Part shown: in pieces, positions 1 through 64,000 of the stretch | Numbering within the stretch: position 1 is the first letter of the stretch | Layout of the letters: every line of letters starts with the position of its first letter | Assembly (NCBI GenBank): GCA_018992685.1 | Contig: JACVGT010000003.1 | Location: 1-64,000, forward strand | Direction of reading: 5' to 3' | DNA length: 64,000 bases | Source: Theionarchaea archaeon | Lineage (GTDB): Archaea; Methanobacteriota_B; Thermococci; Methanofastidiosales; SZ-28-30 | Notes under the pieces: model-generated | The model's database searches: none | What the model was told of the DNA's origin: nothing | What the model saw: the letters and a program-made list of their open reading frames with translations, nothing else | Program-made: the position numbers and the translations under genes

Positions 1-27
1 TGTGGATTGGACCAGTGGAACCAAAAC

Positions 28-36
28 GTATATAAT
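28..36 (+). promoter_or_regulatory. TATA box for leaderless FAD dehydrogenase
   Basis: GTATATAAT lies about 26 nt upstream of the ATG at 58, the distance expected between an archaeal TATA box and the transcription start. The mRNA would begin at or next to the start codon. An A-rich BRE-like stretch (CCAAAAC) precedes it. Confidence 0.5.
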
Positions 37-57
37 CTGAAACACCTCACAGCACCC

Positions 58-1428
58 ATGCATGTAGCTATTCTGGGAGCGGGTCCTGCAGGTCTTTTTG
101 CCGCTTTGGAGTTGGCGGCCCACGTTCAAGTGACAGTCATGGAGGAGGGATCTGAACCTCTCAAGAGGAAGTGTCCAGTTGCCTCTCAGAACAACTGCAT
201 CAACTGCAACCCCTGCCAGATTACCTCTGGGGTGGGCGGAGCGGGCGCTCTCTCTGATGGAAAACTGAATTTGACATACAAGATTGGAGGAGATCCTCAA
301 TCACTTAGGAGGACCCCTGAAGAAATCCAGGAACTCATTAATTACATAGATGAGGTTTTCTTGAAATTCGGTGCAGATGCTGACAGTTATGGTGTGGATG
401 AGAAGTCTCTGGAGTGGCTGAAACGGAAAGCCTCCTCCAGTAACATCGAATTCATTTCTGGAAAGCAGAGGCACATGGGTACGGATAGAACACGAATGAT
501 AGTGTCCCATTTCTTTGAATATTTGAAGGCTCAGGGAGTGAAATTCCAGCTGCAGACAAAGGTAGAGGATATTGAAAGAGGCGACCACGAATTTCTCCTG
601 AAGACCACCAAAGGCAACCTCACCTGCAACTACCTTCTGGCAGCTCCCGGTAGAGCAGGAGCATACTGGCTGCGGACAAGAGCTAACTCACTGGGTGCAG
701 AGTCTAAGTATGGCCCCATTGATGTGGGAGTGCGGGTAGAGTTTCCGGCAGAACTCTACACCTCCATCGAGCACGTCATGTATGATGCAAAGTTCCACTT
801 GTATACTGAAACCTATGATGATTTTGTGAGAACATTCTGCACCAATCCCCACGGGTTTGTCACCGTGGAGAGATATGAGTCATTTGTGCTGGTAAATGGA
901 GATGCCCGAAAGGATGTGAAAAGCGACAACACCAACCTGGCACTGCTGTCCCGTGTTGAACTCACCGATCCTGTGGAAGACACTACAGACTATGGCAGAT
1001 CCATTGCCCGACTTGCAAATACCATAGGAGGTGGAAAACCCATTCTTCAGAGGTACAAGGATTTGATCCGGGGGAAACGGTCCACCTGGTCCCGCCTTTC
1101 ACGTGCTCTCATATCGCCCACCCTCAAAGATGTAACTCCTGGAGACATAGCTATGGCCCTTCCCAACAGGATCGTGAAAAACATGATCGAAGGTATTGAA
1201 CGGCTGGATTCGGTCATAGAAGGAATCGCCTCTGATAGCACCTTGCTCTATGCTCCAGAAATCAAGTTTTATGACACTTCCTATGTGGTCACCCGAGATC
1301 TGGAAACCCAGGTTCCGGACTTCTTTGTAGCTGGGGATGCTTCTGGCTTTTCCAGGGGGATTATCTACGCTGCAGTCACAGGCATTATTGCAGCACGAGG
1401 AATCATCAAGAAACTGAATACACAGTAA
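58..1428 (+). CDS. FAD-dependent dehydrogenase (COG2509-like)
   Basis: The protein of 456 residues starts with a Rossmann FAD-binding site, GAGPAG at residues 7-12. Next come a cysteine cluster (C39, C47, C50, C53) and the glycine-rich GGAGALSDGKL at 60-70, features of the uncharacterised FAD-dependent dehydrogenase family COG2509. A second FAD contact, VAGDASGFSRG, lies near the C-terminus. The reading frame is open to the window edge (TTG at 7), but the TATA box at 28-36 and the fold beginning directly at the ATG at 58 argue for a leaderless start there. Its substrate is not known. It stands alone, upstream of the redox island, and could feed or drain the same electron carriers; that is inference from position only. 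Confidence 0.8.
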   Translation: MHVAILGAGPAGLFAALELAAHVQVTVMEEGSEPLKRKCPVASQNNCINCNPCQITSGVGGAGALSDGKLNLTYKIGGDPQSLRRTPEEIQELINYIDEVFLKFGADADSYGVDEKSLEWLKRKASSSNIEFISGKQRHMGTDRTRMIVSHFFEYLKAQGVKFQLQTKVEDIERGDHEFLLKTTKGNLTCNYLLAAPGRAGAYWLRTRANSLGAESKYGPIDVGVRVEFPAELYTSIEHVMYDAKFHLYTETYDDFVRTFCTNPHGFVTVERYESFVLVNGDARKDVKSDNTNLALLSRVELTDPVEDTTDYGRSIARLANTIGGGKPILQRYKDLIRGKRSTWSRLSRALISPTLKDVTPGDIAMALPNRIVKNMIEGIERLDSVIEGIASDSTLLYAPEIKFYDTSYVVTRDLETQVPDFFVAGDASGFSRGIIYAAVTGIIAARGIIKKLNTQ

Positions 1429-1580
1429 TATTCCCTGCACAATCTGGCAGTCTCCGAAGTCTTCAATAGGGAACTACTCAGTATAAATAGCCATGAAGAA
1501 AAGAGGAGGATTTTCAGAGATATTCGCCTGAGAGTATTCCTTTTGAACCCGAAGAATTGCTTACATAAGACAAAGGTAAC

Positions 1581-1589
1581 ATTTATATA
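1581..1589 (+). promoter_or_regulatory. TATA box of mini-gene unit
   Basis: ATTTATATA sits in the otherwise empty stretch after the FAD dehydrogenase. Transcription would start near 1610-1615, giving a leader of about 70 nt before the ATG at 1681. The leader contains a small AGCT/AGCT hairpin near 1640-1653. Confidence 0.45.
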
Positions 1590-1680
1590 GAGGATATCGA
1601 TAAAAATAGTTTGGGAAAGGGTGTAACATCGATCGCAGGAAGCTTCGCGAGCTGAAATAAAGGAGAGGAGGTGTCTTTAG

Positions 1681-1767
1681 ATGAGTAGAAGACCGAAATA
1701 TAGAGTAAGAAGGCCCCCGAGGAAAGATTCAGAAAACCTTCCCGATACGTATGCTTTATTCCCTTAG
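1681..1767 (+). CDS. 28-residue basic peptide, unknown function
   Basis: This short ORF encodes MSRRPKYRVRRPPRKDSENL followed by PDTYALFP. It has a strong ribosome binding site, GGAGGTG at 1667-1673, seven bases before the ATG, a TATA box at 1581 and a hairpin plus T-rich tract right after its stop, so it looks like a complete transcription unit. The first half is rich in Arg, Lys and Pro. I recognise no family. It could be a small regulatory or nucleic-acid-binding peptide, or a leader peptide inside a small RNA. Codon evidence is weak at this length, so the call rests on the surrounding signals. Confidence 0.45.
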   Translation: MSRRPKYRVRRPPRKDSENLPDTYALFP

Positions 1768-1801
1768 GAAGTTCTAATCCTTCCTCATTTTATTATTTTT
1801 C
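1766..1801 (+). terminator. Hairpin and T-rich terminator of mini-gene
   Basis: AGGAAG at 1766-1771 pairs with CTTCCT at 1780-1785 across an 8-nt loop, followed by a T-rich run to about 1801. It begins inside the last codons of the 28-residue ORF and separates it from the next gene. Confidence 0.45.
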
Positions 1802-1945
1802 TCCATGACTTATTGAGGCCTGAGCAGGAAAAGAGACGTCGATCCTCCACACTATCAGCATCAATCGGTCTTTCATTAGATCTCTTTGTAGCAGAATCTG
1901 TCGGAAATATTTGGCTATTGACAAAACTTGCTATGGTTGTGGAAA

Positions 1946-1955
1946 GATTTTTAAG
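1946..1955 (+). promoter_or_regulatory. TATA box fixing the start of the FrhG-FrhB protein
   Basis: GATTTTTAAG is centred about 27 nt before the ATG at 1978. This favours leaderless translation from 1978 over the TTG at 1813, which has no ribosome binding site and would add 55 residues that do not fit the family. Confidence 0.45.
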
Positions 1956-1977
1956 TGTGTCAAGCAAACCCTCTCTC

Positions 1978-3540
1978 ATGATCATCCAGGCGCAGATCGG
2001 TGCATGCGGGACGTGCATTAATTCTAATATATATGAAGGATTAGATGACGTGTACTTTGTTGCCCATTCTCTTGCCCCTGAGAGAATCTTCAAGAAGAAG
2101 ACAGTAGAGGACATGCCTCCTGCCGAGGTTGGGATTATTGACGGGCCCATCTGCCTTCAGGGGAGGGAAGAGAGTATTCAACTGGCTGAATTGGTCAGAG
2201 AAAAGAGTACGATCCTGCTGGGTGTTGGCAGCTGCACTGTGGGCAGTTCTGCTATTGGAGGATTTATCACTGAAGATTGCTCCCGATTACTCCCTTTTTT
2301 CTGTCCGTTCTTGCGAACCAGACACCCAAAGGTTGAAGACGTTGTATCATTTGACTATAAGCTACCTGTATGTTCAGCCACCCAGGAAGGGCTTAGAAAG
2401 TTCGTGAAAGCCGTTCTCGATAATGATAAAGCTCATATACGGTATTTTGAGGCACCAGGAACTAATACAATTCGGGCGGTGACAGAAGCAGAAGCATGCA
2501 TGGGGTGCGGGACCTGTGCCATGGCATGTCCTACACGGGCAATTTCCTTTGTGGAGCAGCGCCCCAGAATTGATGGCGCCACGTGTATCAGATGTGGAGC
2601 CTGCTTCATCCAGTGTCCTCGCACCTTCTTTAACGCGGAGGCCCTCTCTGTAGACAGGTTTAACCAGAGTCCTGATCCATATCTGGGATATTACCAGGAG
2701 ATGTACAGTGCTCGATCCAAGAACAAGACAACACTGGATGTGTCCCAGGACGGGGGAATTGTCACTGACTTTCTGTGCTATCTATTGGAAAGTGATGTGG
2801 TGGATGCTGCCGTGGTGGCAGGCTCCTACCATGGGTGGAACCCTGTTCCTCAAGTAGCGACGTCGCCACGCGAGGTGGCTGCAAGTGCAGGGACTAAGTA
2901 CAGTGTATCTCCCAATGTTCAGGGGATACAGGATGCTGTTGACAGAGGATTTGGTCGTATTGCCTTTGTAGGTGTACCCTGTCAGGTGCAGGGAGTGGCC
3001 AAAGCTCTGGCCTATCCCTTTGGAGACAGATACTACCACTCCAAGATCGCCGTGGTAATCAGCATTTTTTGTATGGAGAACTTCCTGTTCAACGAGTTAC
3101 GTTCTATTGTGGAAGGGAAGACAGAAATCCCCATGGAATATGTTGACAAGATGGGAATCAGCAAAGGTCGGTTCTGGGTGCGAACAGAAGACCGCAATGT
3201 GTTCACTATCCCTGTCAAGTATATTGAGTCTTATGCTCAGAAGAGCTGTTCTCTCTGCCTGGACTTCTGTGGGGAACTCAGTGACATTTCCGTGGGAAGT
3301 GTGGGAAGTCCTCAGGGATACAGCTCAGTTATTGTTAGATCGAATAACGGCAAGAATCTATTCAATGAGTTTTCGTCTCTCATCGAGTGTTCCCCTCTCT
3401 CAGAGGAAGGAGTCTCCACCATCAGGAACCTGGCTTCCCTGAAAAAGACCAAGAATGGAATGATAACCCGGGAGCTGATCACCCATAAACGCTGGTCCAT
3501 CCTTGATACCCTGGTGGACATTATTAATCCTCTCCCATAA
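1978..3540 (+). CDS. Fused FrhG-like / ferredoxin / FrhB-like protein
   Basis: This 520-residue protein joins three modules. Residues 1-150 resemble the small subunit of F420-type NiFe hydrogenases (FrhG/MvhG). All four proximal-cluster cysteines are present: C10, C13, C86 (GSC) and C132 (PVC). Residues 170-215 hold two [4Fe-4S] motifs (C174, 177, 180, 184 and C203, 206, 209, 213). Residues 235-510 are FrhB-like, the F420-binding beta subunit, with the typical CSLCLDFCGELSDISVG stretch near the end. No hydrogenase large subunit is present in the window, so hydrogen activation here is unlikely. The likely role is electron transfer between an iron-sulfur donor and F420 or a flavin. It lies directly upstream of the AOR operon but has its own promoter. 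Confidence 0.8.
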   Translation: MIIQAQIGACGTCINSNIYEGLDDVYFVAHSLAPERIFKKKTVEDMPPAEVGIIDGPICLQGREESIQLAELVREKSTILLGVGSCTVGSSAIGGFITEDCSRLLPFFCPFLRTRHPKVEDVVSFDYKLPVCSATQEGLRKFVKAVLDNDKAHIRYFEAPGTNTIRAVTEAEACMGCGTCAMACPTRAISFVEQRPRIDGATCIRCGACFIQCPRTFFNAEALSVDRFNQSPDPYLGYYQEMYSARSKNKTTLDVSQDGGIVTDFLCYLLESDVVDAAVVAGSYHGWNPVPQVATSPREVAASAGTKYSVSPNVQGIQDAVDRGFGRIAFVGVPCQVQGVAKALAYPFGDRYYHSKIAVVISIFCMENFLFNELRSIVEGKTEIPMEYVDKMGISKGRFWVRTEDRNVFTIPVKYIESYAQKSCSLCLDFCGELSDISVGSVGSPQGYSSVIVRSNNGKNLFNEFSSLIECSPLSEEGVSTIRNLASLKKTKNGMITRELITHKRWSILDTLVDIINPLP

Positions 3541-3673
3541 TTCCTTTCCTTCCAAGATAGATTCCACACGACGTCCAAAGGACTTCGTTGTTCACTAGAG
3601 AGAGCGGGCAGGAATGGTCTTTCAATTGAGTGAACAATTGGATTAGACATGACATAACAATTAATACTTGTGA

Positions 3674-3726
3674 TTTGACAATTCCGATGATTTGTTGCAT
3701 TATAGTACCGAAATATTTATAAATTG
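3674..3726 (+). promoter_or_regulatory. Conserved promoter/operator element, copy 1
   Basis: These 53 bp are identical to 15488-15540 and partly matched at 10211-10250. They contain TTTGACAATT, a GCATTATA block, a BRE (ACCGAAA) and the TATA core TTTATAAAT. The identity extends well beyond what basal transcription needs, so a gene-specific regulator site is likely. It drives the AOR operon. Confidence 0.7.
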
Positions 3727-3753
3727 GAGGGAGAAGTAAGACTGGTGATACGC

Positions 3754-4440
3754 ATGCCAAAAGTGATTGGAATTTGCGGAAGTGAACGACTCAAAGGGAA
3801 TACAGAACAATTCATTCAACGCGCACTGGACGTCATTTCAGACTACGGTATCAAAACAGAGCTCATCACTCTTGCTGACAAAAAGATTATTAGTGGATGT
3901 ACAGCCTGCAACTGGTGTAGATCAAACCGCGCGGAATGTGTGAAAAAAGATGATTTCATGCCAATCTGGAAGAAGATGTATGAGGCAGATGGCATTATCC
4001 TAGGCTCTCCTGTTTACTGGGGAAGTGTTACCGCGAAGATGAAAGCAGTGATCGAGAGGGCAGGACTCATGGCTGAGGGCAGAGAACTGGGTAACGTAGA
4101 TGGCCCGGTCAAAGATCTGGGCTGGCCCTACGACGAAAAGCCCCCCGGCCTGCTCTACCACAAGGTGGGAGGAGCTATTGCCACCACCCGGAGGACAGGA
4201 GCCAATGCAACCCTTGCCGAATTATTGATGTGGTTCATGATCAACAACTTCATTGTTGTGGGCTCCTCATACTGGACCATTGGTGTGGGAACCAAGAGAG
4301 TTGCCAAAGAGACGAAAGGTGGGAAACCCGGAAGCACGCACACCACCACCATGCTGGAAACAGATGTGGAAGGAGCCGTTACCATCAAGCACTTTGGTGA
4401 GAATTTTGCGTGGGTTGTCAACAACCTTCACGATAAGTGA
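3754..4440 (+). CDS. Iron-sulfur flavoprotein (Isf/FMN reductase family), copy 1
   Basis: The protein has a flavodoxin-like fold. An FMN-binding loop, GICGSERLKGN, opens it, and a compact cysteine motif (C49, C52, C55, C62) matches Isf-type flavoproteins that hold a [4Fe-4S] cluster. SPVYWGS is the usual second flavin contact. The long C-terminal part with TTRRTGANATLAELLMWFM is shared with the two paralogues at 8427 and 15568. The frame opens at a TTG at 3724, but that lies within the TATA box region, so translation must begin at ATG 3754 or GTG 3745. It heads the AOR operon and probably moves electrons between ferredoxin and a small acceptor; the acceptor is unknown. Confidence 0.8.
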   Translation: MPKVIGICGSERLKGNTEQFIQRALDVISDYGIKTELITLADKKIISGCTACNWCRSNRAECVKKDDFMPIWKKMYEADGIILGSPVYWGSVTAKMKAVIERAGLMAEGRELGNVDGPVKDLGWPYDEKPPGLLYHKVGGAIATTRRTGANATLAELLMWFMINNFIVVGSSYWTIGVGTKRVAKETKGGKPGSTHTTTMLETDVEGAVTIKHFGENFAWVVNNLHDK

Positions 4441-4457
4441 AGCATGAGGCGATTAAC

Positions 4458-5621
4458 ATGAAAATACTGTTGCTTGGCGGGGCTGGGCTCATGGGTCCAG
4501 CCATTGCCAAGGACTTGGTCAGGAGCAAAGATGTCGAACAGTTGGTAGTCGGGGATATTGTTAAAGATAAGATGGAAACCCTTAAGAAGGAAGCCAAGAG
4601 TGACAAATTACGCCTGGAGATCGTAGATGTTCGAGATCGCGATGGTCTTATTACTTACATGAAAAAAGAAGGGTTTGATGTGGTGATTAATTCTCTGCCC
4701 CACGAGTTCAGCGTTCCCAGCATTGAAACCTGCATAGAAGCAGGTAAAGATGTAGTCGATCTTGCTTTTGAGCCCCCCCAGCTGGAGCTTGATGACAAGG
4801 CACGGAAAGCTGGGGTCTGTGTGGTACCTGCATGTGGGATGGATCCTGGCATCACCAATGTCCTGACAGGATACGGAGTGAGCCAGCTTGATCGGGCAGA
4901 CGAGGTACACATCATTGCAGGCGGCATTCCACAGCAGCCATTCCCGCCTCTTCAGCACAAGATTCTGTTCAGACTGGAAAGCCTGTGGATGGAATATATT
5001 GAACCCTCTCTTGCAATAAGAAACGGGAAAAAAGTGGAACTCAAGACACTCTCTGAAGTTGAGACGGTGGATTTTCCAGGCATAGGTCCCCTGGAATGTG
5101 CTGTAACCCCCACTTTGGCTTCCATGCCCTACACTATCAAAGGAGTCAAGGAAATGGAATGCAAATGTCCCCGCTGGCCGGGTCACTATGATAAGATCAA
5201 AACATTCATCGAATGCAATCTGTTGAGCGGAGAACCCGTTGCTGTGGGGGACCAGAAAGTGGTGCCCAGAAAGCTACTCAGTGCCCTGCTGTCCCCCATT
5301 ATGGAACTGGGAAGAGACGAGAGGGATGTCACCATCATCAGGGTGACAGTGATAGGAGAGAAGGACGGTATTAAGACCCAGCTCACCTATGACATCATTG
5401 ATTGGTATGATGAAAAGCAAAAAGTGACTTCAGTCGCCCGCACCACAGGATACCCGGCCTCCATAGTAGCTCAGATGATTGCCAAGAATGAAATCACTGA
5501 AAAGGGCGTGCTCTTCCCTGAATGTGCTATTACTCCTCAACTATTCCCCTTGTTTGCTCAGGAGCTTGCCAAGAGAGGTATATGTATTGAAGAGACCATA
5601 GAAACCTCACGCACCATGTAA
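4458..5621 (+). CDS. Saccharopine dehydrogenase family oxidoreductase
   Basis: A protein of 387 residues with an N-terminal NAD(P)-binding Rossmann fold (LLLGGAGLMGPAIAKDL) and the C-terminal catalytic domain of saccharopine dehydrogenases; PACGMDPGITNVL matches the conserved active-site region of that family. The frame opens at GTG 4437, overlapping the previous stop, but GAGG at 4445 precedes the ATG at 4458, which starts the fold directly. Members oxidise or form secondary amines between amino acids and oxo acids. Next to an AOR, an attractive role is oxidative cleavage of an amine or opine-like intermediate to an aldehyde or oxo acid; this is inferred from context. It is the second gene of the AOR operon. 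Confidence 0.8.
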   Translation: MKILLLGGAGLMGPAIAKDLVRSKDVEQLVVGDIVKDKMETLKKEAKSDKLRLEIVDVRDRDGLITYMKKEGFDVVINSLPHEFSVPSIETCIEAGKDVVDLAFEPPQLELDDKARKAGVCVVPACGMDPGITNVLTGYGVSQLDRADEVHIIAGGIPQQPFPPLQHKILFRLESLWMEYIEPSLAIRNGKKVELKTLSEVETVDFPGIGPLECAVTPTLASMPYTIKGVKEMECKCPRWPGHYDKIKTFIECNLLSGEPVAVGDQKVVPRKLLSALLSPIMELGRDERDVTIIRVTVIGEKDGIKTQLTYDIIDWYDEKQKVTSVARTTGYPASIVAQMIAKNEITEKGVLFPECAITPQLFPLFAQELAKRGICIEETIETSRTM

Positions 5622-5651
5622 ACAGAACACGGCATGAAAAGGAGAGGAATC

Positions 5652-6185
5652 ATGAAAATAATCAAAGTGAACCCTTCGCGATGCACAGGATGTCGAAGTT
5701 GTGAAATTGCTTGTTCTTTCGAGAACCTGGGCGAATGCAACCCATCCAGAGCTCGGATACACATTATTTCAGACAGGATTAGGGGCATCAATCTGCCCCT
5801 GGTCTGTCAGCAGTGCAGGGATGCCCCCTGCAAGGCAGCTTGCCCCACCGGGGCTCTGGGCGAAGACCCTGAAACCCATGCTGTGATAGTCCACGAGAAC
5901 AAGTGTATTGGATGCAGGCAGTGCGTTCTTGCCTGTCCTTTCGGAGCTATCGACGTCTACCAGGATATGGGTCATTCCTTCAAATGCAACCTGTGCCATG
6001 GCACCCCACAGTGTGTTGAGGCATGCGAGGAAGATGCACTCACCTTTGTGGAAGAAGTTCGCGAGAACAGGGACAAGAACTGGCACATAGCCGAGATTCT
6101 CCAGAAGATCATGCAGGCCAAGGATGCTGATTCCGGACCTGACTTTTCAGGAGACACGTACAGTGAATGGAAGAAGGTGGTATGA
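5652..6185 (+). CDS. Polyferredoxin with four [4Fe-4S] clusters, AOR partner
   Basis: The 177-residue protein contains sixteen cluster-type cysteines in four groups (CTGCRSC..C, CQQCRDAPC..C, CIGCRQC..C, CNLCHGTPQC..C). This is the layout of the HydN/AorA type of electron-transfer subunit found beside tungsten AORs. A GGAG lies just before the ATG at 5652; an upstream in-frame ATG at 5634 would add six residues. The stop overlaps the AOR start (ATGA), which suggests translational coupling and a stable complex. It probably takes electrons from the AOR active subunit and passes them to the flavoproteins or the FrhB-like protein nearby. The last 40 residues are charged and carry no cluster ligands. 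Confidence 0.85.
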   Translation: MKIIKVNPSRCTGCRSCEIACSFENLGECNPSRARIHIISDRIRGINLPLVCQQCRDAPCKAACPTGALGEDPETHAVIVHENKCIGCRQCVLACPFGAIDVYQDMGHSFKCNLCHGTPQCVEACEEDALTFVEEVRENRDKNWHIAEILQKIMQAKDADSGPDFSGDTYSEWKKVV

Positions 6186-8104
6186 TGCACGGATGGGCAG
6201 GTAGGATATTGAGAATTGACCTTTCAAAAGGAAAAATCACTGAGCAGGAGACTCCCAAAGATCTGCGAGCCCTGGTCATTGGGGGGAGAGGAATCAACTC
6301 AAAAATTTTGTATGATGAAGTCTCTCCTGACCTCGACCCCCTGGATCCCCGGGCAAAATTGATAGTGGGTGCCGGTCCTTTTGTAGGCACACTGGTTCCC
6401 ACAGCGTGCAGAGGGACAGTGACCCATAAGGGTCCTTTCACCTTCGCCTTTTGTGACAGCAATTTTGGCGGGTTCTTCACCCCAGAGATGAAATATGCAG
6501 GGTATGATCACCTTGTGGTTGAGGGCAGGTCTGAACAGCCTGTATACGTGTGGATAGATGATGGTCATGTTGAACTTCGGAAAGCTACGTCTCTGTGGGG
6601 ACTGGATACGCTCACATCTTTCAGAGAAATTGAAGATGCTCTTGGAGACCGGGAAGTTCACACCATGCTCATCGGACCCGCGGGAGAGAATCTGGTGCGG
6701 ACTGCCTGTGTCATGGTGGACTACTGGAGAGCAGCGGGATGGGCGGGGACAGGAGCTCTCATGGGTTCCAAGAACCTCAAGGCCATTTCCGTGAGAGGCA
6801 CTCGTGCGTTGACTGTTGCCCAGCCCAAACGATTTGAAGCTGCCTGCAAGAAAGCACGGCAGATGATGATCAACGGACCCAGGACCCCTCTGTACAAGCG
6901 ATATGGTAGGTTGTCTAACATTGAATCTCTCCGCCACCGGGGCGGGGATGGGGTGGAGAACTACCGTATCCCTGACATGCCTGAAGAAGGATTCAAGACC
7001 TTCAATTCAGAGAATATCAGGCAGACCATTTACACACATCGAGAAGGGTGCTTCAACTGTCCAATCGGGTGTGGTCACAGTTTCAAAGTCAAAGTCAATG
7101 GAAAGCACATTCATGCCAGCAAAATAGAGTATGCCCCTGCGGGCGATGTGAAGGCTCTGGGCATTTACAATCCCGAATTTCTGGCCACATGGGTGTATGA
7201 GGTGAATAAATGGGGACTGGATACGACAGGGACTCAAAATGTGATTGCCTTTGCTATGGAATGTTACGAGAACGGTCTCATCACAGACAAAGAAACGGGA
7301 GGCATTGACCTGACCTTTGGAAACGAAGAAGCCACACTAGCTATTCTGCACAAAATCGTGTTTCGAGAGGGTATTGGTGATATTCTGGCAGAAGGTACCA
7401 ATCTGGCTGCCACGAAGATTGGGAAAGGTGCTGAAAAGTATGCTATGACCATCAAGGGAGCTCGATTACATCTGGATCCCCGTATTGGCTGGGGATTGAT
7501 GCTGTCTCATGCAGTGGCCTCTCGAGGAGCAGATCATCTCAAAGGCACACCCTGGATAGAGTTCTGGGATTTCGCAGCAATCAAGGATGAGAACCTGGGA
7601 CAGAAGCTGTTTGGACATCCCAAGTCCATCGACGCAAGCACACCTGAGGGGAAGGAGTTCACCGTGAAATGGTATCAGGAATCCAAAGGGATAATTGACT
7701 CACTGGGGTTCTGTGCAGGCCAGGACAGCTCCACGTCTTTTGAGTACCCTGGTCACGCTGAGATGGCTGAAATGTTTTCTGCCTTGACTGGTCATGAGTA
7801 TTCAGCAGAGGATCTTCAGCTCGTGGGAGAGAGAATATATAATCTAGAGCAGGCGTACAATGTGCGGTGTGGACTGCGAAGAAAGGATGATTCCATCCCC
7901 GAACGATTCTTTGATAAATCCACTCCAACATCCAAGAACGCGAAGATAAAGACAGTGGACAGAGCCACCTTTGAGAAGATGAAAGACAACTACTACGAGC
8001 TGAGAGGATGGGACGTGAAAACAGCCATTCCCACCCAGAAGAAACTGAAGGAACTCGGTCTCAACGATGTAGCAAAAGATCTCAAGGAGTTGGAACATGA
8101 GTAG
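6182..8104 (+). CDS. Aldehyde:ferredoxin oxidoreductase (tungsten/molybdenum-pterin)
   Basis: The 640-residue protein covers the full AOR family length. It oxidises an aldehyde to a carboxylic acid, using a tungsten or molybdenum bis-pterin cofactor and one [4Fe-4S] cluster. The cluster ligands are visible as C290, C293, C297 (CFNCPIGC) and C511 (GFCAGQ). The N-terminal pterin region carries GGRGINSKILYDE, and AGWAGTGALMGSKNLKAI is a family hallmark. The start is ATG 6182 or 6185, overlapping the stop of the polyferredoxin gene. It lies between its ferredoxin partner and a MoaD-like carrier, so electron transfer and cofactor supply are encoded together. The aldehyde is not known from sequence; the neighbouring amine enzymes suggest one derived from an amino compound. 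Confidence 0.92.
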   Translation: MMHGWAGRILRIDLSKGKITEQETPKDLRALVIGGRGINSKILYDEVSPDLDPLDPRAKLIVGAGPFVGTLVPTACRGTVTHKGPFTFAFCDSNFGGFFTPEMKYAGYDHLVVEGRSEQPVYVWIDDGHVELRKATSLWGLDTLTSFREIEDALGDREVHTMLIGPAGENLVRTACVMVDYWRAAGWAGTGALMGSKNLKAISVRGTRALTVAQPKRFEAACKKARQMMINGPRTPLYKRYGRLSNIESLRHRGGDGVENYRIPDMPEEGFKTFNSENIRQTIYTHREGCFNCPIGCGHSFKVKVNGKHIHASKIEYAPAGDVKALGIYNPEFLATWVYEVNKWGLDTTGTQNVIAFAMECYENGLITDKETGGIDLTFGNEEATLAILHKIVFREGIGDILAEGTNLAATKIGKGAEKYAMTIKGARLHLDPRIGWGLMLSHAVASRGADHLKGTPWIEFWDFAAIKDENLGQKLFGHPKSIDASTPEGKEFTVKWYQESKGIIDSLGFCAGQDSSTSFEYPGHAEMAEMFSALTGHEYSAEDLQLVGERIYNLEQAYNVRCGLRRKDDSIPERFFDKSTPTSKNAKIKTVDRATFEKMKDNYYELRGWDVKTAIPTQKKLKELGLNDVAKDLKELEHE

Positions 8105-8390
8105 GTCCAAGACCATTACACTGGACTTTCCTTTTTCAGTGGTGGGAGTTGACCTCCCTGCTCGACACACCGTTGACGTGAAAGGAGACACGGTAGAAGA
8201 TCTCTTCAGAGAACTTTCTTCCCAATACGGGAGAAAGATGAGACGATACTTCTTCGACGAGCAGGGTACCTGGAATTCAGTGCTGAACATCTTAGTCAAT
8301 GAAACTAGTATATTGTATCTGAACCATGAGAAGACGACACTGAAGCCAGGTGATGTGGTAACTGTCCTTTTCCCCTACAGCGGGGGATGA
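8097..8390 (+). CDS. MoaD/ThiS-like sulfur carrier protein
   Basis: The 97-residue ubiquitin-fold protein ends in FPYSGG, the double glycine that is adenylated and thiocarboxylated to deliver sulfur to molybdopterin. PGDVVTVLFPYSGG is typical of MoaD. The start overlaps the end of the AOR gene, implying coupled translation. A cognate activating enzyme is encoded at 21048 in the same island. It probably serves the pterin cofactor of the AOR next door, though MoaD-like proteins can serve other thiolation routes. Confidence 0.85.
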   Translation: MSRSKTITLDFPFSVVGVDLPARHTVDVKGDTVEDLFRELSSQYGRKMRRYFFDEQGTWNSVLNILVNETSILYLNHEKTTLKPGDVVTVLFPYSGG

Positions 8391-8426
8391 CTCCGACGAG
8401 TTATTCGCTATGAGAGAGGTGACATC

Positions 8427-9155
8427 ATGAAAGAGTTATATGTGTTGGGAATTTGCGGTAGTCAGAGGAAGGGGGGAAATACAGAAAAAGCCTTAGACAT
8501 GGTTCTGTCTGCCCTTTCAGATCATGGCATTAAGACAGAGCTTGTGCAGCTCCACAACAAGGACGTGAAAGCGTGTATCTCCTGCAGATACTGCAGAGCA
8601 ATGCCGGTTGTGGAATGCAGCATAAAGGATGACTTCTATCCTGAGATCTTTGAGAAAATGGTCAAAGCAGACGGCATTATACTTGGTGCCCCGGTCTACT
8701 TTGGCAGCATACCAGCCAAGATGAAAGGACTCCTGGAAAGAGCAGGAATGCTCAGTGAAGGAAGGATCAGCATTGAGACTCCAGTTGATGACAAAAAGTG
8801 GCCCGGAGCACATTCCGGAATTAAATCAGATAAGAAAACGAAAGGAGGAGGCCTCTACAAGGGAAAAGTGGGTGGTGCTATCGTTACCACCCGGAGGACA
8901 GGAGCCAATGCTGCCCTGGCTGAATTGCTGATGTGGTTCATGATCTGCAATTTCACTGTGGTCAGTTCTTCTTATTGGACGGTGCTCATAGGCGGGAAGC
9001 GAATACCAGACGCTGTCAGATTCAAGAAAGAAGGAAAGGAATATTGGACCTCAGATCTGTCCAAGGACACCCTGGAACAGGATGAGGAAGGTAGAGAAGA
9101 CCTCGTCGACTTTGCAGAAAACTTTCAAGATGTGCTGTCCAGGTTGCGGGGCTGA
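8427..9155 (+). CDS. Iron-sulfur flavoprotein (Isf/FMN reductase family), paralogue 2
   Basis: A 242-residue relative of the proteins at 3754 and 15568. It keeps the FMN loop GICGSQRKGGN, the compact cysteines (CISCRYC followed by EC after six residues), SPVYFGS-like GAPVYFGS, and the shared TTRRTGANAALAELLMWFM block. It differs in an inserted lysine-rich segment around residues 125-150 and in its acidic C-terminus, so it is an older paralogue, not a recent copy. The ATG follows GAGAGGTGACATC. It sits between the MoaD-like carrier and the LUD gene in the AOR operon and probably works with the AOR as an electron acceptor. Confidence 0.8.
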   Translation: MKELYVLGICGSQRKGGNTEKALDMVLSALSDHGIKTELVQLHNKDVKACISCRYCRAMPVVECSIKDDFYPEIFEKMVKADGIILGAPVYFGSIPAKMKGLLERAGMLSEGRISIETPVDDKKWPGAHSGIKSDKKTKGGGLYKGKVGGAIVTTRRTGANAALAELLMWFMICNFTVVSSSYWTVLIGGKRIPDAVRFKKEGKEYWTSDLSKDTLEQDEEGREDLVDFAENFQDVLSRLRG

Positions 9156-9170
9156 AGAACAGGTGAGCAC

Positions 9171-9872
9171 ATGACTGAGAATATTCTCAAAGAGACTGCA
9201 CACGCTCTGAGACAACACGGATTCAACACACAGATAGTCTCTACCCGAGAAGAAGCCTGTGCTGCCATTTTGAGCCATATCCCACTGAATTCTCTGGTAG
9301 GAATTGGAGATTCGGCCACAGTGCGCCAGATTGGAATAATAGAAGCTCTGCACACACGAGGAACCAGTATTATCAACCCCTTTAGAGGGAAATTTCGTCG
9401 TGAGACTGCTGTGGCCAGTCTTCTGGCAGATATCTTTCTCACAGGAATCAATGCAGTCACCACAGAGGGCAGCCTGGTGGATGTCGATGGGGCAGGAAAC
9501 CGTATTGCAGGGACTATTTTTGGTCCACCCGAAGTTCTGGTGGTCGCAGGGCAGAATAAGATAGTCAAAAACGTCAATGAAGCTGTGGAAAGACTTAAAA
9601 CAGTCATTGCACCCCGCCATGCTGCAGGAATGGGATATTCCCTCCCCTGCACACAAATAGGTACCTGTCAGGACTGCAATTCGCCAAAGCGGATTTGCCG
9701 GATAGAAGCAGTCATTCGTCGGGCGCCCATGTACACTCAAACTACCGTGCTTCTCGTGGGAGAAGATCTTGGGCTGAGCTGGGATCCTCATTGGGCACCT
9801 GAAAGAATTAGGAAAATTCACACGCAGTACCTCAGTCATGTGTGGAATCCTGCAGCTCAAGAGCCATTTTGA
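9171..9872 (+). CDS. LUD domain protein (LutC/YkgG-like)
   Basis: The 233 residues match the LUD (DUF162) family: VGIGDSATVRQIG near residue 42, an INAVTTEGSLVDVDGAGNR block, and GPPEVLVVAGQNKIVKN. Family members are linked to lactate or other hydroxy-acid oxidation in complexes with iron-sulfur proteins. A cysteine group in the last third (CTQIGTCQDC, plus C at ICR) could bind a metal. It is the last gene of the AOR operon; a T-rich tract follows near 9895-9916. A role in oxidising an organic acid produced by the pathway is plausible but not shown. Confidence 0.78.
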   Translation: MTENILKETAHALRQHGFNTQIVSTREEACAAILSHIPLNSLVGIGDSATVRQIGIIEALHTRGTSIINPFRGKFRRETAVASLLADIFLTGINAVTTEGSLVDVDGAGNRIAGTIFGPPEVLVVAGQNKIVKNVNEAVERLKTVIAPRHAAGMGYSLPCTQIGTCQDCNSPKRICRIEAVIRRAPMYTQTTVLLVGEDLGLSWDPHWAPERIRKIHTQYLSHVWNPAAQEPF

Positions 9873-10210
9873 AGAGTTCGTGGAGGAGGTGCTGTACCCT
9901 CTTTTCTCTTTTCTTAGGGAGGGATTGAACTAATTGATCAAATAATACGTCCTAACGTATTTGTATGATCTCCCCAAGGTCGCCACTAATGCATTCTGGA
10001 CAGCCAAATGCACCAAGCTTGCTCGTGGTTAGAACAAATAGTCCCGGGAAGCAACTAAAAGGAATATGTGGAGATGAAAATGTTGGCAATTCGACACTCA
10101 GCGAAACTTTCAGCAATCAGGGAAATTCGTTCCAGCGTAGGTGTGCCAGAAACATGGTGATTGTGGGGATTAGACACAGTGGAATATTCACCCTATAGAA
10201 ATTATCAGTT
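9873..10210 (+). other. Intergenic stretch between AOR operon and importer operon
   Basis: A T-rich run near 9895-9916 may end the AOR operon. No convincing gene is present: a 77-codon frame at 9965 lacks a ribosome binding site and any recognisable composition. The rest leads into the shared promoter element at 10211. Confidence 0.4.
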
Positions 10211-10250
10211 CTGACAATTTGCAGCATTGTACTACCGAAAAACTTATAAA
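10211..10250 (+). promoter_or_regulatory. Conserved promoter/operator element, copy 2 (diverged)
   Basis: It shares CTGACAATTTG, GCATTGTA and TACCGAAA plus the TATA core CTTATAAAT with the elements at 3674 and 15488, but lacks about ten bases between the first two blocks. It drives the ABC importer operon, with a leader of roughly 35 nt before the ATG at 10305. Confidence 0.65.
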
Positions 10251-10304
10251 TATCTTAAAGACTGCTAGGAGATAGGAGCTAACCATGAGAACGGAGGAAC
10301 AAAT

Positions 10305-11405
10305 ATGATGAGAAAAACGAGAAAAGTTTCCATCACCCTAGTCTTGTGCTTGGCGATGGCAGCTCTTGTGGTAAGTGGCTGTATTTCGCAGGAAGAAGAA
10401 AAAACAACCACTGAAACAACGCCCCCCGAAAAACAGAAGGTCGTTCTTGGAACATTTGCAGGCCCCTACGAGGACTACGTCAAGGAAATCGCCGCAGGCT
10501 TTGAAGCAGAGACCGGCATTCAAGTGGAAGTCGTTGCCGTGAACAGTGACAATGAATGGATTTCGAAAATAAAACTGTGGGGAGATGAGCCTGAAGTTCA
10601 TGTCATGTATCTTGGATTACCTCGATTCATCCGAGGAGCCCTTGATGGATTGTGGGCACCTTTGGATATGGACAACATACCTCAATGGAAGAACCTGTAC
10701 CAGGTCGGGCTGGATGCAGGAAAAGGTACAGACGGTGTACAGTATGGAGTACCCTATGACTTTGCAGCCTGGGGTATAATCTACCAGAATGAGCGAGTGT
10801 CAGAGCCCCCCACATCCTGGAAGGACCTCTGGAATGTTGAGAAGTTCGGCAATGTGGGAAGCGAGACCTGGTTTGATCAGTTCTATGCTGCCACAGGAGT
10901 AACCTGGGGCTATGCGCCGGAGCAGTACGAAGAGATTATTGCAAAGATAAAAGAACTGCAGGGTACCGGCGGATTCAGACTTGCCGAATCATATTCCAAG
11001 ATGCAGACTATGCTGCAGATGGGAGATATCAACATGGCAGGGTGCTGGGACGGAAGAGCCTACACCTTTGAGAAAGCAGGTGTTAATGTAGGATGGGTCA
11101 TTCCACAGGAAGGTGCAGTGGCCTGGATTGGACTTCTTGCCATACCTAAGGGTGTTCCCAACCAGGAACTGGCTGAAAAGCTCATTGACTACATTATCAG
11201 CCCAGGTCCTCAGCTGACCTTTGTGGATCTGATTCACTACGGGTCTCCCAACAAGCTCACCCAGCTGACTCCTGAACTGCAGGCCATGGTAGTAGATGGA
11301 GAACAGGAAGTCAACTCTCTGATAGGAATGGAATACTACTGGTTCATGGCTCAGCACTATGATGAGATTCAGGAGTTGTGGGAGCGAGAAATTCTTGGAG
11401 GATGA
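10305..11405 (+). CDS. ABC importer substrate-binding lipoprotein (spermidine/putrescine type)
   Basis: The 366-residue protein begins with a lipoprotein signal: basic residues, a hydrophobic stretch and lipobox VSGC with Cys26 as the anchor. A Thr/Glu-rich linker follows, then a periplasmic-binding-protein fold of the family that contains PotD and ferric-iron binders (VVLGTFAGPYEDYVKEIAAG, YGVPYDFAAWGIIYQN). It would capture a solute outside the membrane for the permeases at 12569 and 13478. The ligand cannot be read from sequence; polyamines or other cationic organics are typical. GGAGGA precedes ATG 10305; ATG 10308 is equally possible. Confidence 0.85.
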   Translation: MMRKTRKVSITLVLCLAMAALVVSGCISQEEEKTTTETTPPEKQKVVLGTFAGPYEDYVKEIAAGFEAETGIQVEVVAVNSDNEWISKIKLWGDEPEVHVMYLGLPRFIRGALDGLWAPLDMDNIPQWKNLYQVGLDAGKGTDGVQYGVPYDFAAWGIIYQNERVSEPPTSWKDLWNVEKFGNVGSETWFDQFYAATGVTWGYAPEQYEEIIAKIKELQGTGGFRLAESYSKMQTMLQMGDINMAGCWDGRAYTFEKAGVNVGWVIPQEGAVAWIGLLAIPKGVPNQELAEKLIDYIISPGPQLTFVDLIHYGSPNKLTQLTPELQAMVVDGEQEVNSLIGMEYYWFMAQHYDEIQELWEREILGG

Positions 11406-11413
11406 AGAAAATT

Positions 11414-11436
11414 ACTTTATTTTTTTCCTTTTTTTG
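11414..11436 (+). terminator. Oligo-T terminator or attenuator after the binding protein
   Basis: A run of almost only T follows the binding-protein stop. Archaeal RNA polymerase can terminate at such tracts, so part of the transcripts may stop here, which would give more binding protein than transporter. Confidence 0.4.
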
Positions 11437-11462
11437 AAATACAGTAAACATAGGTGATTGAA

Positions 11463-12572
11463 ATGGTCATGCCAACTGAGAGAAGGAAAAGTTCAACTTT
11501 GACGGTAGAGTCTTTGACAAAAGTTTTCGGAAATCATACAGCTGTAGATGAGATTTCCTTTCAGACAATCCCGGGGGAGATAACAGCGTTCCTTGGCCCC
11601 AGTGGATGCGGAAAAACCACTACTCTCAGGATTATTGCGGGGTTAGAAAGTCCCACCAGCGGGAGTGTGTACATTGACGGGGAGCAGGTCAATGACGTCC
11701 CTGCTCATAGAAGAGACATTGGACTCGTATTTCAAGATTATGCATTATTTCCTCATATGACAGTACGGCAAAACATTGAGTTTGGCCTGAAGATTAAGGG
11801 GTTGAATCAGCAGGAAATTCAGGAAAGACTGGAAAAATCTCTGACTCAGGTGAATTTGGCAGGGAAGGAAGACAGATATCCCCAGCAGCTCAGTGGAGGA
11901 GAGCAGCAACGAGTGGCTGTGGCAAGAACACTGGTCACGCAGCCCCGCGTTCTCCTCTTTGATGAGCCCTTGAGCAACCTGGATGCCAAACTGCGGGAAT
12001 CCACGAGGCTGGAACTTCATAACCTGCAGAGAAAGCTGGGCATCACATCAATTTATGTTACTCATGATCAGATTGAAGCATTTGCCATTGCAGACAAGAT
12101 CATGTTGATGAACAAGGGAAAGATTGATCAATTCGGCACACCTGAGGAGATCTACGCCAGTCCGCGAACAGCATTCGCAGCTGACTTCATTGGAACATCA
12201 AATATTCTAGAAACGACTGTGCGATCAGTTAACCAAGGAATATGTACACTAGCTCTTAAGAATGGTCAGATGATTACAGGATTCGCAGTGGGGAAAGCCT
12301 CTGAAGTTTCACCGGGAGATCACCTCCTGGTAATGATCAGAACACAGAAGATCAGAATGACCAATACCAAACCAGAAAGGGGTCAGGTAAATATTCTGCC
12401 TGGAAAATGTCTGTATAAGGTCTTTCTCGGTGACTCCACCCGATGTCTCCTGGATGCTGAAGGCATCAGGCTCACTGCTGACTGTGAGAGTGAATGCGTC
12501 ACCAATGTGAGAGAGGGAGATGTCTATGTCTCCTTTGACGTGAGCGCAGTGGTTCCGGTAGGGAGAGGGTGA
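11463..12572 (+). CDS. ABC importer ATP-binding protein (PotA-like)
   Basis: The 369-residue ATPase shows Walker A GPSGCGKT at residues 45-52, a Q-loop in VFQDYALFP, the signature LSGGEQQRVAVAR and Walker B LLFDEPLSNLDAKLRE, followed by the switch histidine in YVTHDQ. The C-terminal 120 residues form the TOBE regulatory domain typical of polyamine and sugar importers. The frame opens at GTG 11454; ATG 11463 or 11469 is preferred because AGGTG at 11452 then serves as ribosome binding site. It powers uptake through the two permeases that follow directly. Confidence 0.9.
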   Translation: MVMPTERRKSSTLTVESLTKVFGNHTAVDEISFQTIPGEITAFLGPSGCGKTTTLRIIAGLESPTSGSVYIDGEQVNDVPAHRRDIGLVFQDYALFPHMTVRQNIEFGLKIKGLNQQEIQERLEKSLTQVNLAGKEDRYPQQLSGGEQQRVAVARTLVTQPRVLLFDEPLSNLDAKLRESTRLELHNLQRKLGITSIYVTHDQIEAFAIADKIMLMNKGKIDQFGTPEEIYASPRTAFAADFIGTSNILETTVRSVNQGICTLALKNGQMITGFAVGKASEVSPGDHLLVMIRTQKIRMTNTKPERGQVNILPGKCLYKVFLGDSTRCLLDAEGIRLTADCESECVTNVREGDVYVSFDVSAVVPVGRG

Positions 12573-13477
12573 CTGTGGCACCACGGTTCCTTTCTACACT
12601 TGGAGAAAGAATGGGTGCTCTGACGACGAGACGGGCAGGAGCTCTGCTGCTCAGTCCCCTACTTGTCTGTTATGCAGTGGCTTTCATTGCCCCAATCGTC
12701 CTGCTGTTCATAACGAGTTTTGTGGTGGGGAGAGGGTACTATCAACCTGGAACATCCCTGACCACAGAACACTACGTTCACGTGTTTACTGATTCATTTT
12801 ATCAAAAGGTCCTTCTCAATACCCTGGCAATGGGCGTCTATACTACGTGTCTCACTCTGCTCCTAGGATATCCTCTAGCCTATCACCACGCACGGGCCAG
12901 CTCAAAAACCAAAGGGCTGCTGACTATCCTTGTCATTTCGCCCATGTTTGTCTCTCTGGTGGTGAGAGGATATGCATGGTCCATCATGCTTTCAGATCAT
13001 GGGGTGGTCAACAACCTGCTGATGTGGTTTGGGATCATTAACGAGCCTGTGCGGCTGCTGAACACCATGAAAGCAGTGGTTGTGGGAATGGTCAACGTCA
13101 TGCTGCCCTTCATGGTGCTGCCCATTTCCAGTGCAGTAGAAAGCATCAATCCTCACATAGAAGAAAGTGCGTATGTTCTGGGAGCAGGAAAGCTGTACAC
13201 CTTCTTCAAGGTGATCTTTCCATTGAGTCTCCCCGGCGTCATTGCAGGGACTGTGATGACCTTTGCCATAACCATGTCAAGTTTTGTAATGCCTGCACTT
13301 CTGGGCGGACCTGGATTCCAGGTTTTCGGTACTATTATCTACAATAGAATCTTGCTCATCAGCAACTGGCCAGTGGGTGCTGCCATGGCCTTCATCCTGG
13401 TGGCTATTGTGGTTCTTGTCATGTACTTCCAGGAGCGGCTCTTATCTGTTCTCACCAAAAGACGGAGGTTGACGTAA
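12569..13477 (+). CDS. ABC importer permease (PotB-like)
   Basis: A protein of about 302 residues with six predicted membrane segments and the cytoplasmic EAA loop (ESAYVLGAGKLYTFFKVIFPLS) that contacts the ATPase. The GTG at 12569 overlaps the ATPase stop by four bases, so translation is coupled; ATG 12611 is a shorter alternative. It pairs with the permease at 13478 to form the transmembrane channel. Confidence 0.87.
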   Translation: MTVAPRFLSTLGERMGALTTRRAGALLLSPLLVCYAVAFIAPIVLLFITSFVVGRGYYQPGTSLTTEHYVHVFTDSFYQKVLLNTLAMGVYTTCLTLLLGYPLAYHHARASSKTKGLLTILVISPMFVSLVVRGYAWSIMLSDHGVVNNLLMWFGIINEPVRLLNTMKAVVVGMVNVMLPFMVLPISSAVESINPHIEESAYVLGAGKLYTFFKVIFPLSLPGVIAGTVMTFAITMSSFVMPALLGGPGFQVFGTIIYNRILLISNWPVGAAMAFILVAIVVLVMYFQERLLSVLTKRRRLT

Positions 13478-14278
13478 ATGATTCTGGACAGACTGTACAA
13501 ACTGTACGTCTACGTGATGTACTTTTTCATCCTCATTCCCCTAATCATCATCGTGGGAACCTCATTCACCACATCCCAGTATGTGACCTTCCCTCCAGAA
13601 GGGTTTTCCCTCAAGTGGTTTGTGCGTGTCTTGACCTCCTATAGCTGGATGTTCTCCTTCTTCTTGAGTGCGGTGATTGCCCTGGTTTCCATGGGAATTG
13701 CCATTCTCGTCTCCTTGCCTGCTGCCAAAGCACTGGCAAAGCATAGGGTCACATTCCTGGGACGGGATGTGGGAGTTACCCTGCGCACCCTGTTCTTGTC
13801 TCCCATTGTCATCCCCATGATCGTGTTTGGGATTGGAATTGCCATTACGCTGCAGACTCTAGGATTGTACGGTACCTTCCCTGGACTGGTCATTGGTCAC
13901 CTGATCATCGTGGTTCCTTACGTTTTGCGCTCCCTCATCGTGAGTTTTGAAGGAATCCCTGATTCTGTGGAAGAAGCAGCCATTACACTCGGTGCTACCC
14001 CGATTAAGACCTTCTTCAAAGTGACGCTCCCCATGGCAAAATCTGGATTGATTGCGGGGTCTCTCTTCGCATTCATCTGGTCCTTCGAGAATGTCACGGT
14101 GTCCATCTTTCTGGCAGTACCAGGATTGACTCCCCTGCCCATTAGGATGTGGGGGTATCTCTCTGAGTTTGCAGACCCCTCCCTGTGTGCTGTGGCCACT
14201 ATCTTCATCGTGGTAGCCTTTGGTGTCTTCCTCGCGATATACCGCAAGATGGGAAAGGCTTCCATGTTTGCAGTATAG
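13478..14278 (+). CDS. ABC importer permease (PotC-like)
   Basis: The 266-residue membrane protein has six predicted segments and an EAA loop (EEAAITLGATPIKTFFKVTLP). Its ATG directly follows the stop of the PotB-like permease with no spacer. Together the four genes make a complete polyamine-class importer. The PotB/PotC order matches bacterial spermidine/putrescine operons. Confidence 0.88.
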   Translation: MILDRLYKLYVYVMYFFILIPLIIIVGTSFTTSQYVTFPPEGFSLKWFVRVLTSYSWMFSFFLSAVIALVSMGIAILVSLPAAKALAKHRVTFLGRDVGVTLRTLFLSPIVIPMIVFGIGIAITLQTLGLYGTFPGLVIGHLIIVVPYVLRSLIVSFEGIPDSVEEAAITLGATPIKTFFKVTLPMAKSGLIAGSLFAFIWSFENVTVSIFLAVPGLTPLPIRMWGYLSEFADPSLCAVATIFIVVAFGVFLAIYRKMGKASMFAV

Positions 14279-14287
14279 CTGAGTCCT

Positions 14288-15442
14288 ATGGGTTCCTCAC
14301 GGTATCAGTTCCTGGCTTTGGTGACAGTGGGCGGGCTAATCAGCTATGTGGCGAAAATGCTAATCCCGCCCCTGCTCCCCATTCTTCAGGATGAATTTGC
14401 CATAACCAATTTTCAGGCAGGATTGCTCATGACCGGATACATGGGAGCATATGCTCTGGCCCAGATACCTTCTGGGTTACTGGGAGAGAAATTCGGGAGA
14501 CGACGAGTCATGGCCATAGGCATGGCAGGGTCAGCAGTGACCTCTCTCCTGGTGGCTTTTTCACAATCATATGTCCACATACTCTTGCTGCGGATGTTGT
14601 TCGGGGTTTTTTCGGGGAACTACTACACTCCCGCTACGTCCATTCTGGCCCAGAGATTCAGTGCAAAAGAACGCGGAATGGCGCAGGGAATTTTGATGAT
14701 GGGAGTGCCTGCAGGAACAGCTCTGGCTCCTCTTCTTGCCCTGCCTGTTTCTGAGCAGTGGGGATGGAGAATGAGTTTTCTCCTGGTTTCTTTGGCTGGA
14801 ATTGCAGTTTCGATTCTGTTCTACATACTCACTGAGGAGAAGAAGGAACCCACGCACATGAGAGATCAGATGGTATGGTCTTCCCACATATTCACTATTG
14901 GTATATGCTCTTTTTTCACGGGGGCTACAGTATTTGGATTTCTAACATTTTTCCCGAAGTTTCTTCTATCCAAAGGACTGGAACCAGAGACAGCAGCCTT
15001 TCTCTTCTCAATGCTGGCAATATCAGGACTTGTTGCTGTACCAGCATGCGGGAGACTGTCAGATATTTTGGGACGATTCAAGGTGCTGCTGATATTATTC
15101 ACTGTGCTCTTATTGTCACTTATGGGGTTCTTATTGGTGCCTCCTCGCTTTTTTCCTGTTCTTGTCATACCTACAGGGGCTGTTCTTTCCGGTTACGTTC
15201 CTCCCCTGATGGCGTTTGTAGCTGACCTGTCTCCCGTCAGGGCTCGAGGTTTCTGGATCGGGTATCTCAATACCATGGCATTCGTGGGCGCTGCTTTTGG
15301 CTCAGCCATGGCGGGACTCATCCTTGATCACTATACTTATTCTGAGTTGATTCAGTTCTTCGTCGTGCTGGTGCTGGTCGCCTTGATCATTTACCTGGCA
15401 AAGGTGAGGACAATACCTCGAACTGTGTTGACTTCCAATTAA
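14288..15442 (+). CDS. Major facilitator superfamily transporter
   Basis: The 384-residue protein has about twelve membrane segments. The loop GEKFGRRRVMAIG between segments 2 and 3 is the MFS signature, repeated more weakly as GRLSDILGRFK in the second half. It starts nine bases after the PotC-like gene and likely belongs to the same transcript. It could import an alternative form of the substrate or export a product; direction cannot be told from sequence. Confidence 0.85.
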   Translation: MGSSRYQFLALVTVGGLISYVAKMLIPPLLPILQDEFAITNFQAGLLMTGYMGAYALAQIPSGLLGEKFGRRRVMAIGMAGSAVTSLLVAFSQSYVHILLLRMLFGVFSGNYYTPATSILAQRFSAKERGMAQGILMMGVPAGTALAPLLALPVSEQWGWRMSFLLVSLAGIAVSILFYILTEEKKEPTHMRDQMVWSSHIFTIGICSFFTGATVFGFLTFFPKFLLSKGLEPETAAFLFSMLAISGLVAVPACGRLSDILGRFKVLLILFTVLLLSLMGFLLVPPRFFPVLVIPTGAVLSGYVPPLMAFVADLSPVRARGFWIGYLNTMAFVGAAFGSAMAGLILDHYTYSELIQFFVVLVLVALIIYLAKVRTIPRTVLTSN

Positions 15443-15487
15443 CGTGCATCAGCCACTTAGAAGTAATGCAATAATTAGTCTCATCAA

Positions 15488-15540
15488 TTTGACAATTCCG
15501 ATGATTTGTTGCATTATAGTACCGAAATATTTATAAATTG
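15488..15540 (+). promoter_or_regulatory. Conserved promoter/operator element, copy 3
   Basis: This is identical over 53 bp to 3674-3726, including TTTGACAATT, the ACCGAAA BRE and the TATA core. The following ribosome-binding region differs, so the identity is bounded. It drives the third operon of the island. Confidence 0.7.
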
Positions 15541-15567
15541 AAAGGAGAACTGAGGTTGGTGATACGC

Positions 15568-16254
15568 ATGCCAAAAGTGATTGGAATTTGCGGAAGTGAA
15601 CGACTCAAAGGGAATACAGAGCAATTCATTCAACGCGCACTGGACGTCATTTCAGACTACGGTATCAAAACAGAGCTCATCACTCTTGCTGACAAGAATA
15701 TCAAGGGTGGCTGTATAGGCTGCATATGGTGCAGAGCTAACCGCGCAGAATGTTGCATAAAGGACGATTTCATGCCAATCTGGAAGAAGATGTATGAAGC
15801 CGATGGCATTATTGTGGGATCCCCTGTGTACTGGGGAAGTGCTACTGCCAAGATGAAAGCGGTCCTTGAAAGAGCAGGGACAGTCAGTGAGGGCAGAGAA
15901 CTGGGTAACGTAGATGGCCCGGTCAAAGATCTGGGCTGGCCATACGACGAAAAGCCCCCCGGCCTGTTCTACCACAAGGTGGGAGGAGCTATTGCCACCA
16001 CCCGGAGGACAGGAGCCAATGCAACCCTTGCCGAATTACTGATGTGGTTCATGATCAACAACTTCATTGTTGTGGGGTCCTCATACTGGACCATTGGTGT
16101 AGGAACCAAGAGAGTTGCCAAAGAGACGAAAGGTGGGAAAGCCGGAAGCACGCACACCACCACCATGCTGGAAACAGATGTGGAAGGAGCCGTTACCATC
16201 AAGCACTTTGGCGAGAATTTTGCGTGGGTTGTCAACAACCTTCACGGAAAATAA
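15568..16254 (+). CDS. Iron-sulfur flavoprotein (Isf/FMN reductase family), copy 3
   Basis: This is a near-identical copy of the gene at 3754, including its promoter. The two differ mainly in two patches: the cysteine region (here CIGCIWCRANRAECC, with an extra adjacent cysteine) and a stretch around residues 85-110. In those patches the copy is closer to the paralogue at 8427 (ECxIKDDF), which suggests gene conversion. The patchy change of the cluster region may tune redox potential or partner choice. The start is ATG 15568 or GTG 15559; the TTG at 15538 lies in the TATA region. It opens the third operon. Confidence 0.82.
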   Translation: MPKVIGICGSERLKGNTEQFIQRALDVISDYGIKTELITLADKNIKGGCIGCIWCRANRAECCIKDDFMPIWKKMYEADGIIVGSPVYWGSATAKMKAVLERAGTVSEGRELGNVDGPVKDLGWPYDEKPPGLFYHKVGGAIATTRRTGANATLAELLMWFMINNFIVVGSSYWTIGVGTKRVAKETKGGKAGSTHTTTMLETDVEGAVTIKHFGENFAWVVNNLHGK

Positions 16255-16294
16255 GTGGAATGAACCACATTTTTTTATTTTATGAGGTGAGAAC

Positions 16295-17422
16295 ATGCAT
16301 GAAATTCCCCTTGTAGACCTTGCACGGCAGTATCAGAGTATCAAACACGAAATTGATACAGTAATCCAGAGAGTACTGGAGAAGGGAATATTCGTATTAG
16401 GAGAGAACGTACAGAAGTTTGAAGAAGAGTTTTCCCGGTATTGTGGTGTCCGCTACGGAATAGGAGTCAACTCTGCTACTGATGCTCTGACTATTGCGTT
16501 GAAAGCTGTAGGAGTAAAAGAGGGAGATGAAGTCTTAGTACCTGCAAACAGCTTCATTGCGACAGCCAATGTTGTAGTATTCTGTGGAGCAACCCCTGTT
16601 TTTGTTGATGTAGAACCAGATACCCTGAATATGGATCCTGAGAAGGCTGTGAGAGCAATAACAAAGAAAACCAAAGCGATAATTCCCGTTCATCTCCATG
16701 GACATCCCGCAGATATGGACCCTCTTCTTGAGGCTGCTGAGGATCATGACCTGGCCGTCATCGAAGATGTGGCTCAGGCAATCAATGCCCTGTACAAGGG
16801 AAAGAAAGTGGGATCTTTGGGCGACATTGGCTGCTTTAGCTTTTACCCCAGCAAGAACCTGGGAGCATATGGTGACGGAGGATTGAATGTCACCGACAAT
16901 GATGAACTGGCTGAAAGAATCCGTCTCCTCAGGAATTACGGGAGAATAGAAAAAGAGTATAAGCAAACCTATGTTCACCGGCTGATTGGGTACAACAGCA
17001 GGCTTGATGAACTGCAGGCTGCTATCCTTCGGTTGAAACTTACGTACCTGGACGGGTGGACTGACAGGAAACGAGAGATCAGCAAGGAGTATACCAAAGG
17101 GTTTGAAGGGTCAGATGTTGAAGCACCTACTGAGAAAGAGTACGCTCGCCACGTGTACTGGGACTATTGCATCAAAGTGAAAGCCAGGGATGCCCTGGAG
17201 AAAGCTCTTCTTGACAAAGGAATCCACACTGCTGTGCTGTACCGGGTCCCCATACACTTGCAGGAAGCATACGCTTACATGGGGCTCAAAGAAGGCTCAT
17301 TCCCCGTAGCTGAGATGACGTGCAGGCACATTCTTTCTCTGCCCCTGTTCCCTGAACTCACTGAGGAGGAGATACAGTTCGTTATAACGCAGGTTAAGAA
17401 TATGGTGGGAGGATTACCATGA
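16295..17422 (+). CDS. DegT/DnrJ/EryC1/StrS family PLP aminotransferase
   Basis: The 375-residue enzyme has the family features: N-terminal GVNSATDALTIALKA, the PLP-contacting EDVAQAINA, and the Schiff-base lysine K187 in FYPSKNLGAYGDGG. Family members mostly aminate oxo-sugars, but this gene lies among amino-compound catabolic enzymes and away from the glycan genes at 48-57 kb. It may act on a non-sugar oxo compound here, or run in the deaminating direction; both are inference. GAGGTGAGAAC precedes the ATG, and the last four bases overlap the next gene. Confidence 0.85.
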   Translation: MHEIPLVDLARQYQSIKHEIDTVIQRVLEKGIFVLGENVQKFEEEFSRYCGVRYGIGVNSATDALTIALKAVGVKEGDEVLVPANSFIATANVVVFCGATPVFVDVEPDTLNMDPEKAVRAITKKTKAIIPVHLHGHPADMDPLLEAAEDHDLAVIEDVAQAINALYKGKKVGSLGDIGCFSFYPSKNLGAYGDGGLNVTDNDELAERIRLLRNYGRIEKEYKQTYVHRLIGYNSRLDELQAAILRLKLTYLDGWTDRKREISKEYTKGFEGSDVEAPTEKEYARHVYWDYCIKVKARDALEKALLDKGIHTAVLYRVPIHLQEAYAYMGLKEGSFPVAEMTCRHILSLPLFPELTEEEIQFVITQVKNMVGGLP

Positions 17423-18531
17423 ATTCTGTTATGATTGTAGGGCTGGGAGATATTGGAGAACATGTTCTGGAACTCCTCTGCAGAGCCCCTGAGGTTTCTC
17501 ACATTTATACTGCAGATATTAATGAGGAAGCTTCTCTGCGTAAGATCTACAGTGCGCGGGCGGGAGCGGCTCACCAGGGATTCCATCCTTCTATCGAGTT
17601 TGAGAAGGTTGATCTCAATGATGTGGATGCCACAGTTTCCTACATAGAGAGGGTCAACCCTGGAGTGATTATTTCCGCTGTGACGCTCTTAACCTGGTGG
17701 GCGCCAGAGGCTGCAGCGAAGAATATCGATTTTAAGAGGCTGGATGAGGCTGGATTCGGAGCGTGGCTTCCCCTGCACATTGCCCTGACATATAAATTAA
17801 TGAAAGCAGTGAAGAAAGCAGGGATTTCTCCTCCAGTGGTCAACTGTTCTTTCCCTGATGCTATTAATCACATCCTGGGAAAAGTTGGACTGGCGCCCAC
17901 TGTGGGCATTGGAAACTGTGACTTGTTTGTCCCGGAAATCCAGAAAATCGTGGCAGATGTATTTCAGGTATCTATGAAGAGTGTCTCAGTGTACCTGGTA
18001 GGACACCACTACCTGTGTCATGTATTGAATTCGTATCGCTCTACCTTGGAGACTCCCTACTACTTACGTGTGTTCGTGGATTGGAAGGATGTCACAGATC
18101 AGCTTGACGCCGATGACCTTCTTGTGAGAGCCAATACCTACATGCCCAAGGGAGTGCAGGACCATTTCATTGTGGCAGCCTCTGCTATAAAAGACGCGCT
18201 CCATCTCCTCAATGACACACATGAATTAACCTATGCCCCGGGTCCCATGGGCCTCCCTGGCGGGTACCCCGTGCGCATTGGCGGTGGAATGGCCCAGGTG
18301 GAACTGCCAGATGACATCACCCTGGAGGATGCAGTCAGGATTAATGAAGAGTCTCAAAGGCGCGACGGCATTGAACAGGTTCTGGACGATGGGACTGTGA
18401 TATTCCCCACAAAGACGGTTGAAGTCATGGATGAGATCCTGGGCTATCACTGTGAATCTTTGGCCCTGGAGGAGAGCGGAGAACGAGCGAAGGAACTTCT
18501 GGCGGCCTACAAGAAAAAGCTTTCAGGCTGA
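17419..18531 (+). CDS. NAD(P)-binding Rossmann oxidoreductase
   Basis: A 370-residue protein opening with a dinucleotide-binding site, MIVGLGDIGEHVLELL, and an acidic residue after beta-2 (TADINEE), which favours NAD. The rest resembles saccharopine-dehydrogenase-like or related amino/hydroxy-acid dehydrogenases only loosely (CSFPDAINHILGKVGL, GIGNCDLFVPEI), so the substrate is not assignable. It overlaps the aminotransferase gene by four bases and is followed after ten bases by a dipeptidase, indicating one operon. With an aminotransferase it could form or break an amine by a reduction-oxidation step. Confidence 0.65.
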   Translation: MNSVMIVGLGDIGEHVLELLCRAPEVSHIYTADINEEASLRKIYSARAGAAHQGFHPSIEFEKVDLNDVDATVSYIERVNPGVIISAVTLLTWWAPEAAAKNIDFKRLDEAGFGAWLPLHIALTYKLMKAVKKAGISPPVVNCSFPDAINHILGKVGLAPTVGIGNCDLFVPEIQKIVADVFQVSMKSVSVYLVGHHYLCHVLNSYRSTLETPYYLRVFVDWKDVTDQLDADDLLVRANTYMPKGVQDHFIVAASAIKDALHLLNDTHELTYAPGPMGLPGGYPVRIGGGMAQVELPDDITLEDAVRINEESQRRDGIEQVLDDGTVIFPTKTVEVMDEILGYHCESLALEESGERAKELLAAYKKKLSG

Positions 18532-18541
18532 AGGTGAGTGT

Positions 18542-19594
18542 ATGAGTAATCAACATGATCATGTTCAGAGCATTCTGGAAAAGGCAATCGTCATTGACGG
18601 TCACTCCGATATGCTCAATGATGTTATAGCCAAGAGAGACCAGGGAGAAACGGCTGTCATCGCCACCCGACATCTCAAGCGACTGAACCAGGGAGGCTGT
18701 GATGGACAAATCTTTGCCATTTATGTAGAAGCACTTTACAAGCCTGATATGGCCCTAAAACGGGCTATCAGACTGGCAGACTCCCTTTTCCTGGAGATCG
18801 AGGAAGCGCAGGGAAAGATCAGGCTGTGCTATACTGCTGATGACTTTGTGAAAGCAAAGAAAGAAGGAAGCCATGCTGCCCTCTTGGGAATGGAAGGAGC
18901 AGAACCAGTGGCTTCCGATGTGGTGTGGCCCAGCAAGAAACCTCCTGACATGAGTAGACTGCACTTTTTCTACAAAATTGGATTGCGACATGTGGGATTC
19001 ACCTGGCAACAGCGAAACCAGGTGGCCGACGGCGTGGGAGAAGCCCAGGCCGACGGTGGATTGACCAACTTTGGTGCAGAACTGGTAAAAGAAATGAACA
19101 ACCTGGGAATGGTGATAGACCTCGCTCATATAGCAGAGAAAAGCTACTTTGACGTCATGGAAATAACTCGGGATCCTGTAATTGTATCTCACACCAACTG
19201 TAAAGCTGTGTATGATTTTGAACGGTGCATCTCAGATGAACAGATTCACACCCTGGCTGAGAATGGTGGTGTTATGGGAGTGTGTTTCTATCCTGCTCTT
19301 GTGGACGAGAAGGTTCCCAGTCTGGAACGGGTCCTCGACCATGTGGACCATGCTGTCAACCTTGTAGGTGTTGATCACGTGGGATGGGGAGCAGATTTTG
19401 CAGACTATATCCAGTGGAGTGCAGACGAAGTGGGACCTGACATTGAGGAGAAACCCAAGACAGCAGGACTTGAAGATGTCACCAAGCTGCCGAATTTCAC
19501 CGGCGGGTTGCTGGACAGGGGATATTCAGACCAGGACATCACCAAGATACTGGGAGGAAATTACCTTCGAGTATTCAAGCGAGTCCTGAGGTAG
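18542..19594 (+). CDS. Membrane dipeptidase-type amidohydrolase (peptidase M19)
   Basis: The 350-residue protein carries the metal site of renal-dipeptidase-like enzymes: H21 and D23 in DGHSDML, the bridging Glu in GMEGAEP, and His residues in DLAHI and VSHTNC. A long C-terminal GVDHVGWGADF block is also typical. It hydrolyses dipeptides or similar amide-linked amino acid conjugates, using two zinc ions. An upstream frame extends to 18419 but overlaps the previous gene; AAGGTGAG before ATG 18542 fixes the start. No signal peptide is present, so it acts in the cytoplasm on an imported compound. Confidence 0.88.
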   Translation: MSNQHDHVQSILEKAIVIDGHSDMLNDVIAKRDQGETAVIATRHLKRLNQGGCDGQIFAIYVEALYKPDMALKRAIRLADSLFLEIEEAQGKIRLCYTADDFVKAKKEGSHAALLGMEGAEPVASDVVWPSKKPPDMSRLHFFYKIGLRHVGFTWQQRNQVADGVGEAQADGGLTNFGAELVKEMNNLGMVIDLAHIAEKSYFDVMEITRDPVIVSHTNCKAVYDFERCISDEQIHTLAENGGVMGVCFYPALVDEKVPSLERVLDHVDHAVNLVGVDHVGWGADFADYIQWSADEVGPDIEEKPKTAGLEDVTKLPNFTGGLLDRGYSDQDITKILGGNYLRVFKRVLR

Positions 19595-19650
19595 TTCAAA
19601 TAGGTGGAGGTGAGTTAACGAACACGATATCGGGTACTCTTGGAGAGTTC

Positions 19651-21012
19651 TTGTCGCGCCTGACGTTTGATGAACTCCCTGAAGATGTGGTCCACCAGGC
19701 CAAGAGAATCACTCTTGATACTCTTGGGTGCATGATGGGAGGGTATCAAACCGATCTTGGTGCATCCTTCATCAACCTGGTGAAATCTGTAGATGGGAAG
19801 TCCCAGGCCACACTCATTGGTGACAAAGGAAAACACTCCTGGATTTTCGCTGCCATGGGGAACAGTTACTTAGCAGACCTTCTGGACTACGAGCAGACCC
19901 TGACAGGGCACGAAAGTGCCACCATTGTCCCTGCTGCCCTGGCAGCCGGAGAATTTACCGCTGCCTCCGGGAGAGCAGTTATCAGAGCAGTAGTGGGTGC
20001 ATATGAAATCCAATCACGTATTGGACTGGCAATTGCACCGTCTCCAGCTCGATTCAAACAGATCGCCAGTCCCAGTATTGAGATCAACCATACCTTTGGA
20101 GCAGCGGCAGCTGCAGGGGCCCTCTTTACCATGAAGGCGAGTGACCTGGGGAAAGTGCTTAACATGGCAGGTGATCTCTCACCCATTCCTGCCATTTACA
20201 AGTTCCTGGAACGTCCTGCCTCACAGCTCAAAGGGAAGTACTGGTGGTGCACTCTTGCAGGCTGCTTCAGTGTGCTGCTGTGTCAATCAGGATTTTACGG
20301 CCCCAGAGATATACTTTCGGGGGAGCATGGGTACTGGATTTGTGCAGGATCAGACCAGTGTGACTTTGAGGCATTCACCAGGGATCTGGGAGTGGATTAT
20401 TACATCATGGGAGATTCTTTCAAACCATACCCTTCCTGCAGGTGGACGCACCCTGCCCTGGATGGAATCGATTCAATCGTGAAGGCTCATGCTCTTCACG
20501 CAGATGATATAGCCTCAGTCACCATCAGAACGTCACTGGTTATCAATGATTTCAACCTCAACGATCAACACCCTGTCTCAATGGTGGATGCAGAGTTTTC
20601 TCTTCCCTACAGTGCGGCCATGGTCATCTTGAACATTCCTCCCGGAGTCGCATGGCATCTCCCTGAAACACGGGAGGATGAAAAAGTGCAGGATATCTGT
20701 CAGAAAGTAGAAATAATCACAGATGAGGAACTGAACAGACAGTACTTCGAATCCAAGACTGAACGGGCGAACCCCGCCCTTGTAGAAATCGAGACCGTGA
20801 GTGGAGACGTGTATACTGAACTTGTAACCTGTCCAAAAGGAGATCCTTCTAACGCAATGAGCGATGCAGAACTTGAGCAGAAGGTTCTTCGGCTTGTTAT
20901 GCCCCGCCTGGATTCTTCTCAGGCCCGGGCCTTGATTGATCTGGTGTGGAATCTGGAGAAGGTGGAGGACATTTCGCAGGTGACCGACATGATACGCCTG
21001 CATTTCCAGTAG
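19651..21012 (+). CDS. MmgE/PrpD family protein
   Basis: A protein of at least 453 residues in the 2-methylcitrate dehydratase / aconitate decarboxylase family (DELPEDVVHQAKRITLDTLGCMMGG, DLLDYEQTLTGHESATIVPAALAAGE). Members dehydrate or decarboxylate tricarboxylic-type acids or act on amide-ring compounds. The first conventional start is TTG 19651, but the family's N-terminal helix is encoded upstream (TLGEFLSRL), and GGAGGTG at 19606-19612 is ideally placed for an ACG codon at 19618. So either a non-AUG start or an ATG-to-ACG change is likely. No citrate-cycle partners lie nearby, so its substrate is probably specific to this pathway. Confidence 0.8.
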   Translation: MSRLTFDELPEDVVHQAKRITLDTLGCMMGGYQTDLGASFINLVKSVDGKSQATLIGDKGKHSWIFAAMGNSYLADLLDYEQTLTGHESATIVPAALAAGEFTAASGRAVIRAVVGAYEIQSRIGLAIAPSPARFKQIASPSIEINHTFGAAAAAGALFTMKASDLGKVLNMAGDLSPIPAIYKFLERPASQLKGKYWWCTLAGCFSVLLCQSGFYGPRDILSGEHGYWICAGSDQCDFEAFTRDLGVDYYIMGDSFKPYPSCRWTHPALDGIDSIVKAHALHADDIASVTIRTSLVINDFNLNDQHPVSMVDAEFSLPYSAAMVILNIPPGVAWHLPETREDEKVQDICQKVEIITDEELNRQYFESKTERANPALVEIETVSGDVYTELVTCPKGDPSNAMSDAELEQKVLRLVMPRLDSSQARALIDLVWNLEKVEDISQVTDMIRLHFQ

Positions 21013-21047
21013 ACTCTAGCCCAGCAGCCAGGAAGGAGTAGTTATCC

Positions 21048-22100
21048 ATGAACCAGAACTCTTATATTTCTGGCCGTGCCACCATATCCATGGATCGATA
21101 CGTACGGCAGGTCCTTCTTTCTCAGATAGGGGAGGAAGGCCAGAGAGCGCTCCATGACTCATCGGTTGCCATCATAGGATGCGGCGCCCTGGGCTCATCC
21201 ATTGCAGAACACCTTACCCGGGCAGGAGTTGGAACCATTCTGGTAGTTGATAGAGACTTTATTGAGCTCTCCAACCTGCAGAGGCAGCATTTGTTTACTG
21301 AAATGGATGTAGGAGAGCCCAAGGCAGAGACTGCAGAGACCAAGTTGAAGGCCATCAACTCAGACATCTCCATTACGGGCATTGTGGATGATATCACCTC
21401 CCGAAATGTAGAGCACTACATTCAGGACAGAACTCTTGTCCTGGATGGAACTGATAACCTGGACGTGAGATTTCTGCTCAACGATGCCTGTAACAAGAAC
21501 AAGATTCCCTGGATTTTTGGGGCATGTGTGGCTGTCCACGGAATGAGTATGAATATCCAGCCTGAAGGACCCTGTCTGCGCTGTCTATTTCCCCAAATCC
21601 CTCCCCGTGATAGTATTCCCACCTGTGACACAGTGGGTATCATGAATACCCTGCCCACGATAGTGAGTTCCATCCAGTCAACAGAGGCCATAAAATACCT
21701 GGTGAGCGGACAGCTTGATTCAGGCCTTCTGGTGGTCGACGTGTGGGAGAGAGACGTCCGCACCATCGACGTTTCTCAGAGGAAGAACTGCCCATGCTGT
21801 GTGGATCATATCTATGAATCCCTAGACGTACGTGCCCCCTCTGCCACGATCCTGTGCGGGAGAGATGCAGTCCAGGTTCGCCCTCCTTTTGAAATGTCAC
21901 TCTCTCTTGACAGCCTGGCAGAATCTCTCTCTTCCAGAGGTTTTGTGAAGAGGACTCCACACATTCTGTTTTTCACTCGTGATACTCAGACCTTCAGTAT
22001 CTTTTCAGATGGACGGGCCATCATAAAGGGTACAAATGATGTAAAGGAGGCACAATCGTTATATGAAGAATATGTAGAAAAGTATGCAAAAGAGAAATAG
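21048..22100 (+). CDS. MoeB/ThiF/HesA-type adenylyltransferase (E1-like)
   Basis: The 350-residue enzyme has the ATP-binding site of ubiquitin-activating-type proteins (IIGCGALGSSIAEHL), the arginine finger context RQHLF, the catalytic Asp in LDGTDNLDVR, and zinc-binding pairs CLRC and CPCC. It would adenylate the C-terminal glycine of the MoaD-like carrier at 8097 for sulfur transfer to the pterin cofactor. The C-terminal 70 residues go beyond the core fold. AAGGAG precedes ATG 21048; ATG 21090 is an alternative. It is the last gene of the third operon, which links cofactor assembly to the AOR pathway. Confidence 0.85.
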   Translation: MNQNSYISGRATISMDRYVRQVLLSQIGEEGQRALHDSSVAIIGCGALGSSIAEHLTRAGVGTILVVDRDFIELSNLQRQHLFTEMDVGEPKAETAETKLKAINSDISITGIVDDITSRNVEHYIQDRTLVLDGTDNLDVRFLLNDACNKNKIPWIFGACVAVHGMSMNIQPEGPCLRCLFPQIPPRDSIPTCDTVGIMNTLPTIVSSIQSTEAIKYLVSGQLDSGLLVVDVWERDVRTIDVSQRKNCPCCVDHIYESLDVRAPSATILCGRDAVQVRPPFEMSLSLDSLAESLSSRGFVKRTPHILFFTRDTQTFSIFSDGRAIIKGTNDVKEAQSLYEEYVEKYAKEK

Positions 22101-22106
22101 GAATCG

Positions 22107-22628
22107 TCAGAGTTCTTTGAAATCTACAAGTCTTTCCAGTCCCTTCCAGTCTTTGTTGATCTGAAGGTTTCGTGCGTTTGTTCTGGACACCTGCAGCACC
22201 ACGTAGGATCTGAGGTAGTCATAGCTGTTGATGAGAAAATTGAGATACCGGTGTACAGAAAGGACGTCTTCTGCGGTCAGGACAATATAGGTCTGAAACT
22301 CGCCCACAGTAAAGTAGCAGTCCAGTACTTTGAGATCTTCTGATACTATCATCTTTTTCTTGAGCCTCTCTTTGAGGAGCTCAGAGTCTCTTTCAGTAAA
22401 GGGATCGCACCTGAAAAGGACAATATACAGTTCAGACATCCTTTCAAAGGCTACATCTACGCTGTACCCTAAAATAATATTTGATTCCTCATATTCTGTG
22501 ATATATTTTTTTACTGTGCTGTGGTGCATTCCCAGACTGTCTGCAATTGAGGTATAGGGTTGGCTGCCTTGGTGGAGCAGTTCTTCCAGTATCTTTTTTT
22601 GTTTTTCATCTTTTTGATTCGTAATCAT
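22107..22628 (-). CDS. Lrp/AsnC-like transcription regulator, copy 1
   Basis: The 173-residue protein has an N-terminal winged helix (ILEELLHQGSQPYTSIADSLGMHHSTVKKYI) and a C-terminal ligand-sensing-type domain. It is a tandem paralogue of the next gene with the same length and no gaps in large stretches. GGAGG precedes the ATG at 22628. The two may form heteromers. Placed tail-to-tail with the catabolic island, it is a candidate regulator of the shared promoter element, and could sense an amino compound; that is inference. Confidence 0.75.
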   Translation of the reverse strand: MITNQKDEKQKKILEELLHQGSQPYTSIADSLGMHHSTVKKYITEYEESNIILGYSVDVAFERMSELYIVLFRCDPFTERDSELLKERLKKKMIVSEDLKVLDCYFTVGEFQTYIVLTAEDVLSVHRYLNFLINSYDYLRSYVVLQVSRTNARNLQINKDWKGLERLVDFKEL

Positions 22629-22653
22629 TAGAGAACCTCCCTCCATCAGAAGG

Positions 22654-23175
22654 CTAACACCCTTCAAAATCAGCCAGTCTTTCCAGTCCGTGCCAATCCA
22701 TGTTAGGATGAAGGTTTCGCTGGTTGGTTCTGGATACTTGGAGTACAACATACGACCTGAGGTAGTTGTAGCTGCTTATGAGGAAGTTGAGATAGCGGTG
22801 CAGAGAAAAGACATTGGTGGTCATGAGCACCACAGAGGTTTGGAACTCGCCAACGGTGAAGAAGTAATCCAGGACCTTCAATTCTTCAGTTTCTGCTGCT
22901 TTCTTCTCCAGTCTTTCCCGGAGCAGTTCGTAGTCTTCTTTGGTGAAGGGATCACACCTGAAAAGGACGATGTACATTTCGGCGATTTTTTCAAAAGCAA
23001 CATCTGCACTGTACCCTATGATGATGCCCGATTCTTCAAGCTCAGCTATGTATTTCTTTACCGTGCTGTGGTGCATTCCCAGGATTTGAGCGATGGTGGA
23101 GTATGAGCGAGTGCCATCCTCCAGGAGCAATTCCAGTATACGCCTACGCTTTTCATCTCTTAGATTGACTGTCAT
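22654..23175 (-). CDS. Lrp/AsnC-like transcription regulator, copy 2
   Basis: Also 173 residues, starting with the same helix-turn-helix (YSTIAQILGMHHSTVKKYIAELEESG) and sharing LFRCDPFT, FTVGEFQT, LHRYLNFLI and LRSYVVLQVSRTN with copy 1. The two form a small operon transcribed from a TATA-like box near 23207-23219, with GGAGGTG before the ATG. Copy 2 lies first in the transcript. Divergence is spread evenly, so the duplication is not recent. Confidence 0.75.
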   Translation of the reverse strand: MTVNLRDEKRRRILELLLEDGTRSYSTIAQILGMHHSTVKKYIAELEESGIIIGYSADVAFEKIAEMYIVLFRCDPFTKEDYELLRERLEKKAAETEELKVLDYFFTVGEFQTSVVLMTTNVFSLHRYLNFLISSYNYLRSYVVLQVSRTNQRNLHPNMDWHGLERLADFEGC

Positions 23176-23388
23176 CTGACACCTCCGCTAGTCAGATTAT
23201 GGGAATCACTGGTCAATAAAAGCTTTGTGGTGGGGTTCTCTGGAAAGAATCGAGAGAGGGTATACCATTTGGCGTCCTCTCTGAGAACCGTGATAATTCC
23301 TCGTTTCAGTAGGAGGAGATGGCTCCAGGATTAGAGTCAACTTTCTCTTCCGAAACCTATAAAAAGGATAGTGCAGGAAGACGAGGTG

Positions 23389-23473
23389 GCGGGGGTTGCC
23401 GAGCCAGGTTAAAGGCGATGGACTCAAGATCCATTCTCGTAGGAGTTCCGGGGTTCGAATCCCTGCCCCCGCA
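23389..23473 (+). tRNA. tRNA-Leu (CAA)
   Basis: The 85-nt cloverleaf has a perfect GCGGGGG/CCCCCGC acceptor stem, an anticodon loop CTCAAGA giving CAA, a long variable arm as expected for leucine, and a GGTTCGAATCC T-arm. The discriminator is A. CCA is not encoded. A TATA box (CCTATAAAAAG near 23356) lies about 30 nt upstream. Confidence 0.95.
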
Positions 23474-23699
23474 TGCAGTACCCTGGATTACCTCCTACTT
23501 CTTTCTCAGTTAGGGGTTCTATCTGATCTCAATGATCGAAATCTGCTATGAACACCGTTGCTCTTCTCTGATGCATCTCACTTCCTAACCAGGCATGATT
23601 TTTTTCATAACAAGAAATTAGTACGGAAGGAGAACTGATCAGCACGCCCATGTCTGTGGTTGTTGCAGGAGAAAGAGATCTCTCCGGGGAAGTGCTTTC
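23474..23699. other. Intergenic stretch after tRNA-Leu
   Basis: It holds no recognisable gene. A pyrimidine-rich run just after the tRNA (around 23493-23508) may act as its terminator. Confidence 0.3.
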
Positions 23700-24161
23700 T
23701 CACAAGGGCCCCAGCACCTCATTCAATACGTCTCTTTTTTGCTCGTGCAGTCCATTGATAAAGTGAGCATAGCGGGGAGACAACGACGTTCCCACATTCA
23801 ACCGTTGAATCGTCCTCTTGCTATACACTAGCACATTATAGCTTTCTTCAACTGCACTGTGGGAATACCCTCTGTCCCTGCAATACCTGAAGATGGCATT
23901 GCGGCTCCTGCCAGGGTTTTCCTGCACATACATGACTATTTGCTGTTCCAGTGTGAATTCCTCATAACTTTCATCATCCCACATACTCTCTATTCTGAAA
24001 GATGAACTGTCCGCCCTCCATTCTTCCTGCTCTTGAAGAGTTTCAAACCCATCAATTACTTCTCGCAGTGTTACTGCGGACTGAGATGATGTCTCCAATT
24101 CCTCAAGGGATCCGTTTTTTCCTCCACCTGTCTGTATACTCGACACCTCCAATATGTTCAA
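23700..24161 (-). CDS. Hypothetical protein, probable winged-helix region
   Basis: A frame of 153 residues from TTG 24161. The first 70 residues are acidic and low in complexity. From about residue 70 there is a helical stretch (EQQIVMYVQENPGRSRNAIFRYCRDRGYSHSAVEESYNVL) that reads like a winged helix, and a basic second half with SPRYAH. GTG at residue 6 is another possible start. A cluster of TTTCACAAA half-sites lies 60-130 bp upstream, around its TATA-like sequence, so autoregulation is possible. I cannot assign it to a named family. Confidence 0.5.
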   Translation of the reverse strand: MNILEVSSIQTGGGKNGSLEELETSSQSAVTLREVIDGFETLQEQEEWRADSSSFRIESMWDDESYEEFTLEQQIVMYVQENPGRSRNAIFRYCRDRGYSHSAVEESYNVLVYSKRTIQRLNVGTSLSPRYAHFINGLHEQKRDVLNEVLGPL

Positions 24162-24220
24162 GAATGCCAGATTTGATCACTATTTCCCCTCATGACCAAC
24201 TTCATTCTACTACAGCCTAT

Positions 24221-24292
24221 CTTTCACAACCAAATAAACGTATTTGTGAGATAAGAACATCATATGTGAAGCTTTCACAAATTTTGTGAAAG
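24221..24292. promoter_or_regulatory. Cluster of TTTCACAAA half-sites with a perfect 21-bp palindrome
   Basis: CTTTCACAAA at 24272-24281 and TTTGTGAAAG at 24283-24292 form a perfect inverted repeat around a single T. Further half-sites lie at 24221-24230 (CTTTCACAAC), 24244-24250 (TTGTGAG) and 24265-24271 (TGTGAAG). They flank the TATA-like TTTATT (minus strand, about 24231-24240) of the regulator gene at 23700-24161. The arrangement fits cooperative operator binding. Confidence 0.6.
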
Positions 24293-24312
24293 TACGGCCC
24301 ATAATTCAAGTC

Positions 24313-25287
24313 CTAGATGTACCCGTGCTCCCTATACCATTGCAAGGTGATTTCAGCCCCCTTCTCAAAGCTGTACTCTGGCTCATACCCAAAATCGTCA
24401 TGTGCCCTCTTCCAGGAATATGCTCTGTTATTCTGAGTAGCTTCTACCGTGGATACATGAACCATAAAATCTTCCCTGCCCAAAAGGCCATAGAGAACCT
24501 CCAGAGGAGCCATGGCCATTTTTGCCAGAACAGCAGGCACATGAAGGCGAGGAGGGGCTCTGTCCAGCAGTCTGCCCAGAATCTCATACACCTCATTATA
24601 GGTTAGTGCCTTCTTACCGGAAACAAAATACAGTCCCCCGATGGCCTTCTGATTTCTCGCTTTCAGAAATCCCTGGACGACGTCTTTCACAAATACAAAG
24701 TCAACCAGATTCTCACCAGATCCGGCCACAAACTTGGTAAAGATGGAGTTCTTGGCCATATGTATCATGAAATAGTACGATACATCGTCCACACATCGGG
24801 GACCATATACTCCCACTGGACGGAGAATGGTGGCAGGATATCCCTGGTCGATCTTTTCTGTGATGAGAGATTCAGCCATCAACTTGGATCTCCCATAATC
24901 ATAGGCAGGATTGGCAGGATACGATTCATCAGCAGGCGGGGTTTTCACAGGACCCATTGCTTCCGCACTGGAGCAGTAGATGAAGTGATCGACACTTTCA
25001 CAGGCCTCAATGAGCAATCTCGTCCCCTGAACGTTCACGCTATAATACCTGTCCCAGACGCCATGGAAGGTATAGTACGCTCCCAGGTGATACACACAGT
25101 CCACATCTCGTGCTGCCCTTTTCAGTGAATCAAGATCTGTCAGATCCCCGTACACCACTTCCACACCAAGAGGTTCCAGATGTGATGTATCAGAACTCTT
25201 CCTCACGAGACACACCACGTCACCAGGCAGGGCTTCAACCAGGTGACTGCCAATAAATCCCGTCCCACCAGTAACCAATGTTTTCAT
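24313..25287 (-). CDS. NAD-dependent epimerase/dehydratase (extended SDR)
   Basis: The 324-residue enzyme starts with TGGTGFIGSHLVEAL, the NAD-binding glycine motif, and has a catalytic YxxxK in YDYGRSK with SSAEAMG as the upstream serine. Such enzymes epimerise or dehydrate nucleotide sugars, or reduce sterol-like ketones. A GGTGG lies directly before ATG 25287. It lies just 7 bp downstream of the DUF63 gene and likely shares its transcript. Confidence 0.85.
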   Translation of the reverse strand: MKTLVTGGTGFIGSHLVEALPGDVVCLVRKSSDTSHLEPLGVEVVYGDLTDLDSLKRAARDVDCVYHLGAYYTFHGVWDRYYSVNVQGTRLLIEACESVDHFIYCSSAEAMGPVKTPPADESYPANPAYDYGRSKLMAESLITEKIDQGYPATILRPVGVYGPRCVDDVSYYFMIHMAKNSIFTKFVAGSGENLVDFVFVKDVVQGFLKARNQKAIGGLYFVSGKKALTYNEVYEILGRLLDRAPPRLHVPAVLAKMAMAPLEVLYGLLGREDFMVHVSTVEATQNNRAYSWKRAHDDFGYEPEYSFEKGAEITLQWYREHGYI

Positions 25288-25294
25288 GAACCAC

Positions 25295-26083
25295 CTATGT
25301 GAGGAAGAAGATGCGCAGCACATCCCGTAGCCCAGGAGCAGCTCCCAGAATCAAGATAATCAATCGGATAAAATTCTTGTATCCATCATCTTCAATGTCC
25401 TCCACAAAAGACAAGGCAATCCCCACGACGACAATCTTCAGAGGGAACATAACAAAAGGAGTGTCAAACCACCTGATAAGGATCCCTGGGAGCATATGCT
25501 GTTCAAAGTACCCGAACATGGCCAGCCCGAAACTGGTGGCACTGGCATCAAGCATGTGGCCCCCCATGATCTCGATATTTCCGGTGATGAAATCAAGGTT
25601 CAGGAATTTTGAGAGATAGTACACAACGCCCGTCACCAGGACGGCAGTGACCACGATATACACGAGTCCTTTCCAGTTGAAGGCTTCTGCATGGTATGCG
25701 AGAATCCCCACGATGACTGCAAACAGGAGTACTGCTTCTGCTGCCAGAAACTTGTAATAATTCTGGCCTGCTACCCTCACCAGAATCACCAGGGACAGGA
25801 AGGTAATGGCAAAAATCAGAAAGAATATCAATGGTGTCACCAGGATATAGCTCTCTGAGACACCCATATCCTTTAGAACCCTGGCAGATCCACCCACCAG
25901 GACAAATAACCCTACAGAGTAATAGAAATGTCTATCCATCGTTATCTTGTTCCGTAAATACGTGTAAACTGCGTAGGAGGCTATAACCAAAATGATCCCG
26001 TAGGTCAGGGTATTTACCCAGTTGTACCCTTCACCGTATTTTATGGGATCGACAAAGTACTCTTGGATGAATTCAGGAATCAT
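25295..26083 (-). CDS. DUF63 family membrane protein
   Basis: A 262-residue protein with about seven membrane segments, matching the archaeal DUF63 family (PIKYGEGYNWVNTLTYG near the start, GGSARVLKDMG around residue 64). Its function is unknown. The TATA-like GTTAATAAATC near 26107 lies about 25 nt before ATG 26083, so it is probably leaderless; this promoter overlaps the space after the upstream gene. Confidence 0.8.
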   Translation of the reverse strand: MIPEFIQEYFVDPIKYGEGYNWVNTLTYGIILVIASYAVYTYLRNKITMDRHFYYSVGLFVLVGGSARVLKDMGVSESYILVTPLIFFLIFAITFLSLVILVRVAGQNYYKFLAAEAVLLFAVIVGILAYHAEAFNWKGLVYIVVTAVLVTGVVYYLSKFLNLDFITGNIEIMGGHMLDASATSFGLAMFGYFEQHMLPGILIRWFDTPFVMFPLKIVVVGIALSFVEDIEDDGYKNFIRLIILILGAAPGLRDVLRIFFLT

Positions 26084-26113
26084 ACAGGGTTCTTTTCATC
26101 GTGATTTATTAAC

Positions 26114-27433
26114 CTATTGGTGGTAGAAGGCGGTCTCAGCTGTGGCGTAGACTCTGTTGAAAGGAGGTTCAGAGTAGAGAACACGTTCTTCGGGTCCATA
26201 GTAGATGAAAGAGACATTGTATGTCTGTAATATGGACGTTACATGGTCTGTGTAGAATGTTGTGGTATCTGCAGTCCTTTTGACAAGATCAGGAGCACCA
26301 AACTGGTAAGCGCCTTTTACAGGGGGAGTATGAGAAAAAAAGGCCATGACAGGCGCTGTTCTCCATTCACAGATAACAGTAGAGCCAGAAACTGACGAGG
26401 AAGAAAGCCAGCTGTAACTCTGTGCCTGTTCTGTGGTTACCACGGGGTGATAGGGCTCTATGACCCAGTAGCTTTGGGCAAAGGCCAGCAAAAAAAGAGG
26501 GACAAGTACCCAGTACCGGGAGATTCTGGATAGAGAAACACCTGCCAGTATTACCACAGGGAATACCAGAAACTCTGTGAACCGGTAGGGGAGAGATGGT
26601 GAACCCTGAGATAGCAGGAAAAGGGAACCTGTACCACTGAGAAGAAATACAGTCTCCCTATTCCTGGATAGAAAGACTGCTCCCAGAAAGGCCAGTACCA
26701 TGATGACGAACCCCAGCTTTTCTGGATAGAGCTCCAGGGGATAGGCAAATCCCTTGGGAAAGAAAACGGGAGCATGTGAGAGGCCCCAGGGGACTGATAT
26801 CACCAGAGTAAGTAGAATGACGCCCAAGAAGTGTTTGAGATAATTCTTTCTGAGTATCACCAGCGAGAAGAAGGTGTAGATGAAGATAACTGCTATGAAA
26901 GCTGCACTGGACAGTCCATGGGTCAGAACAAGCAATCCACTAATGACACCTGAGAGAACCCACTTCTGCTGATAGAAAGTGTACAATCCCAGGTTAAACA
27001 GGATGAGCGCCAGCAATTCAGGAGTGTAAGAGACTGCTCTGTCCAGGAACAGGGGACACACTGCCGCCAGCAAAGAGGAGGATATGGCTACCTTTTCGTC
27101 AAAGAGTGTCCTTGTCAAAAGATACAATGCGAGTATGGAAAGGGTGACCAGGAACGGAGGCAAAATTCGGGCCAGCGTTTCCAGGGGGAGTCCTGACCCC
27201 CGGTGCAAAAGGGCTGTTACCACGTGAAAGACAGGTGGGTAGGTGTGGGGTCTACCCTGGGGCCCGAAGGACCCTGAATCCCAGGTGAACTGGCCCTCAC
27301 TGAATTGCCGCGAAATTCGTAAGTGATACCACACATCCCATGAGAGAGGATATTCTTTGGGTATGGTGATGGCTGAGACGGTAGAAAAGGATAGGAGTAC
27401 GACGAAGATCAGGGCGATGCGGCTGGGATGCAT
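26114..27433 (-). CDS. GT-C type membrane glycosyltransferase-like protein
   Basis: A protein of 439 residues with about ten membrane segments. The first outer loop contains DVWYHLRISRQFSEGQ and later YPPVFHVVTALLHRG, the pattern of GT-C enzymes that use lipid-linked sugars (the AglB/STT3 and PMT group). The C-terminal 90 residues form an outside domain. The frame opens at 27589, but a TATA-like CCTTTATCTT lies about 28 nt before ATG 27433, so that start is preferred. The acceptor is unknown; protein or lipid glycosylation at the cell surface is likely. Confidence 0.72.
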   Translation of the reverse strand: MHPSRIALIFVVLLSFSTVSAITIPKEYPLSWDVWYHLRISRQFSEGQFTWDSGSFGPQGRPHTYPPVFHVVTALLHRGSGLPLETLARILPPFLVTLSILALYLLTRTLFDEKVAISSSLLAAVCPLFLDRAVSYTPELLALILFNLGLYTFYQQKWVLSGVISGLLVLTHGLSSAAFIAVIFIYTFFSLVILRKNYLKHFLGVILLTLVISVPWGLSHAPVFFPKGFAYPLELYPEKLGFVIMVLAFLGAVFLSRNRETVFLLSGTGSLFLLSQGSPSLPYRFTEFLVFPVVILAGVSLSRISRYWVLVPLFLLAFAQSYWVIEPYHPVVTTEQAQSYSWLSSSSVSGSTVICEWRTAPVMAFFSHTPPVKGAYQFGAPDLVKRTADTTTFYTDHVTSILQTYNVSFIYYGPEERVLYSEPPFNRVYATAETAFYHQ

Positions 27434-27658
27434 GGGGGAGATGTTCTTGGAGGAAGATAAAGGTTTACCTGAGGTGTGTGGGCTGTATTGACCAGGGTGA
27501 ACATGAATACGTGTTGAAATTCTTCCCTGCTGAATATACCAGTTTCTCATCTGGTACAAGATTCGCCATTCTGAGAGGGATTTCATCACTTCAATGTGGG
27601 AGCCCAGATAGTAATTGTCACGAAAAGTATTTTAGAACGGTGGGAGTATCTTCCTATT

Positions 27659-27868
27659 ATGAAATCTGAACACAAAATGTCCATCGGAGCTGTCATGGCT
27701 AGCATTGGAAGCCTGGTACTCGTGCTCTCTCTCCTCGTTGGGCCCATGGATCTGGGACGACCTTTGGATTTCTTGATGGGCTTTGGGGTCGGTCTGTGCA
27801 CTGGTCTCGGCTTAGTTCTGTCCATCAATGGCCTAATAGAAAGAAGAAGGGAAAAGGAATCACTCTAG
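27659..27868 (+). CDS. Small membrane protein, unknown
   Basis: Sixty-nine residues with two membrane segments and a basic C-terminus (ERRREKESL). A promoter-like CGAAAAGTATTTTAG at 27621-27635 lies 25-30 nt before the ATG, which supports a leaderless gene. ATG 27677 is an alternative. No family recognised. Confidence 0.5.
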   Translation: MKSEHKMSIGAVMASIGSLVLVLSLLVGPMDLGRPLDFLMGFGVGLCTGLGLVLSINGLIERRREKESL

Positions 27869-27951
27869 CCTGCTGTGGATGGAATATATCCCAAAAATTC
27901 AAATTTCTCCTTCTCAGTTTTTCTTTCTCTGGGTCCCATTTACCAGCCTAC

Positions 27952-30561
27952 TCACACATCCGTCAAGACCACGAATTCCTTTTCCAGTATCCTGTATTCC
28001 TGGTCTGAAAGTGCACCAACATGGAGAGGTAGAATCAGCCTCGAGCGGTTGATGACGACAGTATCTTTGAGGTTGTGCAGCAATTTCACCACCGTTTTGA
28101 ACCCAACCTGGGTGAAGAGATATTCCAGTCCATCCAGCAGAACCACAGATTCTTCACATTTTCTGGTGAAATCCTGTATGATGTAGCTCAGTTTGGGAAG
28201 ATCATCAGGACTTACCGTCTTCTCCATCTCAGACCGAGAAAGCCACAACATCGGAGTTTTCAGGAGGTTGTACTTTGTCCTGATCTTTTCTGGATACTCT
28301 CTGGAGATGACAAACCCTGGTATGCCGTGCGTAACCAGGTCATAGAATATTTCAAGAGAACGGTCTGGCTTCTTTTCTCTCACAATATATCCTTCTGAAG
28401 GATCCAGCACGTGCTTTCTCTCTGTGGTGAGAATCTTTTCTGCCACAGGTTCAACAAGCATTCTCGTCCTGTCGATAAACGCTGCACACATACTTGCCAG
28501 GATTTCAAGGTCTTTGAGATCTTCCTCGCCGATAGCGTCCTTTTCCTTGAGAATCCCAACTGCCAGTGCTGCAAATGCTTCATCCTGTATCACAATGGGA
28601 ACCCATGCGAATGAGGAAGTTCCGGATTCGAATCTCTTGCCTTCTGCCAGTCTGGCGTCCGTGAAGTGAATAGACGTCTTTTCCAGAACGCATCGAACTC
28701 CGTAGTATTCCTTTTCCTGCAGAGGTATTGAAGTCCCGATCTCTGGAAGTCCCGGCCCTCTACCAGAATGAAATACCAGTCTCTTTCTTGAGGGGTCAAC
28801 AAGAAAGACCCCGACCTTCTCGAATCCAAGTTGATTTATGCTTTCAACAATCTTTTCTAACCCTGTTTCCCAGCTTTTCTCCCTCTGGAGCCGCTCTCGT
28901 GCATGAAGGAAAATTTCGATGCGCTGTGATCTCTCTGCAATTCTCTTTTCAAGTTCCAGGTTGAATTTTCGTGTCTGTTCTTCTGCTGTCTTCCGTTCTG
29001 TGATATCAACGACACTGGTCTGCACTGCGGGCCTGCCATCGAATTCAATGCGGGCTGCAAACTGCTCCATCCACCTAACTGTACCGTCTTTCCTGATGAC
29101 ACGAAACTCGTAGCGGGGAGGTGCGTCTTTTCCTTCTAGTCGCTTCTGGTACCGCGTCCAGACCAAATCCTGATCATCCGGGTGAACAGTAGCTTTCACC
29201 CGCTCTGGAGTCAACGAGAGCAGCTCTTCAGGCTGGTAGCCGAGAATCTCTGCAAATGCGGGATTGACGAAAACGAAGCGATACCCCTGAGTAACAATAA
29301 TCCCCTGGAGGGAGTGATCCACCAGGAAGCGATAGTTCGCCTCAGATTCTCTCAGCTTCTTTTCAGCCTCCTTGCGCTCAGTAATGTCTCGGACGACTCC
29401 TCGAAATCCTGATGGTTCTCCTGTGGGAGTCCTCATTAGCGATACCGAAGCTTCAACAGCCCTTCTGGTGCCATCTTTTCTGATAATTTCCCAATCGAAA
29501 GCTCGAGTTGGAGTCCCTGTTCTGTAGACCCTGTTAAACGTCTCATACACAGTCTCAGCAGTTTCACTGTCCATATATTCCCTGTTGTTCATCCCGATAA
29601 GCTCATTTTTTGTGTACCCAAGCATTCTGGACAGCGAATCATTGAGAAACGTAAAATTGCCGGCAATATCCACCTCAAAATACCCGTCTTCGATTTCCTG
29701 GAGAATGGTTCGATATTTTTCTTCACTTCTTCTCAGGGCTTCCTCAGCGCGTTTGCGATCGGTGATATCTCTTTGGACAGAAACAGAGTAGAGGAGCAGC
29801 CCTCCAGGATGCTGTATAGCTTCAACACTGAGTAACACTGTCCTTTCTTCCCCCGTTTTTGAGATGATATTCATTTCTTCGTTCTCAATTTTCCCTGTTT
29901 TCTTCCACCTATCAAAGAGCTTCTCTGCCTTTCTTGCTGAGGATGGCGCATATATTGTAGATATAACGGGTTTTCCAAGAATTTCTTCTTTCTTGTAGCC
30001 AAGTATGTCCAGTGCGGAGGAATTAACGTCGAGGATTATACCCTCAGGAGAAATCATGTAGCAGTAATCAGGTTGATTCTCAAAGAACTGTCTGAACCTT
30101 TCTTCACTTTCCCGTAACGATTCCTTCATTCTCTGCTGCTCAGTGCTATCTCTGGCAACTGCTTGTATGGCACTGACCCCGTTCTTGTGAATGAGAGATG
30201 CTTCAATCTCAACCCAGAGATACTGTCCATTTCTCATCCTCATTCTGGAGGTAAAGGGCTCTCTCACAGATCCTGTTTTCGCAATCTCCTCGATTCGAGC
30301 ACGGGCCTGCGACACCTGATCTTGGTCAAGCAATGAATACAAGGTGAGAGAATCAAGTTCTTCTCTTGAATAGCCAAGCAATTCGAGTGTTGCGTTATTT
30401 ACATCGAGAAATCTGCCTTCTAAATCATGGGTAAAGACGCAATGAAGTGATCCACTAAAAAGAGCCTTATATCTCTCTTCTGATTCCTTGAGGGCCTTTT
30501 CAGTCCTCTGGGCATCTTCCAGGTTGACAACAGGGTGTTTTGGTTCTGATGGGTTCTCCAT
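27952..30561 (-). CDS. Multi-PAS/GAF sensor with C-terminal DUF835
   Basis: The 869-residue cytoplasmic protein has four PAS domains (about 28-130, 150-265, 275-400, 400-525; each opens with a SEERY-like stretch and carries DVN or FVN plus LGY), a coiled coil (525-565), a GAF domain (565-715) and DUF835 (735-865) with a Walker-B-like ESVVLLDGLEYL. It has no histidine kinase core, so output must go through DUF835, whose biochemistry is not established. The domain is frequent in several euryarchaeal groups. The start ATG 30561 has a GGAG upstream, and a TATA box (TTTATAAAT) lies near 30612-30625. It is paralogous to the sensor at 41193. Confidence 0.85.
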   Translation of the reverse strand: MENPSEPKHPVVNLEDAQRTEKALKESEERYKALFSGSLHCVFTHDLEGRFLDVNNATLELLGYSREELDSLTLYSLLDQDQVSQARARIEEIAKTGSVREPFTSRMRMRNGQYLWVEIEASLIHKNGVSAIQAVARDSTEQQRMKESLRESEERFRQFFENQPDYCYMISPEGIILDVNSSALDILGYKKEEILGKPVISTIYAPSSARKAEKLFDRWKKTGKIENEEMNIISKTGEERTVLLSVEAIQHPGGLLLYSVSVQRDITDRKRAEEALRRSEEKYRTILQEIEDGYFEVDIAGNFTFLNDSLSRMLGYTKNELIGMNNREYMDSETAETVYETFNRVYRTGTPTRAFDWEIIRKDGTRRAVEASVSLMRTPTGEPSGFRGVVRDITERKEAEKKLRESEANYRFLVDHSLQGIIVTQGYRFVFVNPAFAEILGYQPEELLSLTPERVKATVHPDDQDLVWTRYQKRLEGKDAPPRYEFRVIRKDGTVRWMEQFAARIEFDGRPAVQTSVVDITERKTAEEQTRKFNLELEKRIAERSQRIEIFLHARERLQREKSWETGLEKIVESINQLGFEKVGVFLVDPSRKRLVFHSGRGPGLPEIGTSIPLQEKEYYGVRCVLEKTSIHFTDARLAEGKRFESGTSSFAWVPIVIQDEAFAALAVGILKEKDAIGEEDLKDLEILASMCAAFIDRTRMLVEPVAEKILTTERKHVLDPSEGYIVREKKPDRSLEIFYDLVTHGIPGFVISREYPEKIRTKYNLLKTPMLWLSRSEMEKTVSPDDLPKLSYIIQDFTRKCEESVVLLDGLEYLFTQVGFKTVVKLLHNLKDTVVINRSRLILPLHVGALSDQEYRILEKEFVVLTDV

Positions 30562-30931
30562 TTCATTCGCTCCTATCTCTCGAGATAAGCAGTTTATGGA
30601 TTTGCATTGAAATTTATAAATTTTGTTGTGAATACTATGTCATTCGCTTCCCGTTTGGTGGTTTCACCCTGATTGGCACACGTTACGTCATGTACCTTCT
30701 TGATTGACATAGAAAAGAGCAGTATCATACAATATCTGGAAGTCAGTCTATCCGGCAGGACATACGTGAAAGGAGCAGGTAGTGACATACTGGGTTCTGA
30801 GCTCCCCCCAATCTTGAGGGAGAACCCTGCAGAATAATGTGTATGGCAGTGGTAGGAATTCCCAGCAACGGATGGCAGCACGGTTCAGATAGGTTTTTAA
30901 GGTCGTGCTTAAAGCAGGGAGAGGTGATACT
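30562..30931. other. Divergent promoter region
   Basis: This holds the minus-strand TATA box of the sensor gene near 30615 and a plus-strand TATA-like TTTTTAAGG near 30893-30901 for the aminopeptidase. A 95-codon minus-strand frame in it (30594-30881) has no start signals and is not called. Confidence 0.4.
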
Positions 30932-31996
30932 ATGGATTCACGGATTACTGAACATGCAAAAATTCTGGTAGATTACTCCTGTGAGATTCAGGAAGGGGAC
31001 CATGTGGTGGTCGTGGTGGAGGATTACGGACAGGAACTGGCGAAGGAAATTGTGAAGCTTGTGGCTCAACGTGGTGGAACAACAGTGGTGATACAGCGCC
31101 CACCAGAAATGGAGCGGGCCCTCCTGGATGCTGCTCCTGATGAATATGTAGACAGATTCCCTGATCACCTGTTTGCAATGATTGAGAAGACAGACGCCTA
31201 CATTAAGATCCAATCCACAGGGAATACACGAGCACTGGGAAATGCGTCTTCAGAGAAGTTGGTCAAGTATCAGTTAATGCAGAAACCGTTGAAAGAGGAG
31301 ATCTTGAAAAGAAAATGGTGTGGAACATTATTTCCTACGAATGCACTGGCCCAGGAAGCGGGAATGTCTTTATCCGAGTATGAGGATTTTGTGTACAGAG
31401 CAACATTGAGGGACTGGGAGAAAGAAGCCCAGATCATGTACAAGGTTAAGGAGATTATTGATAAGGGGAAAGACGTTGTGATTGAGGGAGAGGACACGGA
31501 GTTGACCATGAGTATCGAGGGGAGAGTCGCCGTGGCTTCTGTGGGAAAGCACAACATGCCTTCAGGTGAAGTGTATACAGCCCCTGTGGATGATTCCACG
31601 AATGGACACATTTACTTTGATATCCCGCTGGTATACCTTGGTTCATTGATAGAGGATGTACGGTTGATGTTGAAGGATGGCGTGATTGTGGAGAGTTCTG
31701 CTTCGAAGAATGAGGAATTACTGAAGACGCTGATAGAGACTGATGGAGGCTCAAGAAGACTGGGCGAACTGGGAATTGGCACCAACAGAGGGATTGATAG
31801 GTTCACGCAGAACATCCTGTTTGATGAGAAGATTGGGGATACCATACATCTGGCTCTCGGTAATGCGTACAAGGAATGCAATGGAGTAAATGAGAGTGCA
31901 ATCCACATCGACATTGTAAAATCCATGAAGAACGGCAAGATCCTGGTGGACGGTGACATCTTGCAGAAGAATGGGAAGTGGTGCTGGGAACTGTGA
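30932..31996 (+). CDS. Peptidase M29 family aminopeptidase
   Basis: The 354-residue enzyme matches the thermophilic M29 aminopeptidases (AmpS/PepS). Likely metal ligands are Glu in SGEVYTAP, Glu in GELGIGTN, His in IHLALG and His/Asp in AIHIDIV. It removes N-terminal residues from peptides in the cytoplasm. GAGAGGTG precedes ATG 30932; an upstream in-frame start at 30905 would add nine residues. Confidence 0.88.
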   Translation: MDSRITEHAKILVDYSCEIQEGDHVVVVVEDYGQELAKEIVKLVAQRGGTTVVIQRPPEMERALLDAAPDEYVDRFPDHLFAMIEKTDAYIKIQSTGNTRALGNASSEKLVKYQLMQKPLKEEILKRKWCGTLFPTNALAQEAGMSLSEYEDFVYRATLRDWEKEAQIMYKVKEIIDKGKDVVIEGEDTELTMSIEGRVAVASVGKHNMPSGEVYTAPVDDSTNGHIYFDIPLVYLGSLIEDVRLMLKDGVIVESSASKNEELLKTLIETDGGSRRLGELGIGTNRGIDRFTQNILFDEKIGDTIHLALGNAYKECNGVNESAIHIDIVKSMKNGKILVDGDILQKNGKWCWEL

Positions 31997-32046
31997 CAGG
32001 AGACTGGAGTGATAAGTTTATATGGGTGGGTATCGAAAGGAGATAG

Positions 32047-32119
32047 GCCTCGGTAGCTTAGCTGGTATAGCGGCCGCCTCGTAAGCGGCAGATCGAGGGT
32101 TCAAATCCCCCCCGAGGCT
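32047..32119 (+). tRNA. tRNA-Thr (CGU)
   Basis: The 73-nt cloverleaf has a GCCTCGG/CCGAGGC acceptor stem, anticodon loop CTCGTAA giving CGT, and a GGTTCAAATCC T-arm. The discriminator is T and CCA is not encoded. A TATA box (AGTTTATAT at 32014-32022) is about 29 nt upstream, and a T-run at 32149-32158 follows as terminator. Confidence 0.95.
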
Positions 32120-32140
32120 CTCAGACCCTGGCTCTTAAGC

Positions 32141-32159
32141 GCTTCTCTCTTTTTTTTTA
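32141..32159 (+). terminator. T-run terminator after tRNA-Thr
   Basis: A pyrimidine stretch ending in nine T's lies about 25 nt beyond the tRNA 3' end, as expected for archaeal oligo-T termination. Confidence 0.45.
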
Positions 32160-32185
32160 TGAATTCTAATGCCGTGGAGCTTTTG

Positions 32186-32250
32186 CAGAAAGCTTTCATC
32201 GCTTACAGAAAGCTTTACAAGCTAAAAAATGTTATAAAGTATGATAACAT
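32186..32250. repeat. Direct repeats and palindrome next to tRNA-Thr
   Basis: CAGAAAGCTTT occurs at 32186-32196 and 32206-32216, exactly 20 bp apart. ATGTTAT (32229-32235) and ATAACAT (32244-32250) form an inverted repeat that covers a TATA-like sequence. About 120 bases without a gene follow. It could be a regulated promoter or the trace of an insertion at the tRNA. Confidence 0.4.
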
Positions 32251-32371
32251 CATATTTTGACCAGAAAAAGTCACTCATATACTGACAGGCGAAAGAGAAA
32301 GTGTAAGAGGGAGTGCCCCATCTCATTAGAATCATTCGATAGCAACCAGGCACTGCAAGCAGATGGCTACC

Positions 32372-33679
32372 CTACTCTAACCTCTTGTACAGATAGTGGA
32401 TCAGCGTTCCCTCTATGCCAGAGAACTGCTTGAGCATCAATAACAAACCGTTGAAAATCGCAGATTTACCTTCAAAGTATTCTTTAAGACCTAGCAGCCG
32501 GCCAGTTACTTCCTCAAGTTTTTCTCTATCCTTGGATTCTATTCCTTCAATTTCAACTTCTTTGAATCCTTCCAACATCGTATGCAGGTACTTGGAAACA
32601 TGGTTTTCCGCAAATTGGAATCTACCTGAAGGTTCAATATCTTCACAACTGTCCAACAGAAAAGACGTGATATTCACAAAGAAACTGACCTCACAAGGCT
32701 CTAGATCCTTCCGTTCTGCCGGCCGACATTCTATTTCTATGATTTTCTTCACGATCCTCACTATTCTCTCATGATCCATCTCCCGTTCCCACCTCCCGTT
32801 CTTTATGTGTCTCACATAGAAGGAAATTGGTCCTTCTCTTCCCCCGACCTTTCTAGTCCCACTCAAAGGGCGAGTAATGTGATCAGCAGCACGGTTTATC
32901 AGACTAATATTATCAGATCTTGCGATTGCCGCCTCTCCCTTCTCAACTGAACGATCTAGAACAGAAAGAGCACTTATTTCATTATTGGGCTTATAAATGT
33001 TCTCTATGTCATATACTGTGCGGGTCACATTGCCAAATATCTTATCATTGAAGATAGCCATCTCGTAGAGATTCTCAATGCACGCCCTTAATTCTACCAG
33101 GTTCCTAGTAACAGCTACTTGATACAGCAAGGTGTGATACTCCTCATAGGTTTCCTTCCATTTGACTTCATCATCAGTTCTTATTCGTCTCTTGAAATCC
33201 TTAAGAGCAAATTCAATGCTAATCAATTTGCTAACTCCCTCCAATAGGATCATGATGGCAAGAATTGCCAAGGCTATTGTGAAGACATCTGCCCGGAAGT
33301 ACCGGGATCCAGAGATCGTTTCATCAGTGGTACTACTTTGGGAAATGAGGATAGAAGTACAAATGAGTATACATGCAATCATAATGGCGAGGAAAAGCCA
33401 GATTTCCGGGAGTTTCAGGATTCTTCTTGCTAATCCTAGGGGATACTTTGAGCTAGACAGACTGACAAGTGCCAGGCTTATTGCAGGAGATATGGCAAGA
33501 ATGCCGCCATAAACCTGAATTAGAGCACTATTCAGCCATCTAAGATTCGTTGAGAGATCATATGCCTTCAAACTGATGAAATTCCTGTAGCCTATGTTGA
33601 CGAGATAATAGAATACAATGATTGTGATAGAAACAAAGAGAAAAGCAGGAATATTCGATCTTCTCCTCGGGTTTGGCAT
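32372..33679 (-). CDS. Membrane protein of unknown function
   Basis: The 435-residue protein has four predicted membrane segments in the first 170 residues, then a soluble, helical cytoplasmic domain of about 260 residues with no motif I recognise. The layout, two hairpins followed by a helical domain, is reminiscent of signalling or transport-associated membrane proteins, but I would not assign a family. The ATG at 33679 has no strong ribosome binding site. Confidence 0.6.
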   Translation of the reverse strand: MPNPRRRSNIPAFLFVSITIIVFYYLVNIGYRNFISLKAYDLSTNLRWLNSALIQVYGGILAISPAISLALVSLSSSKYPLGLARRILKLPEIWLFLAIMIACILICTSILISQSSTTDETISGSRYFRADVFTIALAILAIMILLEGVSKLISIEFALKDFKRRIRTDDEVKWKETYEEYHTLLYQVAVTRNLVELRACIENLYEMAIFNDKIFGNVTRTVYDIENIYKPNNEISALSVLDRSVEKGEAAIARSDNISLINRAADHITRPLSGTRKVGGREGPISFYVRHIKNGRWEREMDHERIVRIVKKIIEIECRPAERKDLEPCEVSFFVNITSFLLDSCEDIEPSGRFQFAENHVSKYLHTMLEGFKEVEIEGIESKDREKLEEVTGRLLGLKEYFEGKSAIFNGLLLMLKQFSGIEGTLIHYLYKRLE

Positions 33680-34199
33680 GGGCTCATAATAACGGGAAGA
33701 TTCTTAAGTCTTTTGCCTCTCTTGTGTCAAGCTAGCCTCGCCAAAACTAGCTTCTATTGTATCCATGATCACTTATCTTTCGGGAGTAGTGTAGAGAAAC
33801 CACCATAAAATACATAACATTCCGGGACATTCTTTCAATATAAGGTAGCATACACATTGTGTAGGTTATTAGCAAAGTAGCCAGAGTGGTTTGATGTCTG
33901 CTAGAATTAAGAATCAGAAAGCAAGAACTGCTGAGAGACCTGTCTGGCCGGAACTTGATGCGGTCCCGAAGAAACGGTTCCATGGAGCGGTAAATATCCG
34001 CGGCATCCGATATCAGATATTATATTCAATCCTTCGCGGATTAGATAATCGAATACGATATTTCTAGCTACCTGACTAGATATCAATTGATCTGAGGTGT
34101 GTCTCCAGAATATTCGGAAGATTTGTAGTACTCTAACCTGTGTGTGGGTAAATTCAATGGATATTTCGGTAACTTCCATGCACATTGTTCTTTTGCTAG
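33680..34199. other. Gene-poor stretch
   Basis: Two minus-strand frames of 78 and 92 codons overlap here (33747-33983 and 33907-34185) but lack start signals and family features. Nothing else is recognisable; it may be decayed sequence. Confidence 0.3.
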
Positions 34200-35696
34200 T
34201 TAATCTGTTCTTTTCTTTTGAATGAAGAAATAAAAAATGATAAGAATTCCAATTAATGCTCCAATAAGAATCATAATTGAAAGTGGTATACCAGGTGTAG
34301 TCTCAGGTGATTTGGTCTCAGGTGGGGTTCCAATCTCAAGAATTCTTTCCTGAATTTCCTGAGACTTTGAAATGTCACCCTTTTTTTCATTTAATTCTAC
34401 AGCTTTCTTAAATGATGTGATGGCTTGATCTTCGTCTCCCCTAAGCAAAAAGGAATTGCCCTGTTCTACAAATGAATCTGGATCGGATGCCAAAGCGAGA
34501 ACCTCCCCTCCTACCTTACCAATAACAAGGATACCGTCACCTATAGCAGGGGGGGCTTTTATGTAGAATGGAGATGCCAGGTCAAGATTCCACAATGTGT
34601 TACCATCTTCCATATTGAAGGCTACTATACTCGATTTGGTGATAGATGTATCTCCATAATTTCCAATGCAATAGAGGATATCTCCTGCTCCTATGAGGTG
34701 AGTTTCGTAATACTGGAGAGATGCCTCCCACTTTGTTTTCCAGATGAGGTTTCCATTGAAGTCTACTTTATACAGATTATCTTCTTCATCAACAAAATAC
34801 ACTGCATCCAGTCCCAAGACGAGGTTAGATGTAATGTATCCTTCAGGAAAGAATACCCAACGCTGGGTTCCATCGCGATTAAATGCCCACAAATTTTTGC
34901 CTCCACAATAGATGGTATTGTCTTTAAGAGAAAGCCAACGAGCCCAATGAAGAGGGGATGTTTCCCACTTGAGGGTACCTGTTTGTGTATCCACTGCAAG
35001 GAGCCGCATACCATCCCTTCTCATGATAAGGAATGTCAAAGATTCATCACCTGTCAGGCCGAATGGTTCCAAATCGGGATCTGTAATGGTATCATTTAGA
35101 TTCCATAATACATGAAAATCAGACCTGGAAAGGCATGTAGCTGGAACACATGGGACTATTAATCTATCTTCCAGTACCAGAGGGTATATGTTAAATAGTG
35201 GGTAGGACCCTTTTTCTGGGATGGAAGCCAAAAAATGAGTTTTTCCTGTGTCGAGATCGATCTCATTGAGAGTATCAATGCCTATTCCAAAAATTCGACC
35301 TCCAGCGGGAAAAACTTGGAAGATAAGATGTGGATCTGCTTCGTATAGAATTTCCCCTGTCAATAGATCAAAAAGAAATACTTTTGTCCTACTTAGATGG
35401 TACATGCTGTCTTTCCAGAGAATTAGAACCTTATTATCTATAATAAAGGGCGATGTATCAAAATCTCCGGGAATATTTCTTTTCCATAATACAATAGGCA
35501 TATCAGGTCCACTATCTGGTGAATAAGCAGTTCGGTTTACATCTCCTAACCAGTCAATGCATTCAGAGTGTCCACTATCCGTGTTGTTCGGGATATAGAT
35601 ATCCGGAAAGATACAAAAAATGGCCATTACGGCTAAAAATTTCTTTCTGTTTTTTATTTTATTTCCTCCAGTAGAATGATCTCTTATATGCATCAT
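34200..35696 (-). CDS. Secreted, membrane-anchored PQQ-type beta-propeller
   Basis: The 498-residue protein begins with a signal-like segment (KKFLAVMAIFCIF), continues with about 380 residues of repeated PQQ/WD-like blades (DTQTGTLKWE, AFNMEDGNTLWNLDL, DFNGNLIWKT), then a short TPR-like helical pair (residues about 425-460) and a C-terminal membrane segment followed by KKRTD. It is probably exposed outside the cell and anchored by its C-terminus. The function may be binding or assembly. GGAAGGTGG lies just before the ATG pair at 35696/35693. Confidence 0.72.
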   Translation of the reverse strand: MMHIRDHSTGGNKIKNRKKFLAVMAIFCIFPDIYIPNNTDSGHSECIDWLGDVNRTAYSPDSGPDMPIVLWKRNIPGDFDTSPFIIDNKVLILWKDSMYHLSRTKVFLFDLLTGEILYEADPHLIFQVFPAGGRIFGIGIDTLNEIDLDTGKTHFLASIPEKGSYPLFNIYPLVLEDRLIVPCVPATCLSRSDFHVLWNLNDTITDPDLEPFGLTGDESLTFLIMRRDGMRLLAVDTQTGTLKWETSPLHWARWLSLKDNTIYCGGKNLWAFNRDGTQRWVFFPEGYITSNLVLGLDAVYFVDEEDNLYKVDFNGNLIWKTKWEASLQYYETHLIGAGDILYCIGNYGDTSITKSSIVAFNMEDGNTLWNLDLASPFYIKAPPAIGDGILVIGKVGGEVLALASDPDSFVEQGNSFLLRGDEDQAITSFKKAVELNEKKGDISKSQEIQERILEIGTPPETKSPETTPGIPLSIMILIGALIGILIIFYFFIQKKRTD

Positions 35697-35949
35697 AATT
35701 ACCACCTTCCTCTCTCTGAACTATGGCTGGTCCCATTTCCACATTTCGAGAAGCGCTTCAAGCTTTCTTTCCCAATGGAAGAAAAGAGAACTGGTGGTTA
35801 ACATGCCTGAGATTCTACGTATGCATGATATTTATATGTTTTTCCTATTGTTGCTAGTGCATTTTTTACAAGTATTTCCGTACGAATGACTCCTTTGTTA
35901 TCTATCCTATTTTCTCTTTTCGGACGAAGAAATAGGAAATATTCAACCT

Positions 35950-36165
35950 GTTGAATGCAGTCCGTATCAGGACAGAGGGGTGACTGTCGTTCCAGCCCTG
36001 CAGCATTCCCCAGTCTCCTGAATACTGCAGTCACTCCTGCAGGTGAAAGTGGCTTGTGAGATCCTTCATTCATGTAAAACCATAGGGGAGCTGAAGGATT
36101 ATCAGTGTCCTCAGCTCTGATGTCCGGGAAGCCCTTCGACAAGCCCCTGCTCTCCATCTCAATCC
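35950..36165 (-). pseudogene. Tyrosine recombinase (integrase) remnant
   Basis: Inside a frame of 170 codons lies a block reading NPSAPLWFYMNEGSHKPLSP then GVTAVFRRLGNAAGLE, which matches the catalytic-domain region of archaeal XerD-like integrases ahead of the HxxR box. The expected HLFRHT motif and catalytic Tyr are missing; unrelated sequence follows. The N-terminal half is gone too, replaced by the end of the acetyltransferase gene. This is a truncated, non-functional copy. Confidence 0.5.
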
Positions 36166-37316
36166 TCTTCAAGTCTGTGCAGCACCTTCTTGAATGCTGA
36201 TGATTCACGCAGATTATCAAAAGCCTTTTCAGTCTGTAACTTGCTGTAAAATTCTCTTTTGTCCTGGACGGTGTCAACCGCTGCAGATAATCGTTCGAGA
36301 GCCAGATCATATTCTCTCATGATTGCAAAAGCAGAGGCAGCATAAAAATTATAACCACTTGAAAGAGGCTCATTTTCTTTTTCACTTAATAGAATCGCTC
36401 TTTTGAACCAAAAAGCAGCTTTTTCAGGGTTGTGCAATTCAGTCATGCAATAATACCCAAAAAACAGGTCATTCTGTAACGATTCAAATAAAAACCCGAA
36501 GTAAAAATATTCATCACATAAATACTCAAATCCTACTTTTTGATTTGTCTTGATAGAAGGTACATTCCCGTGATAGCATTCCCAAATAGTGGTTAACCCT
36601 TTCTTGAGAGCTTCTTCAGCCATTGCACAGGCCACCAATGTAGCAAATCCTCTCCTCCTGTACTGTTCATGAGTCCCCACGGCGAGTTCACACCCGGTAG
36701 ATGTCACAAATTTCGTGATGCACCCTGAGACAATTTTGTGGGTTGCATCTTCTTCCACATAGTACGCGAACCCATCCTTCAGAAAGTGTTCAAAAGATTT
36801 CCATGATGCTAGCTTATCAAAGGCAGAGACACCTGGTGTGGTGAATACATCATCTGTCTGTACACGGTGTAGTGTGAACCCAGGAGGAACAGCCTCTCTC
36901 CACCGTGGTTGCAGTGTTCTAAAAGTAGCAGCATTCAATATGTAGTAAGAATCTCTATCTTTAAGAGTAGTTTCACCTTTGAAGATTTCTCGCAATGCTG
37001 ATTCCCACGCACTGCTGCAGTACGCCTGGAAAGCATCTAACCCTTGGGTAATACTTACAGGCTTAATCGTGTCGACAAAGTAGTCGTGTAGCTCTGAATT
37101 AAAAGTGGCGTTGTCACAGCGCCCCGCCAAATACAGCAATGCTTCATCACCTGGTGCACACCAGACTGCTGCAGTCTGTGGGCTCTCTATTCTGTCCACA
37201 AAGATCTTACCATCACATTTCTCTTCTATGACTGCTTCCATAGCTAGATGGTGGTCTCTCGATGGAAATAGATGCAGTATCTTCCTTTTGTCATTTTCGA
37301 GTTCGTGTAGTGACAT
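36159..37316 (-). CDS. GNAT acetyltransferase (ZmaR-like)
   Basis: The 385-residue protein resembles the GNAT group that includes the zwittermicin resistance enzyme. The acetyl-CoA site reads EQYRRRGFATLVACAMAEEAL near residue 217, followed by WECYHGNVPSIKTNQKVGFEYL. After the catalytic domain, a helical TPR-like tail of about 90 residues is present. It transfers an acetyl group to an amine, perhaps a small toxic compound. TATA-like TTATAAAAG (minus strand, near 37345-37355) supports the start at 37316. The gene ends inside an integrase remnant, so its last residues may be altered. Confidence 0.75.
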   Translation of the reverse strand: MSLHELENDKRKILHLFPSRDHHLAMEAVIEEKCDGKIFVDRIESPQTAAVWCAPGDEALLYLAGRCDNATFNSELHDYFVDTIKPVSITQGLDAFQAYCSSAWESALREIFKGETTLKDRDSYYILNAATFRTLQPRWREAVPPGFTLHRVQTDDVFTTPGVSAFDKLASWKSFEHFLKDGFAYYVEEDATHKIVSGCITKFVTSTGCELAVGTHEQYRRRGFATLVACAMAEEALKKGLTTIWECYHGNVPSIKTNQKVGFEYLCDEYFYFGFLFESLQNDLFFGYYCMTELHNPEKAAFWFKRAILLSEKENEPLSSGYNFYAASAFAIMREYDLALERLSAAVDTVQDKREFYSKLQTEKAFDNLRESSAFKKVLHRLEED

Positions 37317-37610
37317 GGCATCCTTCCTCCAGTGTTATTGGCTCCTTTTATAACCTTCTTTATTAAGAGTAAAGTGTCAGCAGACAATAGTGTGGTATTT
37401 TTCTCTTTTCTAAAGCCCTGGAGAATTCACTGGTTTTGTCTCTCATGAAAAGACATAGTAGGTACCTATATATAGATGCAGGGGAAGATACGTAGGGTAA
37501 AACAGGAATTTCTTGACAGATAACAAACATATTGAATTGAACCTTTCTTCTTCTTTTCTTTCTTTCCGCAATCCAGGTCTTAGGTCATCTGATTCAGAGA
37601 TAACAACCGA

Positions 37611-37979
37611 TTATTTTTCCACAAACCAATTCAAGGGTATTTTAGCATGCGTATGACCACGAGATGCGTGTTCCCCTATATTCCAACGAATTTCATCCCG
37701 ATCTCCCATGGTGCTAAAAACAAGCATCCAGTAATAAGAATCATCCTGGAACAGAAGGACATCCTCTTTGAAGATTACACTGACATGTGATACGTTTTGG
37801 GCGTAAACAATCCCATTTCTTACCCACAAACACTGTGCATCAGTAGCATATCCCTCATTCCCACTACCATGGACCACCCTTACCGGCTGCCCATTCATGA
37901 TAGCCTTAATTAATGTGGTAATGCTTCCTGCAGTTCTATTGCCATCCTTGTCGTGGCTGTATGCCAGGTTCCATCCCAT
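37611..37979 (-). CDS. Hypothetical protein
   Basis: A 122-residue soluble protein (MGWNLAYSHDKDGN at the start, HASRGHTHAKIPLNWFVEK at the end). It has no signal peptide or membrane segment. GAGGAGGTGAC ends six bases before the ATG at 37979, which is preferred over GTG 37988. It follows the 46-residue ORF at 38009 and probably shares its transcript. No family recognised. Confidence 0.6.
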   Translation of the reverse strand: MGWNLAYSHDKDGNRTAGSITTLIKAIMNGQPVRVVHGSGNEGYATDAQCLWVRNGIVYAQNVSHVSVIFKEDVLLFQDDSYYWMLVFSTMGDRDEIRWNIGEHASRGHTHAKIPLNWFVEK

Positions 37980-38008
37980 ATTTGTCACCTCCTCTCTTTC
38001 CTAAGATT

Positions 38009-38149
38009 CTATAGTATTTCTATCTGCTGAGGACTTGGAATTCGGACATAATCCCAATTGATCGGATTATTTTTCATATTATGTCCTTTGAAAATCGAAT
38101 CATATACAATTATGCATGTATCCCTCCAAAGTGATTTAGTATCTCGCAT
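38009..38149 (-). CDS. 46-residue small protein, unknown
   Basis: The ORF encodes MRDTKSLWRDTCIIVYDSIF, then KGHNMKNNPINWDYVRIPSP and QQIEIL. AAAGGAGGTGAT directly precedes the ATG, one of the best ribosome binding sites in the window, and an AT-rich TATA-like sequence (TTTAAATAAG, minus strand, near 38180-38190) lies upstream. An internal ATG could give a 22-residue form. It is the first gene of a likely two-gene transcript with 37611-37979. Nothing similar is known to me. Confidence 0.45.
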   Translation of the reverse strand: MRDTKSLWRDTCIIVYDSIFKGHNMKNNPINWDYVRIPSPQQIEIL

Positions 38150-38470
38150 ATCACCTCCTTTGTTCTTTATCTTTCTTCTTATTTAAATTTTGGGTTTGTT
38201 CTCTTTTGTACAAGCGTTAATTTTGCTTTCTCATTACATGATTTTTTGAAAGGATGCCTATGGTTTCATGACAGATGAATGTTCATAGTTTCTGTATCTC
38301 ACTTTCGGAGAAGCAAATCAAAATAGAATCAGTTCAAAATGAAGGCAGAAACTGAGAAAGCCAGTCTATGAGAAACAATTTTCCCCATTGTCAACCTGCA
38401 ACTCCGGTATCGTATGCTTCCTCAATTTCCACTCAACCTACAACGGTGGTCTTTGCCTGTATTTGATTCC
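38150..38470. other. Intergenic stretch
   Basis: It contains the AT-rich promoter of the 46-residue ORF near 38180. Otherwise nothing is recognisable. Confidence 0.3.
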
Positions 38471-39346
38471 TCATCTTTTGACGAGAAGCGCCTTTGTCAT
38501 TATTCCATGGCAATACGCCACAGCTCTCACAAGGTGAAGCGAAAAGGTCAACAGCAGAAAGCCCAAGATGGGATAGAGGATCGTTGATGTTGTGGTGTTG
38601 ATTGGCAGATTTCCCAGTGACAGTTCAATCCCCAGGGGTACAGCAACGGGATAGATTATCAGGCCTATTGCTGTAGCAAACAACAGCACAAACGCCGCGA
38701 AGTAAATAAGTCCCAGGGGGAGCATTAAGATCAGGTAGCATGCAGATGTGTAAAGCCTCCAATCCTCCAGAATTGCCTTCATCTTCTGCCAGGCCGTCCC
38801 GGTTGCGATGAACTTCCTCCTCTTGCGGGGCATCCTAATGCCAAGGCAGGTTTCGCTCATTCTTCCGTGGAACCAAGACAGTCCGAATATGCTCAACAAG
38901 AACAGTATCCCTAAAGGTATTCCTATGATAGTCAACGCGAGTCCCACACTCAGCAGCGCTCCAACAGCAATATACGCGAAGTATATGATGCCCAAAGGAA
39001 GAAGCAGCAGCACATAGGCCAGGTTCAGGTATGTGCCTGAATCTATGAAGACACCAAATATGCGGGAAAACATCCAGCGTTGTGCAACCACTTTTTTCTC
39101 TGTTTTTTCTGATTCCATTCTGTAATACTCTTCAGCAATCTCTGAAGGCAGTCCATATTCTTCTATAGCTGCTTTAAGAGCTTCCTGATCAGAACTGCAT
39201 GCCGCCGAACTTGCGTGCTCCTTTGTGCTCAATTCCAGGTGCTCTTCTGCATCATCAAGAGCGTCTGAAATCAGTGCAGGGTCCAACCCTTCAAGAGCTT
39301 TTTCTAGATCCTTCAGATACTGTTGGACAGATTTATATTTATTCAC
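38471..39346 (-). CDS. HAAS-domain / sensor membrane protein (DUF1700-like)
   Basis: The 291-residue protein starts with a HAAS-type helical domain (YLKDLEKALEGLDP, AIEEYGLPSEIAEEYYRME) and continues with two pairs of membrane segments rich in LLPLGIIYFA-type repeats, as in sensor domains of the DUF1700 family. Such genes are usually paired with a PadR regulator, as here. AGGAGGTG ends five bases before GTG 39346; GTG 39355 is possible too. It overlaps the end of the PadR gene and probably shares its transcript. It may pass a membrane or lipid signal to the regulator. Confidence 0.7.
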   Translation of the reverse strand: MNKYKSVQQYLKDLEKALEGLDPALISDALDDAEEHLELSTKEHASSAACSSDQEALKAAIEEYGLPSEIAEEYYRMESEKTEKKVVAQRWMFSRIFGVFIDSGTYLNLAYVLLLLPLGIIYFAYIAVGALLSVGLALTIIGIPLGILFLLSIFGLSWFHGRMSETCLGIRMPRKRRKFIATGTAWQKMKAILEDWRLYTSACYLILMLPLGLIYFAAFVLLFATAIGLIIYPVAVPLGIELSLGNLPINTTTSTILYPILGFLLLTFSLHLVRAVAYCHGIMTKALLVKR

Positions 39347-39803
39347 AGGGCTCACCTCCTACAAAAGAATCAACAAAATCCCTTATCCTGTACCAGGATT
39401 CCTCCCATATCTTGAGGGTTTCCTTGCCCTTCTCAGTTATCCGGTAATATTTGCGGGCAGGGCCAGATTCAGATTCACGAATCTCGCTTTTTAGCAAGCC
39501 ATCCCTTTCTAAAGCCCTCAGTACTGGATATATAGTCCCCTGTTTCAAAAATGCTGCCCCGTTTTTTATTTTCATCTCTCTTGAGATGCGGTATCCATAG
39601 AGGGGCTCCCTTGACTGTTCTGTGATAGCCAGGAGTACGAGCGAGATCATGCCGGAGATGACATTCTTTTCAAATTTCAGATCTCTGCACCTTTCGTCCT
39701 CCTGGGGTTCTTCTCCTGTATTCTTGTCTGTCTCTGCAATTTCTGTTTTCCTTTTCAAGTGCGTTCCATTAGGTATTGCAAGAGCTACAATATTGTGTAT
39801 CAT
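39339..39803 (-). CDS. PadR family transcription regulator
   Basis: The 154-residue protein carries the PadR winged helix (LYGYRISREMKIKNGAAFLKQ, GTIYPVLRALERDGLL, KYYRITEKGKETL). The N-terminus is about 50 residues longer than usual and strongly charged. A TATA box lies about 30 bp upstream of ATG 39803, so the mRNA is leaderless and this long form is the real start. TGTACA-type repeats between TATA and start suggest autorepression. It is cotranscribed with the HAAS-domain gene. Confidence 0.8.
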   Translation of the reverse strand: MIHNIVALAIPNGTHLKRKTEIAETDKNTGEEPQEDERCRDLKFEKNVISGMISLVLLAITEQSREPLYGYRISREMKIKNGAAFLKQGTIYPVLRALERDGLLKSEIRESESGPARKYYRITEKGKETLKIWEESWYRIRDFVDSFVGGEPCE

Positions 39804-39838
39804 ACACTATTGTACAGTGTACAGTAGTATATAAAGGT
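39795..39838 (-). promoter_or_regulatory. PadR promoter with overlapping operator dyads
   Basis: Read on the minus strand, a TATA box (CTTTATATA, 39829-39838) is followed by TGTACA twice in TGTACACTGTACA (39811-39823) and by GTGTATGATACAC, a dyad at 39795-39807 that includes the start codon. A repressor bound here would block both polymerase and the first codons. Confidence 0.55.
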
Positions 39839-39960
39839 TTCGGTGTGCACAGTAGATCGACATGCAAAACATTTCTGCACACCATTTTTTTAGGTAAGAT
39901 TTTTTTTGGTCTCTTAGCGTCTCTATTTGTGTAAATTAGAATGTATTGGAGGTGAAAATA

Positions 39961-40206
39961 ATGGATAAGAAAGAACTGATAGAATCATTCAAGGCAATAT
40001 CGAAAAAATGGCGAGTAGAGTTTCTTATACTCTACATCCTCTTTTGCGGTGCAACATTAGCGATTATGATGTGGAAAGGAAAATCGCTTATCCTCTTCCA
40101 TGATGCGTTCTTTGGTAGTGTAATTGCAACAGTTCTAATTACGGTAGAACAGATTTGCACATTTCATTTTAACATTCTTAAGCAGAAGCTACCCAAACGT
40201 TTTTAA
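39961..40206 (+). CDS. Small membrane protein, unknown
   Basis: Eighty-one residues, with a charged N-terminus and two membrane segments ending in a basic tail (KQKLPKRF). GGAGGTG precedes ATG 39961. It is divergent from the PadR gene, so the dyads upstream could affect both. No family recognised. Confidence 0.55.
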   Translation: MDKKELIESFKAISKKWRVEFLILYILFCGATLAIMMWKGKSLILFHDAFFGSVIATVLITVEQICTFHFNILKQKLPKRF

Positions 40207-40240
40207 TCAATTCTGTAAAATAGAAGAGAGGTGAAGATGT

Positions 40241-40336
40241 ATGAACTTTCTGAAAGGTTGGCCTTTTGAACCATTGGATGTAATTCAAGACAATGTCCCC
40301 ACATTGGGAGATTCAGGGGGAGGAAGTCCCGGTTAG
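40241..40336 (+). CDS. 31-residue small ORF, tentative
   Basis: The ORF encodes MNFLKGWPFEPLDVIQDNVP followed by TLGDSGGGSPG. GAGAGGTGAAG lies just upstream, and a TATA-like CGTTTTTAATC (40198-40208) is placed so that the mRNA would begin near 40230. The Gly/Pro-rich end is unusual. A shifted frame from ATG 40237 stops after ten codons. It is supported by signals only, not by homology. Confidence 0.3.
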   Translation: MNFLKGWPFEPLDVIQDNVPTLGDSGGGSPG

Positions 40337-40625
40337 AGTGGATTAGACCTCCAGTGATACACTGGTTTTGAACTCCAGAAGCGGTCAACCAATCCTGTAT
40401 CAATCCTTATTCTAGAATCCTTTTCTTCCAGGAAATATCACAAAGGGTTCAGGCTGAGATCCAGATCCTGACTCAGGGCTCTCACACGTCTCGGTCGAGA
40501 TTCATATCATACACGTATGAGCCCCATGATCCTGTGACCTTGCAGTATTGCCCTTGACTTATAAGGCCAGAAGAAAAGGGAAAAGCCTTAAATTGACCCA
40601 CTTCAAAGAGAGAGGAGGAGTTGTG
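40337..40625 (+). other. Intergenic stretch
   Basis: It contains a TATA-like TTGACTTATAAGG near 40554-40566, likely the promoter of the lipoprotein gene at 40626. No other feature is seen. Confidence 0.35.
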
Positions 40626-41060
40626 ATGATCTTGAAGAAGACCAAGAAATCCTTTGCGGTCTGGCTCGTACTTACTGGCCTTCTAGCCACTGGATGCATC
40701 GGCCAGAAGTCTGAAACCCCGATAGAAGGAGAAGAGTCTCAGGAATGGTTTGCCAGAGCACAGCCGATGGCAGAAAATATTCTCATTGCCGTGGAGACTG
40801 GCGATTATCAGTCCTTCATTAGAGACTTCTCAGAGCAAATGGTCAAAGAAATGCCTGAGAAGAACTTCCTGGAAGTGAAGGAAAAACTGTATTCCCAGGT
40901 GGGATCCTATCAGTCTTTGAGTACGTTGAAGACCACAGAACAACGAGACTACGTTATCGTATATTTCACTGCCCACTATGAGAAAGATGATGTAACGGTA
41001 AAACTCGTGTATAGGAAGGGAGACTCAACCTACAAGATAGAGGGACTGTGGTTCGCCTGA
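40626..41060 (+). CDS. Lipoprotein with DUF3887-like domain
   Basis: The 144-residue protein has a lipoprotein signal (basic start, hydrophobic core, ATGC lipobox) and a C-terminal alpha-beta domain with ENILIAVETGDYQSFIRDFS and VKLVYRKGDSTYKIEGLWF, matching DUF3887. It would be anchored on the outside of the membrane. Its function is unknown. GAGGAGTTGTG precedes ATG 40626; the longer frame from 40548 overlaps the promoter. Confidence 0.75.
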   Translation: MILKKTKKSFAVWLVLTGLLATGCIGQKSETPIEGEESQEWFARAQPMAENILIAVETGDYQSFIRDFSEQMVKEMPEKNFLEVKEKLYSQVGSYQSLSTLKTTEQRDYVIVYFTAHYEKDDVTVKLVYRKGDSTYKIEGLWFA

Positions 41061-41192
41061 TGTCCGGAATACCTTTTCCTTCAGAAAGGACATGAACCCG
41101 CGAGTCCAACCAGGAATAACACAGAGACTGCTTCTTTTATAGCTGATCCCAGAACAGCAGGCAGAATCATATACTTGGATACTGATTCGACC

Positions 41193-43970
41193 TCACAGAA
41201 CCACGAATTCTCGTTCTAGCCTGCTGAATTCAACATGAGAAAGTGTATCTCTGAAAAGAGGGACAATGAGTATTGAATTGCGTGTTACAATAATGTCTTT
41301 CAGGGCCTGCAGGTATTTGAGGAGAGTTTCAAAACTTGTTTGAGTTGCCAGGTATTCTGCACCGTCAAATAGTATCACAGATTCCTCAGTTCTCTCCACA
41401 AATCCTCGAAGGATGTAGTTCAGTTTGGACAGGTCATTCGGGCTCATAGCATTGGAATCCTCCGCCTGCGACAACCAGAAAATGGGAGTCTTGGTCAATC
41501 CATATGCTCTTCTGAGCTTATCAGGGTGTTCTCTGGAGATTATAAACCCAGGTACGCCATGAGTGACCAATTCGACGAAAATCTCTAGAGATTTCTGGGG
41601 TTTGGGTTCCAAGACAATGTAACTCTCTGAATTTTCTACCATACGCGTCTTCTTTGTCTTCAGATGATTTTCTGCAACTGGTTCCACGAGGATTCTCGTT
41701 CTGTCGATCAAGGCTGAAGACATGCTCGCCAGAATTTCCACATCCTTTATGTCATCTTCGTCTATTCTTCTCTTGGTCTCAACATTATCAGCTCCCAGTG
41801 CAGCAAAAGCTTCATCCTGGACGACAATGGGAACCCAGATAAATGATTCTGATTCTGAGGTGATTTGTTTTCCCTCATCTGGAGTGTATTTTTCCACATA
41901 GATTGTTCTCTTCTCTCGGACACACTTCACAGCAACGTAGTCAGGATCACTCAATGGCACTGATATCCCTTTTGCCGGGAGCTGGGTTCCCTTTCCAAGA
42001 TAATATTCCAGCGTCCCCCTTGTTGAATTCACCAGGGCAATGCCTGACCGGTCAAATCCTAATCTTACCACACTCTCCACGATGGTATGCATTCCTCTCT
42101 CCCAATTTCTCTCACTCTGAAGGTTCTGTCGTGTCTCTAAGAGTATTTCCAATCGTCTCGATCTTTTCTCTATCCTTCTTTCGAGTTCCCGGTTCAGTGA
42201 TTTCACTTCGTCAAATAACCGTGAATTCCTGACCGCCGAGGAGATCACTTCACTCAAGGGCTTCAAAACTTCAATATCTTTCTGGTCATAAGCATTTTCC
42301 ACTGACTTTGAGATATGCAGTGCGCCCACGCATTTCCCCTCAACCATGAGTGGAACGAGAATCTGAGATATACACACTTCTGTCCCGGGAATCCACACTC
42401 CTCTCTCGTCCTTGTCTGCATTGTCCAACAACAAAATGCTCCCGTTCTTGATACAGTGTCCCACCAACCCTTCTCCGCTCCCCAGAGTTGCGGTCTTCAT
42501 GGCATCTCGAAGTCCTTCAGACACGTATGCTGGATAAATTCTTTCTTCATCCTCAGAAAGGAGGAAGATCACAAAATTATCAAACCCAATCAGGTCCTTG
42601 ACCGAATCTGATACAAATTTGTATATTTCCTGTATATCTATAGAAGAATTAAGGAGTTTGCTTGCCTCAAAGAGACTTCTCAGCTGCTTCTCAGCCCGCT
42701 TGAGTTCGGTAATGTCGTTGAGAATGCCTTCGAAGAATTTCACCCTGGAGTTTTCATCCAGTGCGACGCGTCCGCTCTCAAGGACGGTAATCTGATGTCC
42801 GTTCTTGCACCGAAGTACAAGTTCAACATTTCTGACAAACCCTTCTTTTTCCAGCCTCTTAACGATATTCTCTCTTTGAATTGGATCGACGTAAAGATCA
42901 GTGGCAATATTCAAGCCTAGAAGCTCAGCCTCGGATTCATATCCGAGCATTTGCACAAGTGCCGGATTCGCAAACAGAAGCCTTCCATCAGGAGTGGTCT
43001 GATATATTCCTTCGAGAACATTCTCGAAAAACTCTCTGAGTTTCCTCTCGGAAGCTCGCAACTCTTCTTCCGCTTTCTTGCGGTCTGTGACATCTCGTGT
43101 CGTGGCAATAAAGCCCACTGGATCTCCATTCGAATTCTTGATGACTGACGCATTGAGTTCCCCAATGAAGTGAGATCCATCTTTTCTCAGGAACGTGTAC
43201 TCCAGGTCTCTCACAGAACCCATTGTCAGGGTATCTTGAAGGCCATCTTTTGCCCTCTCCCGATCTTCAGGGGCAATGAGTTCGAATGCACTCTTTCCAA
43301 GTAAATCCTGGACATTCCTGGTGCCGTGCATCTCCAACGCGTGAGGAGAGACGAAAATGATTTCTCCTTCAAGATCAGTTGCAGTGATTGCCTCTGGAGA
43401 GGTATCAACCAATGTCTTGTATATTTCCTGCATTCCCCTTTGCTCTTCAAACAATTCTGCAGTTTCCAGGGCAATTGATGCATAGAATGCCAGAATCTCA
43501 AGAAGTGTTTGATCTCCTTCTGAAAAGGCATTGAGCTCCCTACTTTCAGCATCTAGTAAACCAATAGTCCTGTTCATGATCTTCAGAGGGACGCATAGCT
43601 CCGACCTCGCATTTTTCAACCCGGGGATATGCCTTCTATCCTTTCTCACGTCTCCTATATTTAGAGAGCGCTGAGTTCTGGCAACGTGTACAGTGATGCC
43701 TTTTACGCTATCAAGCGGAATGACCGTCTTCATCTCAGGGTCTTTGAGACCCCTGCATTCGAAGAGGTGTAATTCCTGAGCCTTCTCATCCACCAGGAAT
43801 AGGTCAATATTCCCGAAATTCAGGGTTTTCTCTGCTGCATCCAAGACAGCACGACATATCTTAGTTTTGTCCAGAGTCAATGCGATTTCCTTGGAAAGAT
43901 TATGAAGGGCAGAGAGTTTTTCCTCGTAACTAATCATTTCTTTTATTTCTTTACGTTCTTTATCTTTCAT
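41193..43970 (-). CDS. GAF/PAS sensor with C-terminal DUF835
   Basis: The 925-residue protein has a GAF domain (about 20-170), two PAS domains (185-305 and 305-425), a second GAF (430-590), a coiled coil (590-630), a third GAF-like domain (630-775) and DUF835 (790-920) with ESVILFDGAEYL. The third GAF and DUF835 closely match the end of the sensor at 27952, so the two share an output module but differ in inputs. There is no kinase core. ATG 43970 starts about 80 bp after the roadblock-like gene, with which it may be cotranscribed. ATG 43937 is another possible start. Confidence 0.85.
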   Translation of the reverse strand: MKDKERKEIKEMISYEEKLSALHNLSKEIALTLDKTKICRAVLDAAEKTLNFGNIDLFLVDEKAQELHLFECRGLKDPEMKTVIPLDSVKGITVHVARTQRSLNIGDVRKDRRHIPGLKNARSELCVPLKIMNRTIGLLDAESRELNAFSEGDQTLLEILAFYASIALETAELFEEQRGMQEIYKTLVDTSPEAITATDLEGEIIFVSPHALEMHGTRNVQDLLGKSAFELIAPEDRERAKDGLQDTLTMGSVRDLEYTFLRKDGSHFIGELNASVIKNSNGDPVGFIATTRDVTDRKKAEEELRASERKLREFFENVLEGIYQTTPDGRLLFANPALVQMLGYESEAELLGLNIATDLYVDPIQRENIVKRLEKEGFVRNVELVLRCKNGHQITVLESGRVALDENSRVKFFEGILNDITELKRAEKQLRSLFEASKLLNSSIDIQEIYKFVSDSVKDLIGFDNFVIFLLSEDEERIYPAYVSEGLRDAMKTATLGSGEGLVGHCIKNGSILLLDNADKDERGVWIPGTEVCISQILVPLMVEGKCVGALHISKSVENAYDQKDIEVLKPLSEVISSAVRNSRLFDEVKSLNRELERRIEKRSRRLEILLETRQNLQSERNWERGMHTIVESVVRLGFDRSGIALVNSTRGTLEYYLGKGTQLPAKGISVPLSDPDYVAVKCVREKRTIYVEKYTPDEGKQITSESESFIWVPIVVQDEAFAALGADNVETKRRIDEDDIKDVEILASMSSALIDRTRILVEPVAENHLKTKKTRMVENSESYIVLEPKPQKSLEIFVELVTHGVPGFIISREHPDKLRRAYGLTKTPIFWLSQAEDSNAMSPNDLSKLNYILRGFVERTEESVILFDGAEYLATQTSFETLLKYLQALKDIIVTRNSILIVPLFRDTLSHVEFSRLEREFVVL

Positions 43971-44053
43971 CGTTATCCCTTCCAGATCTGGACGATTTCA
44001 TCCCTGATAGAAATATAATTCATATTGAGGGAAGATATCGGAAGAATAATATT

Positions 44054-44389
44054 CTATTTCGTGTCAGCTGCACGTAGGACCGTACCCCCATGATCCAGTT
44101 CTCGATCGACTATAGTATTCAAGAGAGCTATATCAACATCCTGTGAGGCTACTACACCCAGCTTATAGGAATTCCGCAGGAAAACGAAGAACCTATCATT
44201 CTCTGTGGGTTGAAGGTCGCGGGCGTCTTCGTGCCTGCTGTACATGCCTTCATACAACTGGAAGATGGTTCTGTCGAGAGATCTTTTCTCGTGAAGTTCC
44301 AGGTCTATGGCCAGCACCTTCTTATTCCTGGTAAGGAGGGCTCCTTTGATTCCCGGTACATTCTTTCTCAGTGAACTTATTTCGAACAT
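44054..44389 (-). CDS. Roadblock/LC7-like small protein
   Basis: The 111-residue protein begins LRKNVPGIKGALLTRNKKVL, like the first strand-turn of roadblock/LC7 domains that regulate Ras-like GTPases, and has an alpha-beta pattern of the right length. The match is modest. A TATA box (ATATATAAAG, minus strand, 44411-44421) lies about 27 nt before ATG 44389, so it is leaderless. It sits directly upstream of the DUF835 sensor and may be its partner. Confidence 0.5.
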   Translation of the reverse strand: MFEISSLRKNVPGIKGALLTRNKKVLAIDLELHEKRSLDRTIFQLYEGMYSRHEDARDLQPTENDRFFVFLRNSYKLGVVASQDVDIALLNTIVDRELDHGGTVLRAADTK

Positions 44390-44862
44390 CGTGTTTTCAT
44401 CCTTTCAGTGGCTTTATATATGTATTTGTGCAATCTTCACATAAAATCACACACGTTCTCACGTGTTTTCAAGAATCACCGGATCAACCTGGTATGTTCG
44501 TGCCTGTACTTCATATAGTTGTCCATTTATTGAAATAATCTGTCATCACGATGTAAAGAGGAATTCCATCCATTGCTACTGTCTCCTTCATTCAGTTTTA
44601 TTTCCTGTCTCTGAATAAAGTGCTATGATCCACGGAGTAGGGCCACTGTCATGATGTGAGAAGAGGTTCTTGGAGCATGTTGGTGCACAGGAACCTGGTG
44701 CTGGTTGAATTCTTGACTCTCTCAATCAGGGAATGAAAAAGCGGTCTTTCAAAGACCCTTGAAAAGATTAGCATGACGAAGTAAAACGCGGGCACATTTC
44801 CACTATCGTGAAGCCAATCAAGAGAGCGACAGATTTATAACCCTGTATCATCAACGGCGCAT
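44390..44862. other. Intergenic stretch with short palindromes
   Basis: It contains the promoters of both neighbours. A perfect inverted repeat, GGTCTTT/AAAGACC around one C, lies at 44743-44757, and several TCACA-type words lie near 44435-44460 upstream of the roadblock-like gene. No gene is seen. Confidence 0.35.
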
Positions 44863-45132
44863 ATGATTTGGATATTAATCATACTGGGTTTTGTGCTCAT
44901 GGCAGCTATTATAGCTCTCTTCTTGAAGAGTGGCAGGTATAAACAATCAGAGGAGGCAAAGGCACGTGGCTTTTGGTCCGTCTGGATGGGCGTTGGAGGA
45001 GCTATCGGGGCTGTCATCGGGATTCTTCTAGTGGAACTTGCTGATTACTCGTACCCTCTTCCAGCTATCTTGTGGATGATGGGAATGGCAGCTGGTCAGG
45101 TAGGAGGTATCTTATACAGTAGGTACCGGTAG
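44863..45132 (+). CDS. Small membrane protein, unknown
   Basis: Eighty-nine residues with three hydrophobic stretches and a glycine-rich middle (GVGGAIGAVIGILLVELADY). A TATA box (AGATTTATAACC, 44830-44841) is about 27 nt before the ATG, so it is leaderless. No family recognised. Confidence 0.6.
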   Translation: MIWILIILGFVLMAAIIALFLKSGRYKQSEEAKARGFWSVWMGVGGAIGAVIGILLVELADYSYPLPAILWMMGMAAGQVGGILYSRYR

Positions 45133-45700
45133 AAGGGCTTTGCTGACTATTGTTATTTATTTCACTTCCGTTTGATTCTAAGATAGAAAATAGGTTATGA
45201 TGAGCTGTTCTGGTTTAATCTAACTCTCAGTCCCTTCTTGCTGGTGATCGAAATTCAGTATTTCTTCATTTCACTTCAGGTCAGAGCTATATTCAACTCT
45301 GTCAACACCTTTATCCCGAGAGTAATCCACACAACAATGACACTCAAGCCGGAGAACGTGGGCCCAACTTCCGGCAGTAATCTCCTCCAGTGCTCAGCAT
45401 GCCCAGGCTCCTACTAGACTGAATTCAGAAACCTTTGCACACTGAACATTCAAGAAGAAGTATATTCTTGATTTTTGGGTTGATCATACGTTTTTCAGGA
45501 ATAAAAAAACGTCCTAGCAGTTTATTTGAGACAAAGGCTCTCCGGGTTTCTACTTCAACCTTTCTAAACCATATGGAACTATGTTAAATGTATTGAGATT
45601 CAGATTGTTGATATTTTATGATATCTAAACAATGTGAACAATGAAAACGTTCTTATATTACCGGGGTTTTCTATCACAAATCTCACAGGAGGTGAAAGAG
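45133..45700 (+). other. Long intergenic stretch
   Basis: I see no gene here. The last 100 bases are AT-rich and probably hold the promoter of the protease at 45701. The longer frame of that gene from 45641 would cover a stretch without signal-peptide character. Confidence 0.3.
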
Positions 45701-47446
45701 TTGAAAGGAAAAAAAGCAATGCTGTTAGTATTGATACTCGCAATGAGCATCCCGTCTGTTATATCGAGTGGCGACTCCATCAGTGTGGAGTACACTTTTA
45801 GCACCGTGTTCATGAATGACCACTGGGTCATCGTGGACGGTATTCTGCAGGAAATTGCTGGTGAACCAGTGGTACCGTGCTACCCCGCACGAATTCTTCT
45901 CCCTCAGGACGCTGAGGTTACTGATGTTAGTGTTTCCCACAGCAGCCCCATCATCCAGCAGGGAATTGACATCCAGTGGGGGCAGCCCCCGTGTACATTC
46001 AGTGACACCCCAGTCAAGGTGGGGAGAAACAATGACATCTATGGCTCAGACAATCCCTACCCGGGTAAGATGATTGACGTCCTTTCTGTTCAATCTTTCA
46101 GAGGGTTCAAAATACTGTATGTGAACTTGTTCCCGCTGCAGTACCAGCCAAAATCGCAGACTGCAACACTCTATGAAACAATTACAGTGAATGTCAAGAC
46201 TCAGAAAGGCCCCGTCCAGACCCTGTACAGAGGATACAGTGCAGACAAAGAGGCAGTCATCGATCTGGTAGACAATCCTGAAACAGTGGATAGCTACACA
46301 ACACCTGCGCAGAGTGTGTCACCACTCCTTGAATCGGGAACCTACGAATACATCATCATAACCAGCGACGCGCTGACACCAACCTTCCAAGCACTGGCCA
46401 ACCACAAAGCTGCTTTCGTGAACGGAACGAAAATCGTCGATATCCAGTGGATTTACTCTAATTACACAGGGCTAGACGATCCCATGAAAGTGAGGAACTT
46501 CATTACAGACGCCTACAATACGTGGGGAACAAACTGGTGTCTCCTGGGTGGAGATGTGGATGTTGTCCCCTACAGAGGATTCTATGTACGGGTACCAGGA
46601 GGAAGAGATCCCGACATGGCAGCTGACATGTACTTTGGATGCCTGGATGGGACATTTGACGCAGATGGTGACGAACGCTACGCAGAAGAGAACGATGACA
46701 TTGACTGGCTGGAGGAGGTCTTCATTGGGAGGGCACCTGTAGAGACGGTTGACGAAGCTCAAATATTCGTCAACAAGGTCATAGCCTATGAACTGGCGCC
46801 CAAACAGAAAATCTGTCAGTTCCACCAGTCTCGATTGTCCACCGGCAATACGCCCGATTCCAGAGTGATCGCCTGGGACTGCGAGTACTGGACACCCTCC
46901 GACTACGAAAAGCGAGAGCTCTTTGAAGAGGACGGCAATGTGTCCAAGTCTGACTGGATCGCTGCGTGGAATGGGAAGCCTCTGATGTTCCAGCACGTGG
47001 GACATGGCAATACCACAGTCTACGACATCTGCTATGAAGTAGGGGGAGAGGTTGCCTGGTATAATGCAGACGTTCCGAGCCTGGTTAACACCGATTTCTG
47101 GCCCATACACATGAGTGTTGCCTGCATCACCGGAGAATTCGAGGCTAACGACTGTCTGGCTGAAATGTATGTCAAGGATGACGCAGGAGCCATCGCCACC
47201 ATGATGAACGACAACTACGGATGGTATTCTTCACTTGATGCCTCCAAGTACTCAGGGGAATTCCTGGAAACCATGTTCAGAGCCCTGTTCAGTGATGGAA
47301 AACAGAACCTAGGAGAACTTCTGAATCAGGCCAAGAGCTACTGGATCTCTGCAGCCGAGTCCAATGGAACATACAGATGGTGCTACTTCGAGATCAACCT
47401 TATGGGAGACCCTGAAACACCCTGTCTAACTCAGAGAGCCTTTTAA
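45701..47446 (+). CDS. Secreted gingipain-like cysteine protease (peptidase C25)
   Basis: The 581-residue protein starts at TTG 45701, six bases after AGGAGGTG, and opens with a signal peptide (AMLLVLILAMSIPSVISS). Residues about 30-190 are a propeptide-like beta domain. The catalytic C25 domain follows, with GGDVDVVPYR, the His in HVGHGN (H432/H435) and the nucleophile C475 in ACITGEFEAN. The protein ends soon after the catalytic domain (MGDPETPCL), without an anchor, so it is probably released. It cleaves proteins outside the cell, probably after Arg or Lys as in the family. ATG 45641 is a less likely start. A T-rich terminator-like run follows. Confidence 0.85.
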   Translation: MKGKKAMLLVLILAMSIPSVISSGDSISVEYTFSTVFMNDHWVIVDGILQEIAGEPVVPCYPARILLPQDAEVTDVSVSHSSPIIQQGIDIQWGQPPCTFSDTPVKVGRNNDIYGSDNPYPGKMIDVLSVQSFRGFKILYVNLFPLQYQPKSQTATLYETITVNVKTQKGPVQTLYRGYSADKEAVIDLVDNPETVDSYTTPAQSVSPLLESGTYEYIIITSDALTPTFQALANHKAAFVNGTKIVDIQWIYSNYTGLDDPMKVRNFITDAYNTWGTNWCLLGGDVDVVPYRGFYVRVPGGRDPDMAADMYFGCLDGTFDADGDERYAEENDDIDWLEEVFIGRAPVETVDEAQIFVNKVIAYELAPKQKICQFHQSRLSTGNTPDSRVIAWDCEYWTPSDYEKRELFEEDGNVSKSDWIAAWNGKPLMFQHVGHGNTTVYDICYEVGGEVAWYNADVPSLVNTDFWPIHMSVACITGEFEANDCLAEMYVKDDAGAIATMMNDNYGWYSSLDASKYSGEFLETMFRALFSDGKQNLGELLNQAKSYWISAAESNGTYRWCYFEINLMGDPETPCLTQRAF

Positions 47447-47449
47447 TCA

Positions 47450-47477
47450 TCTCTTTTTTATTTCTTTCTTTCTTTTC
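47450..47477 (+). terminator. T-rich terminator after the C25 protease
   Basis: A pyrimidine stretch with several T runs begins about four bases after the protease stop codon. Confidence 0.4.
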
Positions 47478-47556
47478 GAGCGTTTTGATAATACCTGATT
47501 CTCCAGTACTGCAAACTCTGAGGAACAGCAGTGGTTGAGCAATTGTTGTCATGATG

Positions 47557-47603
47557 TCACATCAATTCACAAAAGATCACATCTACTCACAAATAGATTT
47601 TTA
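47557..47603 (+). promoter_or_regulatory. Tandem 20-bp repeats and TATA box
   Basis: Two units beginning TCACATC and containing TCACAAA lie back to back (47557-47576 and 47577-47596), matching at about 17 of 20 positions, directly in front of the AT-rich TATA GATTTTTAAATTG. Two factor-binding sites on the same DNA face are likely. The TCACAAA word also occurs in the cluster at 24221. Confidence 0.55.
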
Positions 47604-47624
47604 AATTGTAGAATCTCTTTTTTC

Positions 47625-47790
47625 TCAGCCTGAGACCTCTATGCACAGAGCTGTCTCGGCTAATAGGAAGGGAAACAGCTCGATCAGGAGGAAGTGCTCC
47701 CTCAGGATGACAGAGAAAGGCTGGAGAGAGGGAATTACAGGTTCTTCATAGGTAGTTCACCTCAAGACCCTCTCCAGCCTTAGACTTTTT
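47625..47790 (+). ncRNA. Candidate structured RNA upstream of glycan genes
   Basis: A promoter at 47597 would start a transcript here that contains no ORF but several hairpins: CTCA-GCC-TGAG at the 5' end; GAGCTGT (about 47648) with ACAGCTC (about 47676); and a long stem with AAGGCTGGAGA (47717-47727) pairing with TCTCCAGCCTT (47771-47781), extended by GGG/CCC. The long stem is followed at once by AGACTTTTT, like a terminator. It may be an independent small RNA or a regulatory leader of the glycosyltransferase at 47916. I do not recognise the family. Confidence 0.4.
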
Positions 47791-47915
47791 CACATGAGAT
47801 TATGAGATTCCTGCCAGTGGCAGCAAGCCCCATGATTTATTGCCATTGGAGACGGTGCCAACCATACCATTTTATAGGATGGAGCCGATCGGTGAGTCAA
47901 TCGTGAGGGAACCCA

Positions 47916-49019
47916 ATGAACCACAAGGTTGGAATCATCGCAGACAGGCTCAACAGGACTCTAACAGGTGTAGGGATGTACGTGTACCACCTCGTAAATG
48001 AGCTCTCAAAGATAGAGGATATTGCTCTGATAACCTATCGGAATCCTTGCCCACCTCTTGACGTCCCCACAGAAATCATGAACCCCCTGGGAGCCTTCTC
48101 TGATCGCTCTCTCTATCTGTGGCATCTCTATGTGAATGGCGTTCTCCACCGTACCACTCAGTTCGACATCGTCCATTCCCCTGAAAATGCTGCTCTCATC
48201 ACCTCAGTGAAGTGCAAGAAAGTCGTCACTGTTCATGATCTGATTCTGTATTTGTTTCCCCACTATGGAGGAATCCTTCACAGAGCACGGTACAGGATGC
48301 TTCTCCCGTGGACTGCAAAGACTGCAGATCGTATCATTGCTGTTTCTCAGAGTACGAAACGGGACCTTGTCACCCTGGTAGGAGTGCCGCAGTACAAAAT
48401 CACAGTCATCTATCCAGGTGTGGGGCCTGAATTCAGCCCCTGTGACCCTCGTGCAGTCAGAGAGATACGGGAAAAATACCATCTCGAATGCCCCTTTATC
48501 CTGTACACGGGCACACTATCTCCTCACAAGAATGTTTCAACATTAGTTGCGTCCTTCAGGAAACTGAAAGACTCTGGGATGCCGCACTCTCTGGTACTGA
48601 CAGGGGCAAAAGGCTGGAGATACCACTCCGTGATAGAGACCATTGAGAGGCTGCACATGGAAAAGAATGTCATCCTCACCGGGTACATTCCCTCTGAGGA
48701 TCTTCCTGCTGTATACAGCGCAGCAGATGTGTATGTTTATCCTTCATTATATGAAGGGTTTGGGCTGCCCGTAGTTGAAGCTATGGCATGTGGATGTCCG
48801 GTGGTGGCCTCCACTGGGTCTTCACTACCTGAAGTCGTGGGAGATGCAGGGATTCTGGTCACTCCCACCGTAGATGAATTGACTGCCAGCATACAGGAGG
48901 TTCTCAAGGACGAGAGCTTGAGAGACGAGTTATCTCGAAAAGGACTGGAGCGAGCATCGAAATTCACCTGGAAGAAAACAGCAGCTGAAACAAAGAACGT
49001 ATATGAAGAACTGGCATAA
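47916..49019 (+). CDS. Glycosyltransferase family 4 (GT-B fold)
   Basis: The 367-residue enzyme has the acceptor domain with GVGMYVYHLVNEL at the start and the nucleotide-sugar domain with the EX7E motif in YEGFGLPVVEAMACGCPVV. It adds a sugar to a lipid- or glycan-linked acceptor in the cytoplasm. The ATG follows GTGAGGGAACCCA. It overlaps the next glycosyltransferase frame, indicating one operon. Confidence 0.9.
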   Translation: MNHKVGIIADRLNRTLTGVGMYVYHLVNELSKIEDIALITYRNPCPPLDVPTEIMNPLGAFSDRSLYLWHLYVNGVLHRTTQFDIVHSPENAALITSVKCKKVVTVHDLILYLFPHYGGILHRARYRMLLPWTAKTADRIIAVSQSTKRDLVTLVGVPQYKITVIYPGVGPEFSPCDPRAVREIREKYHLECPFILYTGTLSPHKNVSTLVASFRKLKDSGMPHSLVLTGAKGWRYHSVIETIERLHMEKNVILTGYIPSEDLPAVYSAADVYVYPSLYEGFGLPVVEAMACGCPVVASTGSSLPEVVGDAGILVTPTVDELTASIQEVLKDESLRDELSRKGLERASKFTWKKTAAETKNVYEELA

Positions 49020-49035
49020 GAAGAGTTATTCACAC

Positions 49036-50229
49036 ATGCGAGATGGTACTGTGCACATATGTGATATTGCCCCTTTTGGTGTCTATCCCCCGAGGGGGGG
49101 AGGGCACAGCAGGATACACCATCTGAACCTGCAGGCTACACGGAAAGGACACACCGTCTTTTTGTTTTCACAGGGTATCAGGAGGTTTGAGCTCACAATC
49201 CCCCTGAAATCATGGACTACAGGCATTAATGAGAGATATACTGAATATCGCTATGTCAATATGCTGTCTTTGGCTGCAGCTCTCTTCACGGGGAGTGCGG
49301 GTGCTCCGCCCCTCCTTGCAGGAGATGTCCTTGATATTGTGCACCCTTCCGTCCTGACGAGAGCAGTTCATCAGAGTGATGTGGTAAAAGTTGAGCATCC
49401 CTGGCAGATGGAGTATCTAAAGAGTATTGCAGGGGACCTGCCGGTGGTGATAGTGGAAGCCAATGTGGAATGTGATTTGCTGCAACAGACACTGAACAAA
49501 AAGGTTCCCTATTCTCAATGGCTGTATGAGACAGCAGTGAAAAAGGAGCGGTCTGCTCTTGCCATGGCTGATGCAGTTATGGTGACTTCTTTCCGGGATA
49601 AGGAAACTCTCATCCGGAAATTCAAGGTGAAGGGTGCAGTTCATATTGTGCCCAATGGAGTTGACACATCTCTGATTTGTCCTGCATCCGAATCTGAGAA
49701 GGAAAAGGAAAAAGACAAGCTGGGGTTCTCCAATAAGACGGTTGTGTTGTTCACAGGATCTAGCCACCCACCTAATAGAGAGGCAGTTCGCCACATTGTG
49801 AGAATGGCCCATGATCTGCCAGAAACCCTTTTTGTGGTGGCAGGGAGAGTGGGAGATTCTCTGACAAGCACCAGAAATGTTCTCGTCACAGGATACGTAG
49901 AGGACATGACTTCCTTTCTCAGAGCTGCAGATATTGCTGTGAACCCCGTGACATCAGGGAGTGGGACTAATGTTAAAATGCTGGAGTACATGGCAGCAGG
50001 CCTCCCGGTGGTGTCCACTCCAACAGGTGTGAGAGGGCTAGATGTGGAGTCCGGAGTTCATGCCATGGTTCAGAATCTTGAAGAGTTCCCCTCTTCCCTT
50101 GACGTCATACTAAAGGATGAGGACCTTAGAGAGACTCTCAGTAGGAACGGGAGAACTCTTGTAGAGGAGAAATACAACTGGAAGAAGATCAGTGAGAAAG
50201 AGTTAGATATTTTGCAGCGACTTCTTTGA
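49036..50229 (+). CDS. Glycosyltransferase family 4
   Basis: A 397-residue GT-B enzyme. The N-terminal domain has PPRGGGHSRIHHLNL, and the C-terminal domain has FTGSSHPPNREAV, GYVEDMTSFLRAADIAVNP and KMLEYMAAGLPVVSTPTG. It lacks the exact EX7E glutamate pair of the gene before, having a related form. ATG 49036 begins the fold; an ATG at 49003 overlaps the previous gene and has no better signal. Its end overlaps the end of the opposite-strand gene by 27 bp. Confidence 0.87.
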   Translation: MRDGTVHICDIAPFGVYPPRGGGHSRIHHLNLQATRKGHTVFLFSQGIRRFELTIPLKSWTTGINERYTEYRYVNMLSLAAALFTGSAGAPPLLAGDVLDIVHPSVLTRAVHQSDVVKVEHPWQMEYLKSIAGDLPVVIVEANVECDLLQQTLNKKVPYSQWLYETAVKKERSALAMADAVMVTSFRDKETLIRKFKVKGAVHIVPNGVDTSLICPASESEKEKEKDKLGFSNKTVVLFTGSSHPPNREAVRHIVRMAHDLPETLFVVAGRVGDSLTSTRNVLVTGYVEDMTSFLRAADIAVNPVTSGSGTNVKMLEYMAAGLPVVSTPTGVRGLDVESGVHAMVQNLEEFPSSLDVILKDEDLRETLSRNGRTLVEEKYNWKKISEKELDILQRLL

Positions 50230-51225
50230 GGTCCCGAATACAGCATCCACAACCCCCTGCAGGACTGATGTGACTACCGAGCTCTTTCCTTTCAGAGTGT
50301 AGACAGTGAGTTTTCTGGCAACCCACCCTGCGTAGAACAATGATGCCGTCACTCTCTTGAAGCCCTCACAGTGTCTCTTGATGAATATATACCTGTTTCT
50401 CACAAAATAGTACGCCATATGAGGACTGAACTCTCCGCCTGTGCTTCTGGCAATCTTGTGCCAGACTTTGCCTTGAGGGATATACACGCTGGTAAATCCT
50501 TTCTTGGAACATCGCACACAGAAGTCAGTTTCCTCAAAATAGGCAAAGTAGACAGGATCAAGAAGACCCACTGTCTCAAGGACGTCTCGCTTCACCAGGA
50601 AAGCACACCCCGGAATGTAGTCCACTTCCCCCTCATCGTACTTTCCATTAATTTCTCCTCGCCCCCTCTCTTTGGTTTTGCCTGTCCACCAGTTGATGAT
50701 ACCACCTGCAGCCTGTGTTCTCGTGGGGTCATCATAGTAATACAGGGTGGGCCCTGCAATGCCTGCTTTCTCGTGATGCTTTACCCCATTGATCAGCTCG
50801 GAAAGAAGAGACGGGTCAACTACAGTATCGTTATTCAACAGGAAGACGTAATCTGCCTCGCAGGAATGAAGAGCACATTGAATTCCAATATTATTTCCCT
50901 CCGCAAACCCGTAGTTTTCCTCATTCTTGATGAGGAGAAGATATCTCCCCGGTCTAGCGTTCCCTTCTGCTGTAGGTATATCAGCTCGGGCATACTCTTT
51001 GATTGTGATGGGGGGTTCTTCCCCGTGATATTGAAAAAAAGGTGATTCCACGTGTATTCTTCCTGAACAGTATTCCCGTATTTTCTGTACTGACTCATCC
51101 TGTGACCCATTATCCACTACAATGACGTCATATTCTGGGTAGTCCAGCCGATACACAGATTCCAGGCATTCGATGGTATCAGCCCAGCCATTCCAGTTCA
51201 GGATGACAATTGAAACTCTGCACAT
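50203..51225 (-). CDS. Glycosyltransferase family 2
   Basis: The 340-residue enzyme has the GT-A start VSIVILNWNGWADTIECLESV, the DNGSQD contact, the metal-binding NNDTVVD (DXD-like), and GCAFLVKRDVLETVGLLDP, followed by FEETDFCVR, the typical acidic base region of rhamnosyltransferase-like members. It lies directly after another GT2 gene on the same strand, with a 13-bp gap. Confidence 0.9.
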   Translation of the reverse strand: MCRVSIVILNWNGWADTIECLESVYRLDYPEYDVIVVDNGSQDESVQKIREYCSGRIHVESPFFQYHGEEPPITIKEYARADIPTAEGNARPGRYLLLIKNEENYGFAEGNNIGIQCALHSCEADYVFLLNNDTVVDPSLLSELINGVKHHEKAGIAGPTLYYYDDPTRTQAAGGIINWWTGKTKERGRGEINGKYDEGEVDYIPGCAFLVKRDVLETVGLLDPVYFAYFEETDFCVRCSKKGFTSVYIPQGKVWHKIARSTGGEFSPHMAYYFVRNRYIFIKRHCEGFKRVTASLFYAGWVARKLTVYTLKGKSSVVTSVLQGVVDAVFGTSKKSLQNI

Positions 51226-51238
51226 GGGTTACGCCTCT

Positions 51239-52411
51239 TCATTTCTTGTCTTTTTGTGGATGAAAGACTTTTTTCAAGAATTTCTCCAGCCAGCAGCAGG
51301 AATCAGTCTTGAAGATCCATTGTTCTGCCACGTCCCTGTAGTGAGGTAGTGTGTGAATGCGTTGTCTTTCCAGGAGGATCGTTTTGCTTTTCTTCACAAA
51401 GGAACTAAGTGATTTCTTTCCTAGGGCATGATTCAGCCGTATGAATTGCAGCAGCATGTATGCATACGAAGGCAAGAACATCACAATATACCGTAAAGGA
51501 AAGTACTTCATAACGATATAGAGTTTGTTCCTGATCTGGTAGTATTGAGTGGTGGCAGAAACATTCCCGGATACCCCCCGGTTATGGTATGCCACTGAGG
51601 TAGGCACGAGGACCACATCGTACCCTGCCAGTCTGATTCGCCACGAAAGGTCCACATCCTCAAATATTAGAAAGAAATCAGGATCAAAGAGTCCTACCTT
51701 CTCCAAGACGTGCCCTTTTACAATTTCTGCCGCTGCACAAGCTCCAAATATTTCGTGTACTGTGTCAAATCGCGCATCATCCTTTTTACCAAACCAGATA
51801 TCTCGTATAGCTCCATCTGAGTACAGTTCCTGGCCTACAGAATCAATGTAATGAGGATCTGAACTTCTGAGCAATTTGGGTTGAGCAGCTCCTACATCAG
51901 GATTATTTTCACAGGCAGCAACAAGTTCTGTAAGAAATGAGGGATCTACCACAATATCGTTATTAAGCAGGAGGACATAGTCTGGATTCATTCTTAAAGC
52001 AACCCTGATGCCAATGTTGTTCCCTTCTGCGAACCCATAGTTTTTCTCATTGGCGATGATGGTTATGCCTCGCGTTAGATGCGGTGTGATGACTTCTGAT
52101 TCTTTTCTGGTCAGTATTTGAAAGCTGAAGCCTGCTAGCGTACTTACCTGCGATCTGATACTGTCTATGCGATCGCTTTCTGGACTATTGTCAACTACCA
52201 GTACAGCCAGAGGGTCGTAATTGGTGTTGTACAGAGATTGTATACACTCCATAGTATCCTTCGGACTGCCCCAATGCAGGGTCACCACCATAACTGAAGG
52301 GTTTTCATGATACGTGGATCTTGTAGACCTGGTCATCTCGACATTGGGCTTGCCTTTCCTTTTTCTGTCAAGATTTTCAGTCATATTGTTTGATTCAGTA
52401 CTTTTCTTCAT
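51239..52411 (-). CDS. Glycosyltransferase family 2
   Basis: The 390-residue enzyme has a 37-residue basic N-terminal extension, then VMVVTLHWGSPKDTMECIQS, VVDNSPESD, LLNNDIVVDP and FLIFEDVDLSWR. A C-terminal hydrophobic stretch (YIVMFLPSYAYMLL) may touch the membrane. It is paralogous to the next GT2 gene in the operon (the shared stretch YGFAEGNNIGI is identical). ATG 52411 or 52384 is the start. Confidence 0.88.
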   Translation of the reverse strand: MKKSTESNNMTENLDRKRKGKPNVEMTRSTRSTYHENPSVMVVTLHWGSPKDTMECIQSLYNTNYDPLAVLVVDNSPESDRIDSIRSQVSTLAGFSFQILTRKESEVITPHLTRGITIIANEKNYGFAEGNNIGIRVALRMNPDYVLLLNNDIVVDPSFLTELVAACENNPDVGAAQPKLLRSSDPHYIDSVGQELYSDGAIRDIWFGKKDDARFDTVHEIFGACAAAEIVKGHVLEKVGLFDPDFFLIFEDVDLSWRIRLAGYDVVLVPTSVAYHNRGVSGNVSATTQYYQIRNKLYIVMKYFPLRYIVMFLPSYAYMLLQFIRLNHALGKKSLSSFVKKSKTILLERQRIHTLPHYRDVAEQWIFKTDSCCWLEKFLKKVFHPQKDKK

Positions 52412-52870
52412 TTAAGCTTACTGCTGGACGGTCTTTCATAACCTGGATCTTCAACAAATCTTCCATCCTGAATTTACGTCCAACGAAAATCCCTGCCAAT
52501 ATTGTGACAAAGAAAAATCCACGATTAAGACCTTGAGGCAACATGTCACATCTTTTTCCCTTCTACCAAAGAGTGCTACCATTTCAGAATCTGTCCTTGG
52601 CTGGTCCTCTGTCGAAGTGTCTCCTAAGACAATTCTGTTTCTGGAATGATATCCAAGATGTTTTCTGGATCTATTACTACAGAAAACGTGTAGTGTCCAT
52701 CCGGGAGAGAACAGGTTATTCAAGGATATGCTTTTTCCTCCAAGAGAATATCTGTGACCTGTTCTCCATGTAGGTTACTCTCATTGGGTTGCCCCCGGAG
52801 GAATTTCACTAGGGACAGTTGCTTAAATCTGTATGCACATGCTTATAAGTCTGTATACACATACACATAC
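52412..52870. other. Divergent intergenic stretch with VapBC promoter
   Basis: Two overlapping frames on opposite strands near 52451-52773 lack start signals and are not called. CTTATAAGTC near 52840-52850 is the TATA box of vapB; words such as TATGCACATGC and GTATACACATACACATAC around it may be the antitoxin's own operator. Confidence 0.4.
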
Positions 52871-53083
52871 ATGAGCACAAAAACAATATCCATCACCAAG
52901 GATGTCTACGACATGTTGACAATGGAAAAAGGGGATAATGAGAGCTTCTCCGATGTAATCTCTCGATTAGTTAGAAGGAGATCGAAACTCTCCGACTCTT
53001 TTGGCAAGTGGGAAATGACGGACAGAGAAATAGAAGAATTCAAATCTGAACTTCACAGCATGTGGGAGGAGTGGCAAGTATGA
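52871..53083 (+). CDS. vapB: VapB-type antitoxin
   Basis: The 70-residue protein has the archaeal VapB (DUF217-like) pattern: a ribbon-helix-helix-type start (TKTISITKDVYDMLTMEK) and the SFSDVISRLVRR stretch, then an acidic toxin-binding tail. The TATA box about 27 nt before ATG 52871 makes it leaderless. It overlaps the toxin gene by four bases, so the two proteins are made together, and the antitoxin-toxin complex would repress the promoter. Confidence 0.85.
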   Translation: MSTKTISITKDVYDMLTMEKGDNESFSDVISRLVRRRSKLSDSFGKWEMTDREIEEFKSELHSMWEEWQV

Positions 53084-53463
53084 AATGCCTTGATTCTGAT
53101 TTCCTGATTGATATTCTCGCTGGAAAAGAAGAAGCAGAACGCAAAATGCTGGAAATAGAGATTGAAAGGCTAGCGACCACTGCTATCAATGTCTTCGAGA
53201 TCCTATTTGGAGCAGAATATTCAAGGAACAAGAAGAATATTAAGGAGGCACTCAGGATAGTAGGTGGGCTGGATGTTTTTGCCTTTGATCAAGAGGCTGC
53301 TGAGGAAGCTAGTAAGATTCAGGTTCAATGTATACGAAGAGGAACCCGTCTTCCAATCCGTGATCTCTTCATTGCTTCAGTGGCAAAAGCTCATGAGTGT
53401 GTTGTTGTGACCAGAAATGTGAATCATTTCAGAGGTTGTGGACTAGAAATAGAGACGTGGTAG
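53080..53463 (+). CDS. vapC: VapC toxin, PIN-domain ribonuclease
   Basis: The 127-residue PIN domain has the acidic active site: D5 and D7 in CLDSDFLID, Glu in NVFEILFG, Asp in PIRDLFIA, and the final TRNVNHF. It would cleave RNA, commonly initiator tRNA or rRNA in this family, unless bound by the antitoxin. GGGAGGAG upstream supports ATG 53080. It is inserted between glycan gene blocks. Confidence 0.88.
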   Translation: MKCLDSDFLIDILAGKEEAERKMLEIEIERLATTAINVFEILFGAEYSRNKKNIKEALRIVGGLDVFAFDQEAAEEASKIQVQCIRRGTRLPIRDLFIASVAKAHECVVVTRNVNHFRGCGLEIETW

Positions 53464-53706
53464 TGTCAACCTATGGTGCAATGCCTGTGGACTGGACTGA
53501 GGAAAATCACAGGAACCTCATCTAATACATTCCGGCTTGATACACCTGTTATGATTGCTCTATTCTCAATCAGCAAATCACACAGACTATTACTTCTTAG
53601 AAATGCCGATATCACGTATTAATACAAGAACCTTTTCTTGGAGGATCGGAATATTGAAACACCTTTCTACGGGAACCTTATTAAGTACAAACTAGGAATC
53701 CTTCAT

Positions 53707-55308
53707 ATGGTACACACCGTGGTCATTGGGCTGGATGGTGCTACCTGGGATGTTCTATCCCCTCTGATACAAAAAGGAGAACTTCCCACCTTCAGGAATC
53801 TCGTGAACACAAGTGTATATGGCCCCTTGACTTCTACCATACCCCCCGTGACAGGCCCTTCCTGGGTCTCTGTGGCTACGGGCAGGAACCCTGGAAAAAC
53901 GGGCATCATTGACTTCATCAACAGGAAAGATTCATCCAGTAGATTATTCCCTGTGAATGCCTCCGATTTCAAGGATATTTCCTTCTGGGACTACATCAGC
54001 TCCAGAGGCTACACAGTGGGGATCGTAAACTTCCCCATGCTGTGGCCACCTTATCCTGTTAACGGGTTCATGATATCAGGACTTCATCTTTTACCTTCTG
54101 ACGCCATAACCTATCCCCAGCCTTTGAGAGAAGAAATTGACCAAGCCGTTGGAGGGTATGAGACAACTGTTGACTATCATCTGGAAAAATATAATGACGA
54201 AGATCTCCTGTTCCATGACATAATGAGAGTCCTGGACAAGAGGGCCAAGACGGTCCACTATCTGATGGAGACCTATCCTGTGGATTTATTTGTTGCCATC
54301 TTTTCCTGCACTGATTGGATTCAGCACGCCTTCTGGAAGTATTTCGATGAATCACATCCTGACCATAGAGAAAATTCCCCACGCACCCAGGATTTTGTCA
54401 CCTTCTGGAAGAAGATAGATGAGATTGTTGGTTCCATGATAGCTCAAGCGGGACCTGGTGCCACGGTGATAATCCTATCAGATCATGGATTTGGGCCCAG
54501 TGACCAATGTTTTAACCTGGCCCGGTGGCTTCACGAGAAGAATTACATGATCATACGTGAAGGAGAACCCATGTCCTGGAATACAACTCTGGAAAAGACA
54601 AGAAACCTGCTGAACAGAGGACCAGGAACCCTCATTGTCAAGGGTGGGAGGTTGCTGCTCAGGGGTATCCGGGGCCTCAAGCGTGAGATCAATCCCCTGT
54701 GGGGACACGGTCATTCCCTGGTTTTCACTGGGTTGAACATTGATTTCGAGGCAAGCAGGGCGTATTGCCTGGGACATACCATACCTTTTGGAGCAATCTA
54801 CATCCCGGAAGGGCAGCATCATAAAGAAACCAAGAAGGGGATAATTCATGACCTGAACAGACTGAGTGAAGAGACAGGAAAAGATATCACAGTGGAGATC
54901 TTTCTGCCAGAAAACCTCTTTGAGGGACCCAAAATGAGAGGATTACCTGATATTCTGTTCTCCATTAATAACTGGAGGTGTGTCATAACGGAGACAGACA
55001 TTAAAAAACCTCTCTTCATTGAGAGGCCGTACTCTGAAAGGCATACAGGTTCGCACAGGATGCATGGCATACTGGCAGCGTGCGGGCCTCGTATCAAGAA
55101 AGGCACTGTACAAGCTTCTGTTTACGATATTGCTCCCACGATACTCTCTCTATTTGGCATACCTGCACCCGGTGACATGGATGGGACTGTATTATCTCAG
55201 ATAGCGACTGAAAGAGTCCAAATTTTGGGAGAAGAGCCTCATATTGGACATGAAAAGGAAAAAATCCTGGAAAAGATAACTCGCCTGAAACGAGAAGACA
55301 AATTGTAG
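53707..55308 (+). CDS. Alkaline phosphatase superfamily phosphodiesterase/transferase
   Basis: The 533-residue protein belongs to the nucleotide pyrophosphatase/phosphodiesterase branch. Metal and active-site features are D in GLDGATWD, the nucleophile region PPVTGPSWVSVATG, D/H in CTDWIQHAFW, SDHGFGP and H in GSHRMHG. It has no signal peptide, so it works inside or on the cytoplasmic face. In archaeal surface-glycan loci such proteins are thought to modify lipid- or glycan-linked phosphates. A TATA-like CTTATTAAG (53677-53687) lies about 25 nt before ATG 53707, so it is leaderless; the frame from 53638 is not used. Confidence 0.8.
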   Translation: MVHTVVIGLDGATWDVLSPLIQKGELPTFRNLVNTSVYGPLTSTIPPVTGPSWVSVATGRNPGKTGIIDFINRKDSSSRLFPVNASDFKDISFWDYISSRGYTVGIVNFPMLWPPYPVNGFMISGLHLLPSDAITYPQPLREEIDQAVGGYETTVDYHLEKYNDEDLLFHDIMRVLDKRAKTVHYLMETYPVDLFVAIFSCTDWIQHAFWKYFDESHPDHRENSPRTQDFVTFWKKIDEIVGSMIAQAGPGATVIILSDHGFGPSDQCFNLARWLHEKNYMIIREGEPMSWNTTLEKTRNLLNRGPGTLIVKGGRLLLRGIRGLKREINPLWGHGHSLVFTGLNIDFEASRAYCLGHTIPFGAIYIPEGQHHKETKKGIIHDLNRLSEETGKDITVEIFLPENLFEGPKMRGLPDILFSINNWRCVITETDIKKPLFIERPYSERHTGSHRMHGILAACGPRIKKGTVQASVYDIAPTILSLFGIPAPGDMDGTVLSQIATERVQILGEEPHIGHEKEKILEKITRLKREDKL

Positions 55309-55315
55309 TGATTCT

Positions 55316-56101
55316 ATGGAATTCCATGGTATTATTCCTGACAAACCCCGCCACTATATAACCAGACAGCACATCACGCGATATGCATTCGCTTCCACTT
55401 ACGTTACGGGCAAGAAGGTGCTGGATATTGCCTGTGGGGCTGGATATGGATCCAGTTATCTGGCAGGATGCGGGGCTAGAATGGTGGTGGGAGTGGATGT
55501 ATCTGAGAGTGCACTCGCGTATGCCTGCAGCCACTACACGAGGGATAACCTCAATTTCTTACAAGGTGATGCAGTACGGTTACCTTTTGAGGATGATGAA
55601 TTTGATGTGATAGTATCCTTTGAAACTATAGAGCACATTGCCCAATCTCAAGAATACGTGAAGGAAATGAAAAGAGTCCTTTCCCCGCAGGGTATATTCA
55701 TCTGCTCCACTCCCCATGTCAAGTACACGCGACACCCTGTGTACCATGTGAAGGAGTTCTCTCCTGAGGAATTCTTCAGTCTACTTGAAGACACCTTTTA
55801 TCGTGTTGAACGGTACGCCCAGTTCATTACTATGGTAACACGGATACGTGACATTATTCCGATTACAGAGTACTATGGCAGGCTAGTTGCACGACTAAAG
55901 CGTTCATTACCTTTCAAGAGCAGGTTAAGGACTTTTAGGGACAGAATGTTTCCCCCTTCCTCGTGTCAGCATATATATGAGATCACATCAGGAGATATAG
56001 AAGCTTTCACCAGAGAAAGAGTAACCCTCCTGGAAGAGAAAGGGTTCTTTGATATAGTGAGGATCATGGTCGCAGTCTGTGAGAAGGAGGGCAACCAATG
56101 A
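55316..56101 (+). CDS. SAM-dependent methyltransferase
   Basis: The 261-residue class I methyltransferase has motif I VLDIACGAGYGSSYLA, followed by GVDVSESALAYA and FDVIVSFETIEHI. It probably methylates a sugar of the glycan built by the neighbouring transferases. It starts seven bases after the phosphodiesterase gene and overlaps the next gene by four. Confidence 0.88.
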   Translation: MEFHGIIPDKPRHYITRQHITRYAFASTYVTGKKVLDIACGAGYGSSYLAGCGARMVVGVDVSESALAYACSHYTRDNLNFLQGDAVRLPFEDDEFDVIVSFETIEHIAQSQEYVKEMKRVLSPQGIFICSTPHVKYTRHPVYHVKEFSPEEFFSLLEDTFYRVERYAQFITMVTRIRDIIPITEYYGRLVARLKRSLPFKSRLRTFRDRMFPPSSCQHIYEITSGDIEAFTRERVTLLEEKGFFDIVRIMVAVCEKEGNQ

Positions 56102-57258
56102 AGGTAGGGATTATCACTGATGGGCTGGAATATGCTCCCCTGAGTATTCGAAACTACATTGAAAACCTGGTAACGGCCCTTCTGAAGATTCATGGTGATA
56201 ATATCATCCTCCTCCACAGACAGAAGAGTTCTCATCCTCTCTATAGAGAAGGTAAGGAAATACTCCTTCCCGGCATTGATAAGGGTTCCTTATATAATCC
56301 TCTGTCATTCTTGAGAAGACGGATACATGATTTTTTCTACTATGTTGAGAACCGGAATTTCCTCGAAGAACTGGGGATTGATGTGGTGCACTTTCCTGAT
56401 CTGGGGAGGCCTGCTCCTCCCCTGTGCGCAGCATCGCTTCCCATGAAGATAGTGGTGACAAACCACGGGATGGCTCAGTTGTCACTCCCCGCCAGGTCAT
56501 GCTACGGGAGACCTGTGAGTAGACAGCAACTCATTGAACTGAAAGAGCTCTTGAAGTGGAGACTCGTATTCACCAAGAGATGTGAGGCTTTTATCACTGT
56601 CTCCGAGAGTGAGAGGAGGATCTTGGTTGAAAAGGGTTCTTTCCCTGAAGAGAGAGTGCATGTTATCTACCATGGTGTCTCCCCAGATTTCAGCCCACAA
56701 CCAATGACCAAGATTGAGAATGCCCTAGGGACGTATGGAATTGAGCGCCCGTATGTGCTTCACACCAGTGCGTATCAGCCCAAGAAGAATACCGAAAGAG
56801 TAATCAAAGCGTTCCAGAACCTTGACACAGATCATACGCTGGTGATTGTTGGACCTAGTCAGGCTAGCCAGAGACTTGGCGACGTGAAAAAGAAAGGTAG
56901 GATAATTGTGGCGGGATTTGTGGATAAAAAGGACCTGGTTTCGTTATACAGTGGAGCTGAAGCATTTGTATTTCCTTCTCTTCACGAGAGTTTTGGAATG
57001 CCTATACTGGAGGCCATGGGGTGCGGGTGCCCGGTTATAACTTCAGAGAGGTTTTCAATGCCAGAAGTGGCAGGAGATGCAGCTGTTCTGGTCAACCCGT
57101 ATTGTGTTGAAGATATCACATCTGGATTGAGAAAGGTTCTGACTGATCCTTCTTTTCGAGAAGAATTGAGAGAAAGAGGATTGGAAAGGGTGCAGAAGTT
57201 CTCCTGGGAAAAAAGTGCACGAGAGCATTGGACAGTCTACAAAAGAGCATCACAGTGA
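56098..57258 (+). CDS. Glycosyltransferase family 4
   Basis: The 386-residue GT-B enzyme has the donor domain with HTSAYQPKKNTERVIKAFQN and the EX7E motif in HESFGMPILEAMGCGCPVI. It overlaps the methyltransferase gene with ATGA. It is the last gene of the phosphodiesterase-methyltransferase-glycosyltransferase operon. Confidence 0.9.
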   Translation: MKVGIITDGLEYAPLSIRNYIENLVTALLKIHGDNIILLHRQKSSHPLYREGKEILLPGIDKGSLYNPLSFLRRRIHDFFYYVENRNFLEELGIDVVHFPDLGRPAPPLCAASLPMKIVVTNHGMAQLSLPARSCYGRPVSRQQLIELKELLKWRLVFTKRCEAFITVSESERRILVEKGSFPEERVHVIYHGVSPDFSPQPMTKIENALGTYGIERPYVLHTSAYQPKKNTERVIKAFQNLDTDHTLVIVGPSQASQRLGDVKKKGRIIVAGFVDKKDLVSLYSGAEAFVFPSLHESFGMPILEAMGCGCPVITSERFSMPEVAGDAAVLVNPYCVEDITSGLRKVLTDPSFREELRERGLERVQKFSWEKSAREHWTVYKRASQ

Positions 57259-57366
57259 TTGTGGATGTACGTATGGGTCAGGTATGTGGATGATAAGGGA
57301 ACCATGACAAAATGTTTAAGGAGTGAAATCACACGCTGATGACGTAAGAATCCTAAAGGTGATACT

Positions 57367-58080
57367 ATGAAGGAACACGAACCCCAACCCTCTGAAGGGA
57401 TTGGAATGAAAGCGGTCCTCCGATTCGTTGTGTTTTTGCTGGTGATGCCCTTGACCCTTTTCATCGCTGCAGGTACGGTACACTGGACCATGGGCTGGAT
57501 CTACATACTTCTGTCCTATACGTTCACCGCAACCAGTAGAATAGTTGTTTTTTATAAGAATCCCGAAACGCTAAGAGAACGTGGAAGATCCTTGGACGCA
57601 GAGGATGTCAGGAGCTGGGATAAAGCACTCCTCCTGTTTGCAGCACTGCTTGGTCCCCTCGTCATGCTTCTCGTGGCAGGGCTTGACTTCAGATTTTCCT
57701 GGTCGCCACACATTCCAGGTTTGATTCAGTTACTGGCCTTGATTCCTGCACTATTGGGTTCTGTGATAGCTGGCTGGGCCATGATCGCGAATAAATTCTT
57801 TTCGGCTGTGGTGAGAATTCAAAAGGAACTGAATCAAACAGTTGTCAGAGATGGACCTTACAGAATTGTCCGTCATCCCGGATATCTCGGGGGAATTATT
57901 GGTATGCTTTCAACACCAGTGATACTTGGTTCTCTATGGGCACTATTACCTGCAGCATGTGTGGCAGGGCTGACCATTGTACGAACATCTCTTGAGGACA
58001 GAGCACTGAAAGAAGAACTTGATGGATACAGAGAGTATGCCCAGGACGTGAGATTCAGGTTGTTACCTGGCATCTGGTAG
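57367..58080 (+). CDS. Isoprenylcysteine carboxyl methyltransferase-like membrane protein
   Basis: The 237-residue protein has five to six membrane segments and the ICMT/phospholipid-methyltransferase hallmark DGPYRIVRHPGYLGGI around residue 162, where SAM binds, plus the C-terminal EDRALKEELDGYREYAQDVRFR. It would methylate a lipid or a lipid-linked group. A TATA-like ATGTTTAAGG (57312-57321) lies about 50 nt before the ATG, and GGTGATACT serves as ribosome binding site. Confidence 0.82.
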   Translation: MKEHEPQPSEGIGMKAVLRFVVFLLVMPLTLFIAAGTVHWTMGWIYILLSYTFTATSRIVVFYKNPETLRERGRSLDAEDVRSWDKALLLFAALLGPLVMLLVAGLDFRFSWSPHIPGLIQLLALIPALLGSVIAGWAMIANKFFSAVVRIQKELNQTVVRDGPYRIVRHPGYLGGIIGMLSTPVILGSLWALLPAACVAGLTIVRTSLEDRALKEELDGYREYAQDVRFRLLPGIW

Positions 58081-58178
58081 CCCTTCCCCCTTTCGTGGCT
58101 GCCTCCTGCATATGTCTTCAGTGCCATTCAGCACAAATCGTTCCCGTCCGCTGATAAGATACTTCCAATCACCTTCCA

Positions 58179-60347
58179 TTACTCTTTTGGCACAGGAGTT
58201 GCTTTTTCCTTTTTCCGCTTATAGATGCCTACGAAGATACATAGTGCCGCTATGATCACATAGCCATACCCCAACGGAGACACAATCCAGAAGATGATAA
58301 CACCACCTGCAGCCCACACCACGCCTGCTACAAGAAAGAACAGTCCACGTCTCTTTCTGTTCAATCCTACAAATACTATTCCAAATGAAGAACTGAGAAG
58401 TGCAACAATGAAAGGTATATCGATCTCCTCCCACAGGGACGTTTTTTCCGGGATGAACTCTTCCTGCAAAACATGTGCTGGCAGCTGCTGTGCTGTGGTG
58501 ATGGTGCCTTTCCGTACTGCTGCAACAACATAGTTTACAGCATCCCCTGCAGGAATCCATAAATCAGGGAAGAATCCTCTTTCTTCCCTTAACTCCAAAT
58601 CCAGAGGAATATTCAAACTGATGGGGAGATAGACCGAGAGAGCAGAATGAGGGAGCCTGTGGAGAGTCATCTGCCCAAACACGAGAGCACCCATGGTATT
58701 CTCTCCCACAAGGACAACGTTTTCCACTTGCTGGAGATAATTGACGAATCCCTCTGCAGCAGAGGCAACACTGCCATTTATCACAACAATCAAGGTGGTA
58801 TCACTAAGGATAGCTCTGGAATCTTCAGAAAAGGGGCCTGTCCAGTGGGGACGCATGTACATGTTCTCGAAGGCCTCTGCCTGTGCTCCATAGTGTTCAC
58901 TATCTGTTTGATACGTGTAGGTGTCCGGATATATATCTAAGAGATATTCAAAATAATTGCGACGCCCCATCATTGTTGTCTTACTGATAAATTCAGTGAA
59001 ATAGCGGTTGCTGGATGGTTTCTGACCAGTAAATCTCGTGACCCACTTTCTTGGCCATTCCTCGTTACCACCTCCATTACCTCGAAGGTCAATGATGAGA
59101 CAGGGGGTTCCGTCATACTTCTGAGCAGTCGAAATAAATGTAGTGAGGTAGTCACTGTGATGATCAGAAAATGAACGGATACGTACCACAGGGATTCCAC
59201 CCACCGTATCCTCCCGAAAAATGTCACTCGAGAAAGAATCGAAATCAGAACGAGACAACGCAACCTGAACCTGTATCTGCTCTTGGCCGTGCTGTGCCAC
59301 TACTACTACCGGATGAGGTGAGGATTCTGAAAGTGTTCCCATTCTGTAAATAGGATCTCCTTTGGCATTGAGAGAGGGGAACATGTATTCGTCCGGGCGC
59401 CCTCCATTGATTGATGCAACCTTATAGGTGACACCGTTTAAGATGAAAAAATACTCTCCTTGAGCTTTCCATAGTTCAAGTTCAAGATCTGTGTCATACC
59501 AGAAGTGCTTGTGGTTCCCGTATCTGTACTCACCGATACTGAGATGGCAATCATGGATAAAGGCAAGATTGTCATGTATCAAGCGAGAGAGATCATCTGG
59601 AGACCACATCAAGGTTTTCTCTATCTCGGTGAGGATACTTGTCTTTGCTTCATCAAAGTCCCCTTCTGTCTTGAAATATCCGTAGCCACAATACCCATGA
59701 GACATCAGGTAGAACAGGTATTCCACATCTTCTACAGCTTCTTCTTGAGAAATGTGGGAAGGTGGCTTCGCATCCACATCCATGTCTAATGTTGTCATGG
59801 GAAGCTCATCGTCCTCTGGCAGGTACTGTATGCCGGCGATGTACTCGCGTGCTTCTTCGGGAGGCGCACTTAAGAAGGGAGGGAAAACCCAGGTCTTACC
59901 TAGTGATGCAATCAATTCTTCTGCTGCCTTCTTGGTGAGAACGTTGTCTGATCCCGTGCATATGTAGACAGTTCTTCCCTCTACCCATGGGCTCTCTTTC
60001 TTGAATACTACAGAGGTACCATCTTGTATATGGTCTCTTTCCTCCCGGGTTATCATTTCTGCAATGATCTCACCAGTGTATTCAGCATCTAATCCACCAA
60101 TAATAATAAGATTCTTGTCTTGTGCGCATTCAGGCACCTCTCCCGCGTTTACGATAATCCATTCGGGCTTCACTCTTCTCAGCAGAACTGAGAAATCTGT
60201 GCAGAATGATTCATCAGTTTCATTAGAGATAATCACTGTATTTCCAGGGACTACCTCACTGTCCTCAGCAGATCCGGGCACACAAGAAAGGGAAAAAGCC
60301 AGGATGATCAAGATAGGTGATATTTGTCTCATTCTAACCAACTTCAT
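58179..60347 (-). CDS. Membrane-anchored S41 family protease
   Basis: The 722-residue protein has a signal peptide (ISPILIILAFSLSCVPGSA), an N-terminal domain of about 170 residues that recalls the cell-wall-binding or S-layer type (NLIIIGGLDAEYTGEI), then the S41 tail-processing-protease domain: LIIDLRGNGGGNEEW, the serine in INGSVASAAEGF and GENTMGALVFG. The C-terminal segments (about residues 630-710) hold three membrane stretches. It acts outside the cell on proteins. The frame continues to GTG 60467, which is about 25 nt from a TATA-like sequence; that would add 40 Lys/Glu-rich residues encoded by an A-rich stretch, so ATG 60347 is preferred. Confidence 0.8.
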   Translation of the reverse strand: MKLVRMRQISPILIILAFSLSCVPGSAEDSEVVPGNTVIISNETDESFCTDFSVLLRRVKPEWIIVNAGEVPECAQDKNLIIIGGLDAEYTGEIIAEMITREERDHIQDGTSVVFKKESPWVEGRTVYICTGSDNVLTKKAAEELIASLGKTWVFPPFLSAPPEEAREYIAGIQYLPEDDELPMTTLDMDVDAKPPSHISQEEAVEDVEYLFYLMSHGYCGYGYFKTEGDFDEAKTSILTEIEKTLMWSPDDLSRLIHDNLAFIHDCHLSIGEYRYGNHKHFWYDTDLELELWKAQGEYFFILNGVTYKVASINGGRPDEYMFPSLNAKGDPIYRMGTLSESSPHPVVVVAQHGQEQIQVQVALSRSDFDSFSSDIFREDTVGGIPVVRIRSFSDHHSDYLTTFISTAQKYDGTPCLIIDLRGNGGGNEEWPRKWVTRFTGQKPSSNRYFTEFISKTTMMGRRNYFEYLLDIYPDTYTYQTDSEHYGAQAEAFENMYMRPHWTGPFSEDSRAILSDTTLIVVINGSVASAAEGFVNYLQQVENVVLVGENTMGALVFGQMTLHRLPHSALSVYLPISLNIPLDLELREERGFFPDLWIPAGDAVNYVVAAVRKGTITTAQQLPAHVLQEEFIPEKTSLWEEIDIPFIVALLSSSFGIVFVGLNRKRRGLFFLVAGVVWAAGGVIIFWIVSPLGYGYVIIAALCIFVGIYKRKKEKATPVPKE

Positions 60348-60467
60348 TTTATTTTTTTCCTTTGTGGTATCTTTTTCTTTCTCTGACTCATTTTTAAGAT
60401 TTTCCGCTTTTTTTTTGCGCATGTTGTCCCAGAGATCAACAAAATCCAGAAAGTTTCTTCCGTTCAC

Positions 60468-60756
60468 GAGGTGAGAAATATCATCACTAAAGATTCGCCT
60501 CGTGCCCTCGCCTTTGCCAGATTTTCATACACATCATCTTTCAACCAATGCCTGTCACACAGCGCCGGAGGGATCAAGAGGATAGGAGGACTGAAGATCA
60601 TCCACCTTCAGCACCATGATGCTGTATGGCACAGACACATTGAAAGCTGAGGAGGTATCAGTAATCAGATCATCAACCACATGATTTTCCATGCAACCTG
60701 ACCTGCAATCCTTGACCCAGACTGCGTATTCATGAGACAGACATGCTGGAGCGGTA
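60468..60756. other. Intergenic stretch
   Basis: No gene is seen. A TATA-like sequence near 60485-60495 (minus strand) is the probable promoter of the S41 gene. Confidence 0.3.
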
Positions 60757-61809
60757 TCATTCAGTGCTTCTCTTTTCTCTCTTTTTCACCTTCTTATACA
60801 CAAATACCCCCACCATGCTGAGCACGAGAGCCAGAATCACATACAAGAGACTGGAAAGCAACCCAGGTGAAGACACTGTGGAGAATGGCTCAGGTTCTTC
60901 TGATTCCTTGATCTCACTTGGAGATTCAGACTCTTCTGATTCTTCAGAAATTCTCATGGAAAAAAGCGTGGCTGCGTCGTACGAATGGTTTCCCTTTTCC
61001 AGTTCATCTTTCAGGTCAAATACAGCAACATCGTCGAAATTCTGCTTGTTATAAAAGTACGCGATCCCATGTACGGGGTCATAGATCGTGGTGTAGGTTG
61101 TCCCCTGATTGCAGGTGGCTTTCAGAATCTCCAGAAAGTATTCCACTGTCAGATCGTCCTCGCTCTTGACTTCTGTCAACATCCCTTCGGCAGTGTTGTA
61201 CCGCCAGCAAGGATATCCCAGGTTTCTTTGAAGGAGGTTGAAGTTGGTGGTTATCTGGTATACGCCTGCCTTCTTGATTACCTTCATCGTTCCATCTGTA
61301 CCAGGGCACAGCACCATTGCATTACCTGTTCTATCGGCAAATAGGAACTGCATATCACCAAATGAGGACAAATCATATTGCTCTATGAACTGGGCAGCCT
61401 CTTCAACGTTCTTGCAGTTCTTCAGGACAGTCTCGCCAAAAACTCCGCCATTGACCACCGGCAACTTTCCCGGGTATGGGCTCATTTTACACTCTGGAAT
61501 TGATGTGATGTCAAAGCACAATCCCTGGTCGTTCATGCCACCCATGGGGAAATGACCTCTCAGTATGGGATAATTCCTGAACCCGAAGTACACCCATCCA
61601 TATGTGTCTTCAGTGGCACGGACGAACCAGACTGTCGCGCGCTTGTCGCCCACATCTTCATTATTCCCAAAGAGGACCGTATCACCCATAGAAGCAGTAA
61701 AGACAGTACAGGATTCAGGGGTGATATCTAGGAAATCAAGACCCATACCAGCGTAATCTACCACAATCACGAAGATGAAAATCCACAACATTGCTGTTAT
61801 CCTCGTCAT
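60757..61809 (-). CDS. Ntn-type amide hydrolase (C45/penicillin acylase-like), membrane-anchored
   Basis: The 350-residue protein has the N-terminal nucleophile hydrolase start SCTVFTAS, with C34 as the likely nucleophile exposed after removal of the preceding 33 residues, and the family's GNNEDV and MGGMNDQGL. Such enzymes cut amide bonds of acylated amino compounds or bile-salt-like conjugates. Residues 20-33 are unlike a normal propeptide and could serve as a signal segment with the hydrophobic start. A Glu/Ser-rich linker and a C-terminal membrane segment (LLYVILALVLSMVGVFV, then a basic tail) anchor it, probably facing outside. A decayed copy lies just upstream. Confidence 0.78.
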   Translation of the reverse strand: MTRITAMLWIFIFVIVVDYAGMGLDFLDITPESCTVFTASMGDTVLFGNNEDVGDKRATVWFVRATEDTYGWVYFGFRNYPILRGHFPMGGMNDQGLCFDITSIPECKMSPYPGKLPVVNGGVFGETVLKNCKNVEEAAQFIEQYDLSSFGDMQFLFADRTGNAMVLCPGTDGTMKVIKKAGVYQITTNFNLLQRNLGYPCWRYNTAEGMLTEVKSEDDLTVEYFLEILKATCNQGTTYTTIYDPVHGIAYFYNKQNFDDVAVFDLKDELEKGNHSYDAATLFSMRISEESEESESPSEIKESEEPEPFSTVSSPGLLSSLLYVILALVLSMVGVFVYKKVKKREKRSTE

Positions 61810-61984
61810 CCGGATTCCTCAGCCCTTCAGGCTCTCTGGTACTTTTAAATCTTGCTGTGACGTAGAGATGTGTCCCATGAGCTCCTGGATAGAGAGATGG
61901 CCAGCCACAGAGTGCAAGAGCTCGTTGGAAGCGTGAAAAACTACCATATAATCGAAAACGTCCAGAGGCTGTTTTGTCGTGTGC

Positions 61985-62110
61985 GCAATAACATCCTGCT
62001 ACAAAGATGAGTAAACAACGTCTTTTCTGTTCAACCTTACAAATACTATTCAAAGTGATGAAATGAGACGTACGACAATCAAGTGAACACCTTTTTCTTC
62101 CCAAATTTCT
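61985..62110 (-). pseudogene. Decayed fragment of the S41 C-terminus
   Basis: Read on the minus strand, this region matches the last part of the intact S41 gene (58310-58440). It translates to IWEEKGVHLIVVRLISSL, against LWEEIDIPFIVALLSSSF in the intact gene, and then runs into a stop caused by a one-base deletion. The next stretch, IVFVRLNRK against IVFVGLNRK, is in another frame. It is a pseudogene fragment. Confidence 0.6.
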
Positions 62111-62124
62111 GCGTTCAGACACTA

Positions 62125-62178
62125 CATTTGAGAAGCATCTGACTGTCAGATCATCCCTACTCTTCAGAGGGGCTGTCA
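62125..62178 (-). pseudogene. Decayed fragment of the Ntn hydrolase gene
   Basis: The minus strand reads LKSRDDLTVRCF, against VKSEDDLTVEYF in the intact Ntn gene (near 61140-61175), and the DNA matches over about 22 bases with few differences. Order and strand relative to the S41 fragment are the same as in the intact pair, so both came from one duplication. Confidence 0.5.
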
Positions 62179-62217
62179 ATGGAAAAGAACTTAAGGAGGT
62201 CGAGGAGTAGGAGGATC

Positions 62218-62988
62218 ATGGCACGTGCACGGACTGGTGATTCCATCGCTGCAATGCTCCTGATCATGGGCATTTTCTTCTTGGAAATGGACTATCTACT
62301 GGCAGGCATAGCATTGTTGGGGGCGGCAGGGTGTTGGATCTACAAAACCCAAAAAGTATGGCTGCTGGCAATCTATATTACCGTGGTTGGATTGTTTCTT
62401 TTCTTAATTCTGAGCGGGATTACTGCCATAGGTGTAGAGATCCTCATGATTTTGGTTCCCATCATTTTCGCCTGGGATTCACTCTTGATCTACCGGACTG
62501 AAAGAAGGATGAAGAAAGTCATGAAAAACCTCAGGGCAAAAGACTTCGAGGTGGAGGTCATCCCCGGCACTGTACCTTCCTACTACCTGAAGGTGTACAG
62601 CTTGAAGTCCCCGTACTTGGTGAGGGTGATCTGTCGGGAGGACGTGGTGAAAGGCTTCTATGACACCAGAACAAACGTCTGGGTTGCCAGGGAATCTGAG
62701 TCCTTCCCGGTTTACACCTCTACGCCCGAGAAAATATGGAAAACAGTAGTGTCCACTCATCCCGACGGGACCATTCACAGAATAGAATGTAAAGATAGAT
62801 TTGAATTCCTGGTGGGAGTTGAGGTCTACAACGAAGCGGGAACCAGGACTGATTTGAGCTGGCGACTCCATAGAGATCTGTACGAAACCTGGGATACAGC
62901 CTCCCAAGAATGGAAGACACGTCGCCGTGGATGGCACCCTCCCGGGCTTTTCATGTACAAGGTCACAGCATTTCTGGGACTTTCATGA
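62218..62988 (+). CDS. Membrane protein, unknown
   Basis: The 256-residue protein starts with three or four membrane segments (residues 10-95), followed by a soluble domain of about 160 residues rich in beta strands (VEVIPGTVPSYYLKVYSLKSP). No family recognised. AGGAGG ends three bases before ATG 62218; an alternative ATG at 62179 would add a highly basic stretch of 13 residues. Confidence 0.6.
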   Translation: MARARTGDSIAAMLLIMGIFFLEMDYLLAGIALLGAAGCWIYKTQKVWLLAIYITVVGLFLFLILSGITAIGVEILMILVPIIFAWDSLLIYRTERRMKKVMKNLRAKDFEVEVIPGTVPSYYLKVYSLKSPYLVRVICREDVVKGFYDTRTNVWVARESESFPVYTSTPEKIWKTVVSTHPDGTIHRIECKDRFEFLVGVEVYNEAGTRTDLSWRLHRDLYETWDTASQEWKTRRRGWHPPGLFMYKVTAFLGLS

Positions 62989-62989
62989 T

Positions 62990-64000
62990 CTACTGCAGGT
63001 ACCTGAGATTTGAGGGGCACACCTGGCTTTCATATATTGTTCTGGGATTGATACTCTTGTACGCCTCCTGTACTATGTCTTCGCCAACAGTGTAATTGAA
63101 TATGTAAGGGCTGAACAGCGGATTGGTGATGAATTCCATCTGCTTTTCTGCACGTTTCTGCGTGGTCAGTCCCATTTGCACCAAGTATTCCACAGCTTCT
63201 TCAGGGGGGCAATCCTCCTGGTGAACCATGAGGGCTGCATTCCCACTGGACCGTGACAGTGTCTTGAAAGCTTCTGCAATTGCTGCTTCAGTCTCTACAT
63301 CGAGGTTAGCCTGAAATTTCGCGTTTAAGTACTCATAGACTTTCTTTCTGTCCTCGAAGATCAGGTTCAATCCTGCATTACCTACTCCTTCACTGATCAA
63401 GCATTCTGGGGTATTATACACAAAGATGGAAGCTTCCAGGAATCCCTTTTCATTGTAGAGGATTTTCTCTTTGATCACGTGATCCGTGTGATGGCCAGGA
63501 TACCCCTCGTGGAATATAAGAGAGGGAAGCCCTGCTATCTGTACGGGAATGTCTGTGTTGATTTCCACTCTGGACAGATAGGCTCCCAGATACCAGTTAT
63601 AGCCACTCCAGGGTTTGTCATGTACGAGGACAAAGTCAATGTGTTCGTTCTCAGGCAGCGGGTAGAGATCATAGGTTCTTTTTCTCCCCTCGGCACACAA
63701 TTCCTGGATCATGCTCTCCAGTCGTGATTCGGAGACCTCTCGGGAGGTCCGCCATTCATCAACAGCTTCATGGATTCTATCTGTCTTGAATATGTCTTTG
63801 AGTATCTGTATTTGTCTATCAAGGTGTGAATCGGGTGTCTTCTCAGGAGTGATGTCAAAGAACAGCTCAACTTTCCGGGTGTAGTCCATCTCTTCTCCCC
63901 GCAGCACGCTAATGGTGGTCTTGATACCAGTAATCTGCTTTTCTAGGTATATTCTGCGGGCTTTGTCTTCTGCAGGTACAGTGGCTTCCAGGTGCTCGGC
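62990..64000 (-). CDS. DUF885-type metallopeptidase, 5' end outside the window
   Basis: The frame is open to the window edge (first visible residues AEHLEATVPAEDKARR), so the N-terminus is missing; 336 residues are present. The HEGYPGHHTDHV motif is the zinc-binding site of the DUF885 family, with the third ligand probably in ISEGVGNAGLN. Members are secreted or cytoplasmic peptidases related to carboxypeptidase Taq-like folds. Its stop faces the stop of the membrane-protein gene at 62988 with a one-base gap. It continues the hydrolase theme of this end of the window. Confidence 0.82.
   Translation of the reverse strand, partial: AEHLEATVPAEDKARRIYLEKQITGIKTTISVLRGEEMDYTRKVELFFDITPEKTPDSHLDRQIQILKDIFKTDRIHEAVDEWRTSREVSESRLESMIQELCAEGRKRTYDLYPLPENEHIDFVLVHDKPWSGYNWYLGAYLSRVEINTDIPVQIAGLPSLIFHEGYPGHHTDHVIKEKILYNEKGFLEASIFVYNTPECLISEGVGNAGLNLIFEDRKKVYEYLNAKFQANLDVETEAAIAEAFKTLSRSSGNAALMVHQEDCPPEEAVEYLVQMGLTTQKRAEKQMEFITNPLFSPYIFNYTVGEDIVQEAYKSINPRTIYESQVCPSNLRYLQ

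Follow-up and report, generated by a model that had tools for sequence, protein, structure and literature searches.

The locus described here raises the question of whether a tungsten/molybdenum oxidoreductase, an ABC importer, and several enzymes of amino-compound metabolism that are encoded side by side serve one pathway, and on what compound that pathway would act. The genes lie in a 64,000-nucleotide stretch of a Theionarchaea contig (hereafter, the window), which belongs to a genome of 3.03 Mb in 45 contigs that is 91% complete. A preliminary description had named 18 genes in this region and proposed that they act together. Open reading frames and Pfam/NCBIfam scans agree on the presence of every one of them, and the genes fall into three transcription units on the same (forward) strand. 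The gaps inside the units range from -19 to +56 bp; the gaps separating the units are 432 and 125 bp.

Unit 1 (3754-9872) begins with FMN1, an Isf-type iron-sulfur flavoprotein (3754-4440; FMN_red PF03358, C-x2-C-x2-C-x6-C). It continues with a saccharopine-dehydrogenase-family NAD(P) dehydrogenase (SDH; 4437-5621; PF03435 and PF16653), a DmsB/AorA-like four-cluster ferredoxin (5634-6185; Fer4 domains), an AOR-family tungsten/molybdenum oxidoreductase (6167-8104), a ThiS/MoaD-like carrier (8097-8390; PF02597, moaD_arch), the Isf-type flavoprotein FMN2 (8427-9155; PF03358, C-x2-C-x2-C-x7-C), and a LUD-domain protein (9171-9872; PF02589). The SDH, ferredoxin, AOR, and carrier genes are contiguous, with successive gaps of +12, -19, and -8 bp. 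Unit 2 (10305-15442) encodes a Pot-class solute-binding lipoprotein (SBP; 10305-11405; SBP_bac_8), a PotA/PhnT2-like ABC ATPase (11454-12572; PF00005), a PotB-like and a PotC-like permease (12569-13477 and 13478-14278; both PF00528), and an MFS transporter (14288-15442; PF07690). Unit 3 (15568-22100) comprises the third Isf-type flavoprotein, FMN3 (15568-16254), a DegT/DnrJ/EryC1 aminotransferase (DegT; 16295-17422; PF01041), a Rossmann dehydrogenase of an unnamed family (ROSS; 17419-18531), an M19 metallopeptidase/amidohydrolase (18542-19594; PF01244), an MmgE/PrpD-family protein (PrpD; 19651-21012; PF03972 and PF19305), and a ThiF/MoeB-like E1 (21048-22100; PF00899). The three flavoproteins were assigned to the Isf group by an FMN_red domain together with a compact C-x2-C-x2-C-x(4-7)-C motif, which is present in all three with a last spacing of six or seven residues. 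Only one close relative was found in the collections, the Theionarchaea MAG of isolate SZ_28-30 (hereafter, the congener); in it, all units are present on three contigs that together cover the region. Downstream of unit 3, on the reverse strand, lie two overlapping winged-HTH genes (22107-23175, at 22107-22751 and 22654-23175; HTH_24); they are kept in the congener and are candidate regulators.

The units are linked by their promoters. The 54-bp blocks ahead of FMN1 and FMN3 (3673-3726 and 15487-15540, forward strand) are identical and contain an upstream element and an archaeal BRE/TATA (TTTGACAATTCCGATGATTTG...GTACCGAAATATTTATAAATT). The promoter/operator of unit 2 (10212-10253, forward strand; TGACAATTTGCAGCATTGTACTACCGAAAAACTTATAAAT), which is kept in the congener, has TGACAATT and GCATTnTAnTACCGAAA-N3-TTATAAAT in common with the other two. 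When both whole genomes were scanned for the pattern TGACAATT-N(4-30)-CGAAANNNTTATAAA, three matches were found in the 3.03-Mb genome and three in the congener, exclusively at the starts of these units; the reversed control gave 0 matches. Four strong BRE/TATA sites were present on the two strands of 84 kb; three of these are the unit starts, and each of the three has TGACAATT upstream. A generic bacterial promoter and terminator scan performed at chance level and was set aside. Because the element occurs three times per genome, only at unit starts, and never in the control, the three units very probably constitute one regulon. The winged-HTH pair may be linked to the shared element.

FMN1 and FMN3 are near-identical paralogs (92% at the DNA level). 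In the congener, the two promoter copies also match each other, with bases that differ from those of the window species, and species-specific variants are likewise found in both flavoprotein gene copies. In the middle of the genes, paralog-specific positions are common to both species. FMN1 and FMN3 thus stem from an old duplication whose copies gene conversion has kept similar; together with their promoters, they evolve in concert in each species. Gene conversion alone could account for the identity between units 1 and 3; the importer promoter is an independent witness. Between the two species, dS is mostly 0.5-1; therefore, conservation of the promoter blocks reflects more than a shortage of time. 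Over the same divergence, the dN/dS ratios between the window and the congener are 0.03-0.14 for all genes, and this purifying selection indicates that the genes are more than chance ORFs. An apparent break in the congener PrpD was rejected, as a run of N with repeated ends marks an assembly gap.

Among 121 genomes, nearly all of them members of the class, only the congener has an AOR ortholog (93% identity), the next best match being 39%. The other 119 genomes contain no ROSS ortholog, and their PrpD relatives reach only 24-28%. A scan of the genome collection with AOR returned, beyond the congener, only matches of 31-36%, none of them with the whole set. The full set is carried by two genomes only. 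The preliminary description had reasoned that the importer and the third operon would be independent if relatives kept the AOR operon alone. The congener keeps everything, and orthologs of AOR and ROSS, the only genes used for this comparison in more distant relatives, are both absent there. The shared promoter element and the complete set in the congener thus bear out the proposal that the three operons belong together. The literature searched, a limited library, contains no described pathway with this gene set, which is a new combination of known families.

The AOR domains were recognised with E-values of 9e-72 (AFOR_N) and 2e-99 (AFOR_C). The genome encodes five AOR-family members, and the one studied here forms a lone deep branch with its congener ortholog only. 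The [4Fe-4S] cysteines are kept (C-x2-C-x3-C as CFNCPIGC, and the distal Cys in GFC), as is the catalytic His (H448 in the P. furiosus enzyme), which lies within the aligned RGADH segment. In the MAFFT and 1aor alignments, the column of Glu313 (PEYE motif), which we take to be the catalytic Glu of P. furiosus AOR, holds Ala (KIEYA), an ambiguous placement in that a two-residue register shift would put a lone Glu there. Because of this column, aldehyde oxidation by the protein is not assured; judged by its domains it belongs to the AOR family, and aldehyde oxidation is its putative activity. The accompanying ferredoxin has 17 Cys in four groups. The carrier ends in GG and the E1 has a ThiF domain, the features by which the two were assigned. 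No ThiF-family protein other than this E1 was found in either genome; its gene closes unit 3 and lies 13 kb from the carrier that is its likely partner. Its being the sole one links unit 3 to the carrier of unit 1 but could equally point to a housekeeping role.

There is precedent for an AOR encoded together with a four-cluster ferredoxin and MoaD-like maturation genes (PMC6365974). In the AorABCDE system of Aromatoleum aromaticum, the AOR, the four-[4Fe-4S] small subunit, and the MoaD-like maturation genes form one operon, as they do here. However, the unit described here has no gene for the FAD subunit and additionally encodes an amine-dehydrogenase-like protein, Isf flavoproteins, and a LUD protein; its AOR is only distantly related and lacks the Glu in the 313 column.

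The nearest PDB relative of SDH is PH1688 of P. horikoshii (3abi), with 36% identity over 346 residues. This structure is cited as an L-lysine 6-dehydrogenase, and a His-Glu-Glu triad marks carboxyspermidine dehydrogenases (CASDH; PMC10413350). The CASDH triad is absent from SDH, where the aligned segment reads TPTLAS. PH1688 and SDH share the two-domain saccharopine-dehydrogenase fold, the RWPGH segment, and the lack of the triad; in contrast to PH1688, SDH is encoded next to an AOR, its gene being followed directly by those for the ferredoxin and AOR, and its substrate may differ.

A search of annotated plasmids with SDH recovered loci of similar composition, with haloarchaeal gene rows among the best matches. 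In Natribaculum luteum, Pot permeases, an SBP, and an ATPase are followed by an AOR, an aldehyde dehydrogenase (ALDH), an SDH, and a CoA-acylating semialdehyde dehydrogenase. Natribaculum longum has the importer, an AOR (as an open frame), and an SDH in one row; in two Haladaptatus species, Pot permeases, an SBP, and an ATPase precede two ALDH and an SDH; and Terrarubrum has a Pot-type ABC system, an SDH, and an ALDH. The Natribaculum and Haladaptatus loci thus resemble the window in joining this importer class, this SDH family, and an aldehyde-oxidising enzyme. The haloarchaeal proteins are 36% (AOR), 20-22% (SBP), and 30-33% (SDH) identical to those of the window. They differ from the window in that no homologs of M19, DegT, PrpD, or ROSS were found in the haloarchaeal stretches examined, and in that their SBPs keep polyamine-type acids. 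The combination of importer, amine dehydrogenase, and aldehyde oxidation thus occurs in separate lineages, and this recurrence is the strongest functional argument. Since the nearest relative of SDH is an L-lysine 6-dehydrogenase, the conversion of an amine via an aldehyde to an acid is the best core model. This part of the route sketched in the preliminary description gains from that kinship and from the independent haloarchaeal and proteobacterial loci; a polyamine ligand is not supported. In the same sketch, M19 would make the initial cleavage and PrpD and LUD would process the acid, conjectural roles like the order of the steps.

The importer had been called polyamine-class, which holds for its family: the SBP, two permeases, and ATPase form a complete Pot-class set. 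The ligand site is non-canonical. Of the residues D168, E171, and D257, which we take to be the acidic ligand contacts of PotD, the first is lost, the second is aligned to Asp or Gln, and the third to Gly; Trp229 and Trp255 are kept. On plasmids, the proteins closest to the SBP (27-30% identity) belong to Pot-type importers of Pantoea and Agrobacterium that have no AOR alongside. The neighbours in Pantoea are hydantoinase/oxoprolinase and dipeptidase genes, and in Agrobacterium histidine-utilisation (hut) and hydantoinase genes. These neighbours and the lost PotD acids make a classical polyamine an unlikely ligand. An amide-type amino-acid derivative would fit the SBP neighbourhoods and the presence of M19 better.

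DegT, ROSS, PrpD, and the LUD protein are more difficult to place. The nearest PDB relatives of DegT act on sugars or cyclitols, with 7b0d as the best match. ROSS has no solved relative in the PDB, and a single-sequence structure prediction was unusable (mean pLDDT 39.8); G-x-G-x-x-G is invariant in 25 homologs. Genes for an alanine racemase and a C45 peptidase accompany ROSS homologs in rhizobia, a creatininase gene is the neighbour in Martelella, and octopine dehydrogenase and MTTB genes adjoin homologs in Chloroflexota or Bathyarchaeia. Creatinase is also among the neighbours, and with MTTB and octopine dehydrogenase was taken as a theme only. As a general theme, these neighbourhoods suggest amino-compound metabolism. 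ROSS orthologs in Bathyarchaeia and Dehalococcoidia (33-49% identity) have an AOR nearby in two loci only; as AORs are abundant, about two such loci would be expected by chance, and this proximity was not used as evidence. In M19, the HxD and other metal-ligand motifs (DGHSDM, GMEG, DLAH, SHTN) align to 3id7 and 5lx0, and its matches include GliJ. PrpD has both the N- and C-terminal MmgE/PrpD domains. Its assignment as a 2-methylcitrate dehydratase was rejected (24.9 bits against an NCBIfam equivalog cut-off of 950). The solved relatives, IRG1 and iminodisuccinate epimerase, belong to the same family at low similarity; the substrate of the epimerase is an imino acid.

Gene content, the private promoter element, the full set in the congener, and purifying selection are established by the sequence. 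Our main reading is that the 18 genes form one regulon of three units for the import and oxidative degradation of an amine or amide derived from an amino acid, SDH and AOR acting one after the other; we put its probability at roughly 50%. The ABC importer would bring the compound into the cell, M19 would hydrolyse an amide or peptide bond, and SDH with NAD(P) would remove the amino group to yield an aldehyde. AOR would convert this aldehyde into the acid, with electrons flowing to the four-cluster ferredoxin and from there to the Isf flavoproteins, and this step would drive the unfavourable deamination. A second amino or keto group may be handled by DegT and ROSS, and PrpD may dehydrate or epimerise an intermediate. 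Upon induction of the regulon, the ThiS-like carrier and the sole E1 would provide the sulfur for the dithiolene of the metal cofactor. Several observations were counted against this model: the Ala in the Glu313 column of AOR, the sugar and cyclitol aminotransferases related to DegT, the low haloarchaeal identities of SDH and SBP (30-33% and 20-22%), the restriction of the full set to two genomes, the lack of an AOR near the best SDH and M19 orthologs in Bathyarchaeia, and the possible housekeeping role of the E1. ROSS, PrpD, and LUD have no assigned reaction in it.

Catabolism of a true polyamine, in which imported spermidine, putrescine, or diaminopropane would be converted to an aminoaldehyde for oxidation by AOR, would account for the Pot class of the importer. 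The haloarchaeal loci that contain this SDH family lend it some weight, as their SBPs keep the PotD-like acids (DxxE and WxD) and Natribaculum adds the semialdehyde dehydrogenase. However, the window SBP lacks equivalents of D168 and D257, has E171 as Asp or Gln depending on the alignment, and is closer to the hydantoinase-linked SBPs (30%) than to the haloarchaeal ones (20-22%). We know of no polyamine route with a place for M19, DegT, or PrpD, and consider this explanation improbable. To a similar degree we doubt a biosynthetic cluster, in which DegT, ROSS, M19, and ThiS/ThiF would make a modified or sulfur-containing molecule, the MFS transporter would export it, and AOR would reduce an acid. 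The relatives of DegT, the GliJ match, and the control of ThiS and E1 by the same promoter element agree with biosynthesis, but the regulon includes an importer of the high-affinity type and contains no ligase, NRPS, or sugar-nucleotide genes, and ThiS/MoaD beside an AOR is a known maturation arrangement (PMC6365974).

A still less probable possibility is a general aldehyde or redox-stress regulon, whose role would be aldehyde detoxification by AOR, the Isf flavoproteins, and cofactor supply, with the other genes as passengers. The three flavoproteins, the sole E1, and AOR do have a common control element; however, the importer and the unit 3 enzymes share it and are under strong purifying selection. 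That three unrelated operons became neighbours by chance is the least credible explanation and is already largely refuted. The neighbourhoods examined in Bathyarchaeia speak for it, where the best SDH and M19 orthologs share no gene set and cluster neither with each other nor with an AOR. Against it stand the genome-unique promoter element common to all three units in two species, the concerted evolution of the lead genes, and the independent importer, SDH, and AOR/ALDH loci elsewhere. Going beyond the degradation model, one may speculate that AOR founds a new subfamily that has lost the catalytic Glu and whose chemistry differs from simple aldehyde oxidation. Its substrate would resemble a hydantoin, an opine, or a dipeptide, and it would work in a dedicated catabolic regulon of archaea under whose control the sole E1 for tungsten-cofactor sulfur transfer also falls; we regard this as unlikely, if less so than the alternatives above.

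For these uncultured archaea, a set of 18 loosely annotated genes becomes one testable pathway through a promoter element unique to it in the genome, and the regulon gives an orphan branch of the AOR family a physiological context. That a Pot importer recurs beside a lysine-6-dehydrogenase-like enzyme and an AOR or ALDH, in haloarchaea as well as in a proteobacterium, suggests a general oxidative-deamination module, which can be assayed in cultured haloarchaea.

The gene just upstream of unit 1, at 1813-3540, encodes a protein in which a hydrogenase-small-subunit-like domain is fused to two Fer4 motifs and to the N and C domains of FrhB; this protein is possibly an F420 electron acceptor. Directly behind the ThiF gene that ends unit 3, two overlapping winged-HTH genes (22107-22751 and 22654-23175) are located on the minus strand and have an 80-bp repeat in common. 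Both are also present in the congener, a Theionarchaea MAG (isolate SZ_28-30), the second with 96% identity. The pair may regulate the control element common to the promoters of units 1-3.

The genome holding the window contains another tungsten/molybdenum oxidoreductase (AOR) on contig C1, at about 177200-178800. Upstream of it, short stretches of DNA resemble the ferredoxin gene of the window at the 76-82% level; this locus is probably a further ferredoxin and AOR pair.

In two Dehalococcoidia loci, several saccharopine-dehydrogenase-like genes have MTTB-family genes among them, which hints at the use of methylated amines; L056 also contains an AOR, and L117 a member of the Rossmann dehydrogenase family (ROSS) encoded in unit 3. 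In Bathyarchaeia (L162-L167, L169), an ORF of roughly 600-730 residues and unassigned kind recurs near homologs of the M19 metallopeptidase/amidohydrolase.

Plasmids of the haloarchaea Natribaculum (L178, L182) and Haladaptatus (L177, L179) carry, in rows, a Pot importer, an AOR and/or an aldehyde dehydrogenase, and a saccharopine-dehydrogenase-like protein. The N. luteum row (L178) additionally contains a CoA-acylating semialdehyde dehydrogenase; in the stretch 4400-4900 of L178, near the start of the AOR gene, a frame change apparently interrupts that gene. The frame of the N. longum copy (L182) is open. The importers in these rows have a polyamine-type binding site, and the rows appear to constitute a polyamine-oxidation module.
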